From the NCBI GenBank assembly GCA_945905295.1, contig CAMDPX010000007.1, positions 1 through 62,931 on the forward strand: 62,931 nt of DNA. Direction: 5' to 3'. This document shows positions 1 through 62,931 of this stretch, piece after piece. Source of the stretch: Planctomyces sp. SH-PL62. GTDB taxonomy: Bacteria > Planctomycetota > Planctomycetia > Planctomycetales > Planctomycetaceae. The notes beneath the pieces are model-generated. The model was not told where the DNA came from. It searched no databases and was given only the letters and a program-made list of their open reading frames with translations. How positions within the stretch are numbered: position 1 is the first letter of the stretch; every line of letters begins with the position of its first letter. The translations under genes were made by a program, and so were the position numbers.

Positions 1-57
1 CCCGGTTTGTGCGGAATCGTCACGACTCACCGGGGGGCTGACGCCGCCCCGCTCGCC
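1..57. repeat. Palindromic element PAL-A, right half, inside rnr
   Basis: The right arm (29-57, ending CCGCCCCGCTCGCC) and the inner end of the left arm (CCCGGT at 1-6) are present; the rest is beyond the window edge. The same 29-bp arm occurs at 26946-27034, 30111-30182 and 60927-61004. Here it is translated on the minus strand as SGERGGVSPPV within RNase R. Confidence 0.85.
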
Positions 58-1317
58 GGAATGCTGGGCGATCAACGGCATCACTTCTTCATACGCGAAG
101 CGCTGCGTGACTTTGATCGCCGACTTGGCGAACTCGGTGTGGACGGGGATGCCGTCGGGAGTGAACTCGATGAAGGCTGAGTTCGTGTATCGCACTCGGC
201 CTTGTTGCAGACTGGCGAGGCCGTTCGAGATGACTTCCGGCAGCATGGGCAGCACGCGCGTCGGCAGATAGACGCTGGTGCCGCGTCGGCGTGCTTCTCG
301 ATCCAGCACGCTGCCGGAACGGACGAAGTGGCCGACATCGGCGATGTGAACTCCCAGAACCCAATGCCCGACTTCGTTGCGCTTCAGCGAGATCGCATCG
401 TCAAAGTCACGAGCGTCAAAGGGGTCGATGGTCAGGATCGTTTCGTTTGTCAGATCGAGTCGGCCGCGCAGGTCGGTTTCATCGAATCGCTCCGCTTGCC
501 GAGCCGCTTCCGCCAGCACTTCGGGTGGGAATTCGTCGGGCAGATTGAACTCGTGAACGATCGACTGCAGATCGACTCCCGGATCCCCTTTCGGGCCGAG
601 CACTCGCGTCAGGACTGCTTCGCCAGACTGCGAGTGGGACGGGAACCGCAGCATCTCGATGACGACTTTGTCGCCGGGTGCTGCTCCCTTCGCGCCGGGA
701 TCGCCGACCCAGATCGGGTCTTCAAAGTTGCGGCCGTCGATCTTCACGTAGCCCTGAGCGTCGAACTCATCGTAGGTGCCGACGAACGAATTGGTCGCTC
801 GCTGTGTGACCTCGACCACCTTGCCGTATGCCCGCTCTCCCTCGTGTGGCCTTCCGGCCAATTGCACAATGACGTTGTCGCCGACTTGAGCGTCTTTCAA
901 ATCGCGCGTCGCGATCGAAACCTCCTGCGGTTTCGTCCCTGCGCGATGCCCCGCCGCGTCAGCCGTTGCGATGAACACGGCGCCGCGCACGCCGATCTTC
1001 TTGATCACACCCGACAGCGAACCCGGTTTGAGTTTGTCGCCAGGACGGGGTCGGGAGTCTTTTTCCTGCGACTCGTCGAGCGACTTAGGACGTTGGCCTG
1101 CGGCATCCGTCGCAGGAAAAAGACTCCCGACCCCTTCGCCTTGCTGGTCGAGGCTCGCCACGCCGCGATGAAAAATCGCCCGCCAAGCGATGAGGAATTC
1201 CTCGAAGTCGCGCTTGCGAATGCCCAGCCGCTTGGCGACATGCTTCGGCTCCAGCTTCCGAGCATTCGGCCGCGAGTGGATGTAATCGGTGATGAGGTCT
1301 TGAAAGAAGTTGGACAT
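1..1317 (-). CDS. rnr: Ribonuclease R (RNB-family 3'-5' exoribonuclease), 3' part missing
   Basis: The gene is open from the ATG at 1317 to the window edge (439 codons, no stop), so the C-terminal part lies outside. RNase R degrades structured RNA processively from the 3' end. The N-terminus (MSNFFQDLITDYI) has a winged-helix-like start. Cold-shock/OB segments follow (KIDGRNFEDPIWV near residue 200), then the RNB catalytic core with the Asp-rich motif TIDPFDARDFDDAIS near residue 300, the metal-binding signature of the family, and GVHIADVGHFV. Two palindromic elements are translated in frame: residues about 62-90, and residues from about 421 reading GERGGVSPPV. Family identification is firm. 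The insertions are seen directly; whether they affect activity is unknown. Confidence 0.9.
   Translation of the reverse strand, partial: MSNFFQDLITDYIHSRPNARKLEPKHVAKRLGIRKRDFEEFLIAWRAIFHRGVASLDQQGEGVGSLFPATDAAGQRPKSLDESQEKDSRPRPGDKLKPGSLSGVIKKIGVRGAVFIATADAAGHRAGTKPQEVSIATRDLKDAQVGDNVIVQLAGRPHEGERAYGKVVEVTQRATNSFVGTYDEFDAQGYVKIDGRNFEDPIWVGDPGAKGAAPGDKVVIEMLRFPSHSQSGEAVLTRVLGPKGDPGVDLQSIVHEFNLPDEFPPEVLAEAARQAERFDETDLRGRLDLTNETILTIDPFDARDFDDAISLKRNEVGHWVLGVHIADVGHFVRSGSVLDREARRRGTSVYLPTRVLPMLPEVISNGLASLQQGRVRYTNSAFIEFTPDGIPVHTEFAKSAIKVTQRFAYEEVMPLIAQHSGERGGVSPPVSRDDSAQTG
1047..1134. repeat. Palindromic element PAL-G, in frame inside rnr
   Basis: Perfect 26-bp inverted arms (1047-1072 and 1109-1134; left arm begins GGGGTCGGGAGTC) enclose a 36-nt loop. 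The minus-strand rnr frame stays open through it (GVGSLFPATDAAGQRP...EKDSRPRP). It falls between the N-terminal helix-turn-helix region and the cold-shock domains, a linker that would tolerate extra residues. Confidence 0.9.
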
Positions 1318-1328
1318 TGTGACGGTGA

Positions 1329-1724
1329 TCACTTCGTTGGACGCCGTCGCGAATCGAAGGCGTCTTTGCGGTTGAGTTGCAGGTGGTATTCGGTGGCTCG
1401 ACCAATGGCGGTGAGCGGGATGATGCGGCCCCGTTTCAAATGAAAATGCTTGTGCCAGTTGTCACGGCGTGGATTGAACAAGCGAACGATGCGGCCGGTC
1501 TCTAAGTCAATTGACGACAAATCGCAGCTTTTGAGTCGATTACAGGTGAAACATGCCCAAGCCAAATTCAACAGAGTTGTTTCACCGCCGTGCCGCCTCG
1601 AAAGGACGTGATCTGGCTCATGGGCAAAGACAGCGTCTCGCTCATGCACGAGACAGTATTCGCAACGAAAGCCAGCACGTTTTTGGAGTTCCCGTCGCAT
1701 CGAAGCAGGGACTCGCTGGCTCAT
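1329..1724 (-). CDS. HNH endonuclease
   Basis: A 131-residue protein with a compact HNH/beta-beta-alpha-metal nuclease motif: CEYC near residue 19, EPDHVLSRRHGG near residue 36 (the His-containing first strand), then NLAWACFTCNRLKS near residue 53 supplying the Asn, a second CxxC and the final motif residues. The four cysteines probably bind a structural zinc. It starts inside the stop of the upstream small gene (ATGA overlap at 1721-1724), so the two are probably translationally coupled. Stand-alone HNH proteins of this size are common in planctomycetes and cyanobacteria. The substrate is unknown: defence, homing and repair are all possible. Confidence 0.85.
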   Translation of the reverse strand: MSQRVPASMRRELQKRAGFRCEYCLVHERDAVFAHEPDHVLSRRHGGETTLLNLAWACFTCNRLKSCDLSSIDLETGRIVRLFNPRRDNWHKHFHLKRGRIIPLTAIGRATEYHLQLNRKDAFDSRRRPTK

Positions 1725-2002
1725 GCTCGCTTGACTCCACGCATCATCGCTTTGAGCCGACGAAACAAGCTTTCGGCGTGCAAGAACTCATCCAGCTCTC
1801 GGCGGTCCTGATCCGTCAGAATTCCCTCACGATTCTTCTCAAGGAGTTGGCTGGCGCGCCGCTGGATGGCTGGTGACGGGTGGTAATCCAAAATCGCATC
1901 GCGTGACGGCGAGGTCGCCAGAAACTCGGCGATCTCGTCGAAGATGCTGCGTTTGGAGCGTGGCTTGGCACGGCGAACATTTCGTTTGGTGGTCGTCAAC
2001 AT
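1721..2002 (-). CDS. Small helical protein co-encoded with the HNH nuclease
   Basis: A 93-residue charged, helical protein. The start at 2002 (MLTTTKRN) is preferred over an ATG eight codons upstream because GGAG lies 8 nt before it. It has a basic N-terminus (KRNVRRAKPRSKRS), a central segment EIAEFLATSPSRDAILDYHPSP and a charged C-terminal helix. It overlaps the HNH start by 4 nt, which suggests an operon and possibly a functional pair. It resembles the small partners seen upstream of HNH genes in other bacteria, but I cannot name a family. It could be an antitoxin-like or DNA-targeting partner; that is inference only. Confidence 0.7.
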   Translation of the reverse strand: MLTTTKRNVRRAKPRSKRSIFDEIAEFLATSPSRDAILDYHPSPAIQRRASQLLEKNREGILTDQDRRELDEFLHAESLFRRLKAMMRGVKRA

Positions 2003-2048
2003 CGTGAAAGCTCCTTGGCGGTACATTCTCGGAGCCGTCTCGCGAACT

Positions 2049-3989
2049 TCAAGACCAAGAGTCCTTCAATCTCGGCCCCACGACGCGCAGGTCTCCGTTG
2101 CGAACGGTCAGGCTGTTGGCGTCGAAGAACTCGCAAAGCGGAACAGAGAACTTGCGGCTGACTCCCCAGGCGTCGCGCAATTGAGCCATCGACGCCGGGC
2201 CATTCTTGTCGAGGAATTCGGCGCAGAGTTGTCTCGCACGTTCGATCGCTTCTGGCGAGAAGTACAAGTCCTCGGCGACCTTCACGAGCAGGCCGTCTTC
2301 GCAACTGACGTGCAGCAGCGGAGCAATTTGGTCGAGCGTTTGTCCGACGGTCGCGGCGAGTTCTTTCGTGGTCGGCGGCATGAGTCCGGAAGCGGCGATC
2401 GTTTCGAGCAACTTCGTTCGTGCCGCCTGTTGATTCTTCGTGAGCTTGATCTGCGCGTCGGCGGGGCCGATCTGCGGGCCGACTTTGACCAGTTCGTTTT
2501 TCACGAGCAGATGATTGAAGACGGCATCGAGCAGTGCGGGATGTGTGATCTCGCGACAGGCAGACAAGAACAGTTCACGCGGCAGTGCTCGGCGTGGCTG
2601 ATGTTTGGCGAGGACTTCGCGGACGGTCTTCATCACCGACGCCGACAACGCCACGAGTCGGTCTTTGTGAACGAGCAGACCTCGTTCCGCGCTGCCCAGC
2701 CGGATCAGTTGGCCGGACGAACGCAGTTCGTCGAGCAGTTGCCGATAACGAGGCGGCTGGATGCCGGCTCGCCGCGCGGCCTCCAACGGCGAGTCGTCGA
2801 GGCTGTCCTTTTGCGAGATCAATGCCGACAGCCGCGCGACATCGGAAGTCTGTGCCCACCTCGTGCCGAGCGATACGAGATCCTTAATTCGCTTGCCGAC
2901 GGGCAGGCACGGATCGAGCACTCGGCCACCGGAGACCGTGATGCTCGGCGAAACGCGACGCAGAATGAATCGCTGCCCGTGGGCGGCAACGATCGGTTCT
3001 TTGGTTCGCAGTTCTGCGAAGCCGGTTTCTCCCGGAGGCAGCGTGCGGCCTTTGAGATTGATTCTGGCCAGCACCTCTCGCGTGCCCAGGTGCAGGTTGA
3101 AGACCAACCGGTCGCGCAGCACGATCGGCGACGACGACAGATTCCGCAGTTCGACGAGCATTCGCCGTGTCGGCTGCAAATAACCGGGCGAGGCGAGCTC
3201 CATGCCGCGATCCACCTCCTCGTTTTTGATTCCCGCCAGGTTGATCGCCGTGCGCTGCCGAGCCGCCGCACTGTCGGCTTGCTGGCCGTGATGCTGCACT
3301 CCGCGTACGCGGACCTCACGCATTTCCGGCAGCAGTTCCAGCGTCTCGCCCGCGGTGGCCGAGCCGCTCATCACCGAACCGGTCACCACCGTGCCGTGTC
3401 CCGCGACGCTGAAGACTCGGTCGATCGGCAATCGAAATAAGTCGTTCGCTTCCGGCAGGACAACCTCGCGAGCGACCCTCACCAGCGTCGCCTTGAGTTC
3501 ATCGAGACCTTCGCCAGTCTGTGACGAGACCGGCACGATCGGACAGCCTTCCAGAAACGTGCCACGCAAAAAGTCTTCAATGTCGGCCGCGACCAGTTCC
3601 AAGTAGTCGCGGTCCACGAGGTCGATCTTCGTGAGCGCGACCAGCCCGGTCGGAATGCCGAGCAGTTGCATGATCTCCAAATGCTCGCGAGTCTGCGGCA
3701 TGACGCTGTCGTCTGCGGCGATCACCAGCATCGCGACATTCACGCCGGTCGCTCCCGCGACCATGTTCTTCACGAACCGCTCATGCCCCGGCACATCGAC
3801 GACGCCGAACTGAATGCCCTCCTGCTCGAAGTGCGCGAAGCCCAGATCAATCGAGATCCCGCGCGCCTGCTCCTCCGGCAACCGGTCCGTGTTGATGCCG
3901 GTCAGCTTGCCGACGAGTCGCGTTTTGCCGTGGTCGATGTGCCCGGCCGTGCCGATCAGGATGTGCTTGGTAGTGGTTTCGGCGGGCAT
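2049..3989 (-). CDS. selB: Selenocysteine-specific translation elongation factor SelB
   Basis: A 646-residue translational GTPase that delivers Sec-tRNA to UGA codons marked by a SECIS hairpin. G1 is [11 protein letters not shown] near residue 13, followed by [19 protein letters not shown] (G3) and TKID (G4). A beta-barrel domain II ([17 protein letters not shown]) and domain III follow, then a C-terminal region of about 250 residues with winged-helix repeats typical of SelB. The Cys/His pattern of EF-Tu-like SelB domain I fits. No selA or selD is in the window, and the flanking genes are a sulfatase and the HNH pair, so the selenocysteine machinery is not clustered here. Identification is firm. 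Confidence 0.93.
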
Positions 3990-4034
3990 TGCGAATCGGC
4001 GTCCTTCGGGAGATGGGTCGTAAATGTTTCAAGT

Positions 4035-4101
4035 GCCCGACGAATTGAAGGAGACGACGAATGGAAGAGACCCATTCGTCGTCTCCTTCAATTCGTCGGG
4101 C
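4035..4101. repeat. Palindromic element PAL-B between selB and a sulfatase
   Basis: Perfect 30-bp arms (4035-4064 and 4072-4101; left arm begins GCCCGACGAATTGAAGGAGA) with a 7-nt loop. Related copies lie at 50493-50566 and 55216-55284. It sits between two co-directional minus-strand genes, 11 bp after the sulfatase stop, so it could act as a terminator or a 3' RNA stabiliser. Confidence 0.9.
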
Positions 4102-4112
4102 TCCTTCTGAAA

Positions 4113-5603
4113 TCATTCGTACTCCCACTTCGACACCCACGGGTCGCGAGTCTGTTTCTGCCAGGCTTTGAGCTTGCCTTGCAACTCGGAGATCAGTTTC
4201 GCGTGTTCCGGTTCATCGGCGAGGTTCTTGAGTTCGTCGGGATCGGCTTCAAGGTCGTAGAGTTCAAAACGCGGACGATGAATGTACGCCGACGTCGATC
4301 GCAATCCGTAGACCGGCAGTTTCGATTTCAACGCCATCTGCCACGTCGGCGAAGCATACAAGTCGGAGGCAAACGGATACGGCAGTTCGTGAGCGATGTT
4401 GAAAATCAGCTTGTGCTGGCCACTGATGATGGAACGCATCGGGTAATACATCGTGACCTCGTGGAACGTGTGCGAGCCGAAGATTTCGCCGAAGCCGTCC
4501 TTCGCGGCGTGCTCGTCGGTGAGCGCCTTCAAGAATGAGCGACCATGAAACGTGACCGGCTGTGTCTTCGCGTTCTTGGCGGGACGTGCTCCTTCGGGCG
4601 AGCCGCCATTCTCACGCGGGGCAATGGGCGGAGCCGGTTTCGGAGTGACTCCGCACCAGTCGAGAATCGTCGGCGTGATGTCGGCCCAACAGGCGAGCGC
4701 GTCGGTGGTGCCTCGACGAGGTTGCGTGGGATCGCGAACGATCAACGGCAATCGCGCACCGGGGTCATACAACGTCGTCTTCGCTCCGGGGAATGGCGGG
4801 CCATTGTCAGCCAGGAACAGCACGAGCGTGTCGTCCCAGTGGCCGGAATCCTTCAACGCCTGCATCAGTGTCCCGACGCCTTGGTCGAGCCGGTTGATCG
4901 CTTCGTAAAACTCGGCCCACTCTTGGCGCACTTCGGGAGCGTTCGGCAACCACGACGGAACGCGCATCTTGTCGGCAGTGAAACGCACCGGCGTCACGCC
5001 CGGATAGAAATCGTCTTTCGGCGAGTTCGCAAACCCCTGAGCCGCTCGATGCGGATCGGTGCTGCACCAGTAGAGAAAGAACGGCCGGTCGTCCTTTTCG
5101 GTGATCCACGACTTCGCGTTCTCAGCCATGCGGACGGAGTTTCGCGATCCTTGAATGCCGTCGTTACGGTACGTCTCAAAGTGATACGTCGCCTCCGGAG
5201 CAAGGTGATACTTGCCGATCGAGCAGTTGCGATATCCCGCTTCGGTCATCATCACCGGCAGCGTTCGCACCGAATCGTACGTCGAGAAATGACCGTCACC
5301 GTGAGCGTGCCCGTAATGCCCAGTCGCGTGATTGAAGAGGCCGGTCATCAGCACCGAGCGGCTCGCGCTGCAACTGGCGGTCGTGCAGTACGCTCGTGTG
5401 AAGCGGACCCCCTCGGCCGCAAGCTTGTCGATGTTGGGAGTCTTCGCCTGCTTGTCGCCGTAGCAACCGAGCTGCCAGCCCAAGTCGTCCGCCACAATCA
5501 CGACGACGTTCTTCGTGGCGGGCTTCGACTTGGCCGCGTCTTCGGCATTCGCGAGCAGTGTCCAACTCGTCAGAAACCAAGTCAGCAGAGCGGTGCGAAT
5601 CAT
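4113..5603 (-). CDS. Secreted sulfatase (formylglycine type)
   Basis: A type I sulfatase of the alkaline-phosphatase superfamily, about 496 residues from the chosen ATG at 5603, which has AAGGA 8 nt upstream; an ATG three codons earlier lacks this spacing. The signal peptide [20 protein letters not shown] predicts export. The metal-binding motif [12 protein letters not shown] is followed by CSASR, the CxAxR-type site whose Cys is converted to formylglycine, and GKYHLAPE. NNxxP-type and DNGPP motifs occur near the C-terminal half. The sulfated substrate is probably an environmental polysaccharide. The stretch [14 protein letters not shown] looks like low-complexity repeat-derived sequence; that is tentative. 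Confidence 0.9.
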
Positions 5604-5678
5604 GGGAGGCATCCTTAACGACAGATCAAGCAACTCATGACGCAGACCGGAGGGTGCAAAACGGCAATTCCACCGGCA

Positions 5679-5777
5679 GGGGTCAGGCACCGCAAAACTC
5701 AAAATTGGCGGATTGAAGTCCTGTGGACACATTCCGCGATACTTCCGCCAATTTTGAGTTTTGCGGTGCCTGACCCC
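5679..5777. repeat. Palindromic element PAL-H
   Basis: Perfect 34-bp arms (5679-5712 and 5744-5777; left arm begins GGGGTCAGGCACCGCAAAAC) with a 31-nt loop, in the gap between the glycosyltransferase stop and the sulfatase start. The minus-strand frame of the sulfatase is open through it, so an upstream start would also include it, but the ribosome binding site favours the downstream start. Confidence 0.9.
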
Positions 5778-5802
5778 GGACAAATGCTGTTATGCACCCA
5801 AG

Positions 5803-6891
5803 CTACTGTCCGGCACACACAGCTTCCAGGCAGGCGATCAATCGCGGGAGTTGGACCGTGACGGAATAGCGTTGCTCAACCGAGTTCCGCGCGGCATCCA
5901 CCACGGAGGCACGACGAACCGGTTCAGCCAAGAGTTGCCGCAGAACGAACAGCCATTCGTCGGGCGTCGTGGCCAGCCAGCCGTTGACGCCGTGGTGAAT
6001 GATTTCGGAGTTCACTCCCACCGGCGACGCGGCCGCAGGAATTCCGGCGGCCATGTATTGCAGGATCTTGAGACCGCACTTGTAGCGCGTCCAATCGGTG
6101 TCGGGCATCGGCATCAGGCCGATATCGAATCCGCAGAGATCGCCGATCTCTGTCGCTTCCGACCAGCGCACAAAGCGTGTCCGAATGCCGGCGCGGTCAA
6201 AGCCTAGTGTTCGCAGCGGACGATCCGATTCAGCGATGACACGCAATTCGAAATCAAATTCTCGCGACAGCGTCTTGAGCGGCTCACGCAGGATTTCGAG
6301 GTAGTCAATGTTCGCCGCCGTGCCCGTCCAGCCGAGGATGAGGGGCGAGGAATGAGGGGCGAGGGGCGAGTTGAAATGGCTCGTCGCTCGCCCCTCGCCC
6401 CTCATCCCTCGCCCCTGATACTTCTCCACATCGACGCACGTCGGGACCACGGTCACACGCGGATTGATCGGCCGCACACGAGTCGCCAACAAATCGTTGC
6501 CGGCGATGACCTGATCGCTCAGCCCACAGAGCACCTCGAACTTGTGGCGGTCGAGAACGAACAGCCCATCGTCGATGTCCAGCACCAGTCGGCGAGCGAT
6601 CCCGCGCAGCTCTTGTTCGAGGTCACAGTTCCCGTCGCTGAAGAGTTCTCGTTCCAGGACGATGACGTCCGGCGACCAACGTTCCAGCGCGGCGAGATCG
6701 CGCCGGCGATTCCAGCGCTTGACGAGACCGCTCCACCGAAATCCCAACAGAGGCAGCGAGCTGTACTTGTCGGGACGACTCGGCAGGACGAGGCACTCGT
6801 GGCCGAGACGCTGCAGATGCGGCACGAACTGCAACACCCGAAAGCGGCTGCTGGGCACAAAACGCCCCGAAGTGAGGAATGCGAGTCGCAT
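5803..6891 (-). CDS. Glycosyltransferase, GT4-like
   Basis: A 362-residue GT-B fold glycosyltransferase. The N-terminal acceptor domain starts MRLAFLTSGRFVPSSRFRV, with an LDIDDGLF segment near residue 104. The C-terminal nucleotide-sugar domain has LGWTGTAANIDYL, the GLMPMPDT segment, and KILQYMAAGIPAAASPVGVNSEII, the GT4 donor-binding EX7E-like region. Residues about 159-184 (MRGEGRATSHFNSPLAPHSS) are encoded by a palindromic element inserted between the two Rossmann domains, exactly at the interdomain linker. The acceptor and sugar are unknown; an exopolysaccharide or lipopolysaccharide role is likely. No cognate cluster is adjacent. Confidence 0.85.
   Translation of the reverse strand: MRLAFLTSGRFVPSSRFRVLQFVPHLQRLGHECLVLPSRPDKYSSLPLLGFRWSGLVKRWNRRRDLAALERWSPDVIVLERELFSDGNCDLEQELRGIARRLVLDIDDGLFVLDRHKFEVLCGLSDQVIAGNDLLATRVRPINPRVTVVPTCVDVEKYQGRGMRGEGRATSHFNSPLAPHSSPLILGWTGTAANIDYLEILREPLKTLSREFDFELRVIAESDRPLRTLGFDRAGIRTRFVRWSEATEIGDLCGFDIGLMPMPDTDWTRYKCGLKILQYMAAGIPAAASPVGVNSEIIHHGVNGWLATTPDEWLFVLRQLLAEPVRRASVVDAARNSVEQRYSVTVQLPRLIACLEAVCAGQ
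6341..6416. repeat. Palindromic element PAL-I, in frame inside a glycosyltransferase
   Basis: 30-bp arms (6341-6370 and 6387-6416) with one mismatch and a 16-nt loop. The arms are built from AGGGGCGAG-type units. It is read in frame in the GT4 gene at the linker between the two GT-B domains. Confidence 0.9.
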
Positions 6892-7085
6892 CTGTGGAAT
6901 GACTCCAGGTGCCGGATGGAAGGGTTTTAAGGAATGTAGTACCGAATCGACTCCAGAGATCGACTTCTGATCGAAGTCAAATCTGCTTCATTGAATTCGA
7001 GCCTGAGTTCGGTAGGCTGTTGCCAGTTGAATCGGTCGCGTCAACTGATTCGGTCGTAGGAAAAACATCAAAAAGGAAAACAACC

Positions 7086-8030
7086 ATGATTCTGCGGGCC
7101 TGGCACCATTGGTTGCGAACCATCAATCCTCAAAAACCATCCGCACGCCGGCGATTCCTGTCGCGCGGCGTGGAGTCCTTGGAGGTGCGCTGTCTCCCGG
7201 CGGTCACAGTCTCAGGCTCGGCGACCGCGCCGGTCCTGACCGTGTCGAACGGAGACGACCTCGTAATCGCTGCGAATGGTTCGTTTCTTACCTTTGACCT
7301 GGGGACCGGAGCCGGAGCCGTGGCCTTCGGCGGCGCGCAAGGTGCGGTGACCTCGCTGCGCATCACCTGTTCGAGTTCTTCGTCGAGTTCGGGGAACACC
7401 ATCCAACTGGCTTTGAATCGCGCCTCGGATGGGCTGTCGGGATCCTTCCAAGTCACGGTGACCGCGAACGGCGGGCCGGATCTCATTGATGCTTCTGGAA
7501 CGGATTTTCCCGTGTCGCTCAATGGCGGCGGCAGCAACGATACGCTCCTGGGTGGCAGCGCCAGCGACATCATTGACGGCTCCACCGGCAATGACATCCT
7601 GATCGGAGGGATGGGAAACGACAACCTGATGGGTGGGTCCGGCACCGACAACATCTCTGGTGAAGATGGTGACGACCAGTGTTTTGGCGGCGACAACAAC
7701 GACAGCATCTCCGGCGGAGATGGAAACGACCTCCTCAACGGCCAAGGTGGCGATGATTCCTTGTCCGGTGATGGTGATGACGACGAACTCTACGGCGGAG
7801 CGGGCCGAGATGTTCTCTCCGGCGGCGATGGTGACGCCGATTTCATCAAGGGACAGGGCGGACTCGATACCATCTTTGACTCGTGGTCCAACGTGGTGAA
7901 TGAGCTGGCGGTTTTCCGCTCTCGCTACCGTTCCACCGCGAATTTGGATCCTCGCGATATGCGCGAGTACGCCGGGTTCGATGCCATTGATACGAGCTTC
8001 GTCCGCACGAAGGACGAGTTCGTGATCTAG
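7086..8030 (+). CDS. RTX-repeat calcium-binding exoprotein with LEPR-type N-terminus
   Basis: 314 residues from the ATG at 7086, with AAGGA about 9 nt upstream. The N-terminus is basic and then has GVESLEVRCLPA, the planctomycete LExRxLL-type N-terminal motif found on many secreted proteins. Residues about 135-280 carry hemolysin-type nonapeptide repeats (GGMGNDNLMGGSGTDNISG and further GGDGND units) that bind calcium in a parallel beta-roll. No enzymatic domain is visible. A structural or surface role after secretion is likely. It is monocistronic and followed by a rho-independent terminator. Confidence 0.85.
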   Translation: MILRAWHHWLRTINPQKPSARRRFLSRGVESLEVRCLPAVTVSGSATAPVLTVSNGDDLVIAANGSFLTFDLGTGAGAVAFGGAQGAVTSLRITCSSSSSSSGNTIQLALNRASDGLSGSFQVTVTANGGPDLIDASGTDFPVSLNGGGSNDTLLGGSASDIIDGSTGNDILIGGMGNDNLMGGSGTDNISGEDGDDQCFGGDNNDSISGGDGNDLLNGQGGDDSLSGDGDDDELYGGAGRDVLSGGDGDADFIKGQGGLDTIFDSWSNVVNELAVFRSRYRSTANLDPRDMREYAGFDAIDTSFVRTKDEFVI

Positions 8031-8092
8031 TCAGCAACCATGCGTTCGGGCTTCTCACACGCGAGTCGTCCCGGAGAGACATGCCACTGCAT

Positions 8093-8126
8093 GAGCGACC
8101 GTGCTTTCGAGTGCGGTCGCTCTTTT
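8093..8126 (+). terminator. Rho-independent terminator after the RTX gene
   Basis: Stem GAGCGACCG (8093-8101) pairs with CGGTCGCTC (8114-8122), followed by TTTT, 63 bp after the RTX gene stop. Confidence 0.8.
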
Positions 8127-8179
8127 CGTTCCCCGCCTCCCGAGTGACCGGCACCAGCACGATCATCAATCACAACCAT

Positions 8180-9580
8180 CTACCCGAACAATCCAAACAC
8201 CGGTGATCCGTCGCAGACGCGGTGAATGCGGCCCGCCTGGTCGCGCAGGTCGAGTTCGGGATCGACGCCCAGCAAGTGCAGCATCGTCGCGGTCAGATCG
8301 GCGGGAGTCACCGCGCGGTCGGCCGGGTACGCACCCAAGCGGTCCGATGCGCCGTAGATCGCTCCGGCGCGGACGCCGGTTCCGGCCAAGACCAGCGTGG
8401 CGACTTGCGGCCAATGATCTCGGCCGGCGTTCGCATTGATCTTCGGCGTGCGCCCGAATTCCCCCATCGCGACGAACAGCGTGTCGTCGAGCATCCCGCG
8501 CTCGGAAAGATCATCCAGTAATGCCGACATCGCGACGTCGGTGGGCGGCGCGAGGCGATTTCGCAAGTGAGAAAAATTGTTCGCGTGCGTGTCCCACACG
8601 GGCGAGTCGCGCGGCCCTTCGTAATGCCAGTAGACCGTGACCAGCGACACCCCCGCTTCCAACAACCGCCGAGCCATCAAGCAGCCTTGTCCGAACAGGT
8701 GCGAGCCGAATCGCTGACGAGTCGTTGGTGTCTCACGATCCAGATCGAACGCCTGCTGCACGCCGCTCGAAGACATCAGCGAAAACGCTCGCTCGCGCTG
8801 TGAGTCGGCAATCGTGGCGCGTTGCGAAAGGAACTCCGTCCGCAATCGCTGGTCGAGATCGGACAGCAATCGCTGACGCTCCGCGAATCGCGCGGCCGAT
8901 ACACCCTCGGCCAGGGCGAGCGGCGGCGCGGCGAATTGATTCGTCTTCGCCGAGCCTTCGATCAACAACGGCGAGTACCGTTCACCCAAGAATCCGCCGG
9001 TCAGGCCGGGGAACTCATTGACCGCGTCGTCACGGATGATTTCCGGCAGCGATACAAACGTCGGCGGACCAAGCTGCGGCCGGACCAGCGACAAGATCGA
9101 GCCGACATGCGGATGATCGGTCGGCTGCGGCTTGATGTCGGTCGCCGTCTTTGCGTTCGCCTGCGAATGCCGTCGCCCCGTCAGCATCGTGTAGCCGGCC
9201 GACGTGTGAACCGTATCGTCGTGAGTCACCGACCGCAGCAACGTCACCCTATCGACTCGCCGAGCGAACTGCGGAAACATCTCGCTGACTTGGATCCCCG
9301 GCACGTTCGTCGCGATCGGCGAAAACTCGCCGCGCACGTTCGCGGGAGCTTCCGGTTTTGGATCCCACGAGTCCTGTTGAGGAACACCACCGGTCAAAAA
9401 CAGCATCACACAACGCTTCGCCCGACCAAAAGTTTCACGCGGCGCTGCGGCACGAGACATCGCGCGCGCCGTGAACAATTCCGGCAACGCCAACCCGGTC
9501 AGCCCCAACGCACCGGCTTGCAACCAGCGCCGTCGCCCACGGTTCACGGAATTCGCTTTGTCAGCCGCCAAGTCGGACAT
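8180..9580 (-). CDS. DUF1501 family protein (first copy)
   Basis: A 466-residue planctomycete-type DUF1501 protein related to the sulfatase/alkaline-phosphatase fold. A Tat-like signal (NRGRRRWLQAGALGLTGLALPEL) precedes the domain. Typical motifs are LTGGVPQQDSWDPKPEAP, TGRRHSQAN, VWDTHANNF and GEFGRTPKINANAGRDHWP near residue 370. Members are usually encoded beside DUF1549/DUF1553 cytochrome-like proteins; here no such partner is adjacent. The biochemical activity of the family is not established. Two further copies lie at 11451-12992 and 15472-16956. Confidence 0.9.
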   Translation of the reverse strand: MSDLAADKANSVNRGRRRWLQAGALGLTGLALPELFTARAMSRAAAPRETFGRAKRCVMLFLTGGVPQQDSWDPKPEAPANVRGEFSPIATNVPGIQVSEMFPQFARRVDRVTLLRSVTHDDTVHTSAGYTMLTGRRHSQANAKTATDIKPQPTDHPHVGSILSLVRPQLGPPTFVSLPEIIRDDAVNEFPGLTGGFLGERYSPLLIEGSAKTNQFAAPPLALAEGVSAARFAERQRLLSDLDQRLRTEFLSQRATIADSQRERAFSLMSSSGVQQAFDLDRETPTTRQRFGSHLFGQGCLMARRLLEAGVSLVTVYWHYEGPRDSPVWDTHANNFSHLRNRLAPPTDVAMSALLDDLSERGMLDDTLFVAMGEFGRTPKINANAGRDHWPQVATLVLAGTGVRAGAIYGASDRLGAYPADRAVTPADLTATMLHLLGVDPELDLRDQAGRIHRVCDGSPVFGLFG

Positions 9581-9660
9581 GCAATTCTCGGCTCCGAATT
9601 TCGGCTTTCAGTGCTCTCCAACGTCCCTGACGAGATGCCAAAGCCGATCAGGTTGAGCGG

Positions 9661-10785
9661 TTAATCGGCGAAGATGAGTTTGTCGATCCCGTTCATCGAG
9701 CCTAACGACCCCCAGATTCCATAGCTGCTCTCGGCACCGACGCCCATCCCCATGTTGTCGTACATCACTTCCTTCGGTTCATGCGGCTTTGCGGCTGCCA
9801 GGTCGCCTGTGTTAATGGTCTCGTTGACGAAACGAACTTGGCTATCACACATCAAGACGTGACAACCACCCGGATGCCGGCTGCTGGCCGTAAACCATCC
9901 TCCGACAGACGTTCCGCTCGGTGGAGCCGACGCGGCGCATGACGGTCCGTTCGGAGGCACGGCCGTCAGGAATACGGAATAAATCGGATGTCCGCTAGCC
10001 CATCGTTCGCCCATCAATTCGGGGAGCACAGCGACCGCGGGGAGGTAACGACCACCGGATGTCAGCTTGACGCAATCGGCCGGGCTGGTGGCGGGAACTT
10101 TGGCGACTCGCCCGCGCGGGTCTCGACGGTCATTCGGTGTCCCAAGATCACGCTCCGCCATCGCGATCGTGTTACTGGCACCGTCGGTAATCTCGCGAAG
10201 GCTCACACCGCTTCGCCAACCAAATACTCCGCGAGTCCTCATGCGATTCGGAAATTCGTCGACTCCGCCCTCGTCACCAAAATCGAGCTGATCGCCAACG
10301 CAAAACATGTAACTCACATGCGGCTGCTGATCGACTTTCGGCGGGACGACAGACGATGGGCAAACCCAACTGGAGTCATTCAAAAGGTTCTGAACACGAT
10401 CCAAATACAGAAATCGCTCGCCGCCCGTTGCTCTGTAGTCCACAACAAGATCCTTCAGCAGCGTCATTGGATCGCCACCTTGTTGCGATGTGGGACCAAT
10501 CCTGTGCCATACCTCTCCTTCCCATCCGAGTTGTGGCGTTAGCATCACTCGGCCGGATAATCGCTCGCCGTTTTCGTGTGTTCCGCCAGCATACGGCGGG
10601 AACATGTTGCAGACATCATGGTAGTTGTGCAGAGCCAAGCCCCACTGCCTGAGATTATTCTTGCACTCCGAGCGTCGCGCATTTTCGCGAGCGTTCATCA
10701 CCGCCGGAACCAACAGCGTGAGCAGCAAGCCGACGCAGCCGACTCCCACACTCACGTTGACCCAGGCTCGTTTCACGATGCTCAC
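9661..10785 (-). CDS. DUF1559 domain protein (pseudopilin-like) with atypical N-terminus
   Basis: A 374-residue protein of the DUF1559 class, pseudopilin-like proteins greatly expanded in planctomycetes. The hydrophobic N-terminal helix reads [49 protein letters not shown]. This matches the family after the LLVPAV segment, but the usual GFTLVELLVVIAI prepilin cleavage motif is missing, so processing by prepilin peptidase is doubtful. The C-terminus has the family's [15 protein letters not shown] segment. It overlaps the upstream protease-like gene by 4 nt (10782-10785), making it the last gene of a three-gene operon. Confidence 0.85.
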
Positions 10786-11144
10786 TCCAGCGTTAGCCGC
10801 AGCGTGCGATAATCGACCGTCAGACGGCGGCCCAGCATCAACCGAACTCCAAGCAAGACGTTTTGGCCCGAACTAGCAATGACTTCAACCTCTCTGAGTT
10901 CGCCAAACCAATTCAGCCAAGCAACGAAGCTATCCAGTGCCGTTTCACGGCCATCAGCCATCGCCGTTTGAACGACCGAAGATTCTCGTAGGCCGAGTTG
11001 TTTGATTTGACTGATCGGCAGAACCAAATCACCCGTGAAGCCGGTATCGACCCACATCTCCACCGGCGTTTCCGAGCTATTCGGTGCGTTGCAAATCGGG
11101 ATCGTCAACAACGCTCGGCCTTGGACGTCAACATTGCCGTTCAT
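10782..11144 (-). CDS. Clan AA (retropepsin-like) aspartic protease family protein
   Basis: A 120-residue single-domain protein. [16 protein letters not shown] near residue 29 contains the DTG catalytic triad of retropepsin-like proteases, and [17 protein letters not shown] near the C-terminus gives the second conserved hydrophobic motif. Such short domains act as homodimers. It overlaps both neighbours by 4 nt and is co-transcribed with the small upstream gene and the DUF1559 gene. The substrate is unknown. Confidence 0.8.
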
Positions 11145-11395
11145 GGTTCAAACCAGCCGATCTGAACCGCCGTCTTGTGACCCACTCGCATCAAGTAGGA
11201 ACGACGGTCAGGAAACGCTGCGCGTGCTTGCCGCGTGGCATCGCTCATCTCTTGACCGAGGTAGTACGTTCGCGAAACCGGTTCGATGGCTACGAACTCA
11301 TCCCGGTGTTCCGCTTCCAACGACGATCGCAACTCCTGCTCGTAGAACTCGGTCGCTTGTCGAACGATTTCGTGCGAATCCAAAACTTCAGGCAT
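11141..11395 (-). CDS. Small conserved protein paired with the aspartic protease
   Basis: 84 residues from the ATG at 11395, chosen because AAGGAG lies 7 nt upstream; an in-frame ATG 21 codons earlier would run into the preceding DUF1501 gene. The sequence includes DEFVAIEPVSRTYYLGQEMSDATRQARAAFPDRRSYLMRVGH, a pattern I recognise as typical of small proteins encoded upstream of clan AA protease genes in other bacteria. The 4-nt overlap suggests coupled translation and a toxin-antitoxin-like or substrate-protease pairing. The function is not established. Confidence 0.7.
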   Translation of the reverse strand: MPEVLDSHEIVRQATEFYEQELRSSLEAEHRDEFVAIEPVSRTYYLGQEMSDATRQARAAFPDRRSYLMRVGHKTAVQIGWFEP

Positions 11396-11450
11396 GACTG
11401 CTCTCCTTGAAGAACGGAAACCGTTGGCATCTTTCGATGCACAAGGTATC

Positions 11451-12992
11451 TCACGCAATCGCTTTCGTCACGACGTTCCCGCGAGTGCCGGTGATGCGTT
11501 CCTCCAAGCCCTTGTAGAAGAACGTCAGGCGTTCGTGGTCGAGCCCCATGAGGTGCAGGATCGTGGCGTGTAGGTCGGAGACGTGGCACGGTTCGTCCAC
11601 GGCGGCGAAGCCCAAGTCATCCGTCGCGCCGATGGCTTGGCCGCCGCGAGTGCCGGCTCCGGCGAGCCACATGGAGAAGCCGTGCCAGTCGTGGTCGCGG
11701 CCCGGTTTGTTGACTCCCTCGCTGGTCGGAGTGCGGCCGAACTCGCCGCCCCAGACGAGCAGCGTTTCATCCCACAGGCCGCGTTGCTTGAGGTCGGTCA
11801 TCAACGCGCCGATCGGTTGATCGGTCTCGCCCGCGTGGATCGTGTGGTTGCTGATGCAGTTGTTGTGGCCGTCCCAAGTGTCCTCGATGTGCCCGCCGCC
11901 GGAGTACAACTGGATGAACCGCACGCCCCGCTCGATCAGCCGCCGAGCGATCAGGCATTTGCGTCCGAAGTCCGCCGTGCGAGCGTCGTCCAGGCCGTAC
12001 ATCTCCTGCGTCTGCCGCGTCTCTTGCGAGAGATTGACGACGTCCGCCGCCGTCGTTTGCATCTGATACGCCAGCTCGTAGGAGAGGATGCGTGCGACGA
12101 GTTCGGAATCCCCGTAGGTTGGGTTTCCAACCCGACCCTCTTTGAGAGATAAAGAAGACTGGTCGGGTCGGAGACCCAACCTACGGCGGGCAAGGTGCTC
12201 GCGGTTCAGCTCGCCGAGCAGGTCGAGCGACTTGCGTTGCGTCCGATCGGAAACTCCCGCCGGCGTCGCGAGGTCCAACAGCGGCGAGCCCTGACTGCGA
12301 AACAGCGTCCCCTGATAGGCCGCCGGCATGAACCCGCCCGTCCAATTCGACGCACTGCCGATCGGTCCGCCGCGTGGATCGGTCATCACCACGAAGCTCG
12401 GCAGGTTCGCGTTCTCGGTGCCGAGGCCGTAGCTCAGCCACGCTCCCAAGCTGGGCTTGCCGATCAACACGCTGCCGGTATTCATCTGCAAGCACCCCGA
12501 CGCATGCGCCGCCGTGTCCGCGTGCATCGACCGAATCACGCAAATGTCATCCGCATGTTTCGCCGTGTGAGGAAACAAACTGCTGATCGGCAACCCGCTC
12601 TCGCCATGTGGCCGAAACGGAAACGGCGACTTCATCAAATACCCAATCGGCCGCCCGTTCGACCCGACCTTCGCCTTCCCGGCGTACGCCGTCCCATGAA
12701 ACTTGTCGAGCATCGGTTTTGGATCAAACGTGTCGACTTGCGAAGGAGCTCCATTCATAAACAGAAACACGCAATGCTTCGCCCCACCAAAATGCGGAGC
12801 CTTCGGAGCCAGCGGATGCATTCCTGCCTCACCGCCGGCTGCCTCATTCGCACGCGTGTCGTTCGCAAAGAACCGATCTCGCGACAAGAGATCAATCAAT
12901 CCGAGACCTGTGAAGCCCCCACCGACTTCCCACAAGAACTCGCGCCGAGTCCGCCCGCAGGGAGTCGCGTTTGGAATGAAGCGATCAAGCAT
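11451..12992 (-). CDS. DUF1501 family protein (second copy) with in-frame palindrome
   Basis: A 513-residue DUF1501 protein. The N-terminus GRTRREFLWEVGGGFTGLGLIDLL is a Tat-type signal. Domain motifs are FMNGAPSQVDTFDPKPMLDKFHG, SGLPISSLFPHTAKHADDICVIRSMH and GGEFGRTPTSEGVNKPGRDHDWHGFSMWLAG near residue 425. Residues about 270-293 (RRLGLRPDQSSLSLKEGRVG) come from a palindromic element and have no counterpart in the other two copies. This subfamily usually follows a DUF1549/DUF1553 gene; none is adjacent here. Confidence 0.9.
   Translation of the reverse strand: MLDRFIPNATPCGRTRREFLWEVGGGFTGLGLIDLLSRDRFFANDTRANEAAGGEAGMHPLAPKAPHFGGAKHCVFLFMNGAPSQVDTFDPKPMLDKFHGTAYAGKAKVGSNGRPIGYLMKSPFPFRPHGESGLPISSLFPHTAKHADDICVIRSMHADTAAHASGCLQMNTGSVLIGKPSLGAWLSYGLGTENANLPSFVVMTDPRGGPIGSASNWTGGFMPAAYQGTLFRSQGSPLLDLATPAGVSDRTQRKSLDLLGELNREHLARRRLGLRPDQSSLSLKEGRVGNPTYGDSELVARILSYELAYQMQTTAADVVNLSQETRQTQEMYGLDDARTADFGRKCLIARRLIERGVRFIQLYSGGGHIEDTWDGHNNCISNHTIHAGETDQPIGALMTDLKQRGLWDETLLVWGGEFGRTPTSEGVNKPGRDHDWHGFSMWLAGAGTRGGQAIGATDDLGFAAVDEPCHVSDLHATILHLMGLDHERLTFFYKGLEERITGTRGNVVTKAIA
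12113..12185. repeat. Palindromic element PAL-J, in frame inside a DUF1501 gene
   Basis: 25-bp arms (12113-12137 and 12161-12185; left begins CGTAGGTTGGGTTTCC) with two mismatches and a 23-nt loop. The right arm contains a GGGTC-GGA-GACCC hairpin. A related half-element lies at 15452-15475. It is translated without a stop in the DUF1501 frame. Confidence 0.9.
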
Positions 12993-13010
12993 GTCCGTCT
13001 CCAGTCACAC

Positions 13011-13580
13011 TCAGACGCCGTTGATGGCATCCATGACTAACGCGTAGATAAACCAAATTCCGAAGGCAATCCCGAAACCTAACAACGTAACAAAGATCGA
13101 ACCGACGATGCTCGTGCCACCCATATTGCGCAGGAGGTCGTCCACGATCTCGCCGTCACCATGACTGAGACGGCGGACTTGTTCAAGCTTTCGGCAGCAG
13201 TGCCGGAGGTACAAACGATTGCCGAATGCCCCACAACATAAGGCGATCAAAAACGTCACAAGTCGATCATAGACTGCTGGTGACTCCTCGCGACCAAAGA
13301 CTTCGACAAACACGATGTCTGAAATCACTGTCTCCAAGGAAATGAGAACCCACAGCATCAAAGCGAGGCCGTACATTTTTCGGTAAGCGATCCAGAGTCC
13401 CGCTAAAATGAACGCCGCTTTGTTGAAGCCACAGCGCCGCGAGTTTCCGCGAAGTATCTCCGACCACTGAGTTCGGAAGTATTCGGCATTCTGACCGACC
13501 AACAACATCAGATGGCCCTCGTCCGCCGAACGATCGGATCGCGGGACTTCGTCAGAAGGAAACTCGAAACCCTCGGACAT
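13011..13580 (-). CDS. DUF2628-like membrane protein
   Basis: 189 residues from the ATG at 13580 (MSEGFEFPSDE); the longer open frame upstream runs antisense through the antitoxin gene and is not coding. Central segment YFRTQWSEILRGNSRRCGFNKAAFILAGLWIAYRKMYGLAL is characteristic of DUF2628 proteins, with transmembrane helices at about residues 50-85, 105-125 and near the C-terminus (SIFVTLLGFGIAFGIWFIYALV). A soluble, cysteine-containing loop lies between them. The function is unknown. Confidence 0.75.
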   Translation of the reverse strand: MSEGFEFPSDEVPRSDRSADEGHLMLLVGQNAEYFRTQWSEILRGNSRRCGFNKAAFILAGLWIAYRKMYGLALMLWVLISLETVISDIVFVEVFGREESPAVYDRLVTFLIALCCGAFGNRLYLRHCCRKLEQVRRLSHGDGEIVDDLLRNMGGTSIVGSIFVTLLGFGIAFGIWFIYALVMDAINGV

Positions 13581-13677
13581 GGAATACCGGTACTTTCGTA
13601 ATGCGTGTGATTTTCCGCACGACTCGACTCTGTGTGTCGTGTCGGATGCCACCGACCTGGCATGCGCCGGCGAACGA

Positions 13678-13935
13678 CTACGTCCCAAACGATTCGCGAA
13701 TCTGCTGGAGCGTTTTCCGAGGCCCGGCGTTGGCTCGGCGTTCGGCGTCGGCGAGGTAGGACATGAACTCGGTACTCGACTGGAGGGCGAGAATCTCTTC
13801 ATCCGATTCGTCCGCCGGAACGACTGCGAAGCGCGTTTGACCGTTGGTTTGAACAAACACGACGTCATTCTGCTCGGCGGCACCGAGCACCTCGGACAAT
13901 GAGACCTGTGAAGAATCGAGCGTAGCGCTTTTCAT
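13678..13935 (-). CDS. Antitoxin of a RelE/ParE-type pair
   Basis: An 85-residue acidic protein with an N-terminal Phd/YefM-like segment (SEVLGAAEQNDVVFVQTNGQTRFAVVPAD) and a C-terminal helical tail (SYLADAERRANAGPRKTLQQIRES). It overlaps the end of the RelE-like toxin gene by 4 nt (13932-13935), so the order is toxin then antitoxin, the reverse of the commonest layout. A similar segment (VVLVQNGRPVAVVMP) occurs in the antitoxin at 43196-43456. Confidence 0.75.
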   Translation of the reverse strand: MKSATLDSSQVSLSEVLGAAEQNDVVFVQTNGQTRFAVVPADESDEEILALQSSTEFMSYLADAERRANAGPRKTLQQIRESFGT

Positions 13936-14228
13936 AGCGGAATCACCTTTCCGTCGATCGTCAGTTGATTGTGTGCCTTGTGTCCCACGGCGACGACGAT
14001 CACCAGAATACGCTCCTGATTCACGTTGTAAAAGACGCGAAACTCACCCACACGCAGTTCCCACGCTGCCACAGGATTCGGCCGGAGCAATTTTCGATGC
14101 TTAGTGGCAGTCATCGGTTCGTGACTGAGCTGCGTTTCAATCGCATCGAGCAACGAGCGCCGATCTCGCGCGGATAAATCCGCCAATTGCCGTTCCGCGT
14201 CCTCCGAGAACTCGATCGTGTAGGCCAT
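13932..14228 (-). CDS. RelE/ParE family toxin
   Basis: 98 residues from the ATG at 14228 (MAYTIEFSEDAERQLADL). The RelE/ParE fold is indicated by the N-terminal strand-helix hairpin, ARDRRSLLDAIETQL, then the core WELRVGEFRVFYNVNQERILVIVVAVGHK near residue 60. The family cleaves ribosome-bound mRNA (RelE) or inhibits gyrase (ParE); sequence alone does not decide which. The gene precedes and overlaps its antitoxin. Confidence 0.8.
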   Translation of the reverse strand: MAYTIEFSEDAERQLADLSARDRRSLLDAIETQLSHEPMTATKHRKLLRPNPVAAWELRVGEFRVFYNVNQERILVIVVAVGHKAHNQLTIDGKVIPL

Positions 14229-14271
14229 TCCAAAGTTTCCAATCACTTCTACTGGCGCAACTGACCAAAGC

Positions 14272-15390
14272 TTAGGGCTTCGCAGCGAGCCAATCGAGCG
14301 TGAAAGTCACGAACGTCAGACGCTTGTAGTTGTCACGTTCGTAGAGCAAGCCAATGCGGCCGTCTTTCAACCGGGTGAGGCAGCAATAGCCCGATGGGCC
14401 GGGGGCGATCAGTTTGCTGGTGGGCCAGGTGCGGCCTTCGTCGTGGCTGACGCGGACGGTCATGCGTTCGCGCTTTGAGGTGCTGTCGGGATTGGCGAAC
14501 AACAGGATGCTGCGCTGTGAGTCGGTCGGCCATGAGTAGCGGATCAGACTTGCCTGACAGGTTGGTTCGATGAGAGCTTCGTCGCGAGTCGGTTCAGTCC
14601 ATGTCTGGCCATCGTCCCGGCTGCGGCTGATCAGGCGGCGGCCGGCCAGTTCGGGACGCTTGCCGGATCGCGCCCAATGGTTGCGCATGTTGATGAGCAA
14701 CTCAGAGCCGTCACCGGCGACAGTCTCCACGAGTTGGCATTCGTTGGTGTGCAGGCCGACGTTGCCGCCGAGCTTCCAGGTCTCGCCGTGATCGTCGCTG
14801 TAGACGATGTGCGAGGCGCTGGGACCACTGCGGTCGGGAGTCTCACGATGATTGGCTGGCAGGATGAGCCGGCCGCGATGTGGGCCGCGTTCCAGCGCGA
14901 TGCCGATGCCCGGTCCCATTGCGTACCAGCCCCAGCCGGGTTTCGACACCGAGTCCGTGATGTCGCGGACTTTGGACCACGTGACGCCATCATCGTCGCT
15001 GTGAGTCAGCAGCACTCGGCCGTTCTTGCGATTCATCGACAGATAGATTCGTCCGGTGGCTGGATCGATGACCGGACAGGGATTGCCGATCGAGACCACT
15101 TCATCGCCACCTTCCTCGTGGACGAGTTGCAGTTTCTGCCATGTTTTGCCGCCATCGGTACTGCGGCGCAACACGAGGTCGTTGTCACCGTCATCGCTCA
15201 GCGTTGTCTTGCGGCCTTCGCAAAAGGCGAGCAGCGTGCCGGGCTTGGTCGTGAGCAGCGCCGGAATTCGATACGCGAAATAGCCGTCTTGGCCGGCTAT
15301 GAAGACATCGACCGAGGTTGGCTCGGCGGCTGAAGCGAATGATTGGCTGACCGCCACGACGCACGTGATCACGAAGAATCGAAGAGACAT
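14272..15390 (-). CDS. Secreted sialidase (neuraminidase, GH33-like)
   Basis: A 372-residue six-bladed propeller enzyme. The signal peptide MSLRFFVITCVVAVSQSFASA predicts export. The YRIPAL motif near residue 40 supplies the catalytic-site arginine. Five Asp-box repeats of the SxDxGxxW kind are seen (STDGGKTW, SDDDGVTW, SDDHGETW, SRDDGQTW, SHDEGRTW), together with FCEGRK and GRIGLLYERDNY near the C-terminus, which carry the usual acidic and arginine residues. It may release sialic acid or related sugars; in planctomycetes such enzymes are also annotated as exo-alpha-sialidase/BNR proteins. No sialic acid operon is adjacent. Confidence 0.88.
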   Translation of the reverse strand: MSLRFFVITCVVAVSQSFASAAEPTSVDVFIAGQDGYFAYRIPALLTTKPGTLLAFCEGRKTTLSDDGDNDLVLRRSTDGGKTWQKLQLVHEEGGDEVVSIGNPCPVIDPATGRIYLSMNRKNGRVLLTHSDDDGVTWSKVRDITDSVSKPGWGWYAMGPGIGIALERGPHRGRLILPANHRETPDRSGPSASHIVYSDDHGETWKLGGNVGLHTNECQLVETVAGDGSELLINMRNHWARSGKRPELAGRRLISRSRDDGQTWTEPTRDEALIEPTCQASLIRYSWPTDSQRSILLFANPDSTSKRERMTVRVSHDEGRTWPTSKLIAPGPSGYCCLTRLKDGRIGLLYERDNYKRLTFVTFTLDWLAAKP

Positions 15391-15417
15391 GTCGCCGACT
15401 CCTTAACCTTGGAGGAT

Positions 15418-15475
15418 GGGCACTCTTGCCCGTCTTTTTGTCACGGAAAGCAGTCGGGACAGAGTCCCAACCTAC
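15418..15475. repeat. Two half palindromic elements between sialidase and DUF1501
   Basis: A GGGCA...TGCCC hairpin near 15418-15432 is followed by a half copy of PAL-J at 15452-15475 (GTCGGGACAGAGTCCCAACC). Each is a small hairpin by itself, but the opposite arms are absent. They lie in the 81-bp gap between the sialidase start and the preceding DUF1501 stop. Confidence 0.6.
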
Positions 15476-16956
15476 ACCAGCCCAGCAATCGGTTGACCGT
15501 GGTAGATGTGGTGCGGACGATTGAGTTCGTCGTGCCACGCAGCGGTCTCTGGGATGCCGAGCGCATGATAGATCGTCGCGGCCATATTCTCTGGCTTCTG
15601 CGGATTCGTGGCCGGATACGCGGCGATCTTGTCGGACGAACCGATGACCGTGCCGCCGGGGGCTCCGCCGCCGGCGAAGAAGACGCTTTGCACGCCTCCC
15701 CAGTGATCGCGGCCGGGCTCTGGATATGACGCCGTCAACAGCGACAGTTTCGGAGTCCGGCCGAACTCGCCAGCCATCACGACCATTGTGCTATCGAGCA
15801 GGCCAGTCGATTGCAGATCGTCGAGTAACGCGCACAACGCGCGGTCGGTCGGCGGCAACAGATGGTTCTTCAGCCGGCGAAAGATGTCACCGTGAGTGTC
15901 CCAGGTCTCGTTGTTGCCGAGGTTCACCTGCACGAGATTGACTCCCGCCTCGACCAATCGAAACGCCATCAGCAGCGACCAACCGTAGCTGTTGCGGCCA
16001 TAGCGAATCTGCGTGGCTTCGTCGGCGTGCGTCACGTCGAACGCGCGACGCACGTTGTTCGCGGACAGCAGCGAGATCGCCGACTGGCGATGATCGTCGT
16101 AGCTCTGCGACGCGGCGGAGCGTTCGAGTTCACTTCGCTGCTGATCCAACTCGCGCAGCAGCGAGACGCGGCTGTTGACTCGGCCCAAGCTGAGGTCGGG
16201 GGACAACGTGATGTTCGGAGCTTGATAGATTCGCGAGTCGGGATTTGTCGGCGGCTTCTTGGTTTCGTTGGCGAAGGTGTATTCGGGATACGCTCCGCGC
16301 CAGAACGACATGCCATCCGGCGAAGCTTCGATGAAAAATGGATCGCGATGCGAGCCCATCAAGCCACCATAAGCTCCGGGGATTGTCCCTCCCGACCAAT
16401 GGATGAGTCGCTCCGGCAGCACAATGGCGGGAGGCAGGTTGTTGCTGCGGCGCGGGACTTGATCGCCGACGATGGACGCGATGCTCGGCCAGTCGCTGGG
16501 CCTCGGCTTGCGGTCGCCGACGAATCCCGGCGACGTGACGCTGCGGCCCGTCAGCATGAAATAATGTCCGAGCGTGTGCTCGTTGGACGGATGCGTCAGC
16601 GACCGCACGACGGACCAACGCTGACTTTGCTGAGCGAGTCCTGGCAGATGCTCACAGATTTCGACGCCGGGAGTGCTGGTCGCGATGGGATTGAACTCGC
16701 CGCGGATTTCCGACGGCGCGTTCGGCTTCAAATCAAAGCTGTCATGCTGCGAAAGTCCACCGGACAAAAAAATGTAGATGCAAGACTTCGCCTTGCCGGA
16801 GTTGGTCGTTCCGCCTTTAGGCGGCTGCTCTCCCGCGCGCGTCTCACGCAGCGCATCGAGATGATTCATCCCCAAGCCCAGCAATCCGACTGCTCCCGCT
16901 TGCACAGCGGTGCGTCGCGAAATCGAGGGATGTCGCAGGCTCAGCGAATCGATCAT
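15472..16956 (-). CDS. DUF1501 family protein (third copy)
   Basis: A 494-residue DUF1501 protein with a Tat-like N-terminus (SISRRTAVQAGAVGLLGLGMNHL). Motifs are FLSGGLSQHDSFDLKPNAPSEIRGEFNPIATSTPG, TGRSVTSPGFVGDRKPRPSDWPSIASI, TWDTHGDIF and GEFGRTPKLSL...GRDHWG. It is closer in layout to the copy at 8180-9580 than to that at 11451-12992. Residues AGEQPPKGGTTN near position 43 are encoded over a short palindrome (CCGCCTTTAGGCGG, around 16809-16822) and may be a half-element. The enzymatic role is unknown. Confidence 0.9.
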   Translation of the reverse strand: MIDSLSLRHPSISRRTAVQAGAVGLLGLGMNHLDALRETRAGEQPPKGGTTNSGKAKSCIYIFLSGGLSQHDSFDLKPNAPSEIRGEFNPIATSTPGVEICEHLPGLAQQSQRWSVVRSLTHPSNEHTLGHYFMLTGRSVTSPGFVGDRKPRPSDWPSIASIVGDQVPRRSNNLPPAIVLPERLIHWSGGTIPGAYGGLMGSHRDPFFIEASPDGMSFWRGAYPEYTFANETKKPPTNPDSRIYQAPNITLSPDLSLGRVNSRVSLLRELDQQRSELERSAASQSYDDHRQSAISLLSANNVRRAFDVTHADEATQIRYGRNSYGWSLLMAFRLVEAGVNLVQVNLGNNETWDTHGDIFRRLKNHLLPPTDRALCALLDDLQSTGLLDSTMVVMAGEFGRTPKLSLLTASYPEPGRDHWGGVQSVFFAGGGAPGGTVIGSSDKIAAYPATNPQKPENMAATIYHALGIPETAAWHDELNRPHHIYHGQPIAGLV

Positions 16957-17083
16957 CGAATTTCTCCGGCGAGTGGATCGTCAATCCAGTTCATGTCGCG
17001 AAATGTCCATGAGCAACATCGGCATCAGTGTCATGACCTGCCGAAAGAGCGACAAGCGGAAACTCGGATTTGGAAAAAGAAAC

Positions 17084-18667
17084 TCAACGAATGCCTGTCT
17101 TCTTGCGAATCTGAACGGCGACCGCGTTCTTCTGTGGCTCGCCCGGAGTGCTGCGGCCGTCGGTAACGTATTTCTCAAGCAATTTCGTCAGCCGAGTGAC
17201 GGTCTCTGGGTGTTTGTCTTGCAGATTGGTTTTCTCGCCGATGTCTGTGCTGAGATCGAAGAGTTGATTCGGTGGCTGTTCGTCGTCCTTCATGCCGGGA
17301 CGCGGATTGCTCCAACCGCCGGAACCGGGGCACAACGCGAGTTTCCACGAACCGTCGCGGATCGCGAACGAGCCGTTGATGGAATGACTGACGAGCGTCG
17401 TTCGCGCGGTCTTGCCGGTTTGGCCGAGCAGCGTCGGCAGGAAGCTGATGCTGTCCTCGGCCGCATTCGGAGGCAGCTTCACGCCAACGATCTCGGCGAC
17501 TGTTGCCGTGACGTCGATCAGGCAGGCCAATTGATCGGTCTTCGATCCGGCCTTCACCTTGCCGGGCCAGCGCACGAGGAACGGCACGCGATGCCCGCCT
17601 TCGTAGATGTCCGCCTTGTGGCCGCGAAAGACGTAGCTGGGGTTGTGCCCCTTCGCGAGCAGTTCGTCGAACTTCGCTTGCGGCGAACAGCCGTTGTCGC
17701 TGGTGAAGATCACCAGCGTGTTATCGGTCAGCCCGTTGCGATCGAGCGTGTCGAGCAACTGGCCGATCGCGGCGTCTTGCTGCATGACGAAGTCGGCATA
17801 CGGATTCAGTCCGCTCTTGCCGAGCCAATTCCCCTTCGGATGGATCGGCGTGTGCGGTGAGGCGTATGGCAGGTAAATGAAGAACGGTTTCCCCTGCTTC
17901 GCGTCGGCCGCGCGGCGGTCGATGATTTCGATCGTCTTCTTGGTCAAATCGGGCAGTACGTCGGCGTCGTCGAATCCGGGAGCCGCCGGACCAAGCCGCG
18001 TCATCGGTTTGCCTCGGCCGAACATCAACTCGAAGCCTCGGTCTTCGGTCGGCAGCACTTTGACTCGATCGTTCTCGATGTAAGTGAACGGCACCATGTC
18101 GAGCGACGCGCTGATGCCGAAGTACTCATCGAACCCGACGCTGTTCGGGCCGTTCTTGATCGGCTGTGAGTAATCGACGTTGAAGACCTGCTCGCGCGGC
18201 TCGATGCTCAATTCGGAGACTTCCTTACCCTCCTTCTTCACCCAGTCCATGCCGAGATGCCACTTGCCAACGCACGACGTGTGATAGCCGTTCTCCTTCA
18301 GCAGCGAGGCGACCGTCATGCGGCCCGGTTCGATCAGCCGTGGACTCAGCCCGCCGAGCACTCCGCTTTGCAGCTTTGTCCGCCAGTTGTACCGACCGGT
18401 CATCAGGCCATATCGAGTCGGAGAGCAAACCGCCGAACTGGTATGAGCGTCGGTAAAGATCATTCCTTCGCGAGCCAGCCGATCCATGCTCGGCGTCGCG
18501 ATCTTTCCATCAGGGTTGAGGCACTTCACATCGCCGTAGCCGAGATCGTCACACAGGATCAACAAGATGTTCGGCCGCGACGGCTCGGCGGCAGAGGCGA
18601 AGCGATTAACCGTTGTGATCAAAACGGGCAGGAGAACGGCCCAGAGGCAAAGGCGAAGGATCGGCAT
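17084..18667 (-). CDS. Secreted arylsulfatase (formylglycine type)
   Basis: 527 residues from the ATG at 18667 (MPILRLCLWAVLLPVLITTV); GGAG lies 7 nt upstream and a signal peptide follows. The type I sulfatase core has NILLILCDDLGYGDVKCLNPDG (metal site), CSPTR (the CxPxR motif modified to formylglycine), GRYNWRTKL, GKWHLGMDW and TSDNGCSPQAKFDELL. The C-terminal region YDL-type repeat has FDLSTDIGEKTNL. It belongs to the arylsulfatase A-like group that planctomycetes possess in large numbers for degrading sulfated polysaccharides. It is separate from the sulfatase at 4113-5603, which has CSASR instead. Confidence 0.92.
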   Translation of the reverse strand: MPILRLCLWAVLLPVLITTVNRFASAAEPSRPNILLILCDDLGYGDVKCLNPDGKIATPSMDRLAREGMIFTDAHTSSAVCSPTRYGLMTGRYNWRTKLQSGVLGGLSPRLIEPGRMTVASLLKENGYHTSCVGKWHLGMDWVKKEGKEVSELSIEPREQVFNVDYSQPIKNGPNSVGFDEYFGISASLDMVPFTYIENDRVKVLPTEDRGFELMFGRGKPMTRLGPAAPGFDDADVLPDLTKKTIEIIDRRAADAKQGKPFFIYLPYASPHTPIHPKGNWLGKSGLNPYADFVMQQDAAIGQLLDTLDRNGLTDNTLVIFTSDNGCSPQAKFDELLAKGHNPSYVFRGHKADIYEGGHRVPFLVRWPGKVKAGSKTDQLACLIDVTATVAEIVGVKLPPNAAEDSISFLPTLLGQTGKTARTTLVSHSINGSFAIRDGSWKLALCPGSGGWSNPRPGMKDDEQPPNQLFDLSTDIGEKTNLQDKHPETVTRLTKLLEKYVTDGRSTPGEPQKNAVAVQIRKKTGIR

Positions 18668-18865
18668 GGTGTGCTCCGGGTGGACTCGAATGAACGCGGG
18701 GCGGATCAACAATTCTTCGGAACTGGCCGAACAAAGTTCTACCGACTTCAAAACGCGTTGTCGGCCAAGTCCGAGAAATTTGTTTGATCAGGACTTCAAA
18801 TGCCGACCCCGTGAGAACGAGAAGTTGGTGCTGCGGACATTACTCGAACAACGATGCGTCGCAGA

Positions 18866-19765
18866 CTACTTGTGTGTCGGACTCATCACCCGCAGCAGCA
18901 AGTCGGCCAGAGCGCGGTGGCCGCTGTGCGAAAGGTGCAAGCCGTCGGTCGTGGCACCGGGAGTGAGCAGCACGTTGGCGAACTCGCGGCGCGGGATCAG
19001 TCGCACGGCGTGTCGGTGAGCCAGTCGACGTTGCAGGCGAGCGAATTCGTAAGCGCCGGGAATCGGTGGCACCGGCAATTCAAACAGGACGAGAGTCTGC
19101 CTCGATCTGCGGAGCTGAGCCAACAGCCGATCCAAGTCCGCTTCGATCTGCTGTGAATCTCGGCCGCTGAGCAGGTCGTTGCCGCCAATCTCGATCAGCA
19201 CGAGGCAGTCGTCGCATTCGATCTCTTCGGCCTGCCGAAAAGCGGACGCGGTGGTGGCTCCGGCTTGAGCGTGATTCCGCATCGGCACCTGCCATTCGCT
19301 CGCGAGCAAATTCGGCCAGAGAGGCTCCTGTTCGCTGGCGATGCCGGCACTCAGGGAATCGCCGATGACATGCACCTCGGCCGGAAAGGTTGCCAGCGGT
19401 GGAACGTGTAAGCGGTGCCGCTCGATCAGTTCGGCGGTGACGCTGGTAAGGAACAGGAGTTCGACGATTGGCTGGGCTCGGCGGACGATTCGCGGCCAAC
19501 GAGCTTTGTCGTCGGCTCGGAACGGCACGTTCAAGCTGACGAGTGGCGGAATCAGGCAGAGGCCATACAGCCACCACGGGAGCGGCGTCATCGACAACAG
19601 GAAGAAGATAACTCCGAGCACAGTCACCAGTCGCAGCCACTTCGCGGTTCGATGTCTCCGAAAGTGCCAGGTGGTTGCTCGACCCAGAGCGATCAACACC
19701 GCTCCGACGAAGAACGCATCTCCGCTGGAGAACAAGTACGCCGCGAACTGGTTGAGACCGCTCAT
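18866..19765 (-). CDS. SGNH/GDSL hydrolase with N-terminal membrane segment
   Basis: 299 residues from the ATG at 19765 ([24 protein letters not shown]). Residues 1-90 hold about three hydrophobic segments ([45 protein letters not shown]). The esterase domain follows: [12 protein letters not shown] (block I Ser), an AGATT block, [14 protein letters not shown] (GxND block III) and [14 protein letters not shown] with the DxxH block V. It probably acts as a lipase, thioesterase or carbohydrate esterase at the membrane. It is divergent from mnmG, with 44 bp between the starts, which must hold both promoters. Confidence 0.82.
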
Positions 19766-19809
19766 GCCGATATGATCCCGCCTCGAATTTCCGAACGCGA
19801 GAGCAAGCA

Positions 19810-21675
19810 ATGAGCGATGTGATCTACGATTTTGATGTGGTGGTGATCGGAGCCGGACATGCCGGTTGCGAAGCGGCGTTGGCGGCGGCTCGGCTGGGGG
19901 CGAAGACGGCGTTGCTGACGATGAGCTGCGACATGGTCGCCGCAATGAGCTGCAATCCGGCCATCGGCGGCGTCGCAAAAGGACAGATCGTCCGCGAGAT
20001 CGACGCACTCGGCGGTGATATGGGGCGGATCATCGACGAGGCCGGCATCCAGTTTCGGATGCTCAATCAGACCAAAGGTCCGGCGATGCACAGCCCGCGG
20101 GCTCAGGCTGACAAGAAGGCGTACCAGTTCGCGATGAAGTGGCGCGTCGAGCAGCAAGAGAACTTGACGCTGCGGCAAGAGGTCGTCGAGGGCCTGGACT
20201 GCTCGGCCGAAAGCCGTGAGCCGATGGCCGATGGCCGTTATCTCAACCACATTCAAGCCGTCCGCGTCAAAGGGGGAGCAATCTACCGCGCCCAAGCCGT
20301 CGTCATTACGACGGGCACGTTCCTGCAAGCGATTATGCACACCGGCGAAGCGAAAGCGTCCGGCGGCAGGGCAGGGGAGGGGACAACGTCCGGGTTGTCA
20401 CACACTCTGAACGAACTCGGCTTTGAGCTGCGGCGATTCAAGACCGGCACGCCGTGCCGGATCAACGGACGCACGATTGATTTCTCGGTCACTCAGGAAC
20501 AGCCGGGGGACGCCGAGCCGCAGCCGTTTTCGTTTCTGACGGAGGCGATTACTCAGCCGCAGATGTCTTGTCATCTGACGGAGACGAACGAGCGGGTTCA
20601 CGACCTCATTCGAGCCAACTTGCATCGGGCACCGATGTATTCGGGACAGATTCAATCGACTGGACCGCGTTACTGTCCGAGCATCGAAGACAAAGTCGTG
20701 CGATTCGCCGACAAGACTGCTCACCACATCTTCTTGGAGCCGGAAGGCCGCCACACCTGCGAGTACTACTGCAACGGAATCTCCACCAGCTTGCCGCGCG
20801 ACGTGCAGGAGGAGTTGGTCCATTTAATTCCCGGCCTCGAACGGGCGGAGATCATGCGCTACGGATACGCAGTTGAGTACGACTTCGCTCCGCCAACGCA
20901 GTTGCACGCGACGCTCGAAACGAAGCGGGTCGAGGGGCTGTATTTCGCGGGCCAGATCAACGGGACAACCGGCTACGAAGAGGCGGCCGGGCAGGGATTG
21001 CTCGCTGGGGCCAATGCGGCGTTGAAGATTGCCAAACAACCGGCGCTGATTCTCGACCGCAGCCAAGCGTATCTCGGCGTGATGATTGACGACCTCGTCA
21101 CGAAGGGGGTCGATGAGCCCTACCGCATGTTTACTTCGCGAGCCGAATATCGTTTGCTCCTGCGACACGACAACGCTGATCGGCGGCTGACGCCGATTGG
21201 TGCTCGCGTCGGGCTGGCGTCGGGCGAGCGGGTTCGCCGCTGGGAAGCTCACGAAGCGGCGATTGCGGTGGCTTCCGAGTTGGCAGTCAAGAAGTTTCAC
21301 GAAGGACACAGCCTCGAAGAATGGCTCCGCCGGCCATTGACCGAATGGGGCGACGTCTGCGAGTTCAGTGAAGAAGCACGGTCATTGAATCTGCCGCCGC
21401 TCGCCGCGAAGCAACTCTCGATCGAGGCCAAGTACGCCGGTTACATCCGCCGTCAGACCGCGACGATCGAACGTCAGGAGCAAGTCGACACTGTCCGCAT
21501 CCCAGACGCCTTCGACTTCCATGCCTGCCCACAACTCCGCGCCGAAGCGAAAGAGAAATTCACTCGCGTCCGCCCGCGGCATGTCGGTCAAGCGAGTCGG
21601 ATCAGTGGGATCACTCCCGCCGATCTCGCGGTGTTGATGCTGTATCTGACTGAGCCGACGCGAATGGCGACGTAG
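19810..21675 (+). CDS. mnmG: tRNA uridine-5-carboxymethylaminomethyl modification enzyme MnmG (GidA)
   Basis: A 621-residue FAD-dependent enzyme that with MnmE modifies U34 of tRNAs. The FAD motif [30 protein letters not shown] is at the N-terminus. Also seen are [36 protein letters not shown], the PS2 motif [13 protein letters not shown], and the C-terminal helical domain with KYAGYIRRQ near residue 540. Residues about 133-146 ([14 protein letters not shown]) are encoded by a stretch 27/29 identical to an intergenic repeat at 47202-47230 and look like a small insertion. Otherwise length and order are normal. Confidence 0.95.
20219..20247. repeat. Dispersed 29-nt repeat inside mnmG
   Basis: AGCCGATGGCCGATGGCCGT and the following 9 nt match 47202-47230 at 27 of 29 positions. 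Here it is translated in frame as part of MnmG; the other copy is intergenic. Confidence 0.6.
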
Positions 21676-22080
21676 TTAAAGTAGACGAGTCACTCCGTGA
21701 CTCGAATCGAGTCACGGAGTGACTCGTCTACAATGTGCGGCTCTGCGGCAGGGTTTGCTGGACTCGACAAAGTGCGTTGGGTTGAGCGACTTTGTGGCTT
21801 CCTCACACCGGGGGTTTTGAGTCGGAAAACGCCTGTTGACACGATTTCAAAGAATAGTCAACAATCGCCGCCGTGCTAAAGCTGGTAGCTTGGCTCAATG
21901 CGAACGACCCAGATAACCGATAAGCCAGATAATCGATAAGACAGTTAAGCTCGCGAAAGTTTGCCAGCAACGTTCGCCATCGTCAGCACTGCGAAGGACA
22001 AGGAAGTCTCACCGCATCCGACCGGCTCTCAGAGGACTGAGACATCAGGCGGATCGGCCAGTCAAAAGGATGGATGCCTG
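21676..22080. other. Intergenic region between mnmG and the response regulator
   Basis: About 400 bp without a gene. It holds the palindrome at 21681-21731, a TTGACA at 21836-21841 with only a weak -10 downstream, an inverted pair GTTGAC/GTCAAC (21835-21840 and 21857-21862) and an imperfect tandem repeat of AGATAACCGATAAGCC near 21912-21942. The promoter of the two-component pair is probably here; the TTGACA is the only candidate I can point to. Confidence 0.4.
21681..21731. repeat. Palindromic element PAL-K after mnmG
   Basis: Perfect 25-bp arms with a 1-nt loop, starting GTAGACGAGTCACTCCGTGA. Each arm contains the hairpin GAGTCAC-TCC-GTGACTC. It starts 5 bp after the mnmG stop and could double as its terminator, although no U-tract follows. 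Confidence 0.88.
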
Positions 22081-22662
22081 ATGAAAACCGTGTTTACCAC
22101 CGGCGAAGCCGCCAAAATTTGCAAGGTGAGTCAGCAGACGATCATTCGCTGCTTCGACTCCGGCCAGTTGCGAGGATTTCGCGTCCCCGGTTCGCGGTTC
22201 CGCCGCATCCCGCGCGACATTCTGTATCGCTTTATGAAAGAGAACGGCATCCCCACCGATGCCCTCGAAAGCGGTCGCCGCAAGGCTCTGATCGTCGATG
22301 ACGACGAGGAACTTGTGGAACTGATCCGCGATGCCCTCGAAGCGGACGGCCGCTTCGAGATTCGCGTGGCCAACAACGGCTTCGATGCCGGCATGATGGT
22401 CCGCGAATATCACCCCGACGTGATCGTGTTGGACGTGATGCTGCCGGACATCAACGGCAAGGAAGTCTGCCAGCGAGTCCGCAGCGACAACTCATTGGAC
22501 GACGTGAAGATCATCTGCATCAGCGGCATGGTCGAGCAGGATAAGATCGAAGACCTGAAAGCCAACGGCGCGAACGAGTTCATGCAGAAGCCGTTCGAGG
22601 TGGAAAACCTCATCGAACGCATCTGCCTGCTGCTGGACGTCGAGCCGGTCGCAGTGAAATAG
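22081..22662 (+). CDS. Response regulator with N-terminal excisionase-type helix-turn-helix
   Basis: 193 residues from the ATG at 22081. Residues 1-60 form an excisionase/MerR-like winged helix (FTTGEAAKICKVSQQTIIRCFDSGQLRGFRVPGSRFRRIPRDILYRFMKENGI). Residues 68-190 form a receiver: ALIVDDDEELVELI (acidic pocket), DVIVLDVMLPDINGKEV (phospho-acceptor Asp), CISGM and MQKPF (switch Lys). The DNA-binding domain precedes the receiver, opposite to OmpR/NarL-type regulators. The histidine kinase lies 125 bp downstream on the same strand, beyond a terminator, and is the likely cognate kinase. Confidence 0.88.
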   Translation: MKTVFTTGEAAKICKVSQQTIIRCFDSGQLRGFRVPGSRFRRIPRDILYRFMKENGIPTDALESGRRKALIVDDDEELVELIRDALEADGRFEIRVANNGFDAGMMVREYHPDVIVLDVMLPDINGKEVCQRVRSDNSLDDVKIICISGMVEQDKIEDLKANGANEFMQKPFEVENLIERICLLLDVEPVAVK

Positions 22663-22702
22663 ATTTGAAATTTGAGATTTGAAATTTGAGATTAGCGATT
22701 AC

Positions 22703-22740
22703 AAACCCGGCCTCGGTTTCGAGGCCGGGTTTTCTTTTTT
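22703..22740 (+). terminator. Rho-independent terminator after the response regulator
   Basis: Stem AAACCCGGCCTC (22703-22714) and GAGGCCGGGTTT (22721-22732) with a 6-nt loop, followed by TCTTTTTT. It separates the regulator from the kinase and may attenuate rather than abolish read-through. Confidence 0.85.
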
Positions 22741-22744
22741 GGAG

Positions 22745-22764
22745 TGCGGGGATTCATCCCCGCT
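22745..22764. repeat. Short hairpin upstream of the kinase start
   Basis: GCGGGGATTCATCCCCGC forms a hairpin about 25 bp before the GTG start of the kinase. It looks like one half of a palindromic element of the kind found elsewhere in the window. Confidence 0.5.
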
Positions 22765-22787
22765 TTGGATTTTCCGAGGCGAGTATC

Positions 22788-23504
22788 GTGTCCGAGCCCC
22801 CCGACATCTCGACCTCGGACGCTTTCCTGCGAGCGAAACTCGAAGCCCTCGCCGAATTCGCAGCTGGTGCCGGTCACGAGATCAACAACCCGGTCGCTAC
22901 GATCGTCGGCCGAGCTGAGCTGCTCCTCAAAGGCGAAAGCAATCCGGAGCGTCGGCAGGCTCTGCTGACCATCGGAGCACAGGCCCTCCGCATTCGCGAC
23001 ATGATCGGCGACTTGATGGTCTTCGCTAGGCCGCCGAAGCCGGAGCCTAAATCGCTGAATCTGGCGGAAGTCGTGGACGACGTCGTTCGCAAGTTGGACG
23101 AATCCCTGCGAGCGAAATCACTGACCGTTGTTCGGGCCGGCGAGACATCGGTGCCGATATTCGCGGACCCGGTGCAGTTGCGAGTGGTCATCAGCAATCT
23201 GTTGCTCAATAGCCTGAATGCTTCGGTGGCCGGTGGTTCGATCACCGTCGAGTGTGCCGGTCTTGAAGCTGATTCGCGGCGTGCGGCGGCACTCGTCGTG
23301 CGGGATCGGGGAGTCGGGCTCTCAGCCATCGAACGGGAACACCTCTTCGATCCGTTCTTTTCCGGCCGACAAGCTGGACGCGGCTTGGGTTTCGGGCTCT
23401 GCAAATGCTGGCGGATCGTCGAACTGCACGGCGGGCAAATCGACTGCGAATCGTCGGCAGAAAATGGCACGACTTTCCGAGTCACCTGGCCTGCGGTTGC
23501 CTGA
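22788..23504 (+). CDS. Sensor-less histidine kinase
   Basis: 238 residues from GTG at 22788, with GAGG 8 nt upstream; the longer open frame would begin inside the terminator hairpin. HisKA: AGAGHEINNPVATIVGRAELLL with the phospho-accepting His near residue 31. HATPase_c: N box RVVISNLLLNSLNAS, G1 VVRDRGVGL, F-type FDPFFSGRQ and G2 GRGLGFGLCKCWRIVELHGG. There is no transmembrane or sensory domain, so input probably comes from a partner protein or through the cytosol. HEINNP rather than HELRTP is typical of NtrB/HisKA_4-like kinases. Confidence 0.87.
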   Translation: MSEPPDISTSDAFLRAKLEALAEFAAGAGHEINNPVATIVGRAELLLKGESNPERRQALLTIGAQALRIRDMIGDLMVFARPPKPEPKSLNLAEVVDDVVRKLDESLRAKSLTVVRAGETSVPIFADPVQLRVVISNLLLNSLNASVAGGSITVECAGLEADSRRAAALVVRDRGVGLSAIEREHLFDPFFSGRQAGRGLGFGLCKCWRIVELHGGQIDCESSAENGTTFRVTWPAVA

Positions 23505-23841
23505 GTTGCCGGGTTGCGTCAACGTTGCCGATCAGGCAAGAGCCAAGACGTATGAGTGTCGTGCGAGATCGCGACGATCTCACGCCCCCCACCGGCCTTG
23601 TGCCGGTGGCTCGTTGGCCTTTGCACTACTCGCTTGCCGATCAATCCTTTGAGTAGTGCGCATCAGCCGAATCGCGCTTGCGACCGGTTAGGGACGATCA
23701 AACACAACCGGACGCTAGTGCCGCAGATCAGAAATAGCCTTCCGTGGAGAGTTTCAGGCTCCATGACAGTTCAATTGCGATCTGTGGCAAAAGCGCGTTC
23801 CGGCTGATGGGACAATGACAATTCAGAATCAGGACCGACTC
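23505..23841. other. Intergenic region with a PAL-F half-element
   Basis: About 335 bp without a convincing gene. A half copy of the element at 57070-57182 lies at 23588-23655: the CACCGGC/GCCGGTG hairpin, then a GGCCTTTGCACTACT stretch and a reverse AGTAGTGC. CTAGTGCCGC near 23714 matches the end of the IS630-like element at the right edge, but only over 10 bp. Confidence 0.5.
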
Positions 23842-24858
23842 ATGACCGCTCGACTGCAAGGGATCTTTACGCCGAATCTCGTTCCGCTCGATTGCCGCGG
23901 CGACATCAACGAGCCAGAACTGCGGCGGTACATCGACTGGCTGATCGCCAAAGGCGTGCATGGGCTGTATCCGAACGGCTCGACCGGCGAATTCACCCGG
24001 TTCACGGTCGAGGAACGGCGGCGGATCATCGAGATCGTCGCCGACCAAACCCGCGGCCGAGTTCCCATCCTAGCTGGTGCGGCCGAGGCCAACGTCAAAG
24101 AGACGATCAGAGCCTGCGAGCACTACCACGAACTCGGCTGCCGAGCGGTCGCGATCGTGGCCCCCTTCTACTACAAGCTCAGCCCCGCGTCGGTGTATGC
24201 GTACTTCAAAGAGATCGCCAAGAACACGCCGATCGACGTGACGCTTTACAACATCCCGATGTTCGCCAGCCCGATCGACGTGCCGACTGTGCGACGGCTC
24301 GCCGACGAATGCGAGAAGGTCGTTGCGATCAAGGATAGTTCCGGCGACATCGTCCACATGATCCGCATGATTCAAGCGGTCCGCCCGAACCGCCCCGAGT
24401 TCGCCTTCATGACCGGCTGGGACGCGGCCCTGATGCCGATGCTGCTGATCGGCTGCGACGGCGGCACCAATGCGTCGTCGGGAGTCGTGCCGGAAGTGAC
24501 TCGATTGCTCTACGACCTGACGCTCAGCGGCCGGCTCGATGAAGCTCGGCAGGTGCAGTTCGATCTCGTGACGCTGTTTGACACGATGATCTACTCGGCC
24601 GAGTTCCCCAACGGCTTCCGAGCGGCTGTCGATCTGCGCGGATTCAACATGGGCATTGGCCGGCAACCGCAGTCGGATCAGCAAGTGACTGACCTCGTCA
24701 CCCTGAGCAAGACGCTGCAATGTATGCTGTCGCAACACGGCTTCACGGACGAACCGATCGGCGGTTGCCCGACGTCCGGTGGCGACCTGAAGACTCAGGA
24801 CGTGAGTGCCATCGTGCAGACGGTTGTTGCCGAACTGAAGCGCCGCGGGGTGGTGTGA
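23842..24858 (+). CDS. Dihydrodipicolinate synthase family lyase
   Basis: 338 residues from the ATG at 23842 ([17 protein letters not shown]), with AGGA 7 nt upstream; an ATG nine codons earlier is possible. A class I aldolase TIM barrel with [13 protein letters not shown] near residue 45 (pyruvate carboxylate binding), [13 protein letters not shown] with the conserved Tyr near residue 135, and [14 protein letters not shown] with the Schiff-base Lys near residue 163. The family includes DHDPS, N-acetylneuraminate lyase and sugar-acid aldolases. The extended C-terminus and isolation from lysine genes make a sugar-acid or sialic-acid aldolase as likely as DapA; the substrate is not determined. 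Confidence 0.85.
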
Positions 24859-24871
24859 TTTTCACCGCTCG

Positions 24872-24933
24872 CGCTCGTAGTGACCCGATTTATCGGGTCG
24901 CTCTCGACCCCATAAATGGGGTCACTACAAGCG
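24872..24933. repeat. Palindromic element PAL-D between convergent genes
   Basis: 29-bp arms with three mismatches. The left arm holds GACCCGATTTATCGGGTC and the right arm GACCCCATAAATGGGGTC, each a perfect 8-bp hairpin. A second copy lies at 29066-29137. It lies 13 bp after the lyase stop. Confidence 0.88.
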
Positions 24934-24952
24934 AACGTCTCAAAAACAAAAA

Positions 24953-25056
24953 CACCTGGTCGCGACATCCTGTCGGCCAGGCGTTTTCATGGAGAATGCG
25001 GACGCACTCGCATTCCCGCTCTCAATCAGGCGATCTTCCGTGATCGCCATTCTCCG
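24953..25056. repeat. Additional hairpins before mraZ stop
   Basis: A stem CCTGGTC...GGCCAGG followed by CGTTTT near 24956-24986 could terminate plus-strand transcription. Then two hairpins, GAATGCG/CGCATTC (24994-25015) and GGCGATC/GATCGCC (25029-25048), are framed by GGAGAATG and CATTCTCC, giving another palindromic element at about 24990-25056. Confidence 0.6.
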
Positions 25057-25096
25057 CAGCCCGGTTAGCCAGCGGAATTTCCTAGTGGATCCTCAA

Positions 25097-25588
25097 TCAA
25101 GCTGATGGCGGTGTGATTCGGGCGAACGCGGCTTGGGCAAACTCATCAAAGTGGGCGGCGTGTTGTTTCTCGAACTCCGTCCACAGGGCCTTGTCCCAGA
25201 TCTCCGCGTGGTCTCGAACTCCCAGCAGTATCACTTCCCGTTGCAACTTGGCGTGGGCGGCCAATCGCTCCGGAAGGCGGATGCGTCCCTGACCATCGAA
25301 CTCGACTTTCTCTGCTCGGGGGAAAAAGAACCGTTCGTATTTGAGAACCTCGGCTCGCGTGGAAGAACTGGAATCCATCCGTTGAGCCAGCTTCTCGAAA
25401 TCGACTGGGGCATACACCACCAGCGATTGATCGTCTCCAGGTCCGACGAAAAGGTGGGTCACACCATTCTCGTCACTGCCATTTCCTGAGTTGCCATTTC
25501 TTAAACTGAACGCTTCGCGAAGTTGCTTGGGGACTGCGATCCGGCTCTTGTCGTCCACCGTTCGTTCGTAGGTGCCGGTGAGGGCCAT
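25097..25588 (-). CDS. mraZ: MraZ, AbrB-fold transcriptional regulator
   Basis: 163 residues with two MraZ (SpoVT-AbrB) domains. The first is MALTGTYERTVDDKSRIAVPKQLREAF at residues 1-30 and the second is KVEFDGQGRIRLPERLAAHAKL near residue 95, each with the DxKGRxxxP-type motif. A Ser/Gly/Asn-rich loop (RNGNSGNGSDENGV) lengthens the first domain. In most bacteria mraZ heads the division and cell wall cluster and represses it; here no rsmH, ftsL, ftsI or mur gene follows. The genes around it are a lyase, convergent, and a glycosyltransferase. Planctomycetes lack FtsZ, so an altered regulon is likely. Confidence 0.9.
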   Translation of the reverse strand: MALTGTYERTVDDKSRIAVPKQLREAFSLRNGNSGNGSDENGVTHLFVGPGDDQSLVVYAPVDFEKLAQRMDSSSSTRAEVLKYERFFFPRAEKVEFDGQGRIRLPERLAAHAKLQREVILLGVRDHAEIWDKALWTEFEKQHAAHFDEFAQAAFARITPPSA

Positions 25589-25766
25589 CTAATCACCATT
25601 TTTCCCCACAACCAACCACGCGGCCCCAATATCCTCGCCGAGCCTCAAACCGTCAAGCATCATTTCCCACGTGAGCACACTTCCGCGCACGGCCATCGAC
25701 GCAGGTCCAATCGCGGTCATCAATTGCCGATTTAGAAGATTTTTTTTGAAGCCATTCGCAGCGAGG

Positions 25767-26921
25767 TCAGCGACCATCGACTTCGACCAAGCGGGCATAG
25801 AGTTGCTCGTAAGCGGACACCATTCGGTCCATCGTAAACAGCTTTTGGACAGCGAGTTGCGCCGCTGATCGGACCCTCGACGAAAGTTCGGGAGAGGTGA
25901 GGATCGATTCGATTTGCCGCTCTAATTCGGTTGCCGAACCGGGGGTGACGAGCAGTCCGGTCTCGCCATCTCGAATGAGCTCTTCGGTCCCTTCCACGCG
26001 GCTCACCACTACCGGTAGCCCCGCGGCCATCGCCTCCAACACGATGTTGGGCATCCCCTCCCACAACGAGGGGAGTGCCAGGAGGTCGGCGGCCTTGAGT
26101 AGCTCCGGGACATCCGGTCTCCAACCAACGATCCGGATACGATTCCCGACTCCTCGCTTCGCGCCCCAATCGTCCATCGACACCCTCAGCGAGCCGTCGC
26201 CGACAAACAGGAGTTGCCAATCGGGATGTCGCTCAAGCAGATGAGCGAACGCTTCCAACAAGTTGAACGGAGCCTTCTGGGGATCGAGCCGGCCGACAAA
26301 CAGCACCAACGGGGCCGCCGATAAACCCAAGCTGGAGCGATCGACCGCCACCGCATTGGCGAAGCGTTCGAAGTCGACGGCGTTCGGGATGACGCTGATC
26401 TTGGATGGTTTAAGTCCAGACAAGCGAATCGAGAACTCGGCCACCGCTTGGCTGACACACACGTTGTGATCGACAAGCCCCTGAGTCAGCCGATCCAACC
26501 ACAACGGGACACGGCTGCGACGCTCGGCCACACGAATCCCACAAACGACACGCGGTACTCCGGCCCGCCAAGCCGCCAAGCGTCCCACGAAATTGGCGTG
26601 AAACAGAAAGCACTGCACCAGAGCGGGCGAGAACGACTTCAACTCCGCAGCCAGCCGCGAAATGACTCCCAGGTGGCGAACGTTCTTCGCACCGAAGCAG
26701 ATGACCGGAATCTCGGCGGCTTGCAGGCGTGCGACCAACGCTCCGGGACCGGACAGGCAATAGACTCGTGGATCCCAGCGGAGTCGGTCCAATCGGGTCA
26801 CGAGTTCGACGAACATTCGCTCGGCACCACCGACGTCGAGATCGGTGATGCAGAACGCAATTCGGATCGGTGGCGAACATTCGCCGGAGCCATTCGTAGG
26901 CAATACGATCCCGTCCGTCAT
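25767..26921 (-). CDS. Glycosyltransferase family 4
   Basis: A 384-residue GT-B enzyme. The N-terminal domain has IAFCITDLDVGGAERMFVELV near residue 20, the glycine-rich acceptor loop of GT4. The C-terminal half has SVIPNAVDFERF, VLFVGRLDPQKAPFNLLEAF, IVGWRPDVPELLKAADLLALPSLWEGMPNIVLEAMAAGLPVV (donor binding with EX7E) and GETGLLVTPG. It is divergent from queA, from which a PAL-A element separates it. The product is unknown. It probably transfers a nucleotide-activated sugar for surface polysaccharide; the nearby genes give no specific pathway. Confidence 0.9.
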   Translation of the reverse strand: MTDGIVLPTNGSGECSPPIRIAFCITDLDVGGAERMFVELVTRLDRLRWDPRVYCLSGPGALVARLQAAEIPVICFGAKNVRHLGVISRLAAELKSFSPALVQCFLFHANFVGRLAAWRAGVPRVVCGIRVAERRSRVPLWLDRLTQGLVDHNVCVSQAVAEFSIRLSGLKPSKISVIPNAVDFERFANAVAVDRSSLGLSAAPLVLFVGRLDPQKAPFNLLEAFAHLLERHPDWQLLFVGDGSLRVSMDDWGAKRGVGNRIRIVGWRPDVPELLKAADLLALPSLWEGMPNIVLEAMAAGLPVVVSRVEGTEELIRDGETGLLVTPGSATELERQIESILTSPELSSRVRSAAQLAVQKLFTMDRMVSAYEQLYARLVEVDGR

Positions 26922-26945
26922 GCAATGTCCTTCAACCTGAAAGAC

Positions 26946-27034
26946 AGGCGAGCGGGGTGGCGTCAGCCCCCTGGTGGTCCGATATCAGCACCAAGACCGG
27001 GGGGCTGATCCGCCGCGGCGGACCCCGCTCGCCT
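26946..27034. repeat. Palindromic element PAL-A between divergent glycosyltransferase and queA
   Basis: The left arm (26946-26975) and right arm (26996-27034) match the 29-bp consensus, but in the right arm CGCCG is replaced by TCCGCCGCGGCGGA, a 14-nt perfect palindrome also present (one base changed) at 41581-41594. It lies in a divergent promoter region, 35 bp before the queA start. Confidence 0.85.
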
Positions 27035-27069
27035 GGAACAACAATTCGAGACCATACGAGCAAAACGGC

Positions 27070-28224
27070 ATGTCGAGCGAGTCCATTTCCCAATCGTCCA
27101 CGGTCTCACCAAACGCAGGCCGTTCGTTCGACGACGTGTCTTTGTACGACTACGAATTGCCGGAAGAGTTGATCGCCAAGGAGCCTCTGCCGGAACGGGA
27201 TGCTTCTCGGCTGCTAGTGCTCGATCGGCAGACGGGCGCGATCCAGCATCGTGGGATTCGTGATCTGGCAGACCTGCTTCGGCCGGGTGATTGCTTGGTG
27301 CTTAATGATACGCGAGTGTTGCCCGCTCGGCTGATTGGCCAGCGAGCGAGTACCGGCGGCAAATGGGAAGGTCTGTATCTCGGACAGGCGGAGAACGGTG
27401 ATTGGCGGCTGATTGGCCAGACGCGCGGCTATCTCAAACCGGGTGAGCAAGTCGTGTTGATTCCGCTCGGACACGATCCGCCGAGTGCTCCGGAATCGCT
27501 GCACCTGACGCTGATCGACCGCGAACCGGATGGCGTTTGGCGAATGCGGCCGGAGCCGGTAGGTGACACGCTCGCGTTGCTTCAGCAGTTCGGGACGATG
27601 CCGCTGCCGCCGTACATGCAACGGAAGGTGGCGACCGATTCGGACAGGCAGCGGTATCAGACGACCTACGCCAGCCAGCCAGGCTCGGTCGCGGCTCCGA
27701 CTGCCGGGTTGCACCTGACGGAGTCGCTGTTGGCAGACATCGAAGTTCGAGGCATCCGAATCGTGCGCGTGACTCTGCACGTCGGGCTGGGGACGTTTCG
27801 GCCAATCTCGGCGACATCACTCGGCGAGCACCTGATGCACTCGGAGTGGTGCGAAATCGGCGAACCGGCGGTGCAGACGATTCTCGAGACTCGCGAACGA
27901 GGCGGGCGAATCGTGGCCGTCGGAACGACTTCGGTTCGCACGCTCGAAACGGCGGCAGCGGACGGTCAATTGCGTCCGTGGCGAGGGACCACCTCAATCT
28001 TTATTCGCCCTCCGTACCAGTTTCGCGCGGTCGATGGGTTGCTGACCAATTTTCATTTGCCGCGTTCGACGTTGTTTGTGCTGGTCTCGGCGTTCGCGGG
28101 ACTTGAGCACATTCAAGCGGCGTATGCGGCGGCGATTCGCGAACGATATCGCTTCTACAGCTACGGCGACGCGATGCTGATGCTGCCCGATTCGGCGGCG
28201 AGCTCCGTCGGCAGCCAGTTGTGA
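27070..28224 (+). CDS. queA: S-adenosylmethionine:tRNA ribosyltransferase-isomerase QueA
   Basis: 384 residues from the ATG at 27070; the upstream open frame runs back through the PAL-A palindrome. It makes epoxyqueuosine from preQ1-tRNA. Motifs are YDYELPEELIAKEPLPERDASRLLVL at the N-terminus, LVLNDTRVLPARL, FGTMPLPPYMQR, RYQTTYASQPGSVAAPTAGLHLTESLL, HVGLGTFRPI, the TTSVRTLETA motif and LTNFHLPRSTLFVLVSAFAG. An Arg/Gln-rich extension of about 20 residues precedes the conserved start. It is not clustered with tgt. Identification is firm. Confidence 0.95.
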   Translation: MSSESISQSSTVSPNAGRSFDDVSLYDYELPEELIAKEPLPERDASRLLVLDRQTGAIQHRGIRDLADLLRPGDCLVLNDTRVLPARLIGQRASTGGKWEGLYLGQAENGDWRLIGQTRGYLKPGEQVVLIPLGHDPPSAPESLHLTLIDREPDGVWRMRPEPVGDTLALLQQFGTMPLPPYMQRKVATDSDRQRYQTTYASQPGSVAAPTAGLHLTESLLADIEVRGIRIVRVTLHVGLGTFRPISATSLGEHLMHSEWCEIGEPAVQTILETRERGGRIVAVGTTSVRTLETAAADGQLRPWRGTTSIFIRPPYQFRAVDGLLTNFHLPRSTLFVLVSAFAGLEHIQAAYAAAIRERYRFYSYGDAMLMLPDSAASSVGSQL

Positions 28225-28306
28225 AGATGACAATTTCCGGGAGCCGTTGTAGAACGTCCGGTGCCCAGAGTTTTCTCCTGCCGAGTTCGGTTCGCCGATC
28301 ACTGAT

Positions 28307-29062
28307 ATGACACCCATTGAGCCACCTCGAGTTTCTCGTCCCGCGTTGCACAAGCGGGCGTTCCGTCGCTTGGTTGAATTCCGAGGTTTCCAGCGTGTGC
28401 CGTTGCAGCAGTACCGCAGCCGAGTCCGTCGGCTGTACGACGGCCCCGCCGGTGCGATGTTGATGATCGCCAGCTTGGTGTCGCTGCATCAGCCACTGAT
28501 CGGCCGGATGTTGCGGAAGCAAAACTTTGATCTCGGCCGCTTTCAGTCGATCTTGGATGTCGGTTCCGGAGCCGGCCAGATCCTCGGCCATCTGCTGAAA
28601 CACACGCATCCAGAAGTGCAAATCGTCGCGTGCGATCTCTCGCCGCAGATGCTTCGCCGAGCACGACAGTCGATGAAGTCACGCCAAGCGCACGGCGAGA
28701 CGCGGCCGTGGTATATCGCGGCCGACATGACGCATCTCCCCTTCGCCGACAATTCGTTCGACTGCGTCACCTGCGGCTACGTTTTGGAATATCTACCTGA
28801 GCCGTTGCCGGGCCTGACCGAACTGCATCGCGTGCTCAAGCCGGGAGGCAGCCTGCTGCTCGCGGCGACCGAGGATACCTACACCGGATTCCTCAACGGC
28901 CGGATGTGGCGCTGCCGCACGTTCAATCGCGATGAACTGCGGCATGCGTGCGCTCAGACGGGTCTCGCGTGGAACCGGCAACTCTGGTTCTCGCGAGTCC
29001 ATCGCTTTCTGAAGCTCGGCGGCATTCTCGTTGAGCTACGAAAAGAAGAGTTGGCTGAGTAG
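28307..29062 (+). CDS. Class I SAM-dependent methyltransferase
   Basis: A 251-residue methyltransferase. Motif I is LDVGSGAGQILGHLL near residue 84; motif II includes VACDLSPQMLRRARQ; motif III/post I is ADMTHLPFADNSFDCVTCGYVLEYLPEP. The domain closest in form is Methyltransf_11 (UbiE-like). N-terminal residues 1-70 are basic and include LQQYRSRVRRLYDGPAGAM. It starts about 80 bp after queA on the same strand and may be co-transcribed. The substrate is unknown: quinone, lipid and small-molecule methylation all fit. Confidence 0.82.
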   Translation: MTPIEPPRVSRPALHKRAFRRLVEFRGFQRVPLQQYRSRVRRLYDGPAGAMLMIASLVSLHQPLIGRMLRKQNFDLGRFQSILDVGSGAGQILGHLLKHTHPEVQIVACDLSPQMLRRARQSMKSRQAHGETRPWYIAADMTHLPFADNSFDCVTCGYVLEYLPEPLPGLTELHRVLKPGGSLLLAATEDTYTGFLNGRMWRCRTFNRDELRHACAQTGLAWNRQLWFSRVHRFLKLGGILVELRKEELAE

Positions 29063-29065
29063 GCG

Positions 29066-29137
29066 GCGCTCGTAGTGACCCGATTTATCGGGTCCATATC
29101 GCGCGTTCGACCCCATAAATGGGGTCACTACGAGCGC
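29066..29137. repeat. Palindromic element PAL-D between convergent genes
   Basis: 29-bp arms (29066-29094 and 29109-29137), first 11 bp GCGCTCGTAGT, with the same half-hairpin pair as at 24872-24933 and a 14-nt spacer. It begins 4 bp after the methyltransferase stop and ends 3 bp before the convergent gene's stop. Confidence 0.88.
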
Positions 29138-29139
29138 GG

Positions 29140-30063
29140 TCAATCGTCGTAGCGATTGGGACTCCAGCCTTGTGCTACGTCGCACAACGTCTTCAACGTC
29201 GAACGATCGACGGCGCAGGCGACGATGCGTGGTAGACGCAGCATGTTGGCGCGATCGTCGAGCCACATCTCGCGGAAGTGGACAGGCTCGCCGGTATCGG
29301 TCCAGACGGCATCGCCACCCAGGATGCGAGCGATTTGCAACGAGACCGGGAAGTCATAGATATTCGGAGAGTGAATCAGGCTGCCTCCGAACTCACCGGT
29401 CGCGAGCAACGGATAGATGCTACCCGGCATGTCGTCCGGAGCGACTCCTTGCAGGCCGGCCGCGGTGACTGCTTCGGCACGCTCGCGATCGCGCTGCTGA
29501 AAGCCAATGAGATAGATCTGCTTTGAGTTTGGCCTCGTCACTGGACTGATCGGCGTTAGTCCATCGAGCACCGCGCGAGCGGGGCGGCTCGGGTCATCCG
29601 CACCGACGACGATGCGCGAACCGATCGCCTCGAACCAAGTGCCGTGCTCGCCCGTTTCTGGAACGAAGACCAACGAGTAATGCAGCGTCTGCCGATCTCG
29701 CAGATGCAGCATGACCGCGTAGCCGTTGCCGGTGTGATCGCGATACTGCTTGGTCCCGTCGATCGGGTCGAGCGCGATTGTCAGCTCACCCTCAGATGCG
29801 AAGCGGCCCATGTCGCCGTTTTCTTCTTCCGCTTCGATGCGGCATTGCCGGAACAGCGGCGAGCGATCACGCAACGCGGAGATGACTAACTCCTGCACGG
29901 TCAGGTCTGCGAGCGTCAGCGCATCCGTCGCCGCGCTGCCGGATGTCTTGCCGGACAATGCGATGTTGAATTTGCGCAACTGCCGAGCGATCGCACCCGC
30001 CCAGCGCAAGACCTCCGGCATGTGAACCGACAATGCTTCCGCGACTTCTTGAACTGCAGCCAT
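29140..30063 (-). CDS. Inositol monophosphatase-family phosphatase
   Basis: A 307-residue protein of the FIG/IMPase superfamily, with GGAG 8 nt before the start. Metal-binding signatures are EAEEENGD near residue 85, LDPIDGTKQYRDHTG near residue 98 (the DPxDGT motif) and, in the C-terminal part, a modified ILGGDAVWTD near residue 255. The family hydrolyses inositol phosphate, 3'-phosphoadenosine 5'-phosphate (CysQ) or fructose-1,6-bisphosphate. The sequence is not enough to choose, but the length and EAEEEN suit a CysQ/BPNT-like enzyme. It is convergent with the methyltransferase. Confidence 0.85.
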   Translation of the reverse strand: MAAVQEVAEALSVHMPEVLRWAGAIARQLRKFNIALSGKTSGSAATDALTLADLTVQELVISALRDRSPLFRQCRIEAEEENGDMGRFASEGELTIALDPIDGTKQYRDHTGNGYAVMLHLRDRQTLHYSLVFVPETGEHGTWFEAIGSRIVVGADDPSRPARAVLDGLTPISPVTRPNSKQIYLIGFQQRDRERAEAVTAAGLQGVAPDDMPGSIYPLLATGEFGGSLIHSPNIYDFPVSLQIARILGGDAVWTDTGEPVHFREMWLDDRANMLRLPRIVACAVDRSTLKTLCDVAQGWSPNRYDD

Positions 30064-30110
30064 ATCATCAACTCCAAAAGCGGCCGTCGGCCTTAATCAA
30101 GAACAATTCA

Positions 30111-30182
30111 GGCGAGCGGGGCGGCGTCAGCCCCCCGGTGATTTCACGCGCAGACCGGGGGGCTGACGCCGCCCCGCTCGCC
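30111..30182. repeat. Palindromic element PAL-A, intergenic
   Basis: A perfect 29-bp inverted repeat (30111-30139 and 30154-30182) with a 14-nt loop, 72 nt in all. It lies in the gap between the phosphatase start and the TIR protein stop. It is the best-preserved copy in the window and serves as the consensus for the other three. Confidence 0.92.
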
Positions 30183-30197
30183 AAGACACACCAGTGG

Positions 30198-31595
30198 TTA
30201 TTCGTCGTCGTCAGCTTTCTTTCGATTGAACCAGGCAAACGGTGAGCGGCTGCCTTCGTCTTTGGCTTCTTGCTTCCGAGGTTCGGCCCCCAGTGCGGCC
30301 AGAACCTTGGGGAAGACTTCGTCGAACTTCGTATCGTTGCGTCGCCAGCCGTTGAAGTCGGCGACGACTTTCGCGGCGATCGCTTTGTCGTGCTTTCCTT
30401 TGGCGTCGCCGCCGAACAAGAAGCCATCCAGCGTCAGCGGCAACAGCAACTTCACCTCTTGGCCGACGTCGCGCTTCCACTGCTGCTCGCGTTCGAGCAA
30501 CCGGGCGACTTCTCCTTCGACCCACGGCGAGGTGAGCGAGCTACGCGATGCGAGGAAGATCACTTTGTTCGGCTGCTGCGAATCGAACTGCGCTTCGAGC
30601 GGCGACTCCGAGCGGCCGGCATCCGGCATCTCGTCGAGCCAGCAGACTAAACCGACCGATCGGAGTCCCTCGGCGAGCCTTTCGGCGAATGAAAGGTCTT
30701 CGTGGCTGAATCGCACGAAGCATGCGGCCGCCTCGCGTGGAGCCGTCTGCATTGCCGCGACGAAGTCATCGGGCAATCCGCTGCCGCGCAGGAACTCGGC
30801 GGGGATCTGGCCGCGTGATTTGAGCCATGTGTCTAAGCCAATGCTGCTGGGTCCGTGATGCACCGAGGTGTCGAGGCCGATGACTTGGCTGAGATCGCAA
30901 TTGCTCCATCGCGTCCAGCCGCAGGTCAGTCGCGACGCAAGTGTTCCCGAGAACCGTGCCAGACTGAAATCCGTTCCCAAAACGTTCGCATCGCTGAGCT
31001 GTGCCTTGTTGAAGTCAGCTTCGAGGAAACTGGCCCGCGTCAGCTTGGCTTTCGAGAGGTCGCTGCTGTGGAAGTTCGCGCGGCCGAAATCCGCCTCGGT
31101 CGCGTCCGACTCACCGAGCATGGCTTTGAACAAGTTTGCTCGTCGGAAGTCAGCCCGCGCGAGCGTTGCCAGCTTCAAGCCGGCTCTTGTCAGATCCGCC
31201 TCGCTCAAGTTCGCACCGCTCAAGTCCGCACGAGCCAGCTTGGCTCCGACCAACAATGCTCGCCGCAAATTCATGCCGCGCAGGTCGGCCCCCTTGAGAT
31301 CCGCCTCAGTCAGATCGAGCAGGACCGTGGGATTCGTCGCCCGAAACTTAGCGAGCGCCTGCTTCCCGGCTTTGAGGGCTTCCAAAACTTTGCTGCTCGC
31401 CACGACGATCTCCCACCCGTGATCCAGTGTCTGCGAGGCGGAGATTCTGAAGAGAACGCTATCCAATCGGCAAGCGGTCGCCGTTTCGGCCTCGACGTCC
31501 TCTCCGGCCCCAGCGAAAGCGATCTTGGCAATCGTCCAGACCGGTGATCGCACCTGCGACCAAGTTTCCGAGCGGCCGCCAGTCATGAATGACAA
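30198..31595 (-). CDS. Pentapeptide-repeat protein with C-terminal TIR domain
   Basis: 465 residues if started at the ATG at 31595. A GTG at 31403 with GGGAG 7 nt upstream is an alternative that removes the first 64 residues. Residues about 95-225 are A(D/N)LxX pentapeptide repeats (ADLKGADLRGMNL, ADLSGANLSEADL and so on) forming a right-handed quadrilateral helix. Residues about 295-400 form a TIR domain: CFVRFSHEDLSFAERLAEGLRSVGLVCWLDE, VIFLASRSSLTSPWVEGEVARLLERE, retaining the WxxxE-like glutamate of NAD-cleaving TIRs. A signalling or NADase effector is inferred; no partner nuclease or sensor lies beside it. Confidence 0.82.
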   Translation of the reverse strand: MSFMTGGRSETWSQVRSPVWTIAKIAFAGAGEDVEAETATACRLDSVLFRISASQTLDHGWEIVVASSKVLEALKAGKQALAKFRATNPTVLLDLTEADLKGADLRGMNLRRALLVGAKLARADLSGANLSEADLTRAGLKLATLARADFRRANLFKAMLGESDATEADFGRANFHSSDLSKAKLTRASFLEADFNKAQLSDANVLGTDFSLARFSGTLASRLTCGWTRWSNCDLSQVIGLDTSVHHGPSSIGLDTWLKSRGQIPAEFLRGSGLPDDFVAAMQTAPREAAACFVRFSHEDLSFAERLAEGLRSVGLVCWLDEMPDAGRSESPLEAQFDSQQPNKVIFLASRSSLTSPWVEGEVARLLEREQQWKRDVGQEVKLLLPLTLDGFLFGGDAKGKHDKAIAAKVVADFNGWRRNDTKFDEVFPKVLAALGAEPRKQEAKDEGSRSPFAWFNRKKADDDE

Positions 31596-31608
31596 TCAGA
31601 TCGTTGGC

Positions 31609-34600
31609 TCAGAGCGTGATCGTCGTCGTCGCAAACTTCCGAACGTTTAAGAGGAAATCGACGACGTCCACTCGAAACGTGATCGTCTCAGGTGGAGAGG
31701 AGTTGAACCTGCGATACGAAAACTGGTAGGTCCAGTTTGTCGTTGCGAGATCGCTGGAACCGCGACGTCGCGCCGAAGCGGTTAAAGCGGAGGCCGTCCA
31801 GCTATCGCACTCGAAGTTTTGAAAATCGCCGGAAGATTGAGTCGTTGCAATTTCGGTCCCAACACGGCCAGCCGCTGTACCAGTCACGGTCACTCGGTAA
31901 TCCGTAAAGTTTGTGGTGGATTGGATGACCTGCGAACCAATCGAGGCAATCGACACCGCCGGTCCTGTGACAGGGGCGGGTTGATCGTCGTTGGCGATGG
32001 TCACGGTGGCTGTGACGGGCACCACGAAATAGAGGACAGGTCCAGACGCGGTGTCGGCCTTCACGGCACTCTCGCTGCGCAAGGACAGGAGGAATGTGTC
32101 GTCGGATTCGATGGTCTTGTCGGCCTTCACGCTGACCGTGGGAGGCGTCGCAGACGTGACGGCGTTCTTGGCAAACTGCGAGACCCCGTTCGTCACGGCG
32201 GTGTAATCGTCGCCCGGGATGGCCGTTCCATCGCTGGTTGCATAATTCAATGTGACTGGACCTGGAATCGCGGATGCTAAGGTGACTCCGACTTTGAAGT
32301 TCGTCACACCATCGGTCGACCCTTCGTTGCGTCGCAGGTCGGCGGTGGTGAACTTCGGAGCCACCAATTTGACGAGCCGATCCTGACCGAATGACAACGC
32401 CGTGAAGGTTTCGGTGGCGGAACCTTCAAGAGTCGAAACCGTCACACGTACGTCGCGCTGACCGAAGAGAGGCACCGTGATTACTCGCCGCAGAGTCTCG
32501 CCAGCGGTTCCGGTGGTTTTCGTCCAACTGGCATCGACCTCGATCGTTCGATCCCAGATCACGTTGCCGTCTTTGAGTGACTCGATCGTGATGTCGAATT
32601 CGTCGACGGGAGTAAGCCCCTTCCCCAGTGAGAAATGCAGGTCAGCCGAATGCAGGAAATCGACGAAAGTGTTTCCATCCAAATCTTGCAGGAGTTCGTC
32701 GCGGGGCACGTCGGCTTCCGCAGCGGGACTCCAGACTCCCAGCAAGACATCAAGGTCACGTTTGATTCCAGACAGCGATGCCACGTCGCTCAGGGCAGTG
32801 CTTTCATCAATGGTTGTATCGGGGTCGATCTTGAACGCGGCAACGCCCTGAGACCCCGGATCGTATAGGCTGCCAGCGATCTCGACCGTGCCGTTGCCGT
32901 TGAAGTCAAAACGCGGATAGACGTTCTCACGCGTTACCGAGCCAGTCGTCAGAGGGGTAACGACTCGACCGTCACCGTTGAGGTCTTTCTTGGGATGATC
33001 GACGCGGCCATCCAAGGCCACTTTGGAGGTTTGACTAGCGTCTTCGGCCAGCACCTGCAGCAGAGCATCGCGGAAGGCTCGGAAGTCCTTCATGTCCACG
33101 GCCCCGTCGCCTCGTCGACCACTGGCATTCAGGATGGCGGTGAGTTCGTCGTCGGTCTTGCCGTTGCGATTGTTGTCGTCTTGGTCAATGCGGGCGTTGC
33201 CATCCAACGATCCATCGTCCACGTCAACGAGCGCCCTCTGGATTGCTGTATTGCCAAGCAGCGCGTCAATTCCCATGACAGCAGAAAAGGCGTCGATCAT
33301 GGGGGCGGAAGGATCAATCCCCGCTGGGACGACTTCGCCATCTCGTGCCACGGTCTCGCGCGTGTAATCGTTGCCCGTCACCAGTTGGCGAATCTGCGCG
33401 ATGTTCAAACTAGGCGCGAGCGTCGCCAAGTAGCCGATCAAAGCAGTGACATACGGCGCGGCCATCGACGTGCCGTCGAAGGTGTCGTAATTCGGAGATG
33501 ACGGCAGATTGCTCCCCACCGTGCTGAGAATTCGGCCTCCCGGAGCCGCCACATGCCCGTTCACGTTTGAGAAGTCCGAACGTGTGTGGATCCAGCTCTC
33601 CGGGGAATCGTTCGGGTTTGCCACGATCCCATCGACCGATTCCACGACGATGATGTTGTTGACCGCCGCGACGGAAAACGGAAACTGGGCCGCGTTGCTC
33701 GGAGTCCCCGCGAGCGCCGCCCAATTGAAGGGGCTTTCCAGTTTCGCATCGACCTCGGTCGCTCCGTTGAAAGTCGTTGAGCCACCGCTGTCGTTGCCGG
33801 CGGCTGAAACAAAGAGAGTTTCGGGATGCAGCGCGGCGATCCTGCGAAACCACCAACCATACGGAATCACAAACGGACTGCCACCCACAGCTTCCAAATT
33901 GGCCTTCGGGAGTTCATTACTCAAACTGAGATTCACCACTTCCAGATCGGGCCAACGATTCAGCATTCGAGCCAAGTCCGAGAGCATGACAAAGCTTTGC
34001 TTGCCGCGCAGCGAGACGGCCAAGAAGTGTTCATCAAGAGCTGCCACATGCCGCTCCACGAACGGATTCAAGCCATCAACCCCTTTGCCATTGTTGAAGT
34101 TCGCGCCGATGATTCCTGCAACATGCTCGCCGTGGGTGGCCGTGACTCCGCCAGATACGAATGAACTGCTGATGGGGTCGTATATTCGGCCCTCCAAGTT
34201 CGAAAGGTCACCATCCGGATGACTGTTCCGGCCGCTGCTCGACACGTTGAATCCCACATCGAAGACCGCAGTACGCACGCTGTGAGTTTGGGCTTGCGCC
34301 GCATCGTTCAAGTTCCACAGTTCCGGTGCGCGGATCGCTTCCAATCCCCAGTTTCCATCCAGATTGTTTGGAAGCGGTGATGGATATTCCCAGAGCCACG
34401 GGTTCGGATCGCGTCCCAACGCGGCCTCGGAACTGTAAATGGCGGGCACCTGCGGGTCCGACGCTGAACTCAGCGCCGTGATCTGGGCCGGCGAGATTGA
34501 GACGTCGGCAGCCGCCAGAGCGATCGCTGGACTGGAATTCAAAATCTCCAAAGCGTTTTCGAGTCCCGTCCAGTCACCGGAATCGGGAATCTTGACGATT

Positions 34601-37600
34601 ACCAACGCCAGTTCCGGAATCGTGCCAACGATCGTCGCTTGAAGAGACTGAAGCACTGCGTTGATTTGACTCACCGTCGCAGTGGCCGTCGGCGAGAACC
34701 CGATGCGAGTGCGCGACGTCTCGAGGCCGCTTCCATCGGGACGATCGTCGATCATTAAGTCGATTGGCTTGGGAACAGGGACGCTCAAATCCGGAAGTTG
34801 ATTGATCGCCAAGTCCGACGCCGGACCGGGCAAGTTCGTCAAATCGCCAATCAACTCCACTCGGATTGCATCCGCGATGACGGTGCCGTTGGCTTGGTCA
34901 GTGAGCTTCACCACCAACGTGTTGCCGAAGACCTGATAAGCTCCCCCCAAATCGGCCCACGAAGATCCTGAATCATTGAATCCAGACGGTGCCTGCGATT
35001 GGTCAACCATCGCGCTTCCCAACGGACTGGTTCGGTCGGAAATCGTGAAGGTCGAATTCGTGGCCCGCCCCAGTCCCGGAAGCCAAGTGGCTGAGACTCG
35101 ATACACGCCAGGCGTGACACGGAATGTCCAAGTCGCTGTGTCAGCTCCGCTTCCCGACGCGCTGGAACGCGAGTCGTTTTGGAAGCCTGCGGCTGTCGTC
35201 GTCCATTGACCGGCCAAAACAAACCCTGTTGTTCCATCGTCGATGATCTGGAGCTTGGCCGGATCGCCCGTGAAAAATCGGGCATCCGTTCGGGGATTCA
35301 CATTGATGCCGGCAATCTTGACGGAGGCCGGAAAAGCTCCGGCCGCGAAGTAACTATCCTCGCTGGCTGTCCCGCCGATGGACATCGCGGGAATAGCGCT
35401 GGCGGTGCCGCCCACGACGTTGTCACGGATGTTGTTCAACAACGTCGCTTGAGGATCAAGACCCGCCCCCACAACGCTCGATCGCACAAGGCCGGTGACA
35501 GAGAATTTGTTGATCTTGCCAGAGGCGAATGTGTCGGCATCGGCACCGCTGCCACCGATGATGCCATCGGCACCCAATCGTGCTCCGGCGAGGATCAGTG
35601 AGTTCACCACATCACGGCCGACGGAAACCTGTGTGAATCCGCTTGCGGCCAAAGCCGCGTTCTGAATTGACCCACCGATCCCAGCCGAATTCTTGGCGAC
35701 CTTCAAAGTTCCCACCGAACCGTCGGCGTTTAGTCGTCCGGTGAAATCACCGCCTGTAATCGTCAAGCTGGCAATCGCGGCCGTCGTGCCGAGTTGACTG
35801 ATCGCGGCATTTGATCGCAAATTGCCACTGAAGCCTCCGCCGGTGATCGAAACGGTTCCGAAACTTCCGGCCAACCAATCGCCGCTCGCGCCGCCGGCTT
35901 TCAAGGTCAGCGTCTTGATCGCGTTGGCGACGTTCAACTGCGCGGGGAACGAACCGGTGTTGACGGTCAATGTTGTGACTGCCGGTGCTTGAATCAGGTC
36001 GCCCTGAAACGATTGCGCGGTGAGCGCGCTGATCGTCGCACCGCTGCGAAGTTCGGTGCCGACGGTGACGTCGCCGAGCGTGAACTTCGTGAGATTCGCG
36101 AGCACTCCGCCGACGGTTAGGTCGGCTCCGTTCAAAACGTCATCGACGGTGACCTGTTCGACAAAACCGCCCAGACTGATTCCGCTGCCGATCACATCAG
36201 ACTTCGCCGCGAGCAACGAGGCGAGAGAACCCGCTCCGGTGATTCGGCCAATCGAAACTTCGCCGTCACCGGTCGCCACCTTGGTGACGGTGACTGACAG
36301 CGAACTGGTCGAGGTCGTGTCGCTTAGCAGAATCGACTCGATGGAACCGGAGCCGTTTCCGTCTGGATCGTCGATCGCGATAAGAGCCTGTCCGGGGCCG
36401 GTCAGCTTGATCGTGTACTTGTCGCCGTCGCTGTCGATGAAGTTGCCGGGGCCAAAGGTCAATTCGTTGTCGAGGATCGTCAAGGTCGCGTTCGCGCGCG
36501 AACCCAGGATCGCGCCGTTCGTCGGTGTCAGCAGTTGTAGCGCGACGGTCTCATGCCCCTCCGAGAGCATGTCGTCGATGATTGGAACCTCGAAGGCCTG
36601 GCTGGTGACTCCGTTGCCGAATGTCAGCGTGCCGGTCGGTAAAGTGTTGTCCTCGTAGTCCTCGCCGCTCGTGGCGGTGCCGTTGCTGGTCGTGTACTGA
36701 ACTTGAACCTCACCCTGAGATCCGCCGATGCGCGTGACGGTGATCGTCGCCTTGTGAGACTCGACCTGTTCCGCGATCGGGAAGTTGGACGCCTCGAATT
36801 GCAAAACACCCGACGGCGGGATCGTCCCAAGGCGGAAGCTCGTCACCTTGGCATAGGCGGGCGTCCCAACCGCGTTCGTGTACGTCGTGCGGTCGAGCGT
36901 GCTGGCGTTCGCAAAGAGTAACTCGGCATCGTAGGTCTCGCCGGCCGTCAACCTGCCGGCCGGAATCAACACCGATCGCGCCGTCCCCGGCAGTGGACTT
37001 GGCTCCCAGAAGTTGGGTGTCTCGAAGACTTCGGTTCCGGATTGGTCGACGATCGTCACTTGAATGAAGTCCGCGCTCGTTCCGCCCGTGAAAGCGTTCC
37101 AATTCAGAGTGAAGTCACTGCTCGTGTCGATCAGTTGCGCGTCCAACCAATTCGTGATCTGCGGCGCGACGGCGGGGTAGGCTTCGGCGGGCAAAGTGAC
37201 CGCTGGACTCCGCACTCCCTGGTTGACGGCGTCGATCGTGAATGTGTACTTGCCGGCCTTGAAGGCCGCATCCAACTGCGTCTTCGTGTCGAATTCGCGG
37301 AAGTAGTCCCATTCGTCCACGTCATCCGACTGCATCGACTGTGGCCCCGCGACGATCGTGTTGACCGGAACCGTGACCGTCGCACTGTCCAAGGTGGCGT
37401 CACCGGTCTCTCGCTCGGCGATGAACGCCGCGAAAACAAAGGGTGTGTCCGAATCCAGGACCGGCACGCCGGCACTCGTCTGCTCGAACTCTTGAGCCTT
37501 CGTCACGTAATAGGCCACGACATCCGGCGGCCCGGTGTCCACCGCAGTACCGGTTTTGATCGTGAAATTGGTGGCGATGTAGTAGCCCGTGGCTCCGGTC

Positions 37601-38646
37601 GCTCCGGGGAAGCTGGTGGTGTCGAAGGGGGGCGTGAAGTTCTGGAACCAGAGTTGCCCCTGGTAGGTCTTGTTGGCTTGCAACGTGTTCTTCGGCAGTG
37701 TGAACGAAGTGGCCGTGCCATTGAGGCGCGGTGACTCACTCGGCAGCGGAATGGCGTCCGTGTGAAAGACCTGAGTATTGCCGTCGAAAATGAACAGCGT
37801 GACGAGGTCATCCGTCGTCCCGCCCGCGAAAGCGTCCCAGGTGAAGTTGAAATCTGCCGCGGGGTTCAGCGTCTGCGCCGCGGTGAAGCTGGTGATGTGC
37901 GGCACGTTCGGATAGGCATCCGCCGGCAAATTGAGCGTGGTGATAAAGCCTTCGGGAATCGTGGCGTTGCCGGTCTGGCCGTTGAAGCTGAAGGTTCCCA
38001 CATACTGGTGTTGAGCCGTATTCCAAGTGGCGTTGATCGATCCCGTGGCCGACGTGTTGACGTGTCCTTTTAAGTCTGCCGAAAAACTGTTTGCCGTGAT
38101 GGTGCCGTCGGCGTCGAGCGTGTTCGGAGTACTCGGCGACCAAACCTCATGGAAGTTACCCGCCAGATTTGGCTCAAAGACTTGGCTGTTAAAGGTCCGC
38201 GAACCGGGTTCCAGATTGACTCCTGCCGAAGCATCCAACGGAGGATCGAAATTGAGATCCATCGGATGCGCAATCGTGAACGTGTAGTTCCCAGCCGCGA
38301 ACGCGGTGTCGAGAGCACTCTTGGTCGCGAAGGATTGCTCAATCGATCGGTATTGAGCCGATGTTCCCCCCTCCGTCAATGTCGTGTTGTTAGGGAGTTT
38401 CAGCGTGGCTCCGCTGATGAAGCCGTTTGGTGAATGGACACTCGAATGCAGGCGAAAGGGCGAGCCTCCCTGCAATGTGGGGTTGCCCGTGCCAGATTGC
38501 GTGAAGTTCTGCCCCTTGAGCACGTCATAGTAGGCGATGTCCGTCAGCAGGACTCGCTGTTCCAGAAACTCCGCGACGCACGAACTGACCAATCGCCGTC
38601 GCGACCTGGCGCGAAAGAGTTTTCGGAATCGGCTTCGCAGGGACAT
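31609..38646 (-). CDS. Giant secreted subtilase with Calx-beta, golvesin-like and EF-hand modules
   Basis: 2345 residues. GGGAG lies 7 nt before the start. The N-terminus is basic, then CVAEFLEQRVLLTD, the LExRxLL-like secretion motif. Visible modules are immunoglobulin-like beta-rich repeats (about 40-620), a Calx-beta (EASNFPIAEQVESHKATITV...LTILDNE), a golvesin-like domain near 1150-1280, and a subtilisin S8 domain with Asp in TAVFDVGFN (about 1460), His in HGEHVAG (about 1503) and Ser in GTSMAAPYV (about 1727). EF-hand/dockerin-like Ca sites (DLNGDGRV, FDFNGNGTVEI) follow, then a second Calx-beta near the C-terminus. The Asp motif is DVG rather than DTG. It is an adhesin-protease of the cell surface, tandem with the metzincin gene. 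Confidence 0.85.
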   Translation of the reverse strand: MSLRSRFRKLFRARSRRRLVSSCVAEFLEQRVLLTDIAYYDVLKGQNFTQSGTGNPTLQGGSPFRLHSSVHSPNGFISGATLKLPNNTTLTEGGTSAQYRSIEQSFATKSALDTAFAAGNYTFTIAHPMDLNFDPPLDASAGVNLEPGSRTFNSQVFEPNLAGNFHEVWSPSTPNTLDADGTITANSFSADLKGHVNTSATGSINATWNTAQHQYVGTFSFNGQTGNATIPEGFITTLNLPADAYPNVPHITSFTAAQTLNPAADFNFTWDAFAGGTTDDLVTLFIFDGNTQVFHTDAIPLPSESPRLNGTATSFTLPKNTLQANKTYQGQLWFQNFTPPFDTTSFPGATGATGYYIATNFTIKTGTAVDTGPPDVVAYYVTKAQEFEQTSAGVPVLDSDTPFVFAAFIAERETGDATLDSATVTVPVNTIVAGPQSMQSDDVDEWDYFREFDTKTQLDAAFKAGKYTFTIDAVNQGVRSPAVTLPAEAYPAVAPQITNWLDAQLIDTSSDFTLNWNAFTGGTSADFIQVTIVDQSGTEVFETPNFWEPSPLPGTARSVLIPAGRLTAGETYDAELLFANASTLDRTTYTNAVGTPAYAKVTSFRLGTIPPSGVLQFEASNFPIAEQVESHKATITVTRIGGSQGEVQVQYTTSNGTATSGEDYEDNTLPTGTLTFGNGVTSQAFEVPIIDDMLSEGHETVALQLLTPTNGAILGSRANATLTILDNELTFGPGNFIDSDGDKYTIKLTGPGQALIAIDDPDGNGSGSIESILLSDTTSTSSLSVTVTKVATGDGEVSIGRITGAGSLASLLAAKSDVIGSGISLGGFVEQVTVDDVLNGADLTVGGVLANLTKFTLGDVTVGTELRSGATISALTAQSFQGDLIQAPAVTTLTVNTGSFPAQLNVANAIKTLTLKAGGASGDWLAGSFGTVSITGGGFSGNLRSNAAISQLGTTAAIASLTITGGDFTGRLNADGSVGTLKVAKNSAGIGGSIQNAALAASGFTQVSVGRDVVNSLILAGARLGADGIIGGSGADADTFASGKINKFSVTGLVRSSVVGAGLDPQATLLNNIRDNVVGGTASAIPAMSIGGTASEDSYFAAGAFPASVKIAGINVNPRTDARFFTGDPAKLQIIDDGTTGFVLAGQWTTTAAGFQNDSRSSASGSGADTATWTFRVTPGVYRVSATWLPGLGRATNSTFTISDRTSPLGSAMVDQSQAPSGFNDSGSSWADLGGAYQVFGNTLVVKLTDQANGTVIADAIRVELIGDLTNLPGPASDLAINQLPDLSVPVPKPIDLMIDDRPDGSGLETSRTRIGFSPTATATVSQINAVLQSLQATIVGTIPELALVIVKIPDSGDWTGLENALEILNSSPAIALAAADVSISPAQITALSSASDPQVPAIYSSEAALGRDPNPWLWEYPSPLPNNLDGNWGLEAIRAPELWNLNDAAQAQTHSVRTAVFDVGFNVSSSGRNSHPDGDLSNLEGRIYDPISSSFVSGGVTATHGEHVAGIIGANFNNGKGVDGLNPFVERHVAALDEHFLAVSLRGKQSFVMLSDLARMLNRWPDLEVVNLSLSNELPKANLEAVGGSPFVIPYGWWFRRIAALHPETLFVSAAGNDSGGSTTFNGATEVDAKLESPFNWAALAGTPSNAAQFPFSVAAVNNIIVVESVDGIVANPNDSPESWIHTRSDFSNVNGHVAAPGGRILSTVGSNLPSSPNYDTFDGTSMAAPYVTALIGYLATLAPSLNIAQIRQLVTGNDYTRETVARDGEVVPAGIDPSAPMIDAFSAVMGIDALLGNTAIQRALVDVDDGSLDGNARIDQDDNNRNGKTDDELTAILNASGRRGDGAVDMKDFRAFRDALLQVLAEDASQTSKVALDGRVDHPKKDLNGDGRVVTPLTTGSVTRENVYPRFDFNGNGTVEIAGSLYDPGSQGVAAFKIDPDTTIDESTALSDVASLSGIKRDLDVLLGVWSPAAEADVPRDELLQDLDGNTFVDFLHSADLHFSLGKGLTPVDEFDITIESLKDGNVIWDRTIEVDASWTKTTGTAGETLRRVITVPLFGQRDVRVTVSTLEGSATETFTALSFGQDRLVKLVAPKFTTADLRRNEGSTDGVTNFKVGVTLASAIPGPVTLNYATSDGTAIPGDDYTAVTNGVSQFAKNAVTSATPPTVSVKADKTIESDDTFLLSLRSESAVKADTASGPVLYFVVPVTATVTIANDDQPAPVTGPAVSIASIGSQVIQSTTNFTDYRVTVTGTAAGRVGTEIATTQSSGDFQNFECDSWTASALTASARRRGSSDLATTNWTYQFSYRRFNSSPPETITFRVDVVDFLLNVRKFATTTITL

Positions 38647-38741
38647 GATCGTCTCTCCCGGGAAAAGTGCTGGGGGACGCTCCTTGCTGAGGAGGAATTT
38701 TCCGATTGCTCAAGAACCAACGCACGTCGAGACGGCAGTCA

Positions 38742-41216
38742 TCACACCAAACCCTCCCCCAACAGGGTCAACTGACTGAAGACCGCCGTCAAGCTTTCAA
38801 AGTCATCCAATCGGGAAACATTGGTGGGCGTCGCCGGTTCCTCTTGGCCCGAAGACGAAGATGATGCGAGATCGGTTGACTCACGACGATCGGTGGCGGC
38901 GTCACGAACGGGATCTGCGGGGCGGGAGTTCGTTGAAGTCTGCACCCTGCCCGTCGTAGCGACCGTCGTTGCGGAGGCCGCGGAGTTCGGCGACGCGATC
39001 GCCTGGGACCGTGCCACGACAGAGCCCGCGTGCGACAGCCCATGTTCGCCGCCACCGCCACTACTACCGCTGGCTCGCGGAGTCGTCACCGTGGCGGTGT
39101 TGCTGTAAGCCGAATAGCCCGTGTCGTTGAAAGCTCGCACGGCGTAGGAGTACGTCTTGCGTGCGTTGACACCGGTGTCGGTGAAGCTGGTGGTATTGGC
39201 GGAGACGTTGGCGATGTTCGTCCAACTGCGGCCGTTGTTGGAGGTCCGCCAAATCTGAAAACCGTTTTCGTTGTTGGAGTTGTCCGTCCAACTCAGATTC
39301 ACGCGGCTCGCGGATGCAGCCACGGCAGACAGCGAGGTCGGTGCCGAGGGCAACGTGGGAGCCGTCGGTGTGGTCGCGCTGGCGACGTTGCTGGCAGCCG
39401 AATCGCCACCGGCGTTGTTCGCCTTCACGCGGTAGGAATACGACGTTGCCGAATTCAGCCCCGTGTTCGAGTAGCTGGTGACGTTCGCTCCGGTCGTCGC
39501 GATCTGAGTCCAAGTTGTGCCGTTGGTCGATCGCTCAATCTTGTAACCGGTTTCTCCGCTGACATCAGACCAGGCCAAGTCGATGCGACTGGAGGAAACG
39601 ACCGTCGCGGTCAGATTTGCGGGAGCCAAGGCCAACGTCGCGGTCGTGACAACGTTGGAGAAGTCCGAAACAGATGTCGTATTGAATGCCGACACTCGGA
39701 AGGCGTAATTCGTCCCCGCTGTCAAATCGAGCAGGGACAAACTCGTGCTGTCCGCGCCAAGCGTGGCGATGGTGGTCCAGGTGACTCCGTCGAGCGACCG
39801 ATCCACGCGAAAGCCGGTTTCGTTGGTAGCGTTGTCGATCCAGCTTAGATTGATCTGACTGGCGGACTGCGTCGCGGCGACCAAGTTGCCGGGAGTTCCC
39901 ACCGAGTTTGTTGGGACGGCAATCGTACCGCTGATCGTGTACTGCCCGACGTCGCCGTAGCCGCCGTGACTCGAAACGGCCACCCGATAACTTCCGGCGA
40001 CGACTGTGCCCGTGAAGCTGGCTCCGAACGAGGTGCTGGGATCAGCGGTCGCAATCAGTCCGCCGTTGGCGTCGAACAATTGCAGCTTGGCATCCAGGTC
40101 GTTGAACCCCGGCAGAACCGAGACGTTGATCGCGATCTGCCCCGCATCCGTGGTGAACGCGAAGAAATCGACATCGTTCGTCGTCGTGATGACGCCCGAT
40201 CCGCTGAGTTGACTGCCGCTCACACTCAAAACCGACGCCGTCGAGGCCGTGTTGCCGTAATCGTCAATGCGGTAGCCGAAGCCATTCGCGGTTCGCGAGA
40301 TCACCGCCATGTCGTCTTGAATCGTCGTCGATGAGGTCGCTGACGTGCCGTACCACCACAACCCGCGCGTCGCCGAATAGCTGTCGCCCATGATCGGAGC
40401 TCGCCCGTCCCCGGGACCGCCGTAGTACTCATCGACCTTGGTTGTGCCGCTGTAAAGGCTCTGATGTTGCAGGCCGAAGCCATGTCCCGATTCGTGCGAT
40501 GACGCCTCGGCCGTGTATTTCGCATTGCCGTTGGCCAGATTCTTCGGGAACACATACACGACGTTGGAAATCGAATTTGTGAACGAGTCCACATACGCCA
40601 CACCGCCATACGGCCCGATCCACGAGCCATCGCCGCCGATCGAGATTCTCAAAGCCGCGCCATTCGCGAAGCTGGCTGGCTGCACCGTCGTCACGTTGAC
40701 CTTGAACGGCGAGTAATCCTCGGCGATGTACCGCCAAATGTTCTGAATCGTCGACAACTCGGAGTCGCTGAAGGTCGTGGCATCGCCGTCTTGATCGAAG
40801 GCGGGCTGGGTGATGTTGCTGTAAGAGCCCCAGCTTGATTCGAAGTGTCCGTCGAAATCGAGGTACAGCGAAACGACTGCTCCCTGCAGGCTGTTCAAAA
40901 CCGGAACGCTGGTGAGCGGGCTGCTGGCCGCGACCGTCGTCGTCGTTCCCGTGGTCGAACCCGCCGTGACGAGAACGCGGCGATGCGCGTCGATCATCGG
41001 AAACGTTCCCATTTCAAGCCCAAGCTCGTCGACGTGCGATTCCTCGGCGTCGTGGTCAGCACCGTGATCAGCGTCAGCCGCAGTGCCATCCTCTGCCAAA
41101 TCGTCCACACACAAAAGCTGTCGAGCTTCCAAGACCTCGACGGCGGAGAAAACTCGCCAAGAACGACTGCTGTACTGCTGGCTTCGACGTGGTACGTGGA
41201 AACTGAAACGTTTCAC
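38742..41216 (-). CDS. Secreted metzincin metalloprotease with PPC and three FnIII domains
   Basis: 824 residues from the GTG at 41216, chosen because GGAG lies 7 nt upstream and because it places the motif FSAVEVLEARQLLCVDD at residue 20-35 as in the two other LExRxLL-type proteins; longer ATG starts exist. The catalytic site HESGHGFGLQHQ begins at residue 241 (HExxHxxGxxH) and a downstream APIMGDSY gives the Met-turn. A PPC-like beta domain follows (DVDFFAFTTDAGQIAI...SYRVAVSS), then three fibronectin type III domains and a low-complexity tail. It is probably a zinc-dependent exoprotease. The 95-bp gap to the giant subtilase gene suggests co-expression. Confidence 0.87.
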   Translation of the reverse strand: MKRFSFHVPRRSQQYSSRSWRVFSAVEVLEARQLLCVDDLAEDGTAADADHGADHDAEESHVDELGLEMGTFPMIDAHRRVLVTAGSTTGTTTTVAASSPLTSVPVLNSLQGAVVSLYLDFDGHFESSWGSYSNITQPAFDQDGDATTFSDSELSTIQNIWRYIAEDYSPFKVNVTTVQPASFANGAALRISIGGDGSWIGPYGGVAYVDSFTNSISNVVYVFPKNLANGNAKYTAEASSHESGHGFGLQHQSLYSGTTKVDEYYGGPGDGRAPIMGDSYSATRGLWWYGTSATSSTTIQDDMAVISRTANGFGYRIDDYGNTASTASVLSVSGSQLSGSGVITTTNDVDFFAFTTDAGQIAINVSVLPGFNDLDAKLQLFDANGGLIATADPSTSFGASFTGTVVAGSYRVAVSSHGGYGDVGQYTISGTIAVPTNSVGTPGNLVAATQSASQINLSWIDNATNETGFRVDRSLDGVTWTTIATLGADSTSLSLLDLTAGTNYAFRVSAFNTTSVSDFSNVVTTATLALAPANLTATVVSSSRIDLAWSDVSGETGYKIERSTNGTTWTQIATTGANVTSYSNTGLNSATSYSYRVKANNAGGDSAASNVASATTPTAPTLPSAPTSLSAVAASASRVNLSWTDNSNNENGFQIWRTSNNGRSWTNIANVSANTTSFTDTGVNARKTYSYAVRAFNDTGYSAYSNTATVTTPRASGSSGGGGEHGLSHAGSVVARSQAIASPNSAASATTVATTGRVQTSTNSRPADPVRDAATDRRESTDLASSSSSGQEEPATPTNVSRLDDFESLTAVFSQLTLLGEGLV

Positions 41217-41683
41217 GAAATGACTCCGATTCGTGGTCCATTTCGACTCTAGCTCATCGCACATGCGATGCGACCAAATATCAGGATCAAGAGAAGGCGA
41301 TCGCTCGACTTCCATTCGCAAACGGCCTGTGGTGATGAGCTTTATGTAGTTTATCCCTTGAGATTTGAACCAGCGAATGCCCAACTTCAGGTCGAGCATT
41401 GCGGCAATTCGCACAGGTGCCATGAGATTCCTTCGCCAGTCCCGCTCGACGCGCGATCCACAGTTCTGCCAAGCGATCAGTCATCAGGAGACAGCCGACC
41501 GACACCACGTCCTTGCTGGTCGGAAATCGGTTTGATAGTGTCCGCCCGGCATTCGAAACCGTCTGAGATTTGAGATTTGATCCGCTGCGGCGGATGAGAT
41601 TTCGACAGCACACACGCTCGCGGCATTGCTCGTCGCGTCGTTGAATCAACACCCGCCAAATACAGAAAGAAGTCGAGGCTCCC
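41217..41683. other. Intergenic region between metzincin and isocitrate dehydrogenase
   Basis: About 465 bp between divergent genes. It holds no gene I can support. Near 41569-41605 is a TGAGATTTGAGATTTGA stretch like that at 22668-22694, interrupted by TCCGCTGCGGCGGA (41581-41594), a near-identical copy of the mini-palindrome inside the PAL-A element at 27009-27022. Confidence 0.5.
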
Positions 41684-42862
41684 ATGTACAACGTCACGCT
41701 GATCCCTGGAGATGGAACTGGTCCGGACCTCGCCGAAGCGACACGCAAGTGCGTGGACGCCACGGGGGTTAAGATCAACTGGGACGTCCAGGAATGCGGC
41801 ATCGAAGTCATTGAGGCTCAAGGGAAGATCCCGGATTCGGTCTTCGCGTCGATCCGAGCCAACAAGATCGGACTGAAGGCTCCGATCACGACCCCCATCG
41901 GCAAGGGATTCCGTTCGGTCAACGTCGCGCTGCGGCAAGAGCTGGGTCTGTATGCCTGCGTGCGACCCTGCAAGACGTACAAAGGAGTCCGGTCTTACTT
42001 CGAAACAACTCCCGTCGATCTGGTCATCGTCCGCGAGAACACCGAAGACCTCTACGCTGGTGTCGAGTTCCAAGCCGGGCAGCCGAAGACGGCTGAGCTG
42101 ATTCAATTCATCAATTCGATCGCGACCGGCAAGAAGATCGGCACCGGATTGCAAACGACGGGTGTCAGCATCAAGCCGATGTCGATCGAGGGGACTCGGA
42201 ACATCGCGAAATATGCGTTCGACTACGCCGTGAAGTTCGGCCGCAAGTCGGTCACGTCGATCTGCAAAGCGAACATCATGAAGTTCACCGACGGCCTGTG
42301 GTACGACGAGACTCGCGCCGTCGCGACCGCGTTCGGCGCGAAGTTCGAAGACTCGAAGCTGGCCGAAGGGGTGAAGGCCGATCCGACGCTCGCGGGCAAA
42401 GTCCCCAGCGCCGCCGGGATCACCTACATCGAACGGCTCGTCGACAACATGTGCATGCAGTTGGTCCAGAAGCCAGAGAACTACGACGTTTTGGTGATGG
42501 GCAACTTGTACGGCGACATCCTCAGCGATCTGTGCGCTGGCTTGGTCGGCGGCTTGGGAGTCGCTCCCGGCGCGAACATCGGCCCGGACTCGGCGATCTT
42601 CGAGGCGACTCATGGTTCGGCCCCGAAGTACAAAGGCCAAAACAAGGTCAACCCGACCGCGCTGATCCTCTCCGGCAAGCTGATGCTGGAACACATGGGC
42701 GAAGCCGCCGCCGCCGCGAAGCTCGAACGAGCGGTCGCCAGCATCATCGAAGAAGGCAAGTACGTCACTTACGACATGAAGCCGGATCGCAACGACCCCA
42801 CCGCCGTCGGCACCCGCGAAATGGCCGACGCAATCTGCAAACGGATGGCGGAATTGGGGTGA
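41684..42862 (+). CDS. Isocitrate/isopropylmalate-family dehydrogenase (NAD-type)
   Basis: A 392-residue beta-decarboxylating dehydrogenase. N-terminus [20 protein letters not shown]; the substrate loop [40 protein letters not shown]; Lys in [13 protein letters not shown]; metal site [27 protein letters not shown]. The NADP-binding residues of E. coli Icd are not evident and [25 protein letters not shown] fits an NAD-type or bacterial-mitochondrial-like isocitrate dehydrogenase. Isopropylmalate or homoisocitrate activity is less likely given the [10 protein letters not shown]-type loop. It feeds the TCA cycle; no other TCA gene is adjacent. Confidence 0.9.
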
Positions 42863-42911
42863 GCCTGTCGTCATCTAAGAGCAGGTGGACTATGTGTGGA
42901 TGGATCAACGG

Positions 42912-43199
42912 ATGGCCTTCCAACTCCTCTACTCCAACGCGGCACGCGCCGAAATCAAAGTGTTGCGAGCCTTTGATCGCCAGCGGATCGTGTCGACCGT
43001 TGAGTCATTGCTGCGGCATCAGCCGACGAACACCAGTCGCAGTCGGATAAAGCAAATGACGCAGCCGTTTTGGAGCCAATACCGGCTGCGAGTTGATGAC
43101 TTCCGTGTTTACTTTGATGTAGACGAGGTCCATCAGACGGTTCATATTCTTCATGTGATTGCCAAGGCGACCGATTCGACTCCGGAAAATGAGCCATGA
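42912..43199 (+). CDS. RelE/ParE family toxin
   Basis: 95 residues from the ATG at 42912 (MAFQLLYSNAARAEIKVL); the start at 42885 is also open. The core IKQMTQPFWSQYRLRVDDFRVYFDVDEVHQTVHILHVIAKATDS matches the RelE-like strand pattern of the toxin at 13932-14228, and the pair shares the same toxin-first gene order. The stop overlaps the antitoxin start at 43196-43199. mRNA interferase or gyrase-inhibitor activity is possible. Confidence 0.75.
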   Translation: MAFQLLYSNAARAEIKVLRAFDRQRIVSTVESLLRHQPTNTSRSRIKQMTQPFWSQYRLRVDDFRVYFDVDEVHQTVHILHVIAKATDSTPENEP

Positions 43200-43456
43200 A
43201 AACGATGACCTGGAACGCCGAAACGCGATGTGACGAAGTCGTTCACGAAGCACGGACAGAGGACGTGGTGCTCGTTCAAAACGGGCGCCCCGTCGCTGTC
43301 GTGATGCCCCTTGAGGACGATGATTTGGAATGGTTGCAGATTGAACGGTCGCCGGAATTCATCGCGTCGATCGCCGAAGCACGTGAGCAAGTGCGCCGCG
43401 GCGAGTGCATCACCCATGAGGAACTGCTGGCAGAACTGGGGATCACAGCGGAGTGA
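43196..43456 (+). CDS. Antitoxin of the RelE/ParE pair
   Basis: An 86-residue protein with the same layout as the antitoxin at 13678-13935: VLVQNGRPVAVVMPLEDDD (Phd-like strand), then SPEFIASIAEAREQVRRGECITHEELLAELG, whose C-terminal helix is the likely toxin-neutralising part. It overlaps the preceding toxin by 4 nt. The two pairs look paralogous. Confidence 0.75.
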   Translation: MKTMTWNAETRCDEVVHEARTEDVVLVQNGRPVAVVMPLEDDDLEWLQIERSPEFIASIAEAREQVRRGECITHEELLAELGITAE

Positions 43457-43476
43457 TTATTTCGAGGAGTTGAGCC

Positions 43477-44088
43477 ATGTCTGTTGCCGACTTCCCCCGC
43501 GTGATGTCCAACCCATTAAGTCTCGGTCCCGAAGACGCAGGGCGACGACTGACTCGTGCGGAATACGCGGACGCCGATTACGCCGAGCCGTATCAGTACG
43601 AACGAGTCCGTGGGAGGTTGGTCGTCATGTCACCGGCTGGACACGAGCATCGGTTTGTTTCTCGACCATTTCGGCGAAAGCTCAGTGCTTATTGGGAGGA
43701 GCACCTCAGCCTGATTGAAGATGTGGATGTCGAGGGCTGGGTTGCGACATCGCCCGACGACGATCGCTTGCCGGACATTTGCATCTATCTGGTTGGTGAC
43801 GACCCGCAGCGCCGAGTTCCTGATCGCGTGCCCGCAATGGTCTTTGAATTCGTCAGCAAGAAACGCTCCGACCAGGAACGAGACTACATCCACAAGCGTG
43901 ACGAATACCACGCCATCGGCATCAAAGAGTACGTCATCGTCGATCGCTTCAAACGCTCCGCCCTGGTCCTGACATGGCAACCCGACGGATACGCCGAACA
44001 CACGCTGACCGAACACGATTTCTATTCGACTCCGCTTCTGCCCGACTTGGTGATTCCCTTGTGCGAAGCGTTCGGACACGCGGGGTGA
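43477..44088 (+). CDS. Uma2 family (DUF820) endonuclease-like protein
   Basis: 203 residues. The PD-(D/E)XK-type core is present: VATSPDDDRLPDICIYLVGD (first Asp), VPAMVFEFVSKKRSDQERDYIHKRDEY (Glu and Lys) and IKEYVIVDRFKRSALVLT. The N-terminal segment LTRAEYADADYAEPYQYERVRGRLVVM is typical of the family. Uma2 proteins are abundant in planctomycetes and cyanobacteria and are related to PD-(D/E)XK endonucleases; the target is unknown. It lies between two toxin-antitoxin pairs. Confidence 0.8.
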   Translation: MSVADFPRVMSNPLSLGPEDAGRRLTRAEYADADYAEPYQYERVRGRLVVMSPAGHEHRFVSRPFRRKLSAYWEEHLSLIEDVDVEGWVATSPDDDRLPDICIYLVGDDPQRRVPDRVPAMVFEFVSKKRSDQERDYIHKRDEYHAIGIKEYVIVDRFKRSALVLTWQPDGYAEHTLTEHDFYSTPLLPDLVIPLCEAFGHAG

Positions 44089-44135
44089 AGCAAAGGGGAT
44101 CCGTCCGTTTCCAATCGCGATTACAAAGAACAGGC

Positions 44136-44333
44136 ATGTGCGTCATGGTCGTTCAAGAACAATTCGTCGTGGACGCTCGCGGGAAGAAGACCGGGGTGAT
44201 TTTGTCGCTCAAGCAGTACGAAAAGCTGATGGAAGACTTGCACGACTTGGCGGTTGTCGCGGAACGGCGCTCTGAGAAGCCGGTCAGCCTTGAGGACATG
44301 AAACGACGGCTGAAAAAAAATGGCGTCCTTTAA
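44136..44333 (+). CDS. Antitoxin (Phd/YefM-like)
   Basis: 65 residues from the ATG at 44136 (MCVMVVQEQFVVDARGKKTGVILSLKQYEKLMEDL); an ATG at 44145 is a close alternative. The N-terminal strand VVDARGKKTGVILSLKQYEKLMEDLHDLAVV is the usual type II DNA-binding/antitoxin region and the tail EDMKRRLKKNGVL is basic. It precedes and overlaps by 14 nt the RelE toxin gene, in the standard antitoxin-first order. Confidence 0.75.
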   Translation: MCVMVVQEQFVVDARGKKTGVILSLKQYEKLMEDLHDLAVVAERRSEKPVSLEDMKRRLKKNGVL

Positions 44334-44580
44334 GGTCATCCTCAAGCCGTCCGTCGAGAAAGACCTGCGAGCTTTGCCGCAGTCGGTGGTCGCTCGCGTC
44401 TGGCGGAAGATCGAAGAACTTCAGAACGAGCCGTTGCCTCGCGGATCACTGAAGCTGGAAGGGGCCGAGGAACTGCATCGCGTTCGCGTGGGCGACTATC
44501 GCATCATTTATGGGCTGGACCCGCACCGCGCTGAGTTAGTCGTCCATTACGTCCGCCATCGCCGAGATTGTGATCGGTGA
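44320..44580 (+). CDS. RelE family toxin
   Basis: 86 residues: MASFKVILKPSVEKDLRALP, then LKLEGAEELHRVRVGDYRIIYGLDPHRAELVVHYVRHRRD. This is a clear RelE/mRNA-interferase pattern with the Arg/Tyr-rich C-terminal segment (RIIY, RHRRD) often needed for ribosome-bound mRNA cleavage. The gene overlaps its antitoxin by 14 nt. Confidence 0.85.
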   Translation: MASFKVILKPSVEKDLRALPQSVVARVWRKIEELQNEPLPRGSLKLEGAEELHRVRVGDYRIIYGLDPHRAELVVHYVRHRRDCDR

Positions 44581-44649
44581 CTTTGAGCCGCAATGCGATC
44601 TGTTGATGAATACGGGGGCGGACCACCCTGACCGGTTGATGATCCTCGC

Positions 44650-44934
44650 TTGATCGGAACCGCATTTAGGATCCACAGCACTGTCGGACTCGTGCATACG
44701 ATTGCAGCCGTACTCGCTTTACTGGTTGGCCTCTTGATCTTTCTCCGCAAGAAGGCGGGTGCGCTGCACCGGTTCCTTGGGTATGTTTATTCGCTGTCCA
44801 TGCTGGTGATGCTCATGACCGCTCTTTCGATCTATCGACTGAGCGGCTCTTTCAATCTGCTTCACGGTTTCGCTCTCTTCAGCACACTGCAATTAGGCCG
44901 AGGTCTTTACCATGCCGTCTCGCTGACAAAGTAG
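44650..44934 (+). pseudogene. DUF2306-like membrane protein, short and probably truncated
   Basis: 94 residues from a TTG start at 44650, with no clear ribosome binding site. HTIAAVLALLVGLLIFLRKKAGALHRFLGYVYSLSMLVMLMTALSIYRL and the segment LLHGFALF match the N-terminal part of DUF2306 proteins. Family members normally continue for several more helices. The reading frame ends in STLQLGRGLYHAVSLTK and the stop codon (TAG at 44932-44934) is part of the palindromic element that begins at 44931. Either a short family member or a gene truncated by insertion of that element; I favour the latter weakly. Confidence 0.55.
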
Positions 44935-45006
44935 CCTGACTCTCCGAGTCGGGACTGATCGGTTAAAAGACGCCGCAGAAGTCCCCGACTCGGAGAGTCA
45001 GGCTAC
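44931..45006. repeat. Palindromic element PAL-C, ending a DUF2306 gene
   Basis: A perfect 23-bp inverted repeat (44931-44953 and 44984-45006; left begins GTAGCCTGACTCTCCGAGTC) with a 30-nt spacer. Each arm holds a GACTC-TCC-GAGTC hairpin. Copies occur at 51945-52007 and 60155-60318. It provides the stop of the gene before it and lies 12 bp before lpxK. Confidence 0.9.
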
Positions 45007-45018
45007 GAAGGACCGACG

Positions 45019-46074
45019 ATGGAGCAGTTCGCCCGCGAAGTGATGTCTGGCCGGAAACGCGGTCTCGCGGCGAGTCTGTTGCGCGCGGGGTTGTGGTCGG
45101 CACAGTGGCCGTATCGCGTCGGAGTTAGCTGCAAGAACGTGGCATTTGATTTCCGGCTGCGCGAACCGTTTGAAGTTGGCGTGCCGGTCATCAGCGTCGG
45201 CAATCTCACGACCGGTGGAACTGGCAAGACGCCGATCGTCGCGTTCCTGGCCAATTGGTTTCGTGACGCGGGTGCGAATGTTGGTCTGCTGAGCCGGGGG
45301 TACAAGTCGCTCGACTCACAGGCGAACGACGAGAAGCTCGTGCTGGATCAGCTTTGTCCGGGAGTGCCGCAGTGGCTCAACCCGGATCGCATCCTGTCGG
45401 CGAAGCGAGCGGTTGTTGGTGGCTGCAATTTGTTGATTCTCGACGACGCCTTTCAACATCGCCGAGTGCATCGCGATCTCGACATCGCGCTGATCGACGC
45501 GACGAATCCGTGGGGATACGGGCATTGCCTGCCGCGCGGTTTGCTGCGCGAACCGATCGCCAACATCGAGCGAGCGGATTTGGTGATCGTCACGCGCACG
45601 GACCAGGTGTCGGCGGAGGAACTCACCGCGATCCGTGCGGAGTTGGTGCGGTACAATCAGGTCGGCACCGTGATCGAGGTTTCGTTTCGGCCAAGCCAAC
45701 TCATCAACAGCGCTGGCCAGTCGAAGCCGCTGGCCGAACTCGTCGGTCAAAGAGTCTTCGGCTTCTGCGGCATCGGCAATCCGGAATCCTTTGAGTGGAC
45801 GCTGTGGCAACTCGGTTTGGAGGTCGTGGGCTTCGAGTCGTTTCCTGACCATCACCATTTCACTTCGGAGGATCTCGCACGGCTTGGCGAACAAGCGAAG
45901 TCGAGCAACGCGGAACTGTTGCTGACGACTCACAAAGACCTCGTGAAGATTTCCGGCACGGAACTCGGTGGCCGACCCTTATGGGCGGTGCAGATTGGAA
46001 CGGAGATCGTTCGTGGCGCTCCGATGCTTGAAGCCCGGCTGTGGTCGATTCTGGAGCGAGTGCCGAAGTCGTAA
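45019..46074 (+). CDS. lpxK: Tetraacyldisaccharide 4'-kinase LpxK
   Basis: A 351-residue lipid A kinase. Near residue 60, VISVGNLTTGGTGKTPIVAFL is the Walker A region shared with the family, followed by LLSRGYKS. LILDDAFQHRRVHRDLDIALIDA contains the DDxFQHRR motif near residue 145. The C-terminal half has FGFCGIGNPESFEWTL and FESFPDHHHFTSEDLA. The protein works at the inner face of the membrane in the lipid A pathway, so its presence fits an LPS-type outer membrane in this planctomycete. The start lies 12 bp after a palindromic element. Confidence 0.93.
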   Translation: MEQFAREVMSGRKRGLAASLLRAGLWSAQWPYRVGVSCKNVAFDFRLREPFEVGVPVISVGNLTTGGTGKTPIVAFLANWFRDAGANVGLLSRGYKSLDSQANDEKLVLDQLCPGVPQWLNPDRILSAKRAVVGGCNLLILDDAFQHRRVHRDLDIALIDATNPWGYGHCLPRGLLREPIANIERADLVIVTRTDQVSAEELTAIRAELVRYNQVGTVIEVSFRPSQLINSAGQSKPLAELVGQRVFGFCGIGNPESFEWTLWQLGLEVVGFESFPDHHHFTSEDLARLGEQAKSSNAELLLTTHKDLVKISGTELGGRPLWAVQIGTEIVRGAPMLEARLWSILERVPKS

Positions 46075-46083
46075 CCAGCACGA

Positions 46084-46162
46084 CGTAGCCACGCTCGCCA
46101 AGAACGTGGGTTTCAGAACGTCGAGCCAATTTGTCCCCACGCTCTTGGCGAGCGTGGCTACG
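46084..46162. repeat. Palindromic element PAL-L between lpxK and pyrK
   Basis: 27-bp arms (46084-46110 and 46136-46162; CGTAGCCACGCTCGCCAAGA at the left end) with one mismatch and a 25-nt loop. The right arm contains a CCACGCTC/GAGCGTGG hairpin. Confidence 0.88.
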
Positions 46163-46205
46163 AGCAGACTGGCAATCTCGCGTCGTTCCCAGTACTCAAT
46201 ACCGC

Positions 46206-47183
46206 ATGAATCAACCCGCCTTTCCGCCGTGCTCTGCGTTGCAAGCGACCGCTCGCGTGGTCGAGCAAGAGCAGATGGCTCGCAACACGTTCCGGCTGCG
46301 ACTTCACTGCCCGGAGATCGCTCGCCGCATCATCCCCGGCCAGTTCTTTATGGTCCGTCCGGCGCGTGGAAGCGACCCGTTGCTCGGTCGGCCATTCGCT
46401 CTGTTTGATACCTACGATGATGAGCATGGACAGCCAGTCGGTTTCGATTTCGGCTACGTGACAGTCGGCAAGCTCACGGGGTTGATGCCCCGTTGGAAAG
46501 TCGGCGACGAAGTCTCTGTCTGGGGCCCGCTCGGCAACGGATTCCCGGTGGTGCCGGAGGGAACGAAGCACTTGATGTGCGTCGCGGGGGGCATTGGACA
46601 GACGCCGTTCCTGGCGGTCGCACGCGAGTTGTTGATGTCGCGGAGCTATGGAACGCCACCGCGCGCTCGGCGCGGGTCTCCCGACCCCGCCGCTGATCTG
46701 GACCGCAGGTCTCCAGAATCTGGCGACGCTTTGGGAGACCTGCGGTCGGCGGATGCGGCGGGGTCGGGAGACCCACGCCGAGCGCCGCTGAAAGTCTCGC
46801 TGTGCTACGGCGCTCGTTCGGCCGATTACCTCGCGGGGTTGGATCAATTCGCGATCGACGGACTCGATGTCCGATTGGCGACCGACGATGGCAGCCGAGG
46901 TCATCACGGATTTGTGACGGAGTTGCTCAAGCAATCGCTGAGTTCCGACTGTCCTCCGGACCTGATTTACTGCTGCGGGCCGGAGCCGATGATGCACGCG
47001 GTACAGAAGATTGCGACAGCGGCAAACGTCTCCTGTTGGCTCTCGCTGGAGACGCCGATGGCCTGCGGTATCGGCATCTGTTTCAGTTGCGTGGCCAAGA
47101 TTCAGCAAGACGATGGCGAGTGGGACTACCGACGGACATGCCTCGAAGGTCCCGTCTTTCCGGCGGCGAAAGTTGTGTTCTGA
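46206..47183 (+). CDS. pyrK: Dihydroorotate dehydrogenase electron transfer subunit PyrK-like
   Basis: 325 residues from the ATG at 46206. The FAD-binding barrel (residues about 15-110) has [22 protein letters not shown], with the FAD-contacting RPFAL. The NAD-binding half begins [20 protein letters not shown]. Cysteines of the C-terminal [2Fe-2S] cluster are in [28 protein letters not shown]. Residues 153-193 are encoded by a 41-codon nested palindromic element (46663-46785) inside the NAD-binding domain, just before [10 protein letters not shown]. No pyrD is adjacent, so the partner dehydrogenase is encoded elsewhere. Confidence 0.9.
46663..46785. repeat. Nested palindromic element PAL-M, in frame inside pyrK
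   Basis: The outer 31-bp arms (46663-46693 and 46755-46785) have one mismatch; inside them, a second perfect 14-bp pair (46701-46714 and 46734-46747) is centred. Total length 123 nt, exactly 41 codons. It is read without a stop in pyrK. Confidence 0.9.
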
Positions 47184-47297
47184 GTCCGGCTGATGGCTGT
47201 TAGCCGATGGCTGATGGCCGTTATCCCAATTCTTAAAAACTGAAAACGGCCCTCGGCTCTCGGCCGAGCCAGTTCTGTTGATGGAAAGGCATCCGTG
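47184..47297. other. Intergenic repeat region before the PVC cytochrome gene
   Basis: It contains the GGCTGATGGCTG-type repeat (47190-47230) shared with mnmG, then a short palindromic CTCGGCTCTCGGCCGAG. The promoter of the following gene is not evident. Confidence 0.5.
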
Positions 47298-50200
47298 ATG
47301 TGGAAGACGATCTCAAGGTGTCTTGCAAGCGTGACCTTGATCGCTGTTGGATTCAACGTGATCGCGCAGGACAAGCCGTCACCGCTCGAACAAGGCAAGT
47401 CGCTCAAAGAGCTCATGCCGCGAATTCCGGCGACCGAGATCAAAGACGCGATTAAGACGTTCCAAGTCGAGCGTGGCTTCAAGCTGGAACTCGTCGCGGG
47501 CGAGCCGCTGGTCGGTGATCCGGTTGATGCCTGCTTCGATGAGTTCGGCCGAATGTACGTTGCCGAGTTCCACGGATATCCGTACTCGGCCGAGCCGACG
47601 AAATTGCATCCCAAAGGTGGTGGCAAGAAGAACGACGGCATCATCCGGTTGCTGGAAGACACCGACGGCGACGGCAAGTTCGAGAAGAGCACCGTCTTCG
47701 CCGACAACTTCGAGTGGGCGTTGTCGGTCTGCTGCTTTGACTGCGGCGTGTTCGTCATCGGACATCCGCATTTGTGGTACTTCAAGGACACCGATGGCGA
47801 CGGCAAGGCGGATGTTCGCAAGATCGTGCTCACCGGTTTCGGCAAAGACAACGTGCAAGCGTTGGCGAACAACTTGAAGTGGGGCTTGGAGAATCGCATC
47901 CTCGTCGCCGGCGGTCGCAATCCGAACGCTCTGACGCGAGACGGCAAGCCGGTGATGTCGGGGACCAGCGATTTCTCATTCGATCCACGAGTGCTGCTAC
48001 GTAGCCGTCACGCTCCGCGTGACGAGCCGAACGCTCCAAAAGACTCCCCATCTTCTGCGACGCCGAAACAGAATGACGCCAACTCTTCATCGGCTCGTCA
48101 CGCGGAGCGTGACGGCTACGTAGACGGCATCGAACTCCTCAGCGGCGGTGAGCAGTTCGGGCATTCGACGGACGACTGGGGCAATCGCTTCGTCTGCAAC
48201 AACAGCAATCACATCGAGCACGTCGTCCTGCCGCGCCGATATGTGAATCGCAATCCGACGTTCATTGCCGGCGGGACGGTGCGCAGCATTGGGGCTGAGG
48301 GAGCTGCCGCAACGGTCTTTCGCCGCAGTCCGCCGGAGCCGTGGCGGATTGTTCGGACCGCGCGGCGCGTGGCCGATCCGAAGTTCGCGGGTCTACCGCA
48401 AAGTGAGCGAGTCCCCATCGGCTTCTTCACGTCGGCCACGGGCGTGACGATCTATCGGGGTGGAGCGTACCCCGAAGAGTTTCGCGGCAACGCCTTCATC
48501 GGCGATGTCGGCGCGAATCTGATTCATCGCAAGATCATGACGCCGACCGGAGCCAGCTTCGTCGCCAAACGAGCCGACGAAAACACCGAATTCGTGACCT
48601 CGACCGACAACTGGTTCCGGCCTGTGAACTTCGTCAACGCGCCGGATGGGACGCTGTATGTGCTCGACATGTACCGCGAGACGATCGAGCATCCCGCCTC
48701 GATTCCCGAAGACATCAAGGCGATGGTCGATCTCGAAAGCGGCCACGATCGGGGACGTATCTGGCGGTTGGTCGGTCCCGACGGTCAACGAATGAAAGTC
48801 GAGCCGATCGGCAAGTTGCCGCCGGAGCAGCTCATCAAGCAGTTCTGGTCGCCAAGCTCGTGGAACCGCGAAACCGCGCAGCGGCTGTTCGTCGAACGAG
48901 GCGACTTATCGGTCGTCCCGTCATTGCGTCGCATGGCGGCCCTGAATCGTTCGCCGCTCGCGCGATTGCATTGTCTCTACACGTTGGCCGGTCTCAATGC
49001 GATGAAGTCGGACGTGCTGATGGTGAACCTCAAGCATCCCGAACCGCGCTTGCGAGCACATGTGTTGCGACTGGCCGAGCCGCTGTTCGCACAAGATCGA
49101 GAACTGGCCGAGGCCGCCGCCGAACGAGCGACGGACGACAGCGACCTCGTCCGCTGGCAACTGGCGTTCTCGGCCGGAGAGATGCCGAATGATCTCGCGG
49201 TCGCGACGCTCAGCCGATTGGCTCGCGATCCGCGCAACACTGGTGACATTCGCACGGCGATGATGACCTCGCTGAGCGGTAAAGCGACGGCGTTTCTGGA
49301 AGCTCTTGCCGGCGATGCTGAGTTCGCGAAGCAGGCACACGCTTCTGGTTGGTACACGGAGCTCGCACGGATGCTGGGCACCGATGCGAATCCCGCCGCA
49401 GGTGCGAGTGTTTTGAAGATCGTCGTCAACGACCAACTTGCTCCGGCCGCTCGGTCGGCGATCTTGATCGCATTGGGTGATGGACTGCGGCGTCGCGGGA
49501 TGACCATTGAACGCCTGCTGGACGCGGCTCAATCCGACAGCCAGCTCCGGCAAGCGTTGACCCTCTTCACAAGCAAGTCGCTGACCGCCGCGAAGGATGC
49601 CGAGCGTCCGATTGCCGAACGAGTCGCCGCTGTGCGAGTGCTGGCATTTCTCGATTGCGCCTCGTGCCGCCAGTCGTTGGGCGAACTGCTCAACCCGCAG
49701 GTCGATCCGCAATTGCAGATCGCGGCGGCGAACTCGCTGGGCCAATTGGGACATGCCGAGGTGCCGAGCTTGTTGCTGACTGGTTGGCGAAGTCACTCGC
49801 CCGGCCTGCGTCGCGAGGTGGTCGATGCGCTGCTCCGTTCAACCGATCGAGTCGGCTCACTGCTTGACGCTCTGCAAGCCGGTACGGTGCTGCGCGGCGA
49901 GATCGAACGGGACAAGAAAGATTTGTTGCTCAATCATCCGAAGTCGGAACTGCGCGACCGTGCGAAGAAGCTGCTGGCTGGCGACGTCGATGCCAATCGA
50001 GCAAAGGTCATCGCTGACTACAAACCGGCGTTGGATACTCCCGGCGACATCGCAAGGGGGAAGTTGCTCTTCCAGCAGAAGTGCGCGAACTGCCATCAGA
50101 TCGCCGGAGTCGGCCACGTCGTCGGGCCAAACTTGCAGAGCGTTGCCAATAAGTCGACTGCCGATCTGTTGATCGCGATCCTCGATCCGAATCGAGAGGC

Positions 50201-50465
50201 TCAGCCAAACTTCGCGACCTACGTTGTCGAGACGCAGGACGGCAAAGTGCTCAACGGCCTGTTGGTCGGCGATACCGCGACCAGCGTCACGCTACGCCGA
50301 GCTGAAGCCAAAGAAGATGTCGTGCTGCGGAGCAACATTGAGACGATCGTCTCCAACGGAAAATCGCTGATGCCCGAGGGGTTCGAGAAAGACGTCTCAC
50401 CCGCCGCACTGGCGGACTTGCTGGCGTATTTGAAGTCGTTGGGGTTGGTGGATTCGAAACCTTAG
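47298..50465 (+). CDS. PVC-type membrane-bound dehydrogenase/heme-binding protein with HEAT repeats
   Basis: 1055 residues from the ATG at 47298; GGAAAGG lies upstream and a signal peptide (CLASVTLIAVGFNVIA) follows. N-terminal domain about 30-480 is the PVC-type dehydrogenase domain (LELVAGEPLVGDPVDACFDEFGRMYVAEFHGYP; GFGKDNVQALANNLKWG; GNAFIGDVGANLIHRK; TLYVLDMYRETIEHP). A HEAT-like helical region covers about 540-860. The C-terminal cytochrome domain has GKLLFQQKCANCHQIAGVGHVVGPNL with the CxxCH heme site. Residues about 233-275 are encoded by a palindromic element (RSRHAPRDEP...HAERDGYVDG). It is probably periplasmic; the substrate is unknown. Confidence 0.88.
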   Translation: MWKTISRCLASVTLIAVGFNVIAQDKPSPLEQGKSLKELMPRIPATEIKDAIKTFQVERGFKLELVAGEPLVGDPVDACFDEFGRMYVAEFHGYPYSAEPTKLHPKGGGKKNDGIIRLLEDTDGDGKFEKSTVFADNFEWALSVCCFDCGVFVIGHPHLWYFKDTDGDGKADVRKIVLTGFGKDNVQALANNLKWGLENRILVAGGRNPNALTRDGKPVMSGTSDFSFDPRVLLRSRHAPRDEPNAPKDSPSSATPKQNDANSSSARHAERDGYVDGIELLSGGEQFGHSTDDWGNRFVCNNSNHIEHVVLPRRYVNRNPTFIAGGTVRSIGAEGAAATVFRRSPPEPWRIVRTARRVADPKFAGLPQSERVPIGFFTSATGVTIYRGGAYPEEFRGNAFIGDVGANLIHRKIMTPTGASFVAKRADENTEFVTSTDNWFRPVNFVNAPDGTLYVLDMYRETIEHPASIPEDIKAMVDLESGHDRGRIWRLVGPDGQRMKVEPIGKLPPEQLIKQFWSPSSWNRETAQRLFVERGDLSVVPSLRRMAALNRSPLARLHCLYTLAGLNAMKSDVLMVNLKHPEPRLRAHVLRLAEPLFAQDRELAEAAAERATDDSDLVRWQLAFSAGEMPNDLAVATLSRLARDPRNTGDIRTAMMTSLSGKATAFLEALAGDAEFAKQAHASGWYTELARMLGTDANPAAGASVLKIVVNDQLAPAARSAILIALGDGLRRRGMTIERLLDAAQSDSQLRQALTLFTSKSLTAAKDAERPIAERVAAVRVLAFLDCASCRQSLGELLNPQVDPQLQIAAANSLGQLGHAEVPSLLLTGWRSHSPGLRREVVDALLRSTDRVGSLLDALQAGTVLRGEIERDKKDLLLNHPKSELRDRAKKLLAGDVDANRAKVIADYKPALDTPGDIARGKLLFQQKCANCHQIAGVGHVVGPNLQSVANKSTADLLIAILDPNREAQPNFATYVVETQDGKVLNGLLVGDTATSVTLRRAEAKEDVVLRSNIETIVSNGKSLMPEGFEKDVSPAALADLLAYLKSLGLVDSKP
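47997..48123. repeat. Palindromic element PAL-N, in frame inside the PVC cytochrome gene
   Basis: Perfect 34-bp arms (47997-48030 and 48090-48123) with a 59-nt spacer. Each arm contains GTCACGC-TCC-GCGTGAC. The reading frame is uninterrupted (SRHAPRDEPN at one arm, SARHAERDGYV at the other). Confidence 0.92.
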
Positions 50466-50492
50466 TGACGTTGCCTTCATGGAAGGGAAAGT

Positions 50493-50566
50493 GCCCGACG
50501 AATCGAAGGAGACGACGAATGAGGGGCTCGGCCAAACCATTTGTCGTCTCCTTTCATTCGTCGGGC
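50493..50566. repeat. Palindromic element PAL-B between convergent genes
   Basis: 29-bp arms (50493-50521 and 50538-50566) with three mismatches and a 16-nt loop. It lies between the stops of the PVC cytochrome gene (50465) and the DUF1552 gene (50573), so it could act as a bidirectional terminator. Confidence 0.85.
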
Positions 50567-50572
50567 TCTTTC

Positions 50573-51925
50573 TCAAACAAGTCCCGTCAGCGTGCCATTT
50601 GAGTCGCGAAACTTGTCGGCTTCGACCCCCATTTTCTGGATCAGCGTCAGCAGCACATTCGACAGAGGCGGGTGACTGTTCGGTTCCCAGCCGAGATGCT
50701 GGCCGTGCTTCAGCCCCAGCTTGTTTCCGCCAGCCACGAGCAACGGCAGGTTCTTGGGCGAGTGATCGCCTCCCGCGCCCGAATTCATGCCGGAGCCGAA
50801 CATCACCAGCGTGTTGTCGAGCATGTTCCCGTCCCCTTCCTTCGTGGACTTGAGGAACGTCAGGAACCGGCCGAGTCGTTCAAGATGGAAGCGGTCGATG
50901 ATGCCCAGCTTCTTGAGCATCTCTTTGTCGCCGCCGTGATGCGACAGTTCGTGATGATTCTCGCCACCGCCGCCGTAGCCGCCCGCTTCGCGCGACCACT
51001 CGAAGGTGATGACCCGCGTCGTGTCGGTCAGGAATGCGAGGTACGACACTTCGAGCATCACGTCCAACCACATCGGCCGGTCGTGAGCGTTCCCTGGCTG
51101 ACTGCCGAGTTGCAAGTTATTGGGATCAACCTGCGGCTTCGGGACATCGACCCACGCTTCGAGACGCCCAACTCGTTGTTCGGTCTCGCGCACGGACGTC
51201 AAATACTCGTCGAGCTTCTTTTGATCCTGCTTGCCGAGCTTGTCGTTGAGCGACTTCGCCTCGCCGCGCACGCTGTCGAGGATCGACTTCCGTTCGGCGT
51301 AGCGTCGCAACGTCGCCGCGCGATCGGCGGCACTATCGGGAACGAACAATCTTTCAAAGAGCCGCTTCGGTGAATTCTCGGAAGGCATCGGTGTGCCGCT
51401 GCGATCGAACGACAGCGTGTGCGAATGCCCGGCCGAGCCGGTGCCGCTGGCGTCCGACAATTGCAACGACGGAAACCGCGTCTGCTTGCCGTGTAACTCG
51501 GCGACGACTTGGTCGGCGGAAACTTGATTCGTGTAGTCTGCTCCGGGAGTCGCCTTGAGATCGGCACCGGTCAGCCAGGTATCCGCTCCGCTGTGTCCGC
51601 CTTGCGAGGCGGGATGTCCAAGACCGGTCACCACCGAGAAGTCGGCGCGATGTTCTTTCAAGACTTCGAGCGTCGGCGACAGCGTGTAGTCGCGTCCTTT
51701 GTCGCTGGGCATCCATTCCAGAATGTTGACGCCGTTGGGGACGTAGCAACAAATCATCCGCGGATGCGTCCCCATCGATTTCTCAAGCGGCTTGTACTGC
51801 GACGGAGCGGCCCACCCGCGCGGGAGCATCGCATCGAGCAACGGCAGAGCGAGGCAGGTTCCGATTCCTCTGAGAACGTGTCGGCGAGAAACTGTCCGAG
51901 GCAACATGGCCAACTCACTTTCCAT
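50573..51925 (-). CDS. DUF1552 family protein
   Basis: A 450-residue protein with a Tat-like signal (SRRHVLRGIGTCLALPLLDAMLP). Family motifs: RMICCYVPNGVNILEWMP near residue 58, LSPTLEVLKEHRADFSVVTGL, SQGGHSGADTWLTGADL, then FTFLKSTKEGDGNMLDNTLVMFGSGMNSGAGGDHSPKNLPLLVAGG near residue 380. DUF1552 genes usually directly follow a DUF1592-family gene. Here the DUF1592 gene is 600 bp upstream on the same strand, with hicAB and a palindrome between. The enzymatic role is unknown. Confidence 0.9.
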   Translation of the reverse strand: MESELAMLPRTVSRRHVLRGIGTCLALPLLDAMLPRGWAAPSQYKPLEKSMGTHPRMICCYVPNGVNILEWMPSDKGRDYTLSPTLEVLKEHRADFSVVTGLGHPASQGGHSGADTWLTGADLKATPGADYTNQVSADQVVAELHGKQTRFPSLQLSDASGTGSAGHSHTLSFDRSGTPMPSENSPKRLFERLFVPDSAADRAATLRRYAERKSILDSVRGEAKSLNDKLGKQDQKKLDEYLTSVRETEQRVGRLEAWVDVPKPQVDPNNLQLGSQPGNAHDRPMWLDVMLEVSYLAFLTDTTRVITFEWSREAGGYGGGGENHHELSHHGGDKEMLKKLGIIDRFHLERLGRFLTFLKSTKEGDGNMLDNTLVMFGSGMNSGAGGDHSPKNLPLLVAGGNKLGLKHGQHLGWEPNSHPPLSNVLLTLIQKMGVEADKFRDSNGTLTGLV

Positions 51926-51944
51926 AGCGGATTCAAATCTCCGT

Positions 51945-52007
51945 GTAGCCTGACTCTCTGAGTCGGGAGTTTTCTCGAAAGATTACCGACTCGGAGAGTC
52001 AGGCCAC
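51945..52007. repeat. Palindromic element PAL-C upstream of the DUF1552 gene
   Basis: 22-bp arms (51945-51966 and 51986-52007) with two mismatches, 20 bp before the DUF1552 start and 26 bp after the hicB stop. Confidence 0.85.
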
Positions 52008-52032
52008 GGACTTCTCAGAGAGCCTCTCACAA

Positions 52033-52248
52033 TCAAGCGAGGACCAAGCGACGACCTTTTGGCTCTGGGATGGGATCGCCGAATTCTTTCGCTGTGTCGA
52101 TCCATAATCGAATGGCCTGCTGAGCGCTGCGCACTGCCGACTCAGGCCGATCACCGTGTGCCATGCAACCGGGCAACTCAGGAACCTCGGCGACGAAGAC
52201 CGCATCTTCGTCGCTCCAATAGACGATCACTTCATATTTGTAGCTCAT
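52033..52248 (-). CDS. hicB: HicB family antitoxin
   Basis: A 71-residue protein with the HicB fold: YEVIVYWSDEDAVFVAEVPELPGCMAHGDRPESAVRSAQQAIRLWIDTA, where VAEVPELPGCMAHGDxxExA is the family signature. The short C-terminus lacks a clear helix-turn-helix. It overlaps the hicA gene by 4 nt (52245-52248), in toxin-first order. Confidence 0.9.
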   Translation of the reverse strand: MSYKYEVIVYWSDEDAVFVAEVPELPGCMAHGDRPESAVRSAQQAIRLWIDTAKEFGDPIPEPKGRRLVLA

Positions 52249-52499
52249 TCATCGGCTCCTAGCTGGTACTTCAAAATGACGGCGCGAACCTGCTTCACTT
52301 GATATGCTTTGGCCTTGTTGCCATCGCATTGCAGGTTCAGTTTTTCTTCGAGGCCCGCTTTGCGAAAGTGGTGATGACTTCCACGAGTTCTTTCGGAAAA
52401 ACCAAGGTGGATGAGCAGGCCGCGCAGATCGTCAAAGCGGATGTTCGCATCGGCCCGGCCACTCAGGATCTGCTGGATCAGTTTCTGATGTTTGCTCAT
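52245..52499 (-). CDS. hicA: HicA-type mRNA interferase toxin
   Basis: 84 residues, MSKHQKLIQQILSGRADANIRFDDLRGLLIHLGFSERTRGSHHHFRKAG. The double-stranded-RNA-binding-like fold includes GFSERTRGSHHHF, where the SHH His is the likely catalytic residue (SHxxF motif). C-terminal KAYQVKQVRAVILKYQL is typical. It forms an operon with hicB and separates the DUF1592 and DUF1552 genes. Confidence 0.88.
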   Translation of the reverse strand: MSKHQKLIQQILSGRADANIRFDDLRGLLIHLGFSERTRGSHHHFRKAGLEEKLNLQCDGNKAKAYQVKQVRAVILKYQLGADE

Positions 52500-52551
52500 G
52501 AATGAAAACCCCGGCCTGAAAATCGGGCCATGACATTCCCGGAGACATCTC

Positions 52552-55194
52552 CTATTTCGAACCGAATGAACTGGAGGTGACGATGAATTGAATCAGCGAA
52601 CGCAATGTGTAGCCATTCTTTTTCGTCTCGGCGACGGCGGCTTTCACGGTCGGTTGATCGGCGATGCCAAGTTCTCGGCCAAGGGCGTAGGTCAGGAGTT
52701 TGCTGGCGAGGCAATTGAGGAACAGGTCTTCCTTCTGACGCAGCACCGTTCGCAGTTCATCGACACCGTTGATGGCGGTGCCATCGGGAAGTTTCGACGC
52801 GGCGTCGATTTTCGGATCGTTGCGTTCGATGCGGCCTTTGTAGCCGAAGCCTTCTTGGTCGCGCCATTCGCCGGAGGCGTTGAAGTTTTCCAAGGCGAAG
52901 CCGAGCGGGTCGATCTTGTTGTGGCAGCGAGCACACTGCGGCAGCGTGCGATGAATCTCCAGCCGTTGCCGCACGGTCGCTTTGTCGATGCCGGGGACTT
53001 TCGGAGCGATATCTCCCGCATTCGCGACCGGCAGGCCGGGGTCGATGCCGAGCACGTTCTTCAAGACCCACGTTCCTCGTTTGACCGGCGAGGTGCGCGT
53101 GCCGTTCGAGGTGATCGTCAGCATTGACGCTTGCGTGACGATACCGCCGCGATGCACGCCTTCGGGGACGGGAACTCGGCGGAACTCGTCGCCCCGCACG
53201 TCGGGGATGCCGTAGAACCGCGCGAGCCGTTCGTTGATGACGACGAAGTCTGAGCCGACGAAATTCAGCACGCTCAGATCGTGCTTGAGGATTTCGGCGA
53301 AGAAGGCTCGCGACTCGTCGGTGATCGACGTTTCGAGATGCCGGTCGTACTGCGGGTACAAGTCAGAAGCGGGCGGGTTTGCGCCGACCTCTCGCAGTCC
53401 CAGCCATTGGCCGGCGAAGTTGCGGACGAAGGCTTCGGACTTTTCGTTGGCGAGCATTCGGTTGACTTGAACGGTCAGCGTCTTCGAGTCTCGCAGCTTG
53501 CCGGCATCGGCGAGCTTGTTGAGTTCTTCGTCGGGCGTTGAGGACCAGAGGAAGTAACTCAATCGCGCGGCGAGTTCATGATCGGTCAGAACGTGGGGCA
53601 CGTTTTCAACGTGCCCGGCCTTTTGGCTTTGTTTGGCTTTCTGGACGGGCACGTTGGAAACGTGCCCCACTTCGGCCAAATACAGGAAATGCGGCGAGGC
53701 CATCGCGGCGATGAGCGGCGTCTTCATCGCTTGCACGAACGACGGTGAGTCAGGACGCACGAGATCGAACAACTTCAGCTTGTCCGAAATCTCCGCATCG
53801 CTGACTGGTCGCCGATACGCCGAACGCAGGAAGCGGGCGATCAATGTCTTCGCGGTCTCGCGTTCTTTCTCCTTCGACGGCAACGTGTCGCCGAGCAATC
53901 GGCGATGACTCGGCGGCGGCCATGATTCGTAGACGGGGCCTTCGATCTCGAACCAATCGACGTACAACTCCGGCCGAGCGAATACGTCGTGACCTTGGAA
54001 CCAGAAGTTTTCGAGCACTCGTGGGATTGCGTAGGCGTACTCGATTGTCAGTCCGGCTTGTTCGGTCGTGAAGCGGGCTTTGACTTCGTATTCGCGCGGC
54101 TTGTCGAGCGGCGCGTCGACGTCGAACTCGGCGAGCACTTTCGGTTGGCCGCCGAGCGTCTGGATCAACTTCAGACGGGGTGAGCCGTAGTCGTACATGC
54201 GGTCGGTCTGAAAGTGTTTCAGGTCGCGTTCGAGTCCCTCACGGTGATACTTCTCTCCTTTGGGATTCTCTTTCATCTGGTTGTCGAAGCGGTTCTGCAA
54301 CGCCTTGCGAGCGGACTCGACGACTTCTTCTCGCTTCGGAACTTTGCCGGCCGCGCGGATGCGGATGATGTAGTCACCCTCGTGCTTGAGGGCGTAACCG
54401 CGAGCGTTCAGGTGCTTGTCCCAGTTGTCGTGGTGCAGCACTTTGAAGCCGTCTTTGACAGGGTTGTTGCCGCCGTTCACGATCACGTTCTGCTTGTCGT
54501 AGATCTTGCGGTTCGAGTCGTTGTCGCCGCTGTCGATTTCGAATCGCCATTTAATGGCCGGTGGTTGGTCTCCTTCGACGAGGACTCGATCCAAAATCTT
54601 CCGAGCGGCATCGAGGTAGAGTTCCGTGAGTAGCGGCGACATCGTCAGCGCTTTGCCGTTGTTGTCGAATCCGCCGGAGGCTGGGTCGAGCGGGAACGGA
54701 GCGACGTCGAAGTCGATGCCGATCAAGTCGCGGATCGTGTTGCGGTATTCGTCGCGATTGAGCCGACGCAAAACGATCTGACCATCGCGGCGGATCAGTT
54801 CGGCACGCACCATTTGGTCGATGATCCAATCGACGACCTTCGCGACCTCGTCCGGTTTTGGCTGCGGCTCTCCTTCGGGGGGCATCTCGTGGCTGTTGAG
54901 GACGTTGACGACTTCGCCCCATTTTTCTTTCGAGGCCGGATCGACAAACTCGTTCTTCAGATGCTTGTCGACGCGGAAGGTGCCCTGTTGCTTCGCCGGG
55001 CCGTGACACCGCACGCAATGGGTTTTCACGAATGGGGCGACGATCTTGTCAAAGCCCGCTTGATCGGTGGGATTCGGCGAGCGTTCTTGTGCGCGGCTGG
55101 GGATCGTCGCCAACACGATCGGTAGCGCGAGGAATAGATGTCGGATAGCAGATCGGTGTTCGTGGTTGATTCGATTTGGGTTCATCTGTTGCAT
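52552..55194 (-). CDS. DUF1592 family planctomycete cytochrome-like protein
   Basis: An 880-residue exported protein. Signal peptide [17 protein letters not shown], then a cytochrome-like [14 protein letters not shown] site near residue 58. The domain series DUF1587 ([21 protein letters not shown]), DUF1595, DUF1592 ([19 protein letters not shown]), DUF1588 ([27 protein letters not shown]) and DUF1585 (C-terminal [19 protein letters not shown]) follows the standard order. Residues about 509-534 come from a palindromic element ([25 protein letters not shown]). It probably pairs with the DUF1552 protein downstream; the function is unknown. Confidence 0.92.
53593..53670. repeat. Palindromic element PAL-E, in frame inside DUF1592 gene
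   Basis: 24-bp arms (53593-53616 and 53647-53670; GTGGGGCACGTTTTCAACGT at the left end) with one mismatch, and each arm is itself a GGGCACGTT/AACGTGCCC hairpin. Total 78 nt, exactly 26 codons. The left arm is identical to that of the copy inside 60173-60265. Confidence 0.92.
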
Positions 55195-55215
55195 GCCAGT
55201 AATTCAAGGAAGGAA

Positions 55216-55284
55216 CCCGACGAATCGAAGGAGACGACGAATGAGACAAATGGCAGCATTCGTCGTCTCCTTCGATTCGTCGGG
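55216..55284. repeat. Palindromic element PAL-B between CotH and DUF1592 genes
   Basis: Perfect 28-bp arms (55216-55243 and 55257-55284) with a 13-nt loop, lying between co-directional minus-strand genes, 22 bp before the DUF1592 start. Confidence 0.9.
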
Positions 55285-55310
55285 ATCTTTCTGTTTTGGT
55301 TGTCGATGTC

Positions 55311-56969
55311 TCATTCGCGTTTCATCAACCGAGCGGCAGGTTCCAACCACATTCGTCCGGCGGTGGCTCGGAGTTCGGCGACGAGCGTGATGTCGCGCAC
55401 GTCTTCGAGCACTTCGAAGTCGTAAGTGACCGCTTGCCAATCGGAGTCCCCCGCGAGCTTGTTGTCACGCTTTTCTCCGGAGAGGCGAAGTCCAGCTCCG
55501 GTCCCTTGTTCGTCCTCGCGAGCGACGACGGACTCGGTGCGCAGTCGAGCTTCCAGTCGGTAGCGGCCTTTCGCGAGGAGGACTTTGCAACGCCATGAGG
55601 CCACACATTGGCCGGACTCGCCGACTTGGATCGAGTATCGCTTCTGGCCGTCGATCTCGAGTTCTTCGACTTTCGTATCGTCGGTCTCTTGAGCGGGGAA
55701 CCAATCGGCGACTTCGGCGATGCCTTCGGCGTTGAATTCCAATGGTGACGGGTCTCCCTGTTGCAGTTGCTCACGCAGGTTCGGTTCGCGGGCGGCGATC
55801 CGTTCTTTGAGTTCACGGACTCGGTCGGCGTGAGTGTTCGCGAACTCGTCACCGAATTCCTTGACGACCGGTTGCATGCGAGCGACCACCGTGTCGAGTT
55901 TCTCATGCAATCGCTTTGTCTCGAAAAGCGGGAGCAATTCGGTGACTCGGTCGCGGTAGCGTTTTCGCCATTCGGGATTGTGCATCACGGCGTTGGCGAC
56001 GATCGGTTCCGGATAATCCAAGATCGGGAAGCCGGGGTCGCCGAACATCTGGTCCATGCCGTGCGGCAGGAATCGGGCTTTGCCGTTCGCGGGATCAAAG
56101 TAGATGCGGTAGTTGTTTTTGTTCTGCGTGTAGCCGTCCCAGTGAGCGGTCATCAGCTCGATGGCCATGAAGCAGAGGAAAGCATCGACGTCCAAATGCT
56201 CTTCGATGGCGGCCCAGCGTTGTTCGGGATCGGGGATCAAGCAGGCGTCTTTGAGACTGTGCAGATCGCTGTGATCGTCGGGGCCTTTGCCGCAGTCTTT
56301 TTCGAGATCGACATCGATGTCCTGAACGAAGCCGCCGTCGTAGAGGTTGCCGGTTCCGTCGGCGAAGTGCCGTTTCAGGAACGTGGCGTCGAAGCCCTCC
56401 TTGAGCACATACAGTCCCAGGTCGCGGTCGTTCAACCAGACGCGAGCATGAGTGGCTCGCGGGGTGGGCACCTTCGCGTCGCGTGACAACTCCGAGCAAA
56501 GCCACTCGCAGAGATACGACTCATCCTGCACCGAGTTGTTGAGATGAAACTTATCGACGTCGTGAAAGGTCTGTCCTTTGACGTGCTTATTCATGTTGAG
56601 CGTGAAGGCGGGGCGATCGTCGAGTTCGCGAAAGCTGCCGGCGGCTCCTTTGAGCTTGATGGCGACATCGGCGTAGGTGGTTTCGCCGTTCTCGATCAGT
56701 TTGCACTTCACGTAATGCCGCGCGTCCTCGCGGAGCTTTTTGGCCTGCGATTCTTTGATCTCGATTTTGATCTGCGGGATGACACCGTTGTCGAAGAAGT
56801 CGTCGCTGGCATTGCGCAGTGGCGTGGCCGGGACGTCTGGTTCGACGATGGGATCAAGTTCGAGAGGAACTTCGATCTTCCCCGTCGCGGACTTGCGGCA
56901 GGCGGGGAGAAACATCAAGCAGAAACAGCACGCGAACAGAACCGATCGCGGGAACAATGGCAGATTCAT
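55311..56969 (-). CDS. CotH-family lipoprotein
   Basis: 552 residues from the ATG at 56969, with GGAGGT about 5 nt upstream; the longer open frame before it is not supported. The lipobox FLPACRKS follows a signal peptide (SVLFACCFCLMFLPAC), so the protein is a lipoprotein. The CotH kinase-like domain has DVAIKLKGAAGSFRELDDRPAFTLNMNKHVKGQTF, HLNNSVQDESYLCEWLCSEL, ARVWLNDRDLGLYVLKEGFD, AIELMTAHWDGYTQNKNNYRIYFDPANGKARFLPHGMDQMF. CotH domains phosphorylate coat proteins in spores; in planctomycetes the substrate is unknown. The C-terminal 150 residues form a beta-rich domain (RYSIQVGESGQCVASW). Confidence 0.87.
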   Translation of the reverse strand: MNLPLFPRSVLFACCFCLMFLPACRKSATGKIEVPLELDPIVEPDVPATPLRNASDDFFDNGVIPQIKIEIKESQAKKLREDARHYVKCKLIENGETTYADVAIKLKGAAGSFRELDDRPAFTLNMNKHVKGQTFHDVDKFHLNNSVQDESYLCEWLCSELSRDAKVPTPRATHARVWLNDRDLGLYVLKEGFDATFLKRHFADGTGNLYDGGFVQDIDVDLEKDCGKGPDDHSDLHSLKDACLIPDPEQRWAAIEEHLDVDAFLCFMAIELMTAHWDGYTQNKNNYRIYFDPANGKARFLPHGMDQMFGDPGFPILDYPEPIVANAVMHNPEWRKRYRDRVTELLPLFETKRLHEKLDTVVARMQPVVKEFGDEFANTHADRVRELKERIAAREPNLREQLQQGDPSPLEFNAEGIAEVADWFPAQETDDTKVEELEIDGQKRYSIQVGESGQCVASWRCKVLLAKGRYRLEARLRTESVVAREDEQGTGAGLRLSGEKRDNKLAGDSDWQAVTYDFEVLEDVRDITLVAELRATAGRMWLEPAARLMKRE

Positions 56970-57069
56970 TCGACACCTCCGTGGGGGGCATCGTAGCGGA
57001 GTCGTCGGTTGTGGGTCAGTTCGTGATGCCCAGAACTGAAACTGCCGCGCGGGTGAAAATGACGCAAAC

Positions 57070-57182
57070 CCCACCGAGATTGTCTCGGTGGTTTTTGGGC
57101 TTTTGCACTACGCGGCATGTTGCCCCAAGGGCCTTCACTCGTAGTGCAAAGGCCCATTTCCACCGAGGCAAGCTCGGTGGGG
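57070..57182. repeat. Palindromic element PAL-F upstream of the CotH gene
   Basis: Arms of about 42 bp (57070-57111 and 57140-57181), with several mismatches. Each outer end is a CACCGAG/CTCGGTG hairpin and the inner parts share a TTTGCACTAC-type segment. A half copy lies at 23588-23655. It spans the gap between the CBS gene stop and the CotH start. Confidence 0.8.
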
Positions 57183-57209
57183 ATTGTGCCAACTTCACCG
57201 GTGAGCGGT

Positions 57210-57755
57210 TTATCTAACCGGCGACCGCGATCGTTCGACGCATATGCCGCCGAGGACTGAGCCTGACAAGAACTGCGGAGCACGGGGTGTGGCTTCACGA
57301 GATTGGAGAGTCGCGTTCTGACCGGAAACCGGGGCGGCTGGCAATGTGCGAACCGCTGGCAGATCGGCGGCCGTCGAATTCTTTTGTGCGAGGTACTTGA
57401 GCACGGCGGATCGCGAGAGGCGGCCCAGCAGTTGGCCGTCGCGGCAGACGTAGGCTCGCGAGCAACTTCCTTCGCGGAACAGCGGCACGGCTTGGTCCAT
57501 GAGGGCGTCCGCTGGCAGCAGCGTGACGGCGCGGCTGATCATTGAACTGACGGAGCGACCGAGTATCTCGGCATTGAGTCTGGCCTTCAGCAGATCGAAG
57601 TCGGTGACGATTCCGGCCAGTCGTCCCGCGTCATCGACGACGCAAAGCTCGGTGAGATCGGACTCGACCAGCAGGTTCAGCGCGTCCTCCAGCGACATGC
57701 GAGCCGTCACCGTCACGAAGTCCACCGACATCAAATCCGCAACGGTTTTCCGCAT
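57210..57755 (-). CDS. Tandem CBS domain protein
   Basis: 181 residues. Two CBS motifs: residues about 5-60 (VADLMSVDFVTVTARMSLEDALNLLVESDLTELCVVDDAGRLAGIVTDFDLL) and 70-120 (SSMISRAVTLLPADALMDQAVPLFREGSCSRAYVCRDGQLLGRLSRSAVLKYL). Such modules bind adenosyl nucleotides as energy sensors. The C-terminal 60 residues are low-complexity and end near the PAL-F element. No enzymatic partner is fused or adjacent. Confidence 0.88.
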   Translation of the reverse strand: MRKTVADLMSVDFVTVTARMSLEDALNLLVESDLTELCVVDDAGRLAGIVTDFDLLKARLNAEILGRSVSSMISRAVTLLPADALMDQAVPLFREGSCSRAYVCRDGQLLGRLSRSAVLKYLAQKNSTAADLPAVRTLPAAPVSGQNATLQSREATPRAPQFLSGSVLGGICVERSRSPVR

Positions 57756-58150
57756 GGCCGAGCCTCCCGCAGGGACGGAATCGGCATGTGGTTTGGGAGC
57801 GGCTCAATCGGAACGGAACTTTGACGGTGAGCGCGATTGTGCCGGTCGTTCCTGTCACGAACGGATTCCAGATGCGGCCACCGTCGGGCCTGTCCCGGCG
57901 GGGCCATGACTGAGCTGCTACAGAAATGACCTGGATCTCTGGCTCCCCGTGGGGCTTGTCCCCACGGGAGCAACGACTGTGAGCCCAACAGTCATTCGCT
58001 CCGTGGGGACAAGCCCCACGGGGGCGAAAATGTCGCGAGCGGCTCATGTAGCTGGCTAGTCAGCGCTCCGCCGGGGCAGGCCCGACGGTGGCGAACTCAC
58101 ACCTGGAATTCGTTCGTAGAAATTTTGAACGCACGACCCCTCCCCAACGA
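57756..58150. other. Intergenic region with a large nested palindrome
   Basis: Almost 400 bp without a gene. The outer arms 57877-57903 and 58066-58092 (GCCACCGTCGGGCCTGTCCC at the left end) enclose inner arms 57945-57980 and 57989-58024, and each inner half is a CCGTGGGG/CCCCACGG hairpin. No TSD was found around the inner unit. Confidence 0.85.
57877..58092. repeat. Nested palindromic element PAL-O
   Basis: See the intergenic entry: an outer 27-bp inverted pair surrounds an inner element of about 80 nt (57945-58024). The inner unit is a two-hairpin element of the same build as the others. It lies between the CBS gene start and the prepilin operon stop. Confidence 0.85.
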
Positions 58151-60340
58151 TTACGGCACGTCGCGCCAGAAGAGGACTCTCCAGCGATAGCCGGACGGAT
58201 CGTTGATCGACGTGATGAGGTTTGACGGCGGAACGTAGCCCTTAAACAGCGGCAGGCTGTCGCGGAACTTGACGCCGGTTTGAGGTCGGATGTGGGTGAC
58301 CGGTTCCAGCGGCAGGCCGACGCTCTCCCACGGACTGCCCCAGCCGTTGTAGTTCAACGGGTCCGCGACCCAGGTCACGAACGGCGTGATCGGCTGATTG
58401 TTGTTGGCTTGAATCTGCGTGATCAGTTGCCACAGCGAGTATTGATTGGTCCACAAGCCCGAACTGAGCTTCCACGAACTGGAGACCGAAATCAGCGAGC
58501 GTGTGGCCATCAGCGGTCCACGCACGTCGAAGCTGCGAAGTCGTCTTCGGCGGATGCGGTAGCTGACGGGGTTGGGACGACTCGCTTCCCCCAAGACGAT
58601 CAGGCGGCGGTTGACCGTATCGACGTCGATGATCGAGAACCAGTTGCCGCTGTTCCCTTCCGCCAGCCAGATGGCGTGCGTGCCGGTCTCGCTGACGCTG
58701 GACAGGTCCGTGGTGGCGGGGAGTTGCACCTGGCTATACGGCTGCCGGATCGGAACGCTCGTGGCTTGCGTCCCCGCCAGAGTCAACTCGGTGCCGGAAA
58801 CCAGTTCGTAGCTGCCATCCGTTTTGCTAATCGTGCTGGTCAGCAGCACGGCTCCGTCCACCGACGCCCTGTTGTCGTTATTCAACTGGATGCTCTGAGC
58901 CACCACTGCCGGCAGGCGTGGAAACAGACTGCCGTTGGCGACGATGGAACCTCCCGACGAGTCGCGCCAATTCACGCTGGCGATGTTCAAGTTGGTGCCG
59001 CTGAACGTGAGCTTGCCGGAACAGACCAGCGTCCCTTGGATGAAGACGTTGTCGTCAAGCTGCAACGCGCTGTCGCGATAGAACACTCCCAGCGGATTGC
59101 GCAGCGATGGACGCAGCACAACCTTGCTGAGCGAGCTACTGTTGATCACTTCGGCCGAATAGGTGAAGCCCCCTTGGTAAAGCTGGTACGTTTTCCAACC
59201 GTCAAAGTTGATCGTGGGAGTTGTCGGCGTGCTGGTGGCCGTAACCCGCGGGACGTTGAGATTGGTCAGGTCTGCCAGTTCGGCCGCCGTGAAGCTGGCG
59301 GCCATCGTGATCGAACCGCCGAATGGATGCGGATGCAGAAACGAGACGGTGCCGCCGCTTCCGGTGGAGTACAGCGTGCCGGTCGATTGCAGAAACACAT
59401 CGCGAATGGAACTGTTCCACTTGGGGCCTTTGTAAACTGAGACCCCTTGCTTCAGCCAAATGGGCCCGTCGAAGCGCTGGCCGGGTTCCAGCGTCAGCGA
59501 GGGGCTGCTGCTGCTTCCGTCGGAGGCGAAAAACGCATAGTTCTGAATCGTGTCGTAGCCGGCATTGCTGGCGAGGACATCGGTGGCTTGCGTGATGTCC
59601 GGAGCGAGGATCTGCCGGCCGGGGACGCGCGGTTGCAGTTCGATCCCGACTTCCACGATCTCGGTGACGAAGTCGAGCGGATCGGTGAGCGAGGCCCATT
59701 TGCCGGTCGAGCGGATCAGCAATTGAAACGCCTGCCGCGTGGCGATCGCCGCCGTGTCCGCGCTGCTGGACGACAGACCGTTCGACGTCGAATTGAAGAA
59801 TGCCGAACTGCCGCTCAGCGACGTTTGACCTTTGCCGGTTGGATAGGCCGACGGCGACGTCTGGCCGTCGATGGTACGGAACTCGATCGTGTAACTGGTG
59901 GTTCCCAGCTTGTCGCTGCTGAGCGTTCCGGAAAGCGCTGTCGTCACGCCGCTCCACGCGGAGGACTGCAACTGGTTGAGAGTGATCGACGCTCCGGACT
60001 CCGCCGCCTGCCGAGCCATCTCCTGGCGATTGACGTTCTGCCGTACCTGCACGCCACGCGCTTGCGAACTGAGTGCGGCATACGTCAGCGCCATGCTCAT
60101 GCTGATGGCGATCATCACGACCACCAGCGACACACCTCGCCGTGAACACACTCCGTAGCCTGACTCTCCGAGGCTGTGAGTAAATGGCGTGGGGCACGTT
60201 TTCAACGTGCCCAATCGGCTTATTTTCGAGCACGTTGAAAACGTGCTCCACGAAAACTTCACAGCCTCTCCGAGTCGGGTGTCCGGCACTTTTGTCCCGA
60301 CTCGGAGAGTCAGGCTACGAAATCGCAAGTTGCGTCTCAT
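58151..60340 (-). CDS. Prepilin-like protein (PilX/GspK-like), last gene of the pseudopilin operon
   Basis: 729 residues from the ATG at 60340, with GAGAGG 5 nt upstream. The prepilin motif RRGVSLVVVMIAISMSMALTYAAL appears at about residue 67, much later than usual, because residues about 8-62 come from palindromic elements. The rest is beta-rich with no recognised catalytic motif (a large globular region typical of GspK/PilX-type minor pseudopilins). It follows the GspH-like gene with a short gap. If processed by prepilin peptidase, the palindrome-encoded stretch would be removed with the leader. Confidence 0.8.
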   Translation of the reverse strand: MRRNLRFRSLTLRVGTKVPDTRLGEAVKFSWSTFSTCSKISRLGTLKTCPTPFTHSLGESGYGVCSRRGVSLVVVMIAISMSMALTYAALSSQARGVQVRQNVNRQEMARQAAESGASITLNQLQSSAWSGVTTALSGTLSSDKLGTTSYTIEFRTIDGQTSPSAYPTGKGQTSLSGSSAFFNSTSNGLSSSSADTAAIATRQAFQLLIRSTGKWASLTDPLDFVTEIVEVGIELQPRVPGRQILAPDITQATDVLASNAGYDTIQNYAFFASDGSSSSPSLTLEPGQRFDGPIWLKQGVSVYKGPKWNSSIRDVFLQSTGTLYSTGSGGTVSFLHPHPFGGSITMAASFTAAELADLTNLNVPRVTATSTPTTPTINFDGWKTYQLYQGGFTYSAEVINSSSLSKVVLRPSLRNPLGVFYRDSALQLDDNVFIQGTLVCSGKLTFSGTNLNIASVNWRDSSGGSIVANGSLFPRLPAVVAQSIQLNNDNRASVDGAVLLTSTISKTDGSYELVSGTELTLAGTQATSVPIRQPYSQVQLPATTDLSSVSETGTHAIWLAEGNSGNWFSIIDVDTVNRRLIVLGEASRPNPVSYRIRRRRLRSFDVRGPLMATRSLISVSSSWKLSSGLWTNQYSLWQLITQIQANNNQPITPFVTWVADPLNYNGWGSPWESVGLPLEPVTHIRPQTGVKFRDSLPLFKGYVPPSNLITSINDPSGYRWRVLFWRDVP
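60155..60318. repeat. PAL-C with a nested PAL-E insertion, inside the prepilin leader
   Basis: A PAL-C element, interrupted. Left arm GTAGCCTGACTCTCCGAG at 60155-60172, then an insertion at 60173-60265, then CTCTCCGAG again at 60266-60274 and the rest of PAL-C to 60318. Removing the insertion and one CTCTCCGAG gives an uninterrupted PAL-C of 62 nt. Confidence 0.85.
60173..60265. mobile_element. MITE-like insertion flanked by a 9-bp direct repeat
   Basis: A 93-nt unit with 7-bp terminal inverted repeats (GCTGTGA...TCACAGC), inside which is a PAL-E core (60189-60251). CTCTCCGAG is present at 60164-60172 and again at 60266-60274, the expected footprint of transposition with 9-bp target duplication. 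The insert plus duplication is 102 nt, a multiple of 3. Confidence 0.75.
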
Positions 60341-60349
60341 GCGGTCCTC

Positions 60350-61033
60350 TCAGAAGTTGGGCATCGTGAGATTGGCGGGATAGGACAGCACATCGCCGAC
60401 GCTGACGGCCCCTGTGATCCACGACACCGTAATCAGGATGCTGCGGCGATTCGTTCCGGAGTTCTCGGCCAGCCAGATGACGGTGTCTTGCGTGCGCGTG
60501 GGACCGGTGCCTCCCGACGGTGTGAATGTCAGATCGACGACCGCCCCCTTCGACGTCTTCAACGCCGCACCGCCGAGGACGACATGCGATTGTTTCATCC
60601 GCCCCGCGCCGAACGTGTCGAGATCAATCGTGCTGCCACTGCCGCTGTGTGCCAGAACGTTGACCATTTCCGGAGCACTGCTGCCGATCGGCTTGGTTTG
60701 ATACGAATTGTTCGCCAAGTCGAACGTGACCGCGAAGTTGCCGTTGTATTGCACCGCCGATTGCCGCGCGCCGCGAATGTCCGCAGCCAGACAGCGCGCC
60801 ATCGCCTCTAACGTGACCGCTCCGCTCGTTGAACTCAGCGTTGGAACAATCACGGAGGCCAAGATGCCGACGATCGTCACCACGATCAGCATTTCAACCA
60901 GCGTGAAACCGGCGCTTCGACACTTCGGCGAGCGGGGCGGCGTCAGCCCCCCGGTGGTCACGATCGACACTGAAAACCGGGGGGCTGACGCCGCCCCGCT
61001 CGCCAGTTTCTTCGTGGAACAATTACGGCTCAT
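60350..61033 (-). CDS. GspH/FimT-type minor pseudopilin
   Basis: 227 residues from the ATG at 61033, with GAGG 8 nt upstream; the start overlaps the preceding gene's stop. MSRNCSTKK is followed by a palindrome-encoded stretch (residues about 10-36) and then RSAGFTLVEMLIVVTIVGILASVIVPTL, the class III signal peptide motif. DIRGARQSAVQYNGNFAV is the GspH-type core. The leader before G|F is about 42 residues, longer than the usual 6-30. A GTG within the element is possible but has no ribosome site. Confidence 0.87.
   Translation of the reverse strand: MSRNCSTKKLASGAASAPRFSVSIVTTGGLTPPRSPKCRSAGFTLVEMLIVVTIVGILASVIVPTLSSTSGAVTLEAMARCLAADIRGARQSAVQYNGNFAVTFDLANNSYQTKPIGSSAPEMVNVLAHSGSGSTIDLDTFGAGRMKQSHVVLGGAALKTSKGAVVDLTFTPSGGTGPTRTQDTVIWLAENSGTNRRSILITVSWITGAVSVGDVLSYPANLTMPNF
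60927..61004. repeat. Palindromic element PAL-A inside a prepilin leader
   Basis: A perfect 29-bp inverted repeat (60927-60955 and 60976-61004), 78 nt, exactly 26 codons. On the minus strand it is read as ASGAASAPRF...TGGLTPPRSP, a different frame from that used in rnr. Confidence 0.92.
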
Positions 61034-61976
61034 AGACGTACCTCAGGCTCGCCGAGCCAAAAAAAGGAATCGCCGAGACCGTGTCGGAAACGCGGACGAT
61101 GCCATCCGGCTCGACTTGCAATTCGATCTGCAACGTCGCCTGTCGCATTCCCGAGCGGTTGCCGTAGTTGCCTTGTGGCCAACTCAACTGCGTCCATGCC
61201 GTGGTCTGCGGCGAGACCGATACCAACTCGCCGTCGGTGGGAGTCAGCGTGAGCGTGAACCGCGCATTGCCAATCGACTGCGTGCCGCTGGCTGACGATG
61301 GGGGGGAGCTTGTGGGGCTCGACGGCAAGGACGGCACCGAAGCTCCATACATGGAATACATCGAATCCATTGCGCTCATGGGGGACACGACCGGCGCAGA
61401 AACAGTGCTGCTGGATGTGCTCAACGAAGACTGGCGTAGCCGATCGCACAACGGAATCTTCTCGGCGGCGGTGGAGGTCAGCAGGTTGGCGACGGTCGTC
61501 GCCAGATCACTGGCCGCGAAATCGAACGACGCCGTCTGACCGGGAAACGCGACCTCAATCAATTGGCTGGGTGTTTTGGCGTCCCAGGTATAGATCAACA
61601 ACTCGCCGACCATCGGCAATCGTTTCAGCACGCCGTTCGCCGACATGCCCCCCGATCGCCCACCAGTCCACAGCACCAGCACATCCGGAACCTGATTCAT
61701 TCCCACGGGCCGAGACACAACGGTCAACCCCACGCGAGTCGGTTGCTCGGCCAGGTCATACACCCCGGTCTGCGAAATCATGTACTCGATCCGTTCGATC
61801 GCCGCTCGGGCTTGCAGGTCGGAATCCTCGACCCCCTTCGTGTAGGACCAGGCCGAGTTCACCGCGTTCGACATCCCCGCGAGCACGACCGACATCATGC
61901 TCAGAATCGTCATGGAGATCAGCAGCTCGGCCAGCGTCATACCGCGGCGCGATTCACTGAGATGAGGTCTTCGCAT
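61023..61976 (-). CDS. GspJ/PilW-type minor pseudopilin
   Basis: 317 residues. The N-terminal motif SESRRGMTLAELLISMTILSMMSVVLAGM is a class III signal, with cleavage between G and M expected. The rest includes VDLAEQPTRVGLTVVSRPVG, a Ser/Pro-rich stretch (SLPSSPTSSPPSSASG) and C-terminal beta-strands. The stop overlaps the GspH-like gene by 11 nt, and it follows the GspI-like gene by 14 nt, so it is the second gene of the operon. Confidence 0.85.
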   Translation of the reverse strand: MRRPHLSESRRGMTLAELLISMTILSMMSVVLAGMSNAVNSAWSYTKGVEDSDLQARAAIERIEYMISQTGVYDLAEQPTRVGLTVVSRPVGMNQVPDVLVLWTGGRSGGMSANGVLKRLPMVGELLIYTWDAKTPSQLIEVAFPGQTASFDFAASDLATTVANLLTSTAAEKIPLCDRLRQSSLSTSSSTVSAPVVSPMSAMDSMYSMYGASVPSLPSSPTSSPPSSASGTQSIGNARFTLTLTPTDGELVSVSPQTTAWTQLSWPQGNYGNRSGMRQATLQIELQVEPDGIVRVSDTVSAIPFFGSASLRYVYEP

Positions 61977-61990
61977 GATCTCCCGCTCCT

Positions 61991-62635
61991 TCAGGGTGCC
62001 GGTGACACGGAAGAGAAGACACGCACGATTTGAGCGACCGTTCGCGTGGACTTATTCGCGGTGTAAGCCACAGACACGGTGACTCGGCGATGCGACGTGT
62101 GTTGCGTGACCACGGACCAGCCGCTCGCACCCGGTTGCACGCGCTCGACCAGGACCGACCGCGTGAAGCGACCGACGAAGCTTGGGGCCGCCGCGAGTTC
62201 GGCCGTCCGTTCGCCGGACTTGCCCAGCATCATGTCCATGTACGCCACTGCGGCGGTCGCGGCGTCATCATTGCCCAAGACTTCTCCCGCCTTAGTGCGC
62301 GGCGGGCATTCGCTGAACTTGTCATAGTCATCAATCGTCGAGAACCAGCTCCGCAGCGGAATCGGGTTCGGCATGCTGGCCGTTCCGGTGGGAAACTTCG
62401 AGGCGGCGATTTCGTCGATCAATTGCTCAGCCAAGCCTTGCCCGACTGAACGATAAATCGAGTCGTTGCTGGATTGGACCGCACCGGCGACCGAGGTCAG
62501 CAAGGCCGCGCCAGCCAGAGACATCACTGCCAGAGCGATCATGGACTCGGCATACGTGAAACCTCGGCGCAGACGGCCGCTCGGTGCGAGCATGCGTCGC
62601 GCATACGGACCACAAACTTCGCCGGCAGTCGTCAC
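61991..62635 (-). CDS. GspI/PilV-type minor pseudopilin
   Basis: 214 residues. The prepilin motif RLRRGFTYAESMIALAVMSLAGAALLTSV starts at about residue 22. The remainder is a soluble domain with no enzymatic motif and ends TRTVAQIVRVFSS. It is the first visible gene of a four-gene operon (GspI-, GspJ-, GspH- and PilX/GspK-like, in that order), which would build the tip of a type II secretion or type IV pilus-like filament. The assembly ATPase and secretin are not in the window. Confidence 0.85.
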   Translation of the reverse strand: MTTAGEVCGPYARRMLAPSGRLRRGFTYAESMIALAVMSLAGAALLTSVAGAVQSSNDSIYRSVGQGLAEQLIDEIAASKFPTGTASMPNPIPLRSWFSTIDDYDKFSECPPRTKAGEVLGNDDAATAAVAYMDMMLGKSGERTAELAAAPSFVGRFTRSVLVERVQPGASGWSVVTQHTSHRRVTVSVAYTANKSTRTVAQIVRVFSSVSPAP

Positions 62636-62665
62636 GATCTCCGCTCCGTTTCAACGGCAGCGCAT

Positions 62666-62718
62666 AGAAAAAGGCGCGGCATGGTCCCCTCGAAGCTCCC
62701 AGCTTCCCATGCCGCGCC
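62666..62718 (-). terminator. Strong terminator hairpin upstream of the prepilin operon
   Basis: GGCGCGGCATGG (62673-62684) pairs with CCATGCCGCGCC (62707-62718), with an inner GAAGCT/AGCTTC hairpin. On the minus strand the stem is followed by CTTTTTCT, so it terminates minus-strand transcription coming from the IS630-like gene side before the prepilin operon. Confidence 0.75.
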
Positions 62719-62784
62719 CGTAAAGTCGGTGTCGTCCGTCCCAGCACCGGAAGGGATTCACGGGCTCAACAGACAACAGAAACC

Positions 62785-62931
62785 TAGTGCCGCGTCAAAG
62801 CTTAATCTTCGGGTAGACGGAGGTGAGCTTACAGCGGGCGTCGTCGATTTTCATTTGCCAGTCGACGCCGCGTTGGGTCGAGTTCACGTCGGTTGACCAG
62901 GCGGCGGTTTCGTCACGCAGGGTCTCGATGT
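62785..62931 (-). mobile_element. IS630-like insertion sequence, one end only
   Basis: The probable end lies at 62787, just inside a TA dinucleotide (62785-62786), the target used by the IS630/Tc1 group. The end reads GTGCCGCGTCAAAGCTT and contains the transposase stop. The rest of the element lies to the right of the window. Confidence 0.5.
62795..62931 (-). CDS. IS630 family transposase, C-terminal fragment
   Basis: 45 codons to the stop at 62795, open to the window edge: ETLRDETAAWSTDVNSTQRG, then VDWQMKIDDARCKLTSVYPKIKL. The DARxKLxxxYP ending is the typical C-terminal signature of IS630-family DDE transposases; the catalytic residues lie beyond the edge. It is not in the operon of the prepilin genes, since a terminator separates them. 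Confidence 0.65.
   Translation of the reverse strand, partial: IETLRDETAAWSTDVNSTQRGVDWQMKIDDARCKLTSVYPKIKL

Follow-up and report, generated by a model that had tools for sequence, protein, structure and literature searches.

Descriptions of in-frame palindromic insertions in genes have so far treated them as an oddity, found in Rickettsia and certain species rich in REPs. The portion of PMC3733652 available to us describes in-frame intragenic REPs of the GTAG and CGTC kinds in several species (2013), proposes that intragenic REPs may sit in flexible linkers or loops, reports that two Xanthomonas species differ in the REPs found close to a site in recB, and places the Rickettsia elements RPE-4 and RPE-6 in the CGTC branch of REPs. 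For R. conorii, the accessible text of a review (PMC10969869) gives 44 integrations of Rickettsia palindromic elements (RPE) in genes in the first report.

Here, we analyze the palindromes of a single stretch of DNA, 62,931 nt long and referred to as the window (positions 1 to 62,931 of contig C7 of genome G000), together with a sample of the genome that contains it (8.6 Mb, 476 contigs, 97% complete). Eleven congeners (G001 to G011) were used for comparison, and G012 provided a sample of another genus. The proteins that host these palindromes include RNase R, HrpA, PyrK, and a large polyketide synthase. From one congener to another, a site can be filled, empty, or differently filled. The kind of element is already known: it is REP/BIME (REPIN-like).

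Palindromes within the genes of the window

A preliminary description of the window had reported at least nine palindromes that are read in frame within genes. Palindromes do lie at those positions, and we recovered repeats at 1047-1134, 6341-6416, 12112-12186, 46663-46785, 47997-48123, 53593-53670, 60188-60252, and 60927-61004. In-frame reading is supported for seven of the nine listed; the palindrome at the contig end in rnr is cut and is backed by relatives, and the one in pil1 is doubtful. The features are listed below, with the Pfam matches by which the hosts were named in parentheses.

1 to 57, minus strand: F0 unit (16-57) in rnr, RNB domain (RNB), truncated where the contig ends; this site is the re-used RNase R slot
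1047 to 1134, minus strand: F2 dimer in the N-terminal part of rnr; only in G000 among 10 aligned
6341 to 6416, minus strand: F35 element of the GAGGGGCGAG type in a glycosyltransferase gene (Glyco_trans_1_4)
12112 to 12186, minus strand: F7 GTAG-headed REP pair in a DUF1501 gene (DUF1501)
46663 to 46785, plus strand: F25 nested double hairpin in pyrK (DHODB_Fe-S_bind)
47997 to 48123, plus strand: F19 GTAG-containing element in a PVC-type cytochrome gene (DUF7133 and cytochrome c)
53593 to 53670, minus strand: F1 GTGG-headed pair in a DUF1592-type gene (PSD3/PSD4/PSD5), where it separates the PSD5 match from the PSD4 match
60155 to 60318, minus strand: composite, with an F1-type pair (60188-60252) nested in arms of the 44931-45006 type
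60927 to 61004, minus strand: F0 dimer in the prepilin-like gene pil2 (N_methyl), within its N-terminal leader region

Positions 16-57 form one unit of the family that also occurs at 30111-30182 and 60927-61004. At three sites, alignment with empty orthologues gave the net gain. The F7 pair of DUF1501 is present in G000, G001, G006, G008, and G010 and absent in six other congeners, with the frame intact and a net gain of 66 nt, or 22 residues; this alignment covers 11 species and leaves out G009, whose split match suggests no insert. The F25 element of pyrK is common to G000, G005, and G007 (net gain 105 nt, or 35 residues), and six congeners have a short variable linker instead. The PVC insert occurs only in G000 and is absent in all eight congeners compared; relative to seven, the net gain is 96 nt, or 32 residues. 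All three net gains are multiples of 3. These values fall below the upper end of the 24 to 55 added residues first estimated, and the earlier expectation that inserts are missing from part of the relatives holds. The preliminary description would have been refuted by relatives that share these residues as ordinary conserved sequence; congener sites are instead empty or differently occupied.

The remaining coding sites were more varied. Of the genomes aligned at the glycosyltransferase insert, G005 and G007 have similar residues and five others do not. The DUF1592 site of G006 has an F1-type pair that differs from that of the window in both arms yet still pairs, and G007 and G003 have other sequences that read as palindromes. 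The ATG of pil2 is common to G007, whose DNA there differs and is 12 nt shorter. The composite at 60155-60318 lies at or before the N-terminus of pil1 (58151-60340), covering residues 8-62 if coding. This gene has no Pfam match; six of its seven long matches in relatives start at residue 48 to 134, and that of G008 starts at residue 22 and has one stop. The first part of pil1 matches many other places in G000 (56 own matches in all), and most of the own-genome matches listed contain a stop. Judged from these alignments, it is doubtful that the composite is coding.

In the filled and empty pairs, we found no clean empty site, as approximately 15 to 40 nt around each insert also differ, and no recognizable target duplication (DUF1501, pyrK, PVC, and G010 pairs).

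Two side observations concern DUF1501 and PyrK sequences. The DUF1501 copies L169 and L170 (G002:C176 and G004:C94) are identical over the 57-nt slot region, which points to recent transfer or bin contamination, although G002 has a second DUF1501 copy on C49. The PyrK sequences of L265, L266, and L270, from MAGs titled Candidatus Kuenenia stuttgartiensis, are 80 to 82% identical to that of the window, and these titles look wrong.

Other palindromes of the window

The window has further palindromes, many of them intergenic (no strand assigned).

4035 to 4101: intergenic palindrome of the GACGAAT type
5679 to 5777: palindrome ending in GGGGTCAGGCACC, with arm sequence of the F13 type
21681 to 21731: intergenic GTAG-headed REP pair
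24872 to 24933: intergenic GTAG-containing REP pair with arms of the F10 type
26947 to 26979: single F0 unit
29066 to 29137: intergenic GTAG-containing REP pair with arms of the F10 type
30111 to 30182: F0 dimer between predicted genes
44931 to 45006: GTAG-headed REP pair with arms of the F17 type
46084 to 46162: intergenic GTAG-headed pair with arms of the F5 type
50487 to 50572: intergenic palindrome
55209 to 55291: intergenic palindrome of the GACGAAT type
57052 to 57199: nested palindrome of F3, a family that brackets the Y1 gene of L021

At 46084-46162, six of the seven congeners compared have another sequence and G009 has a similar one; at 50487-50572, all four congeners compared have other sequences. 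Several of the replacement sequences at these two sites are themselves palindromes. A pairwise comparison of G000 with G010 took in 61 repeats from four contigs and yielded anchors for 22 of them. Three of the anchored repeats are in genes (two differ, one shared) and 19 are outside genes (13 differ, six shared). Two further gene inserts of G000, with net gains of 81 and 99 nt, are absent from G010.

Element families in the genome

We scanned 1,770,099 bases in 33 contigs of G000 (20.6%) for inverted repeats, scoring +1 for a match and -2 for a mismatch and accepting a score of at least 18 and a whole repeat of up to approximately 220 nt. This 1.77-Mb sample consists of the largest contigs and hence is non-random, and decayed or single units are missed, as the scan seeks pairs. 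It contains 463 long inverted repeats (0.26 per kb), whose arms group into 39 families with at least three copies. As the preliminary description had proposed, the families are many and also intergenic, with 96 of the 463 repeats in genes. A first-order Markov copy of three contigs (360 kb) yielded 0 repeats, compared to 85 in the real sequence. Median spans are 65 to 108 nt in the 13 largest families, and the hairpin units are approximately 20 to 40 nt long and mostly arranged as inverted pairs. An Rfam scan of the window at the gathering threshold gave no match.

The F0 arm pattern occurs 467 times in G000 (reversed control, 0). Across the 12 genomes, the exact pattern was counted 483, 328, 179, 58, and 47 times in five genomes and 0 to 7 times in the other seven; it was found at all in only 7 of 87 further genomes, with a maximum of 21. 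The exact pattern is therefore nearly restricted to the genus. The sample of another genus, G012, has five repeats of score 18 or more in 100 kb, which counts against a mobile-element explanation.

GTAG lies within 9 nt of the outer end in 109 of the 463 repeats, a low share that counts against a REP/BIME explanation. By family, this applies to all copies of F5, F7, F8, F17, and F23, to 5 of 6 F19, 11 of 19 F4, and 7 of 12 F10 copies, and to none of F0 or F2. The arms of F1 start with CGTGG (GTGG head). Those of F13 and F14 start with GGGGTCAG, which fits a GGGGWSAS-like motif as in TIR-TIRYT elements; against a motif of this kind, F2 starts with GGGGTCGG (one mismatch) and F27 with GGGGTAGG (two mismatches).

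At least eight contigs of G000 start within approximately 65 nt of an F0 unit (C7:33-57, C13:30-54, C18:30-54, C23:24-48, C25:38-62, C30:39-63, C36:33-57, and C39:32-56, for example); therefore, the F0 repeat probably breaks the assembly. Elsewhere, matches between G000:C3:1-6400 and G010:C3:1-4300 are offset in steps of approximately 309 nt, which suggests a long tandem repeat.

Y1 transposase genes

Using PF01797, we found 13 Y1 genes in G000. Eight of these loci are bracketed by one family, compared to 7 of 600 random segments: F2 at L015, F7 at L019 and L020, F3 at L021, F27 at L016 and L017, F41 at L012, and F43/F60 at L018. The bracketing enzymes presumably transpose the families around them. 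The scan for bracketing covered 13 Y1 loci of G000 and 27 of congeners, out of 91 matches in the genus, and in it we found no bracketed transposase for F0, F1, F15, or F25. Across the 12 genomes, Y1 count correlates with F0 arm number (rho 0.81 and p=0.0014, uncorrected for kinship), although F0 has no known transposase here.

Reading frame of the coding copies

In the G000 sample, 96 of the 463 repeats lie within a predicted gene, at a depth of 60 nt or more, and they are spread over 70 of 1183 predicted genes. Scaled by length, this gives a rough figure of 470 coding copies per genome. Because a gene call itself requires an open frame, we used a flank test in which both flanks must be stop-free, coding-like, and on the same strand, with no need for an ORF running through the repeat. 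With flanks of 210 nt, 81 of 95 cases were in frame and 7 + 7 were shifted; the corresponding numbers were 50/3/3 for 150 nt and 94/10/11 for 300 nt, and random positions of like span gave 1026/10/18. Some of the shifted cases may be neighboring genes. In the congener G010, six cases were in frame and one was shifted (107 repeats in 400 kb). Palindrome length, which had earlier been offered as a sign of frame preservation, is a weak test: spans of repeats in genes number 39/30/27 for 0/1/2 modulo 3. Frame preservation is instead seen in the net gains, as at the three sites above.

Families differ in the share of their copies that are coding (chi2 p=8e-6, permutation p=0.0005), from 11 of 17 for F7, 5 of 5 for F25, and 25 of 65 for F0 to 0 of 13, 0 of 12, and 0 of 12 for F9, F10, and F11. 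The number of open frames was considered as a cause of these differences and rejected (Spearman 0.03, 26 families). An alternative frame is available in 92 of the 96 inserts, and the frame used is more hydrophilic than the other open frames of the element (-0.78 vs -0.50, Wilcoxon p=1.1e-6). The inserts are presumably translated in the cell. The five sampled F25 copies, all in predicted genes (window 46663-46785 and contigs C18 and C28 of G000), include two copies within one giant protein, twice.

Slots used by several families

We assigned families to slots by matching slot DNA to the arms of G000. At the RNase R slot, an inverted repeat of score 15 or more that is open in frame occurs in nine of nine relatives compared (10 of the 12 genomes, leaving out G010, with no match, and G008, with a weak match). 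The slot is filled by F0 in G000, G002, G005, and G007, by F15 in G009 and G011, by F1 in G004 and G006, and by F3 in G001; G003 has a palindrome without a family match, whose peptide resembles a decayed F0. Across relatives, then, this slot is filled by at least four families. The second rnr site (1047-1134) has palindrome-free linkers outside G000. A solved RNase R structure (8cdu) has 12 residues at the rnr slot.

In an alignment of 11 HrpA sequences, indels that reach six residues are confined to four zones. Of the 30 repeats scoring at least 14, 29 lie inside these zones; the outlier is in G001. At score 12, two more repeats fall outside the zones, both in G004. Besides unmatched palindromes, slot 1 contains F0, F6, F7, and F35; slot 2 F15, F0, and F25; slot 3 F0, F6, F3, and F38; and slot 4 F23, F30, and F1. 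Slot 1 is a palindrome-free linker in G001 and G004. The alignment leaves out G002 (distant match), and the rows of G005, G007, G008, and G001 are incomplete and do not cover slot 1 in G008 or slot 4 in G007. Slots 1 to 3 fall at gaps between the aligned stretches of the solved structure 9ggr, which we take to be E. coli HrpA and which has 5, 9, and 17 residues there.

The polyketide synthase (2,414 residues) has six slots in G000, near domain ends, which are alike, differently filled, or palindrome-free in G007, and likewise in G010 where covered. Taken over these proteins, the most unusual feature, which the preliminary description had missed, is that different species fill one site with different families. 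For PyrK, an AlphaFold model (27 sequences, mean pLDDT 82) places residues 151-190 in blocks of 43 to 73, flanked by 92 and 89; its pLDDT is also low at 1-7, 283-294, and 310-314, which counts against the loop argument. The best structure matches of this model are the PyrK structures 5ksw and 1ep1.

Explanations for the insertions

We are largely confident that these palindromes are REP/BIME-type non-autonomous mobile hairpins, kept in frame at tolerant loops, whose slots are refilled by different families. Dozens of families of such REPIN-like units, several bracketing their own Y1 (HUH) transposase gene, would insert genome-wide. Copies in genes would be kept only if the net change preserves the frame and the used frame has no stop, and retained copies would encode approximately 17 to 54 predicted residues in loops or linkers able to accommodate additional hydrophilic sequence. 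As each protein would have few tolerant places, the same slots would be filled, lost, nested, and refilled by different families across species. From these comparisons, we infer both tolerance as the cause of slot re-use and the manner in which elements replace one another. The case that mobile hairpins supply protein linkers is strong, and the elements are probably mobile. Besides the points already named as adverse, the absence of a bracketed transposase for F0, F1, F15, and F25 at the Y1 loci scanned, the unclean junctions, and the family differences in coding share count against this explanation.

A tentative and somewhat doubtful extension is that fixed addresses in conserved enzymes are shared landing pads, where families overwrite one another in frame, linkers are continually rewritten, and nesting is the replacement step. 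We consider direct overwriting unlikely. In this scenario, HUH hairpin recognition or template switching would bring an incoming element to a palindrome already in place, the newcomer would insert into it, and the old arms would decay, leaving a lasting slot with changing content. F6 is nested in F0 three times, always within genes, and repeat loops make up 0.7% of the sample. At HrpA slot 1, G000 has F0 around F6, G007 has F6 with a 20-nt F0 match at 95%, and G010 and G011 have F0 with no F6 match; at a polyketide synthase slot, G000 and G007 have F0 with F6 inside and G010 has F0 alone. Intergenic sites change content too. However, insertions and nesting would gather at the same places through structural tolerance by itself, the sample contains only the three nests, and no insertion junction is resolved.

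The mobile-hairpin reading must also be weighed against selection on the inserts and against trivial origins. Retention for useful peptides or mRNA hairpins, for example for translation pausing between domains, seems quite improbable. The position of HrpA slots 1 to 3 at structure gaps, that of the polyketide synthase slots near domain ends, and the preserved pairing of the differing DUF1592 arms in G006 are in its favor; however, recent common origin of copies can also preserve pairing, different families place unrelated peptides in one slot, and some species have none. It is very improbable that the slots are ordinary hypervariable linkers whose palindromes are accidental or were formed in place through inverted duplication. 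Such an origin would suit the palindrome-free linkers of some species (rnr site 2 outside G000, HrpA slot 1 in G001 and G004), but it is largely refuted by family membership, as the arms match many-copy families found genome-wide, and the Markov control lacks such repeats. Assembly or binning artefacts at repeats, a possibility raised in the preliminary description, are scarcely credible because the flanks agree from one MAG to another although the fillings between them differ. Several contigs do start at F0 units and the matched public records are MAGs; internal copies nonetheless have matching flanks on both sides and keep the frame.

Comparison with known systems

The closest systems are REP/BIME (REPIN)-RAYT and TIR-TIRYT, which, in the parts of PMC3733652 and PMC6006769 available to us, share with the present elements short hairpin units, inverted pairs, and several families per genome. 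Like the GTAG REPs of PMC3733652 (accessible part), F5, F7, F8, F17, F23, and most F19 copies carry a GTAG head, and the arms of F1 carry GTGG. Further likenesses to REP-RAYT in the same text are a transposase gene bracketed by its own family, in-frame intragenic copies, and Planctomycetes among the carriers. Unlike REPs, F0, F2, F6, F15, and F25 have no head motif here, and unlike in the REP reports, as far as their available text goes, several families occupy one slot across a genus, in several proteins. TIR-TIRYT elements, as described there, have TIRs with a GGGGWSAS-like motif around Y1; here, F2 and F27 bracket Y1 genes with one and two mismatches to it, respectively.

The preliminary description named the Rickettsia palindromic elements as the nearest precedent. 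They are a real precedent, with in-frame palindromic inserts of several families in unrelated genes (PMC10969869, accessible part), although the REP/BIME-RAYT and TIR-TIRYT systems of PMC3733652 are of a nearer kind. The 44 R. conorii integrations contrast with the approximately 470 coding copies extrapolated here, the phylum differs, and the comparison made here is one of description. MITEs such as ERIC and QMITE1/2 are likewise short non-autonomous inverted repeats, some of which overlap ORFs (PMC5896051 and PMC10969869, available portions); unlike them, the present elements are short, are built of self-hairpin units, and have no recognizable target duplication.

In searches of an open-access library, we found no report of slot re-use across a genus. 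Among the accessible parts of PMC3733652, PMC6006769, PMC10969869, PMC5896051, and PMC8049555, a similar remark appears only in PMC3733652, for Xanthomonas recB. The elements described here make it possible to test mobile DNA as a source of linkers, the filtering of insertions by frame and hydrophilicity, and a preference of REP transposases for existing hairpins. As far as searches of that library go, what is new is the scale, the many headless families, the hydrophilic-frame bias, and the slots used by multiple families across a genus.
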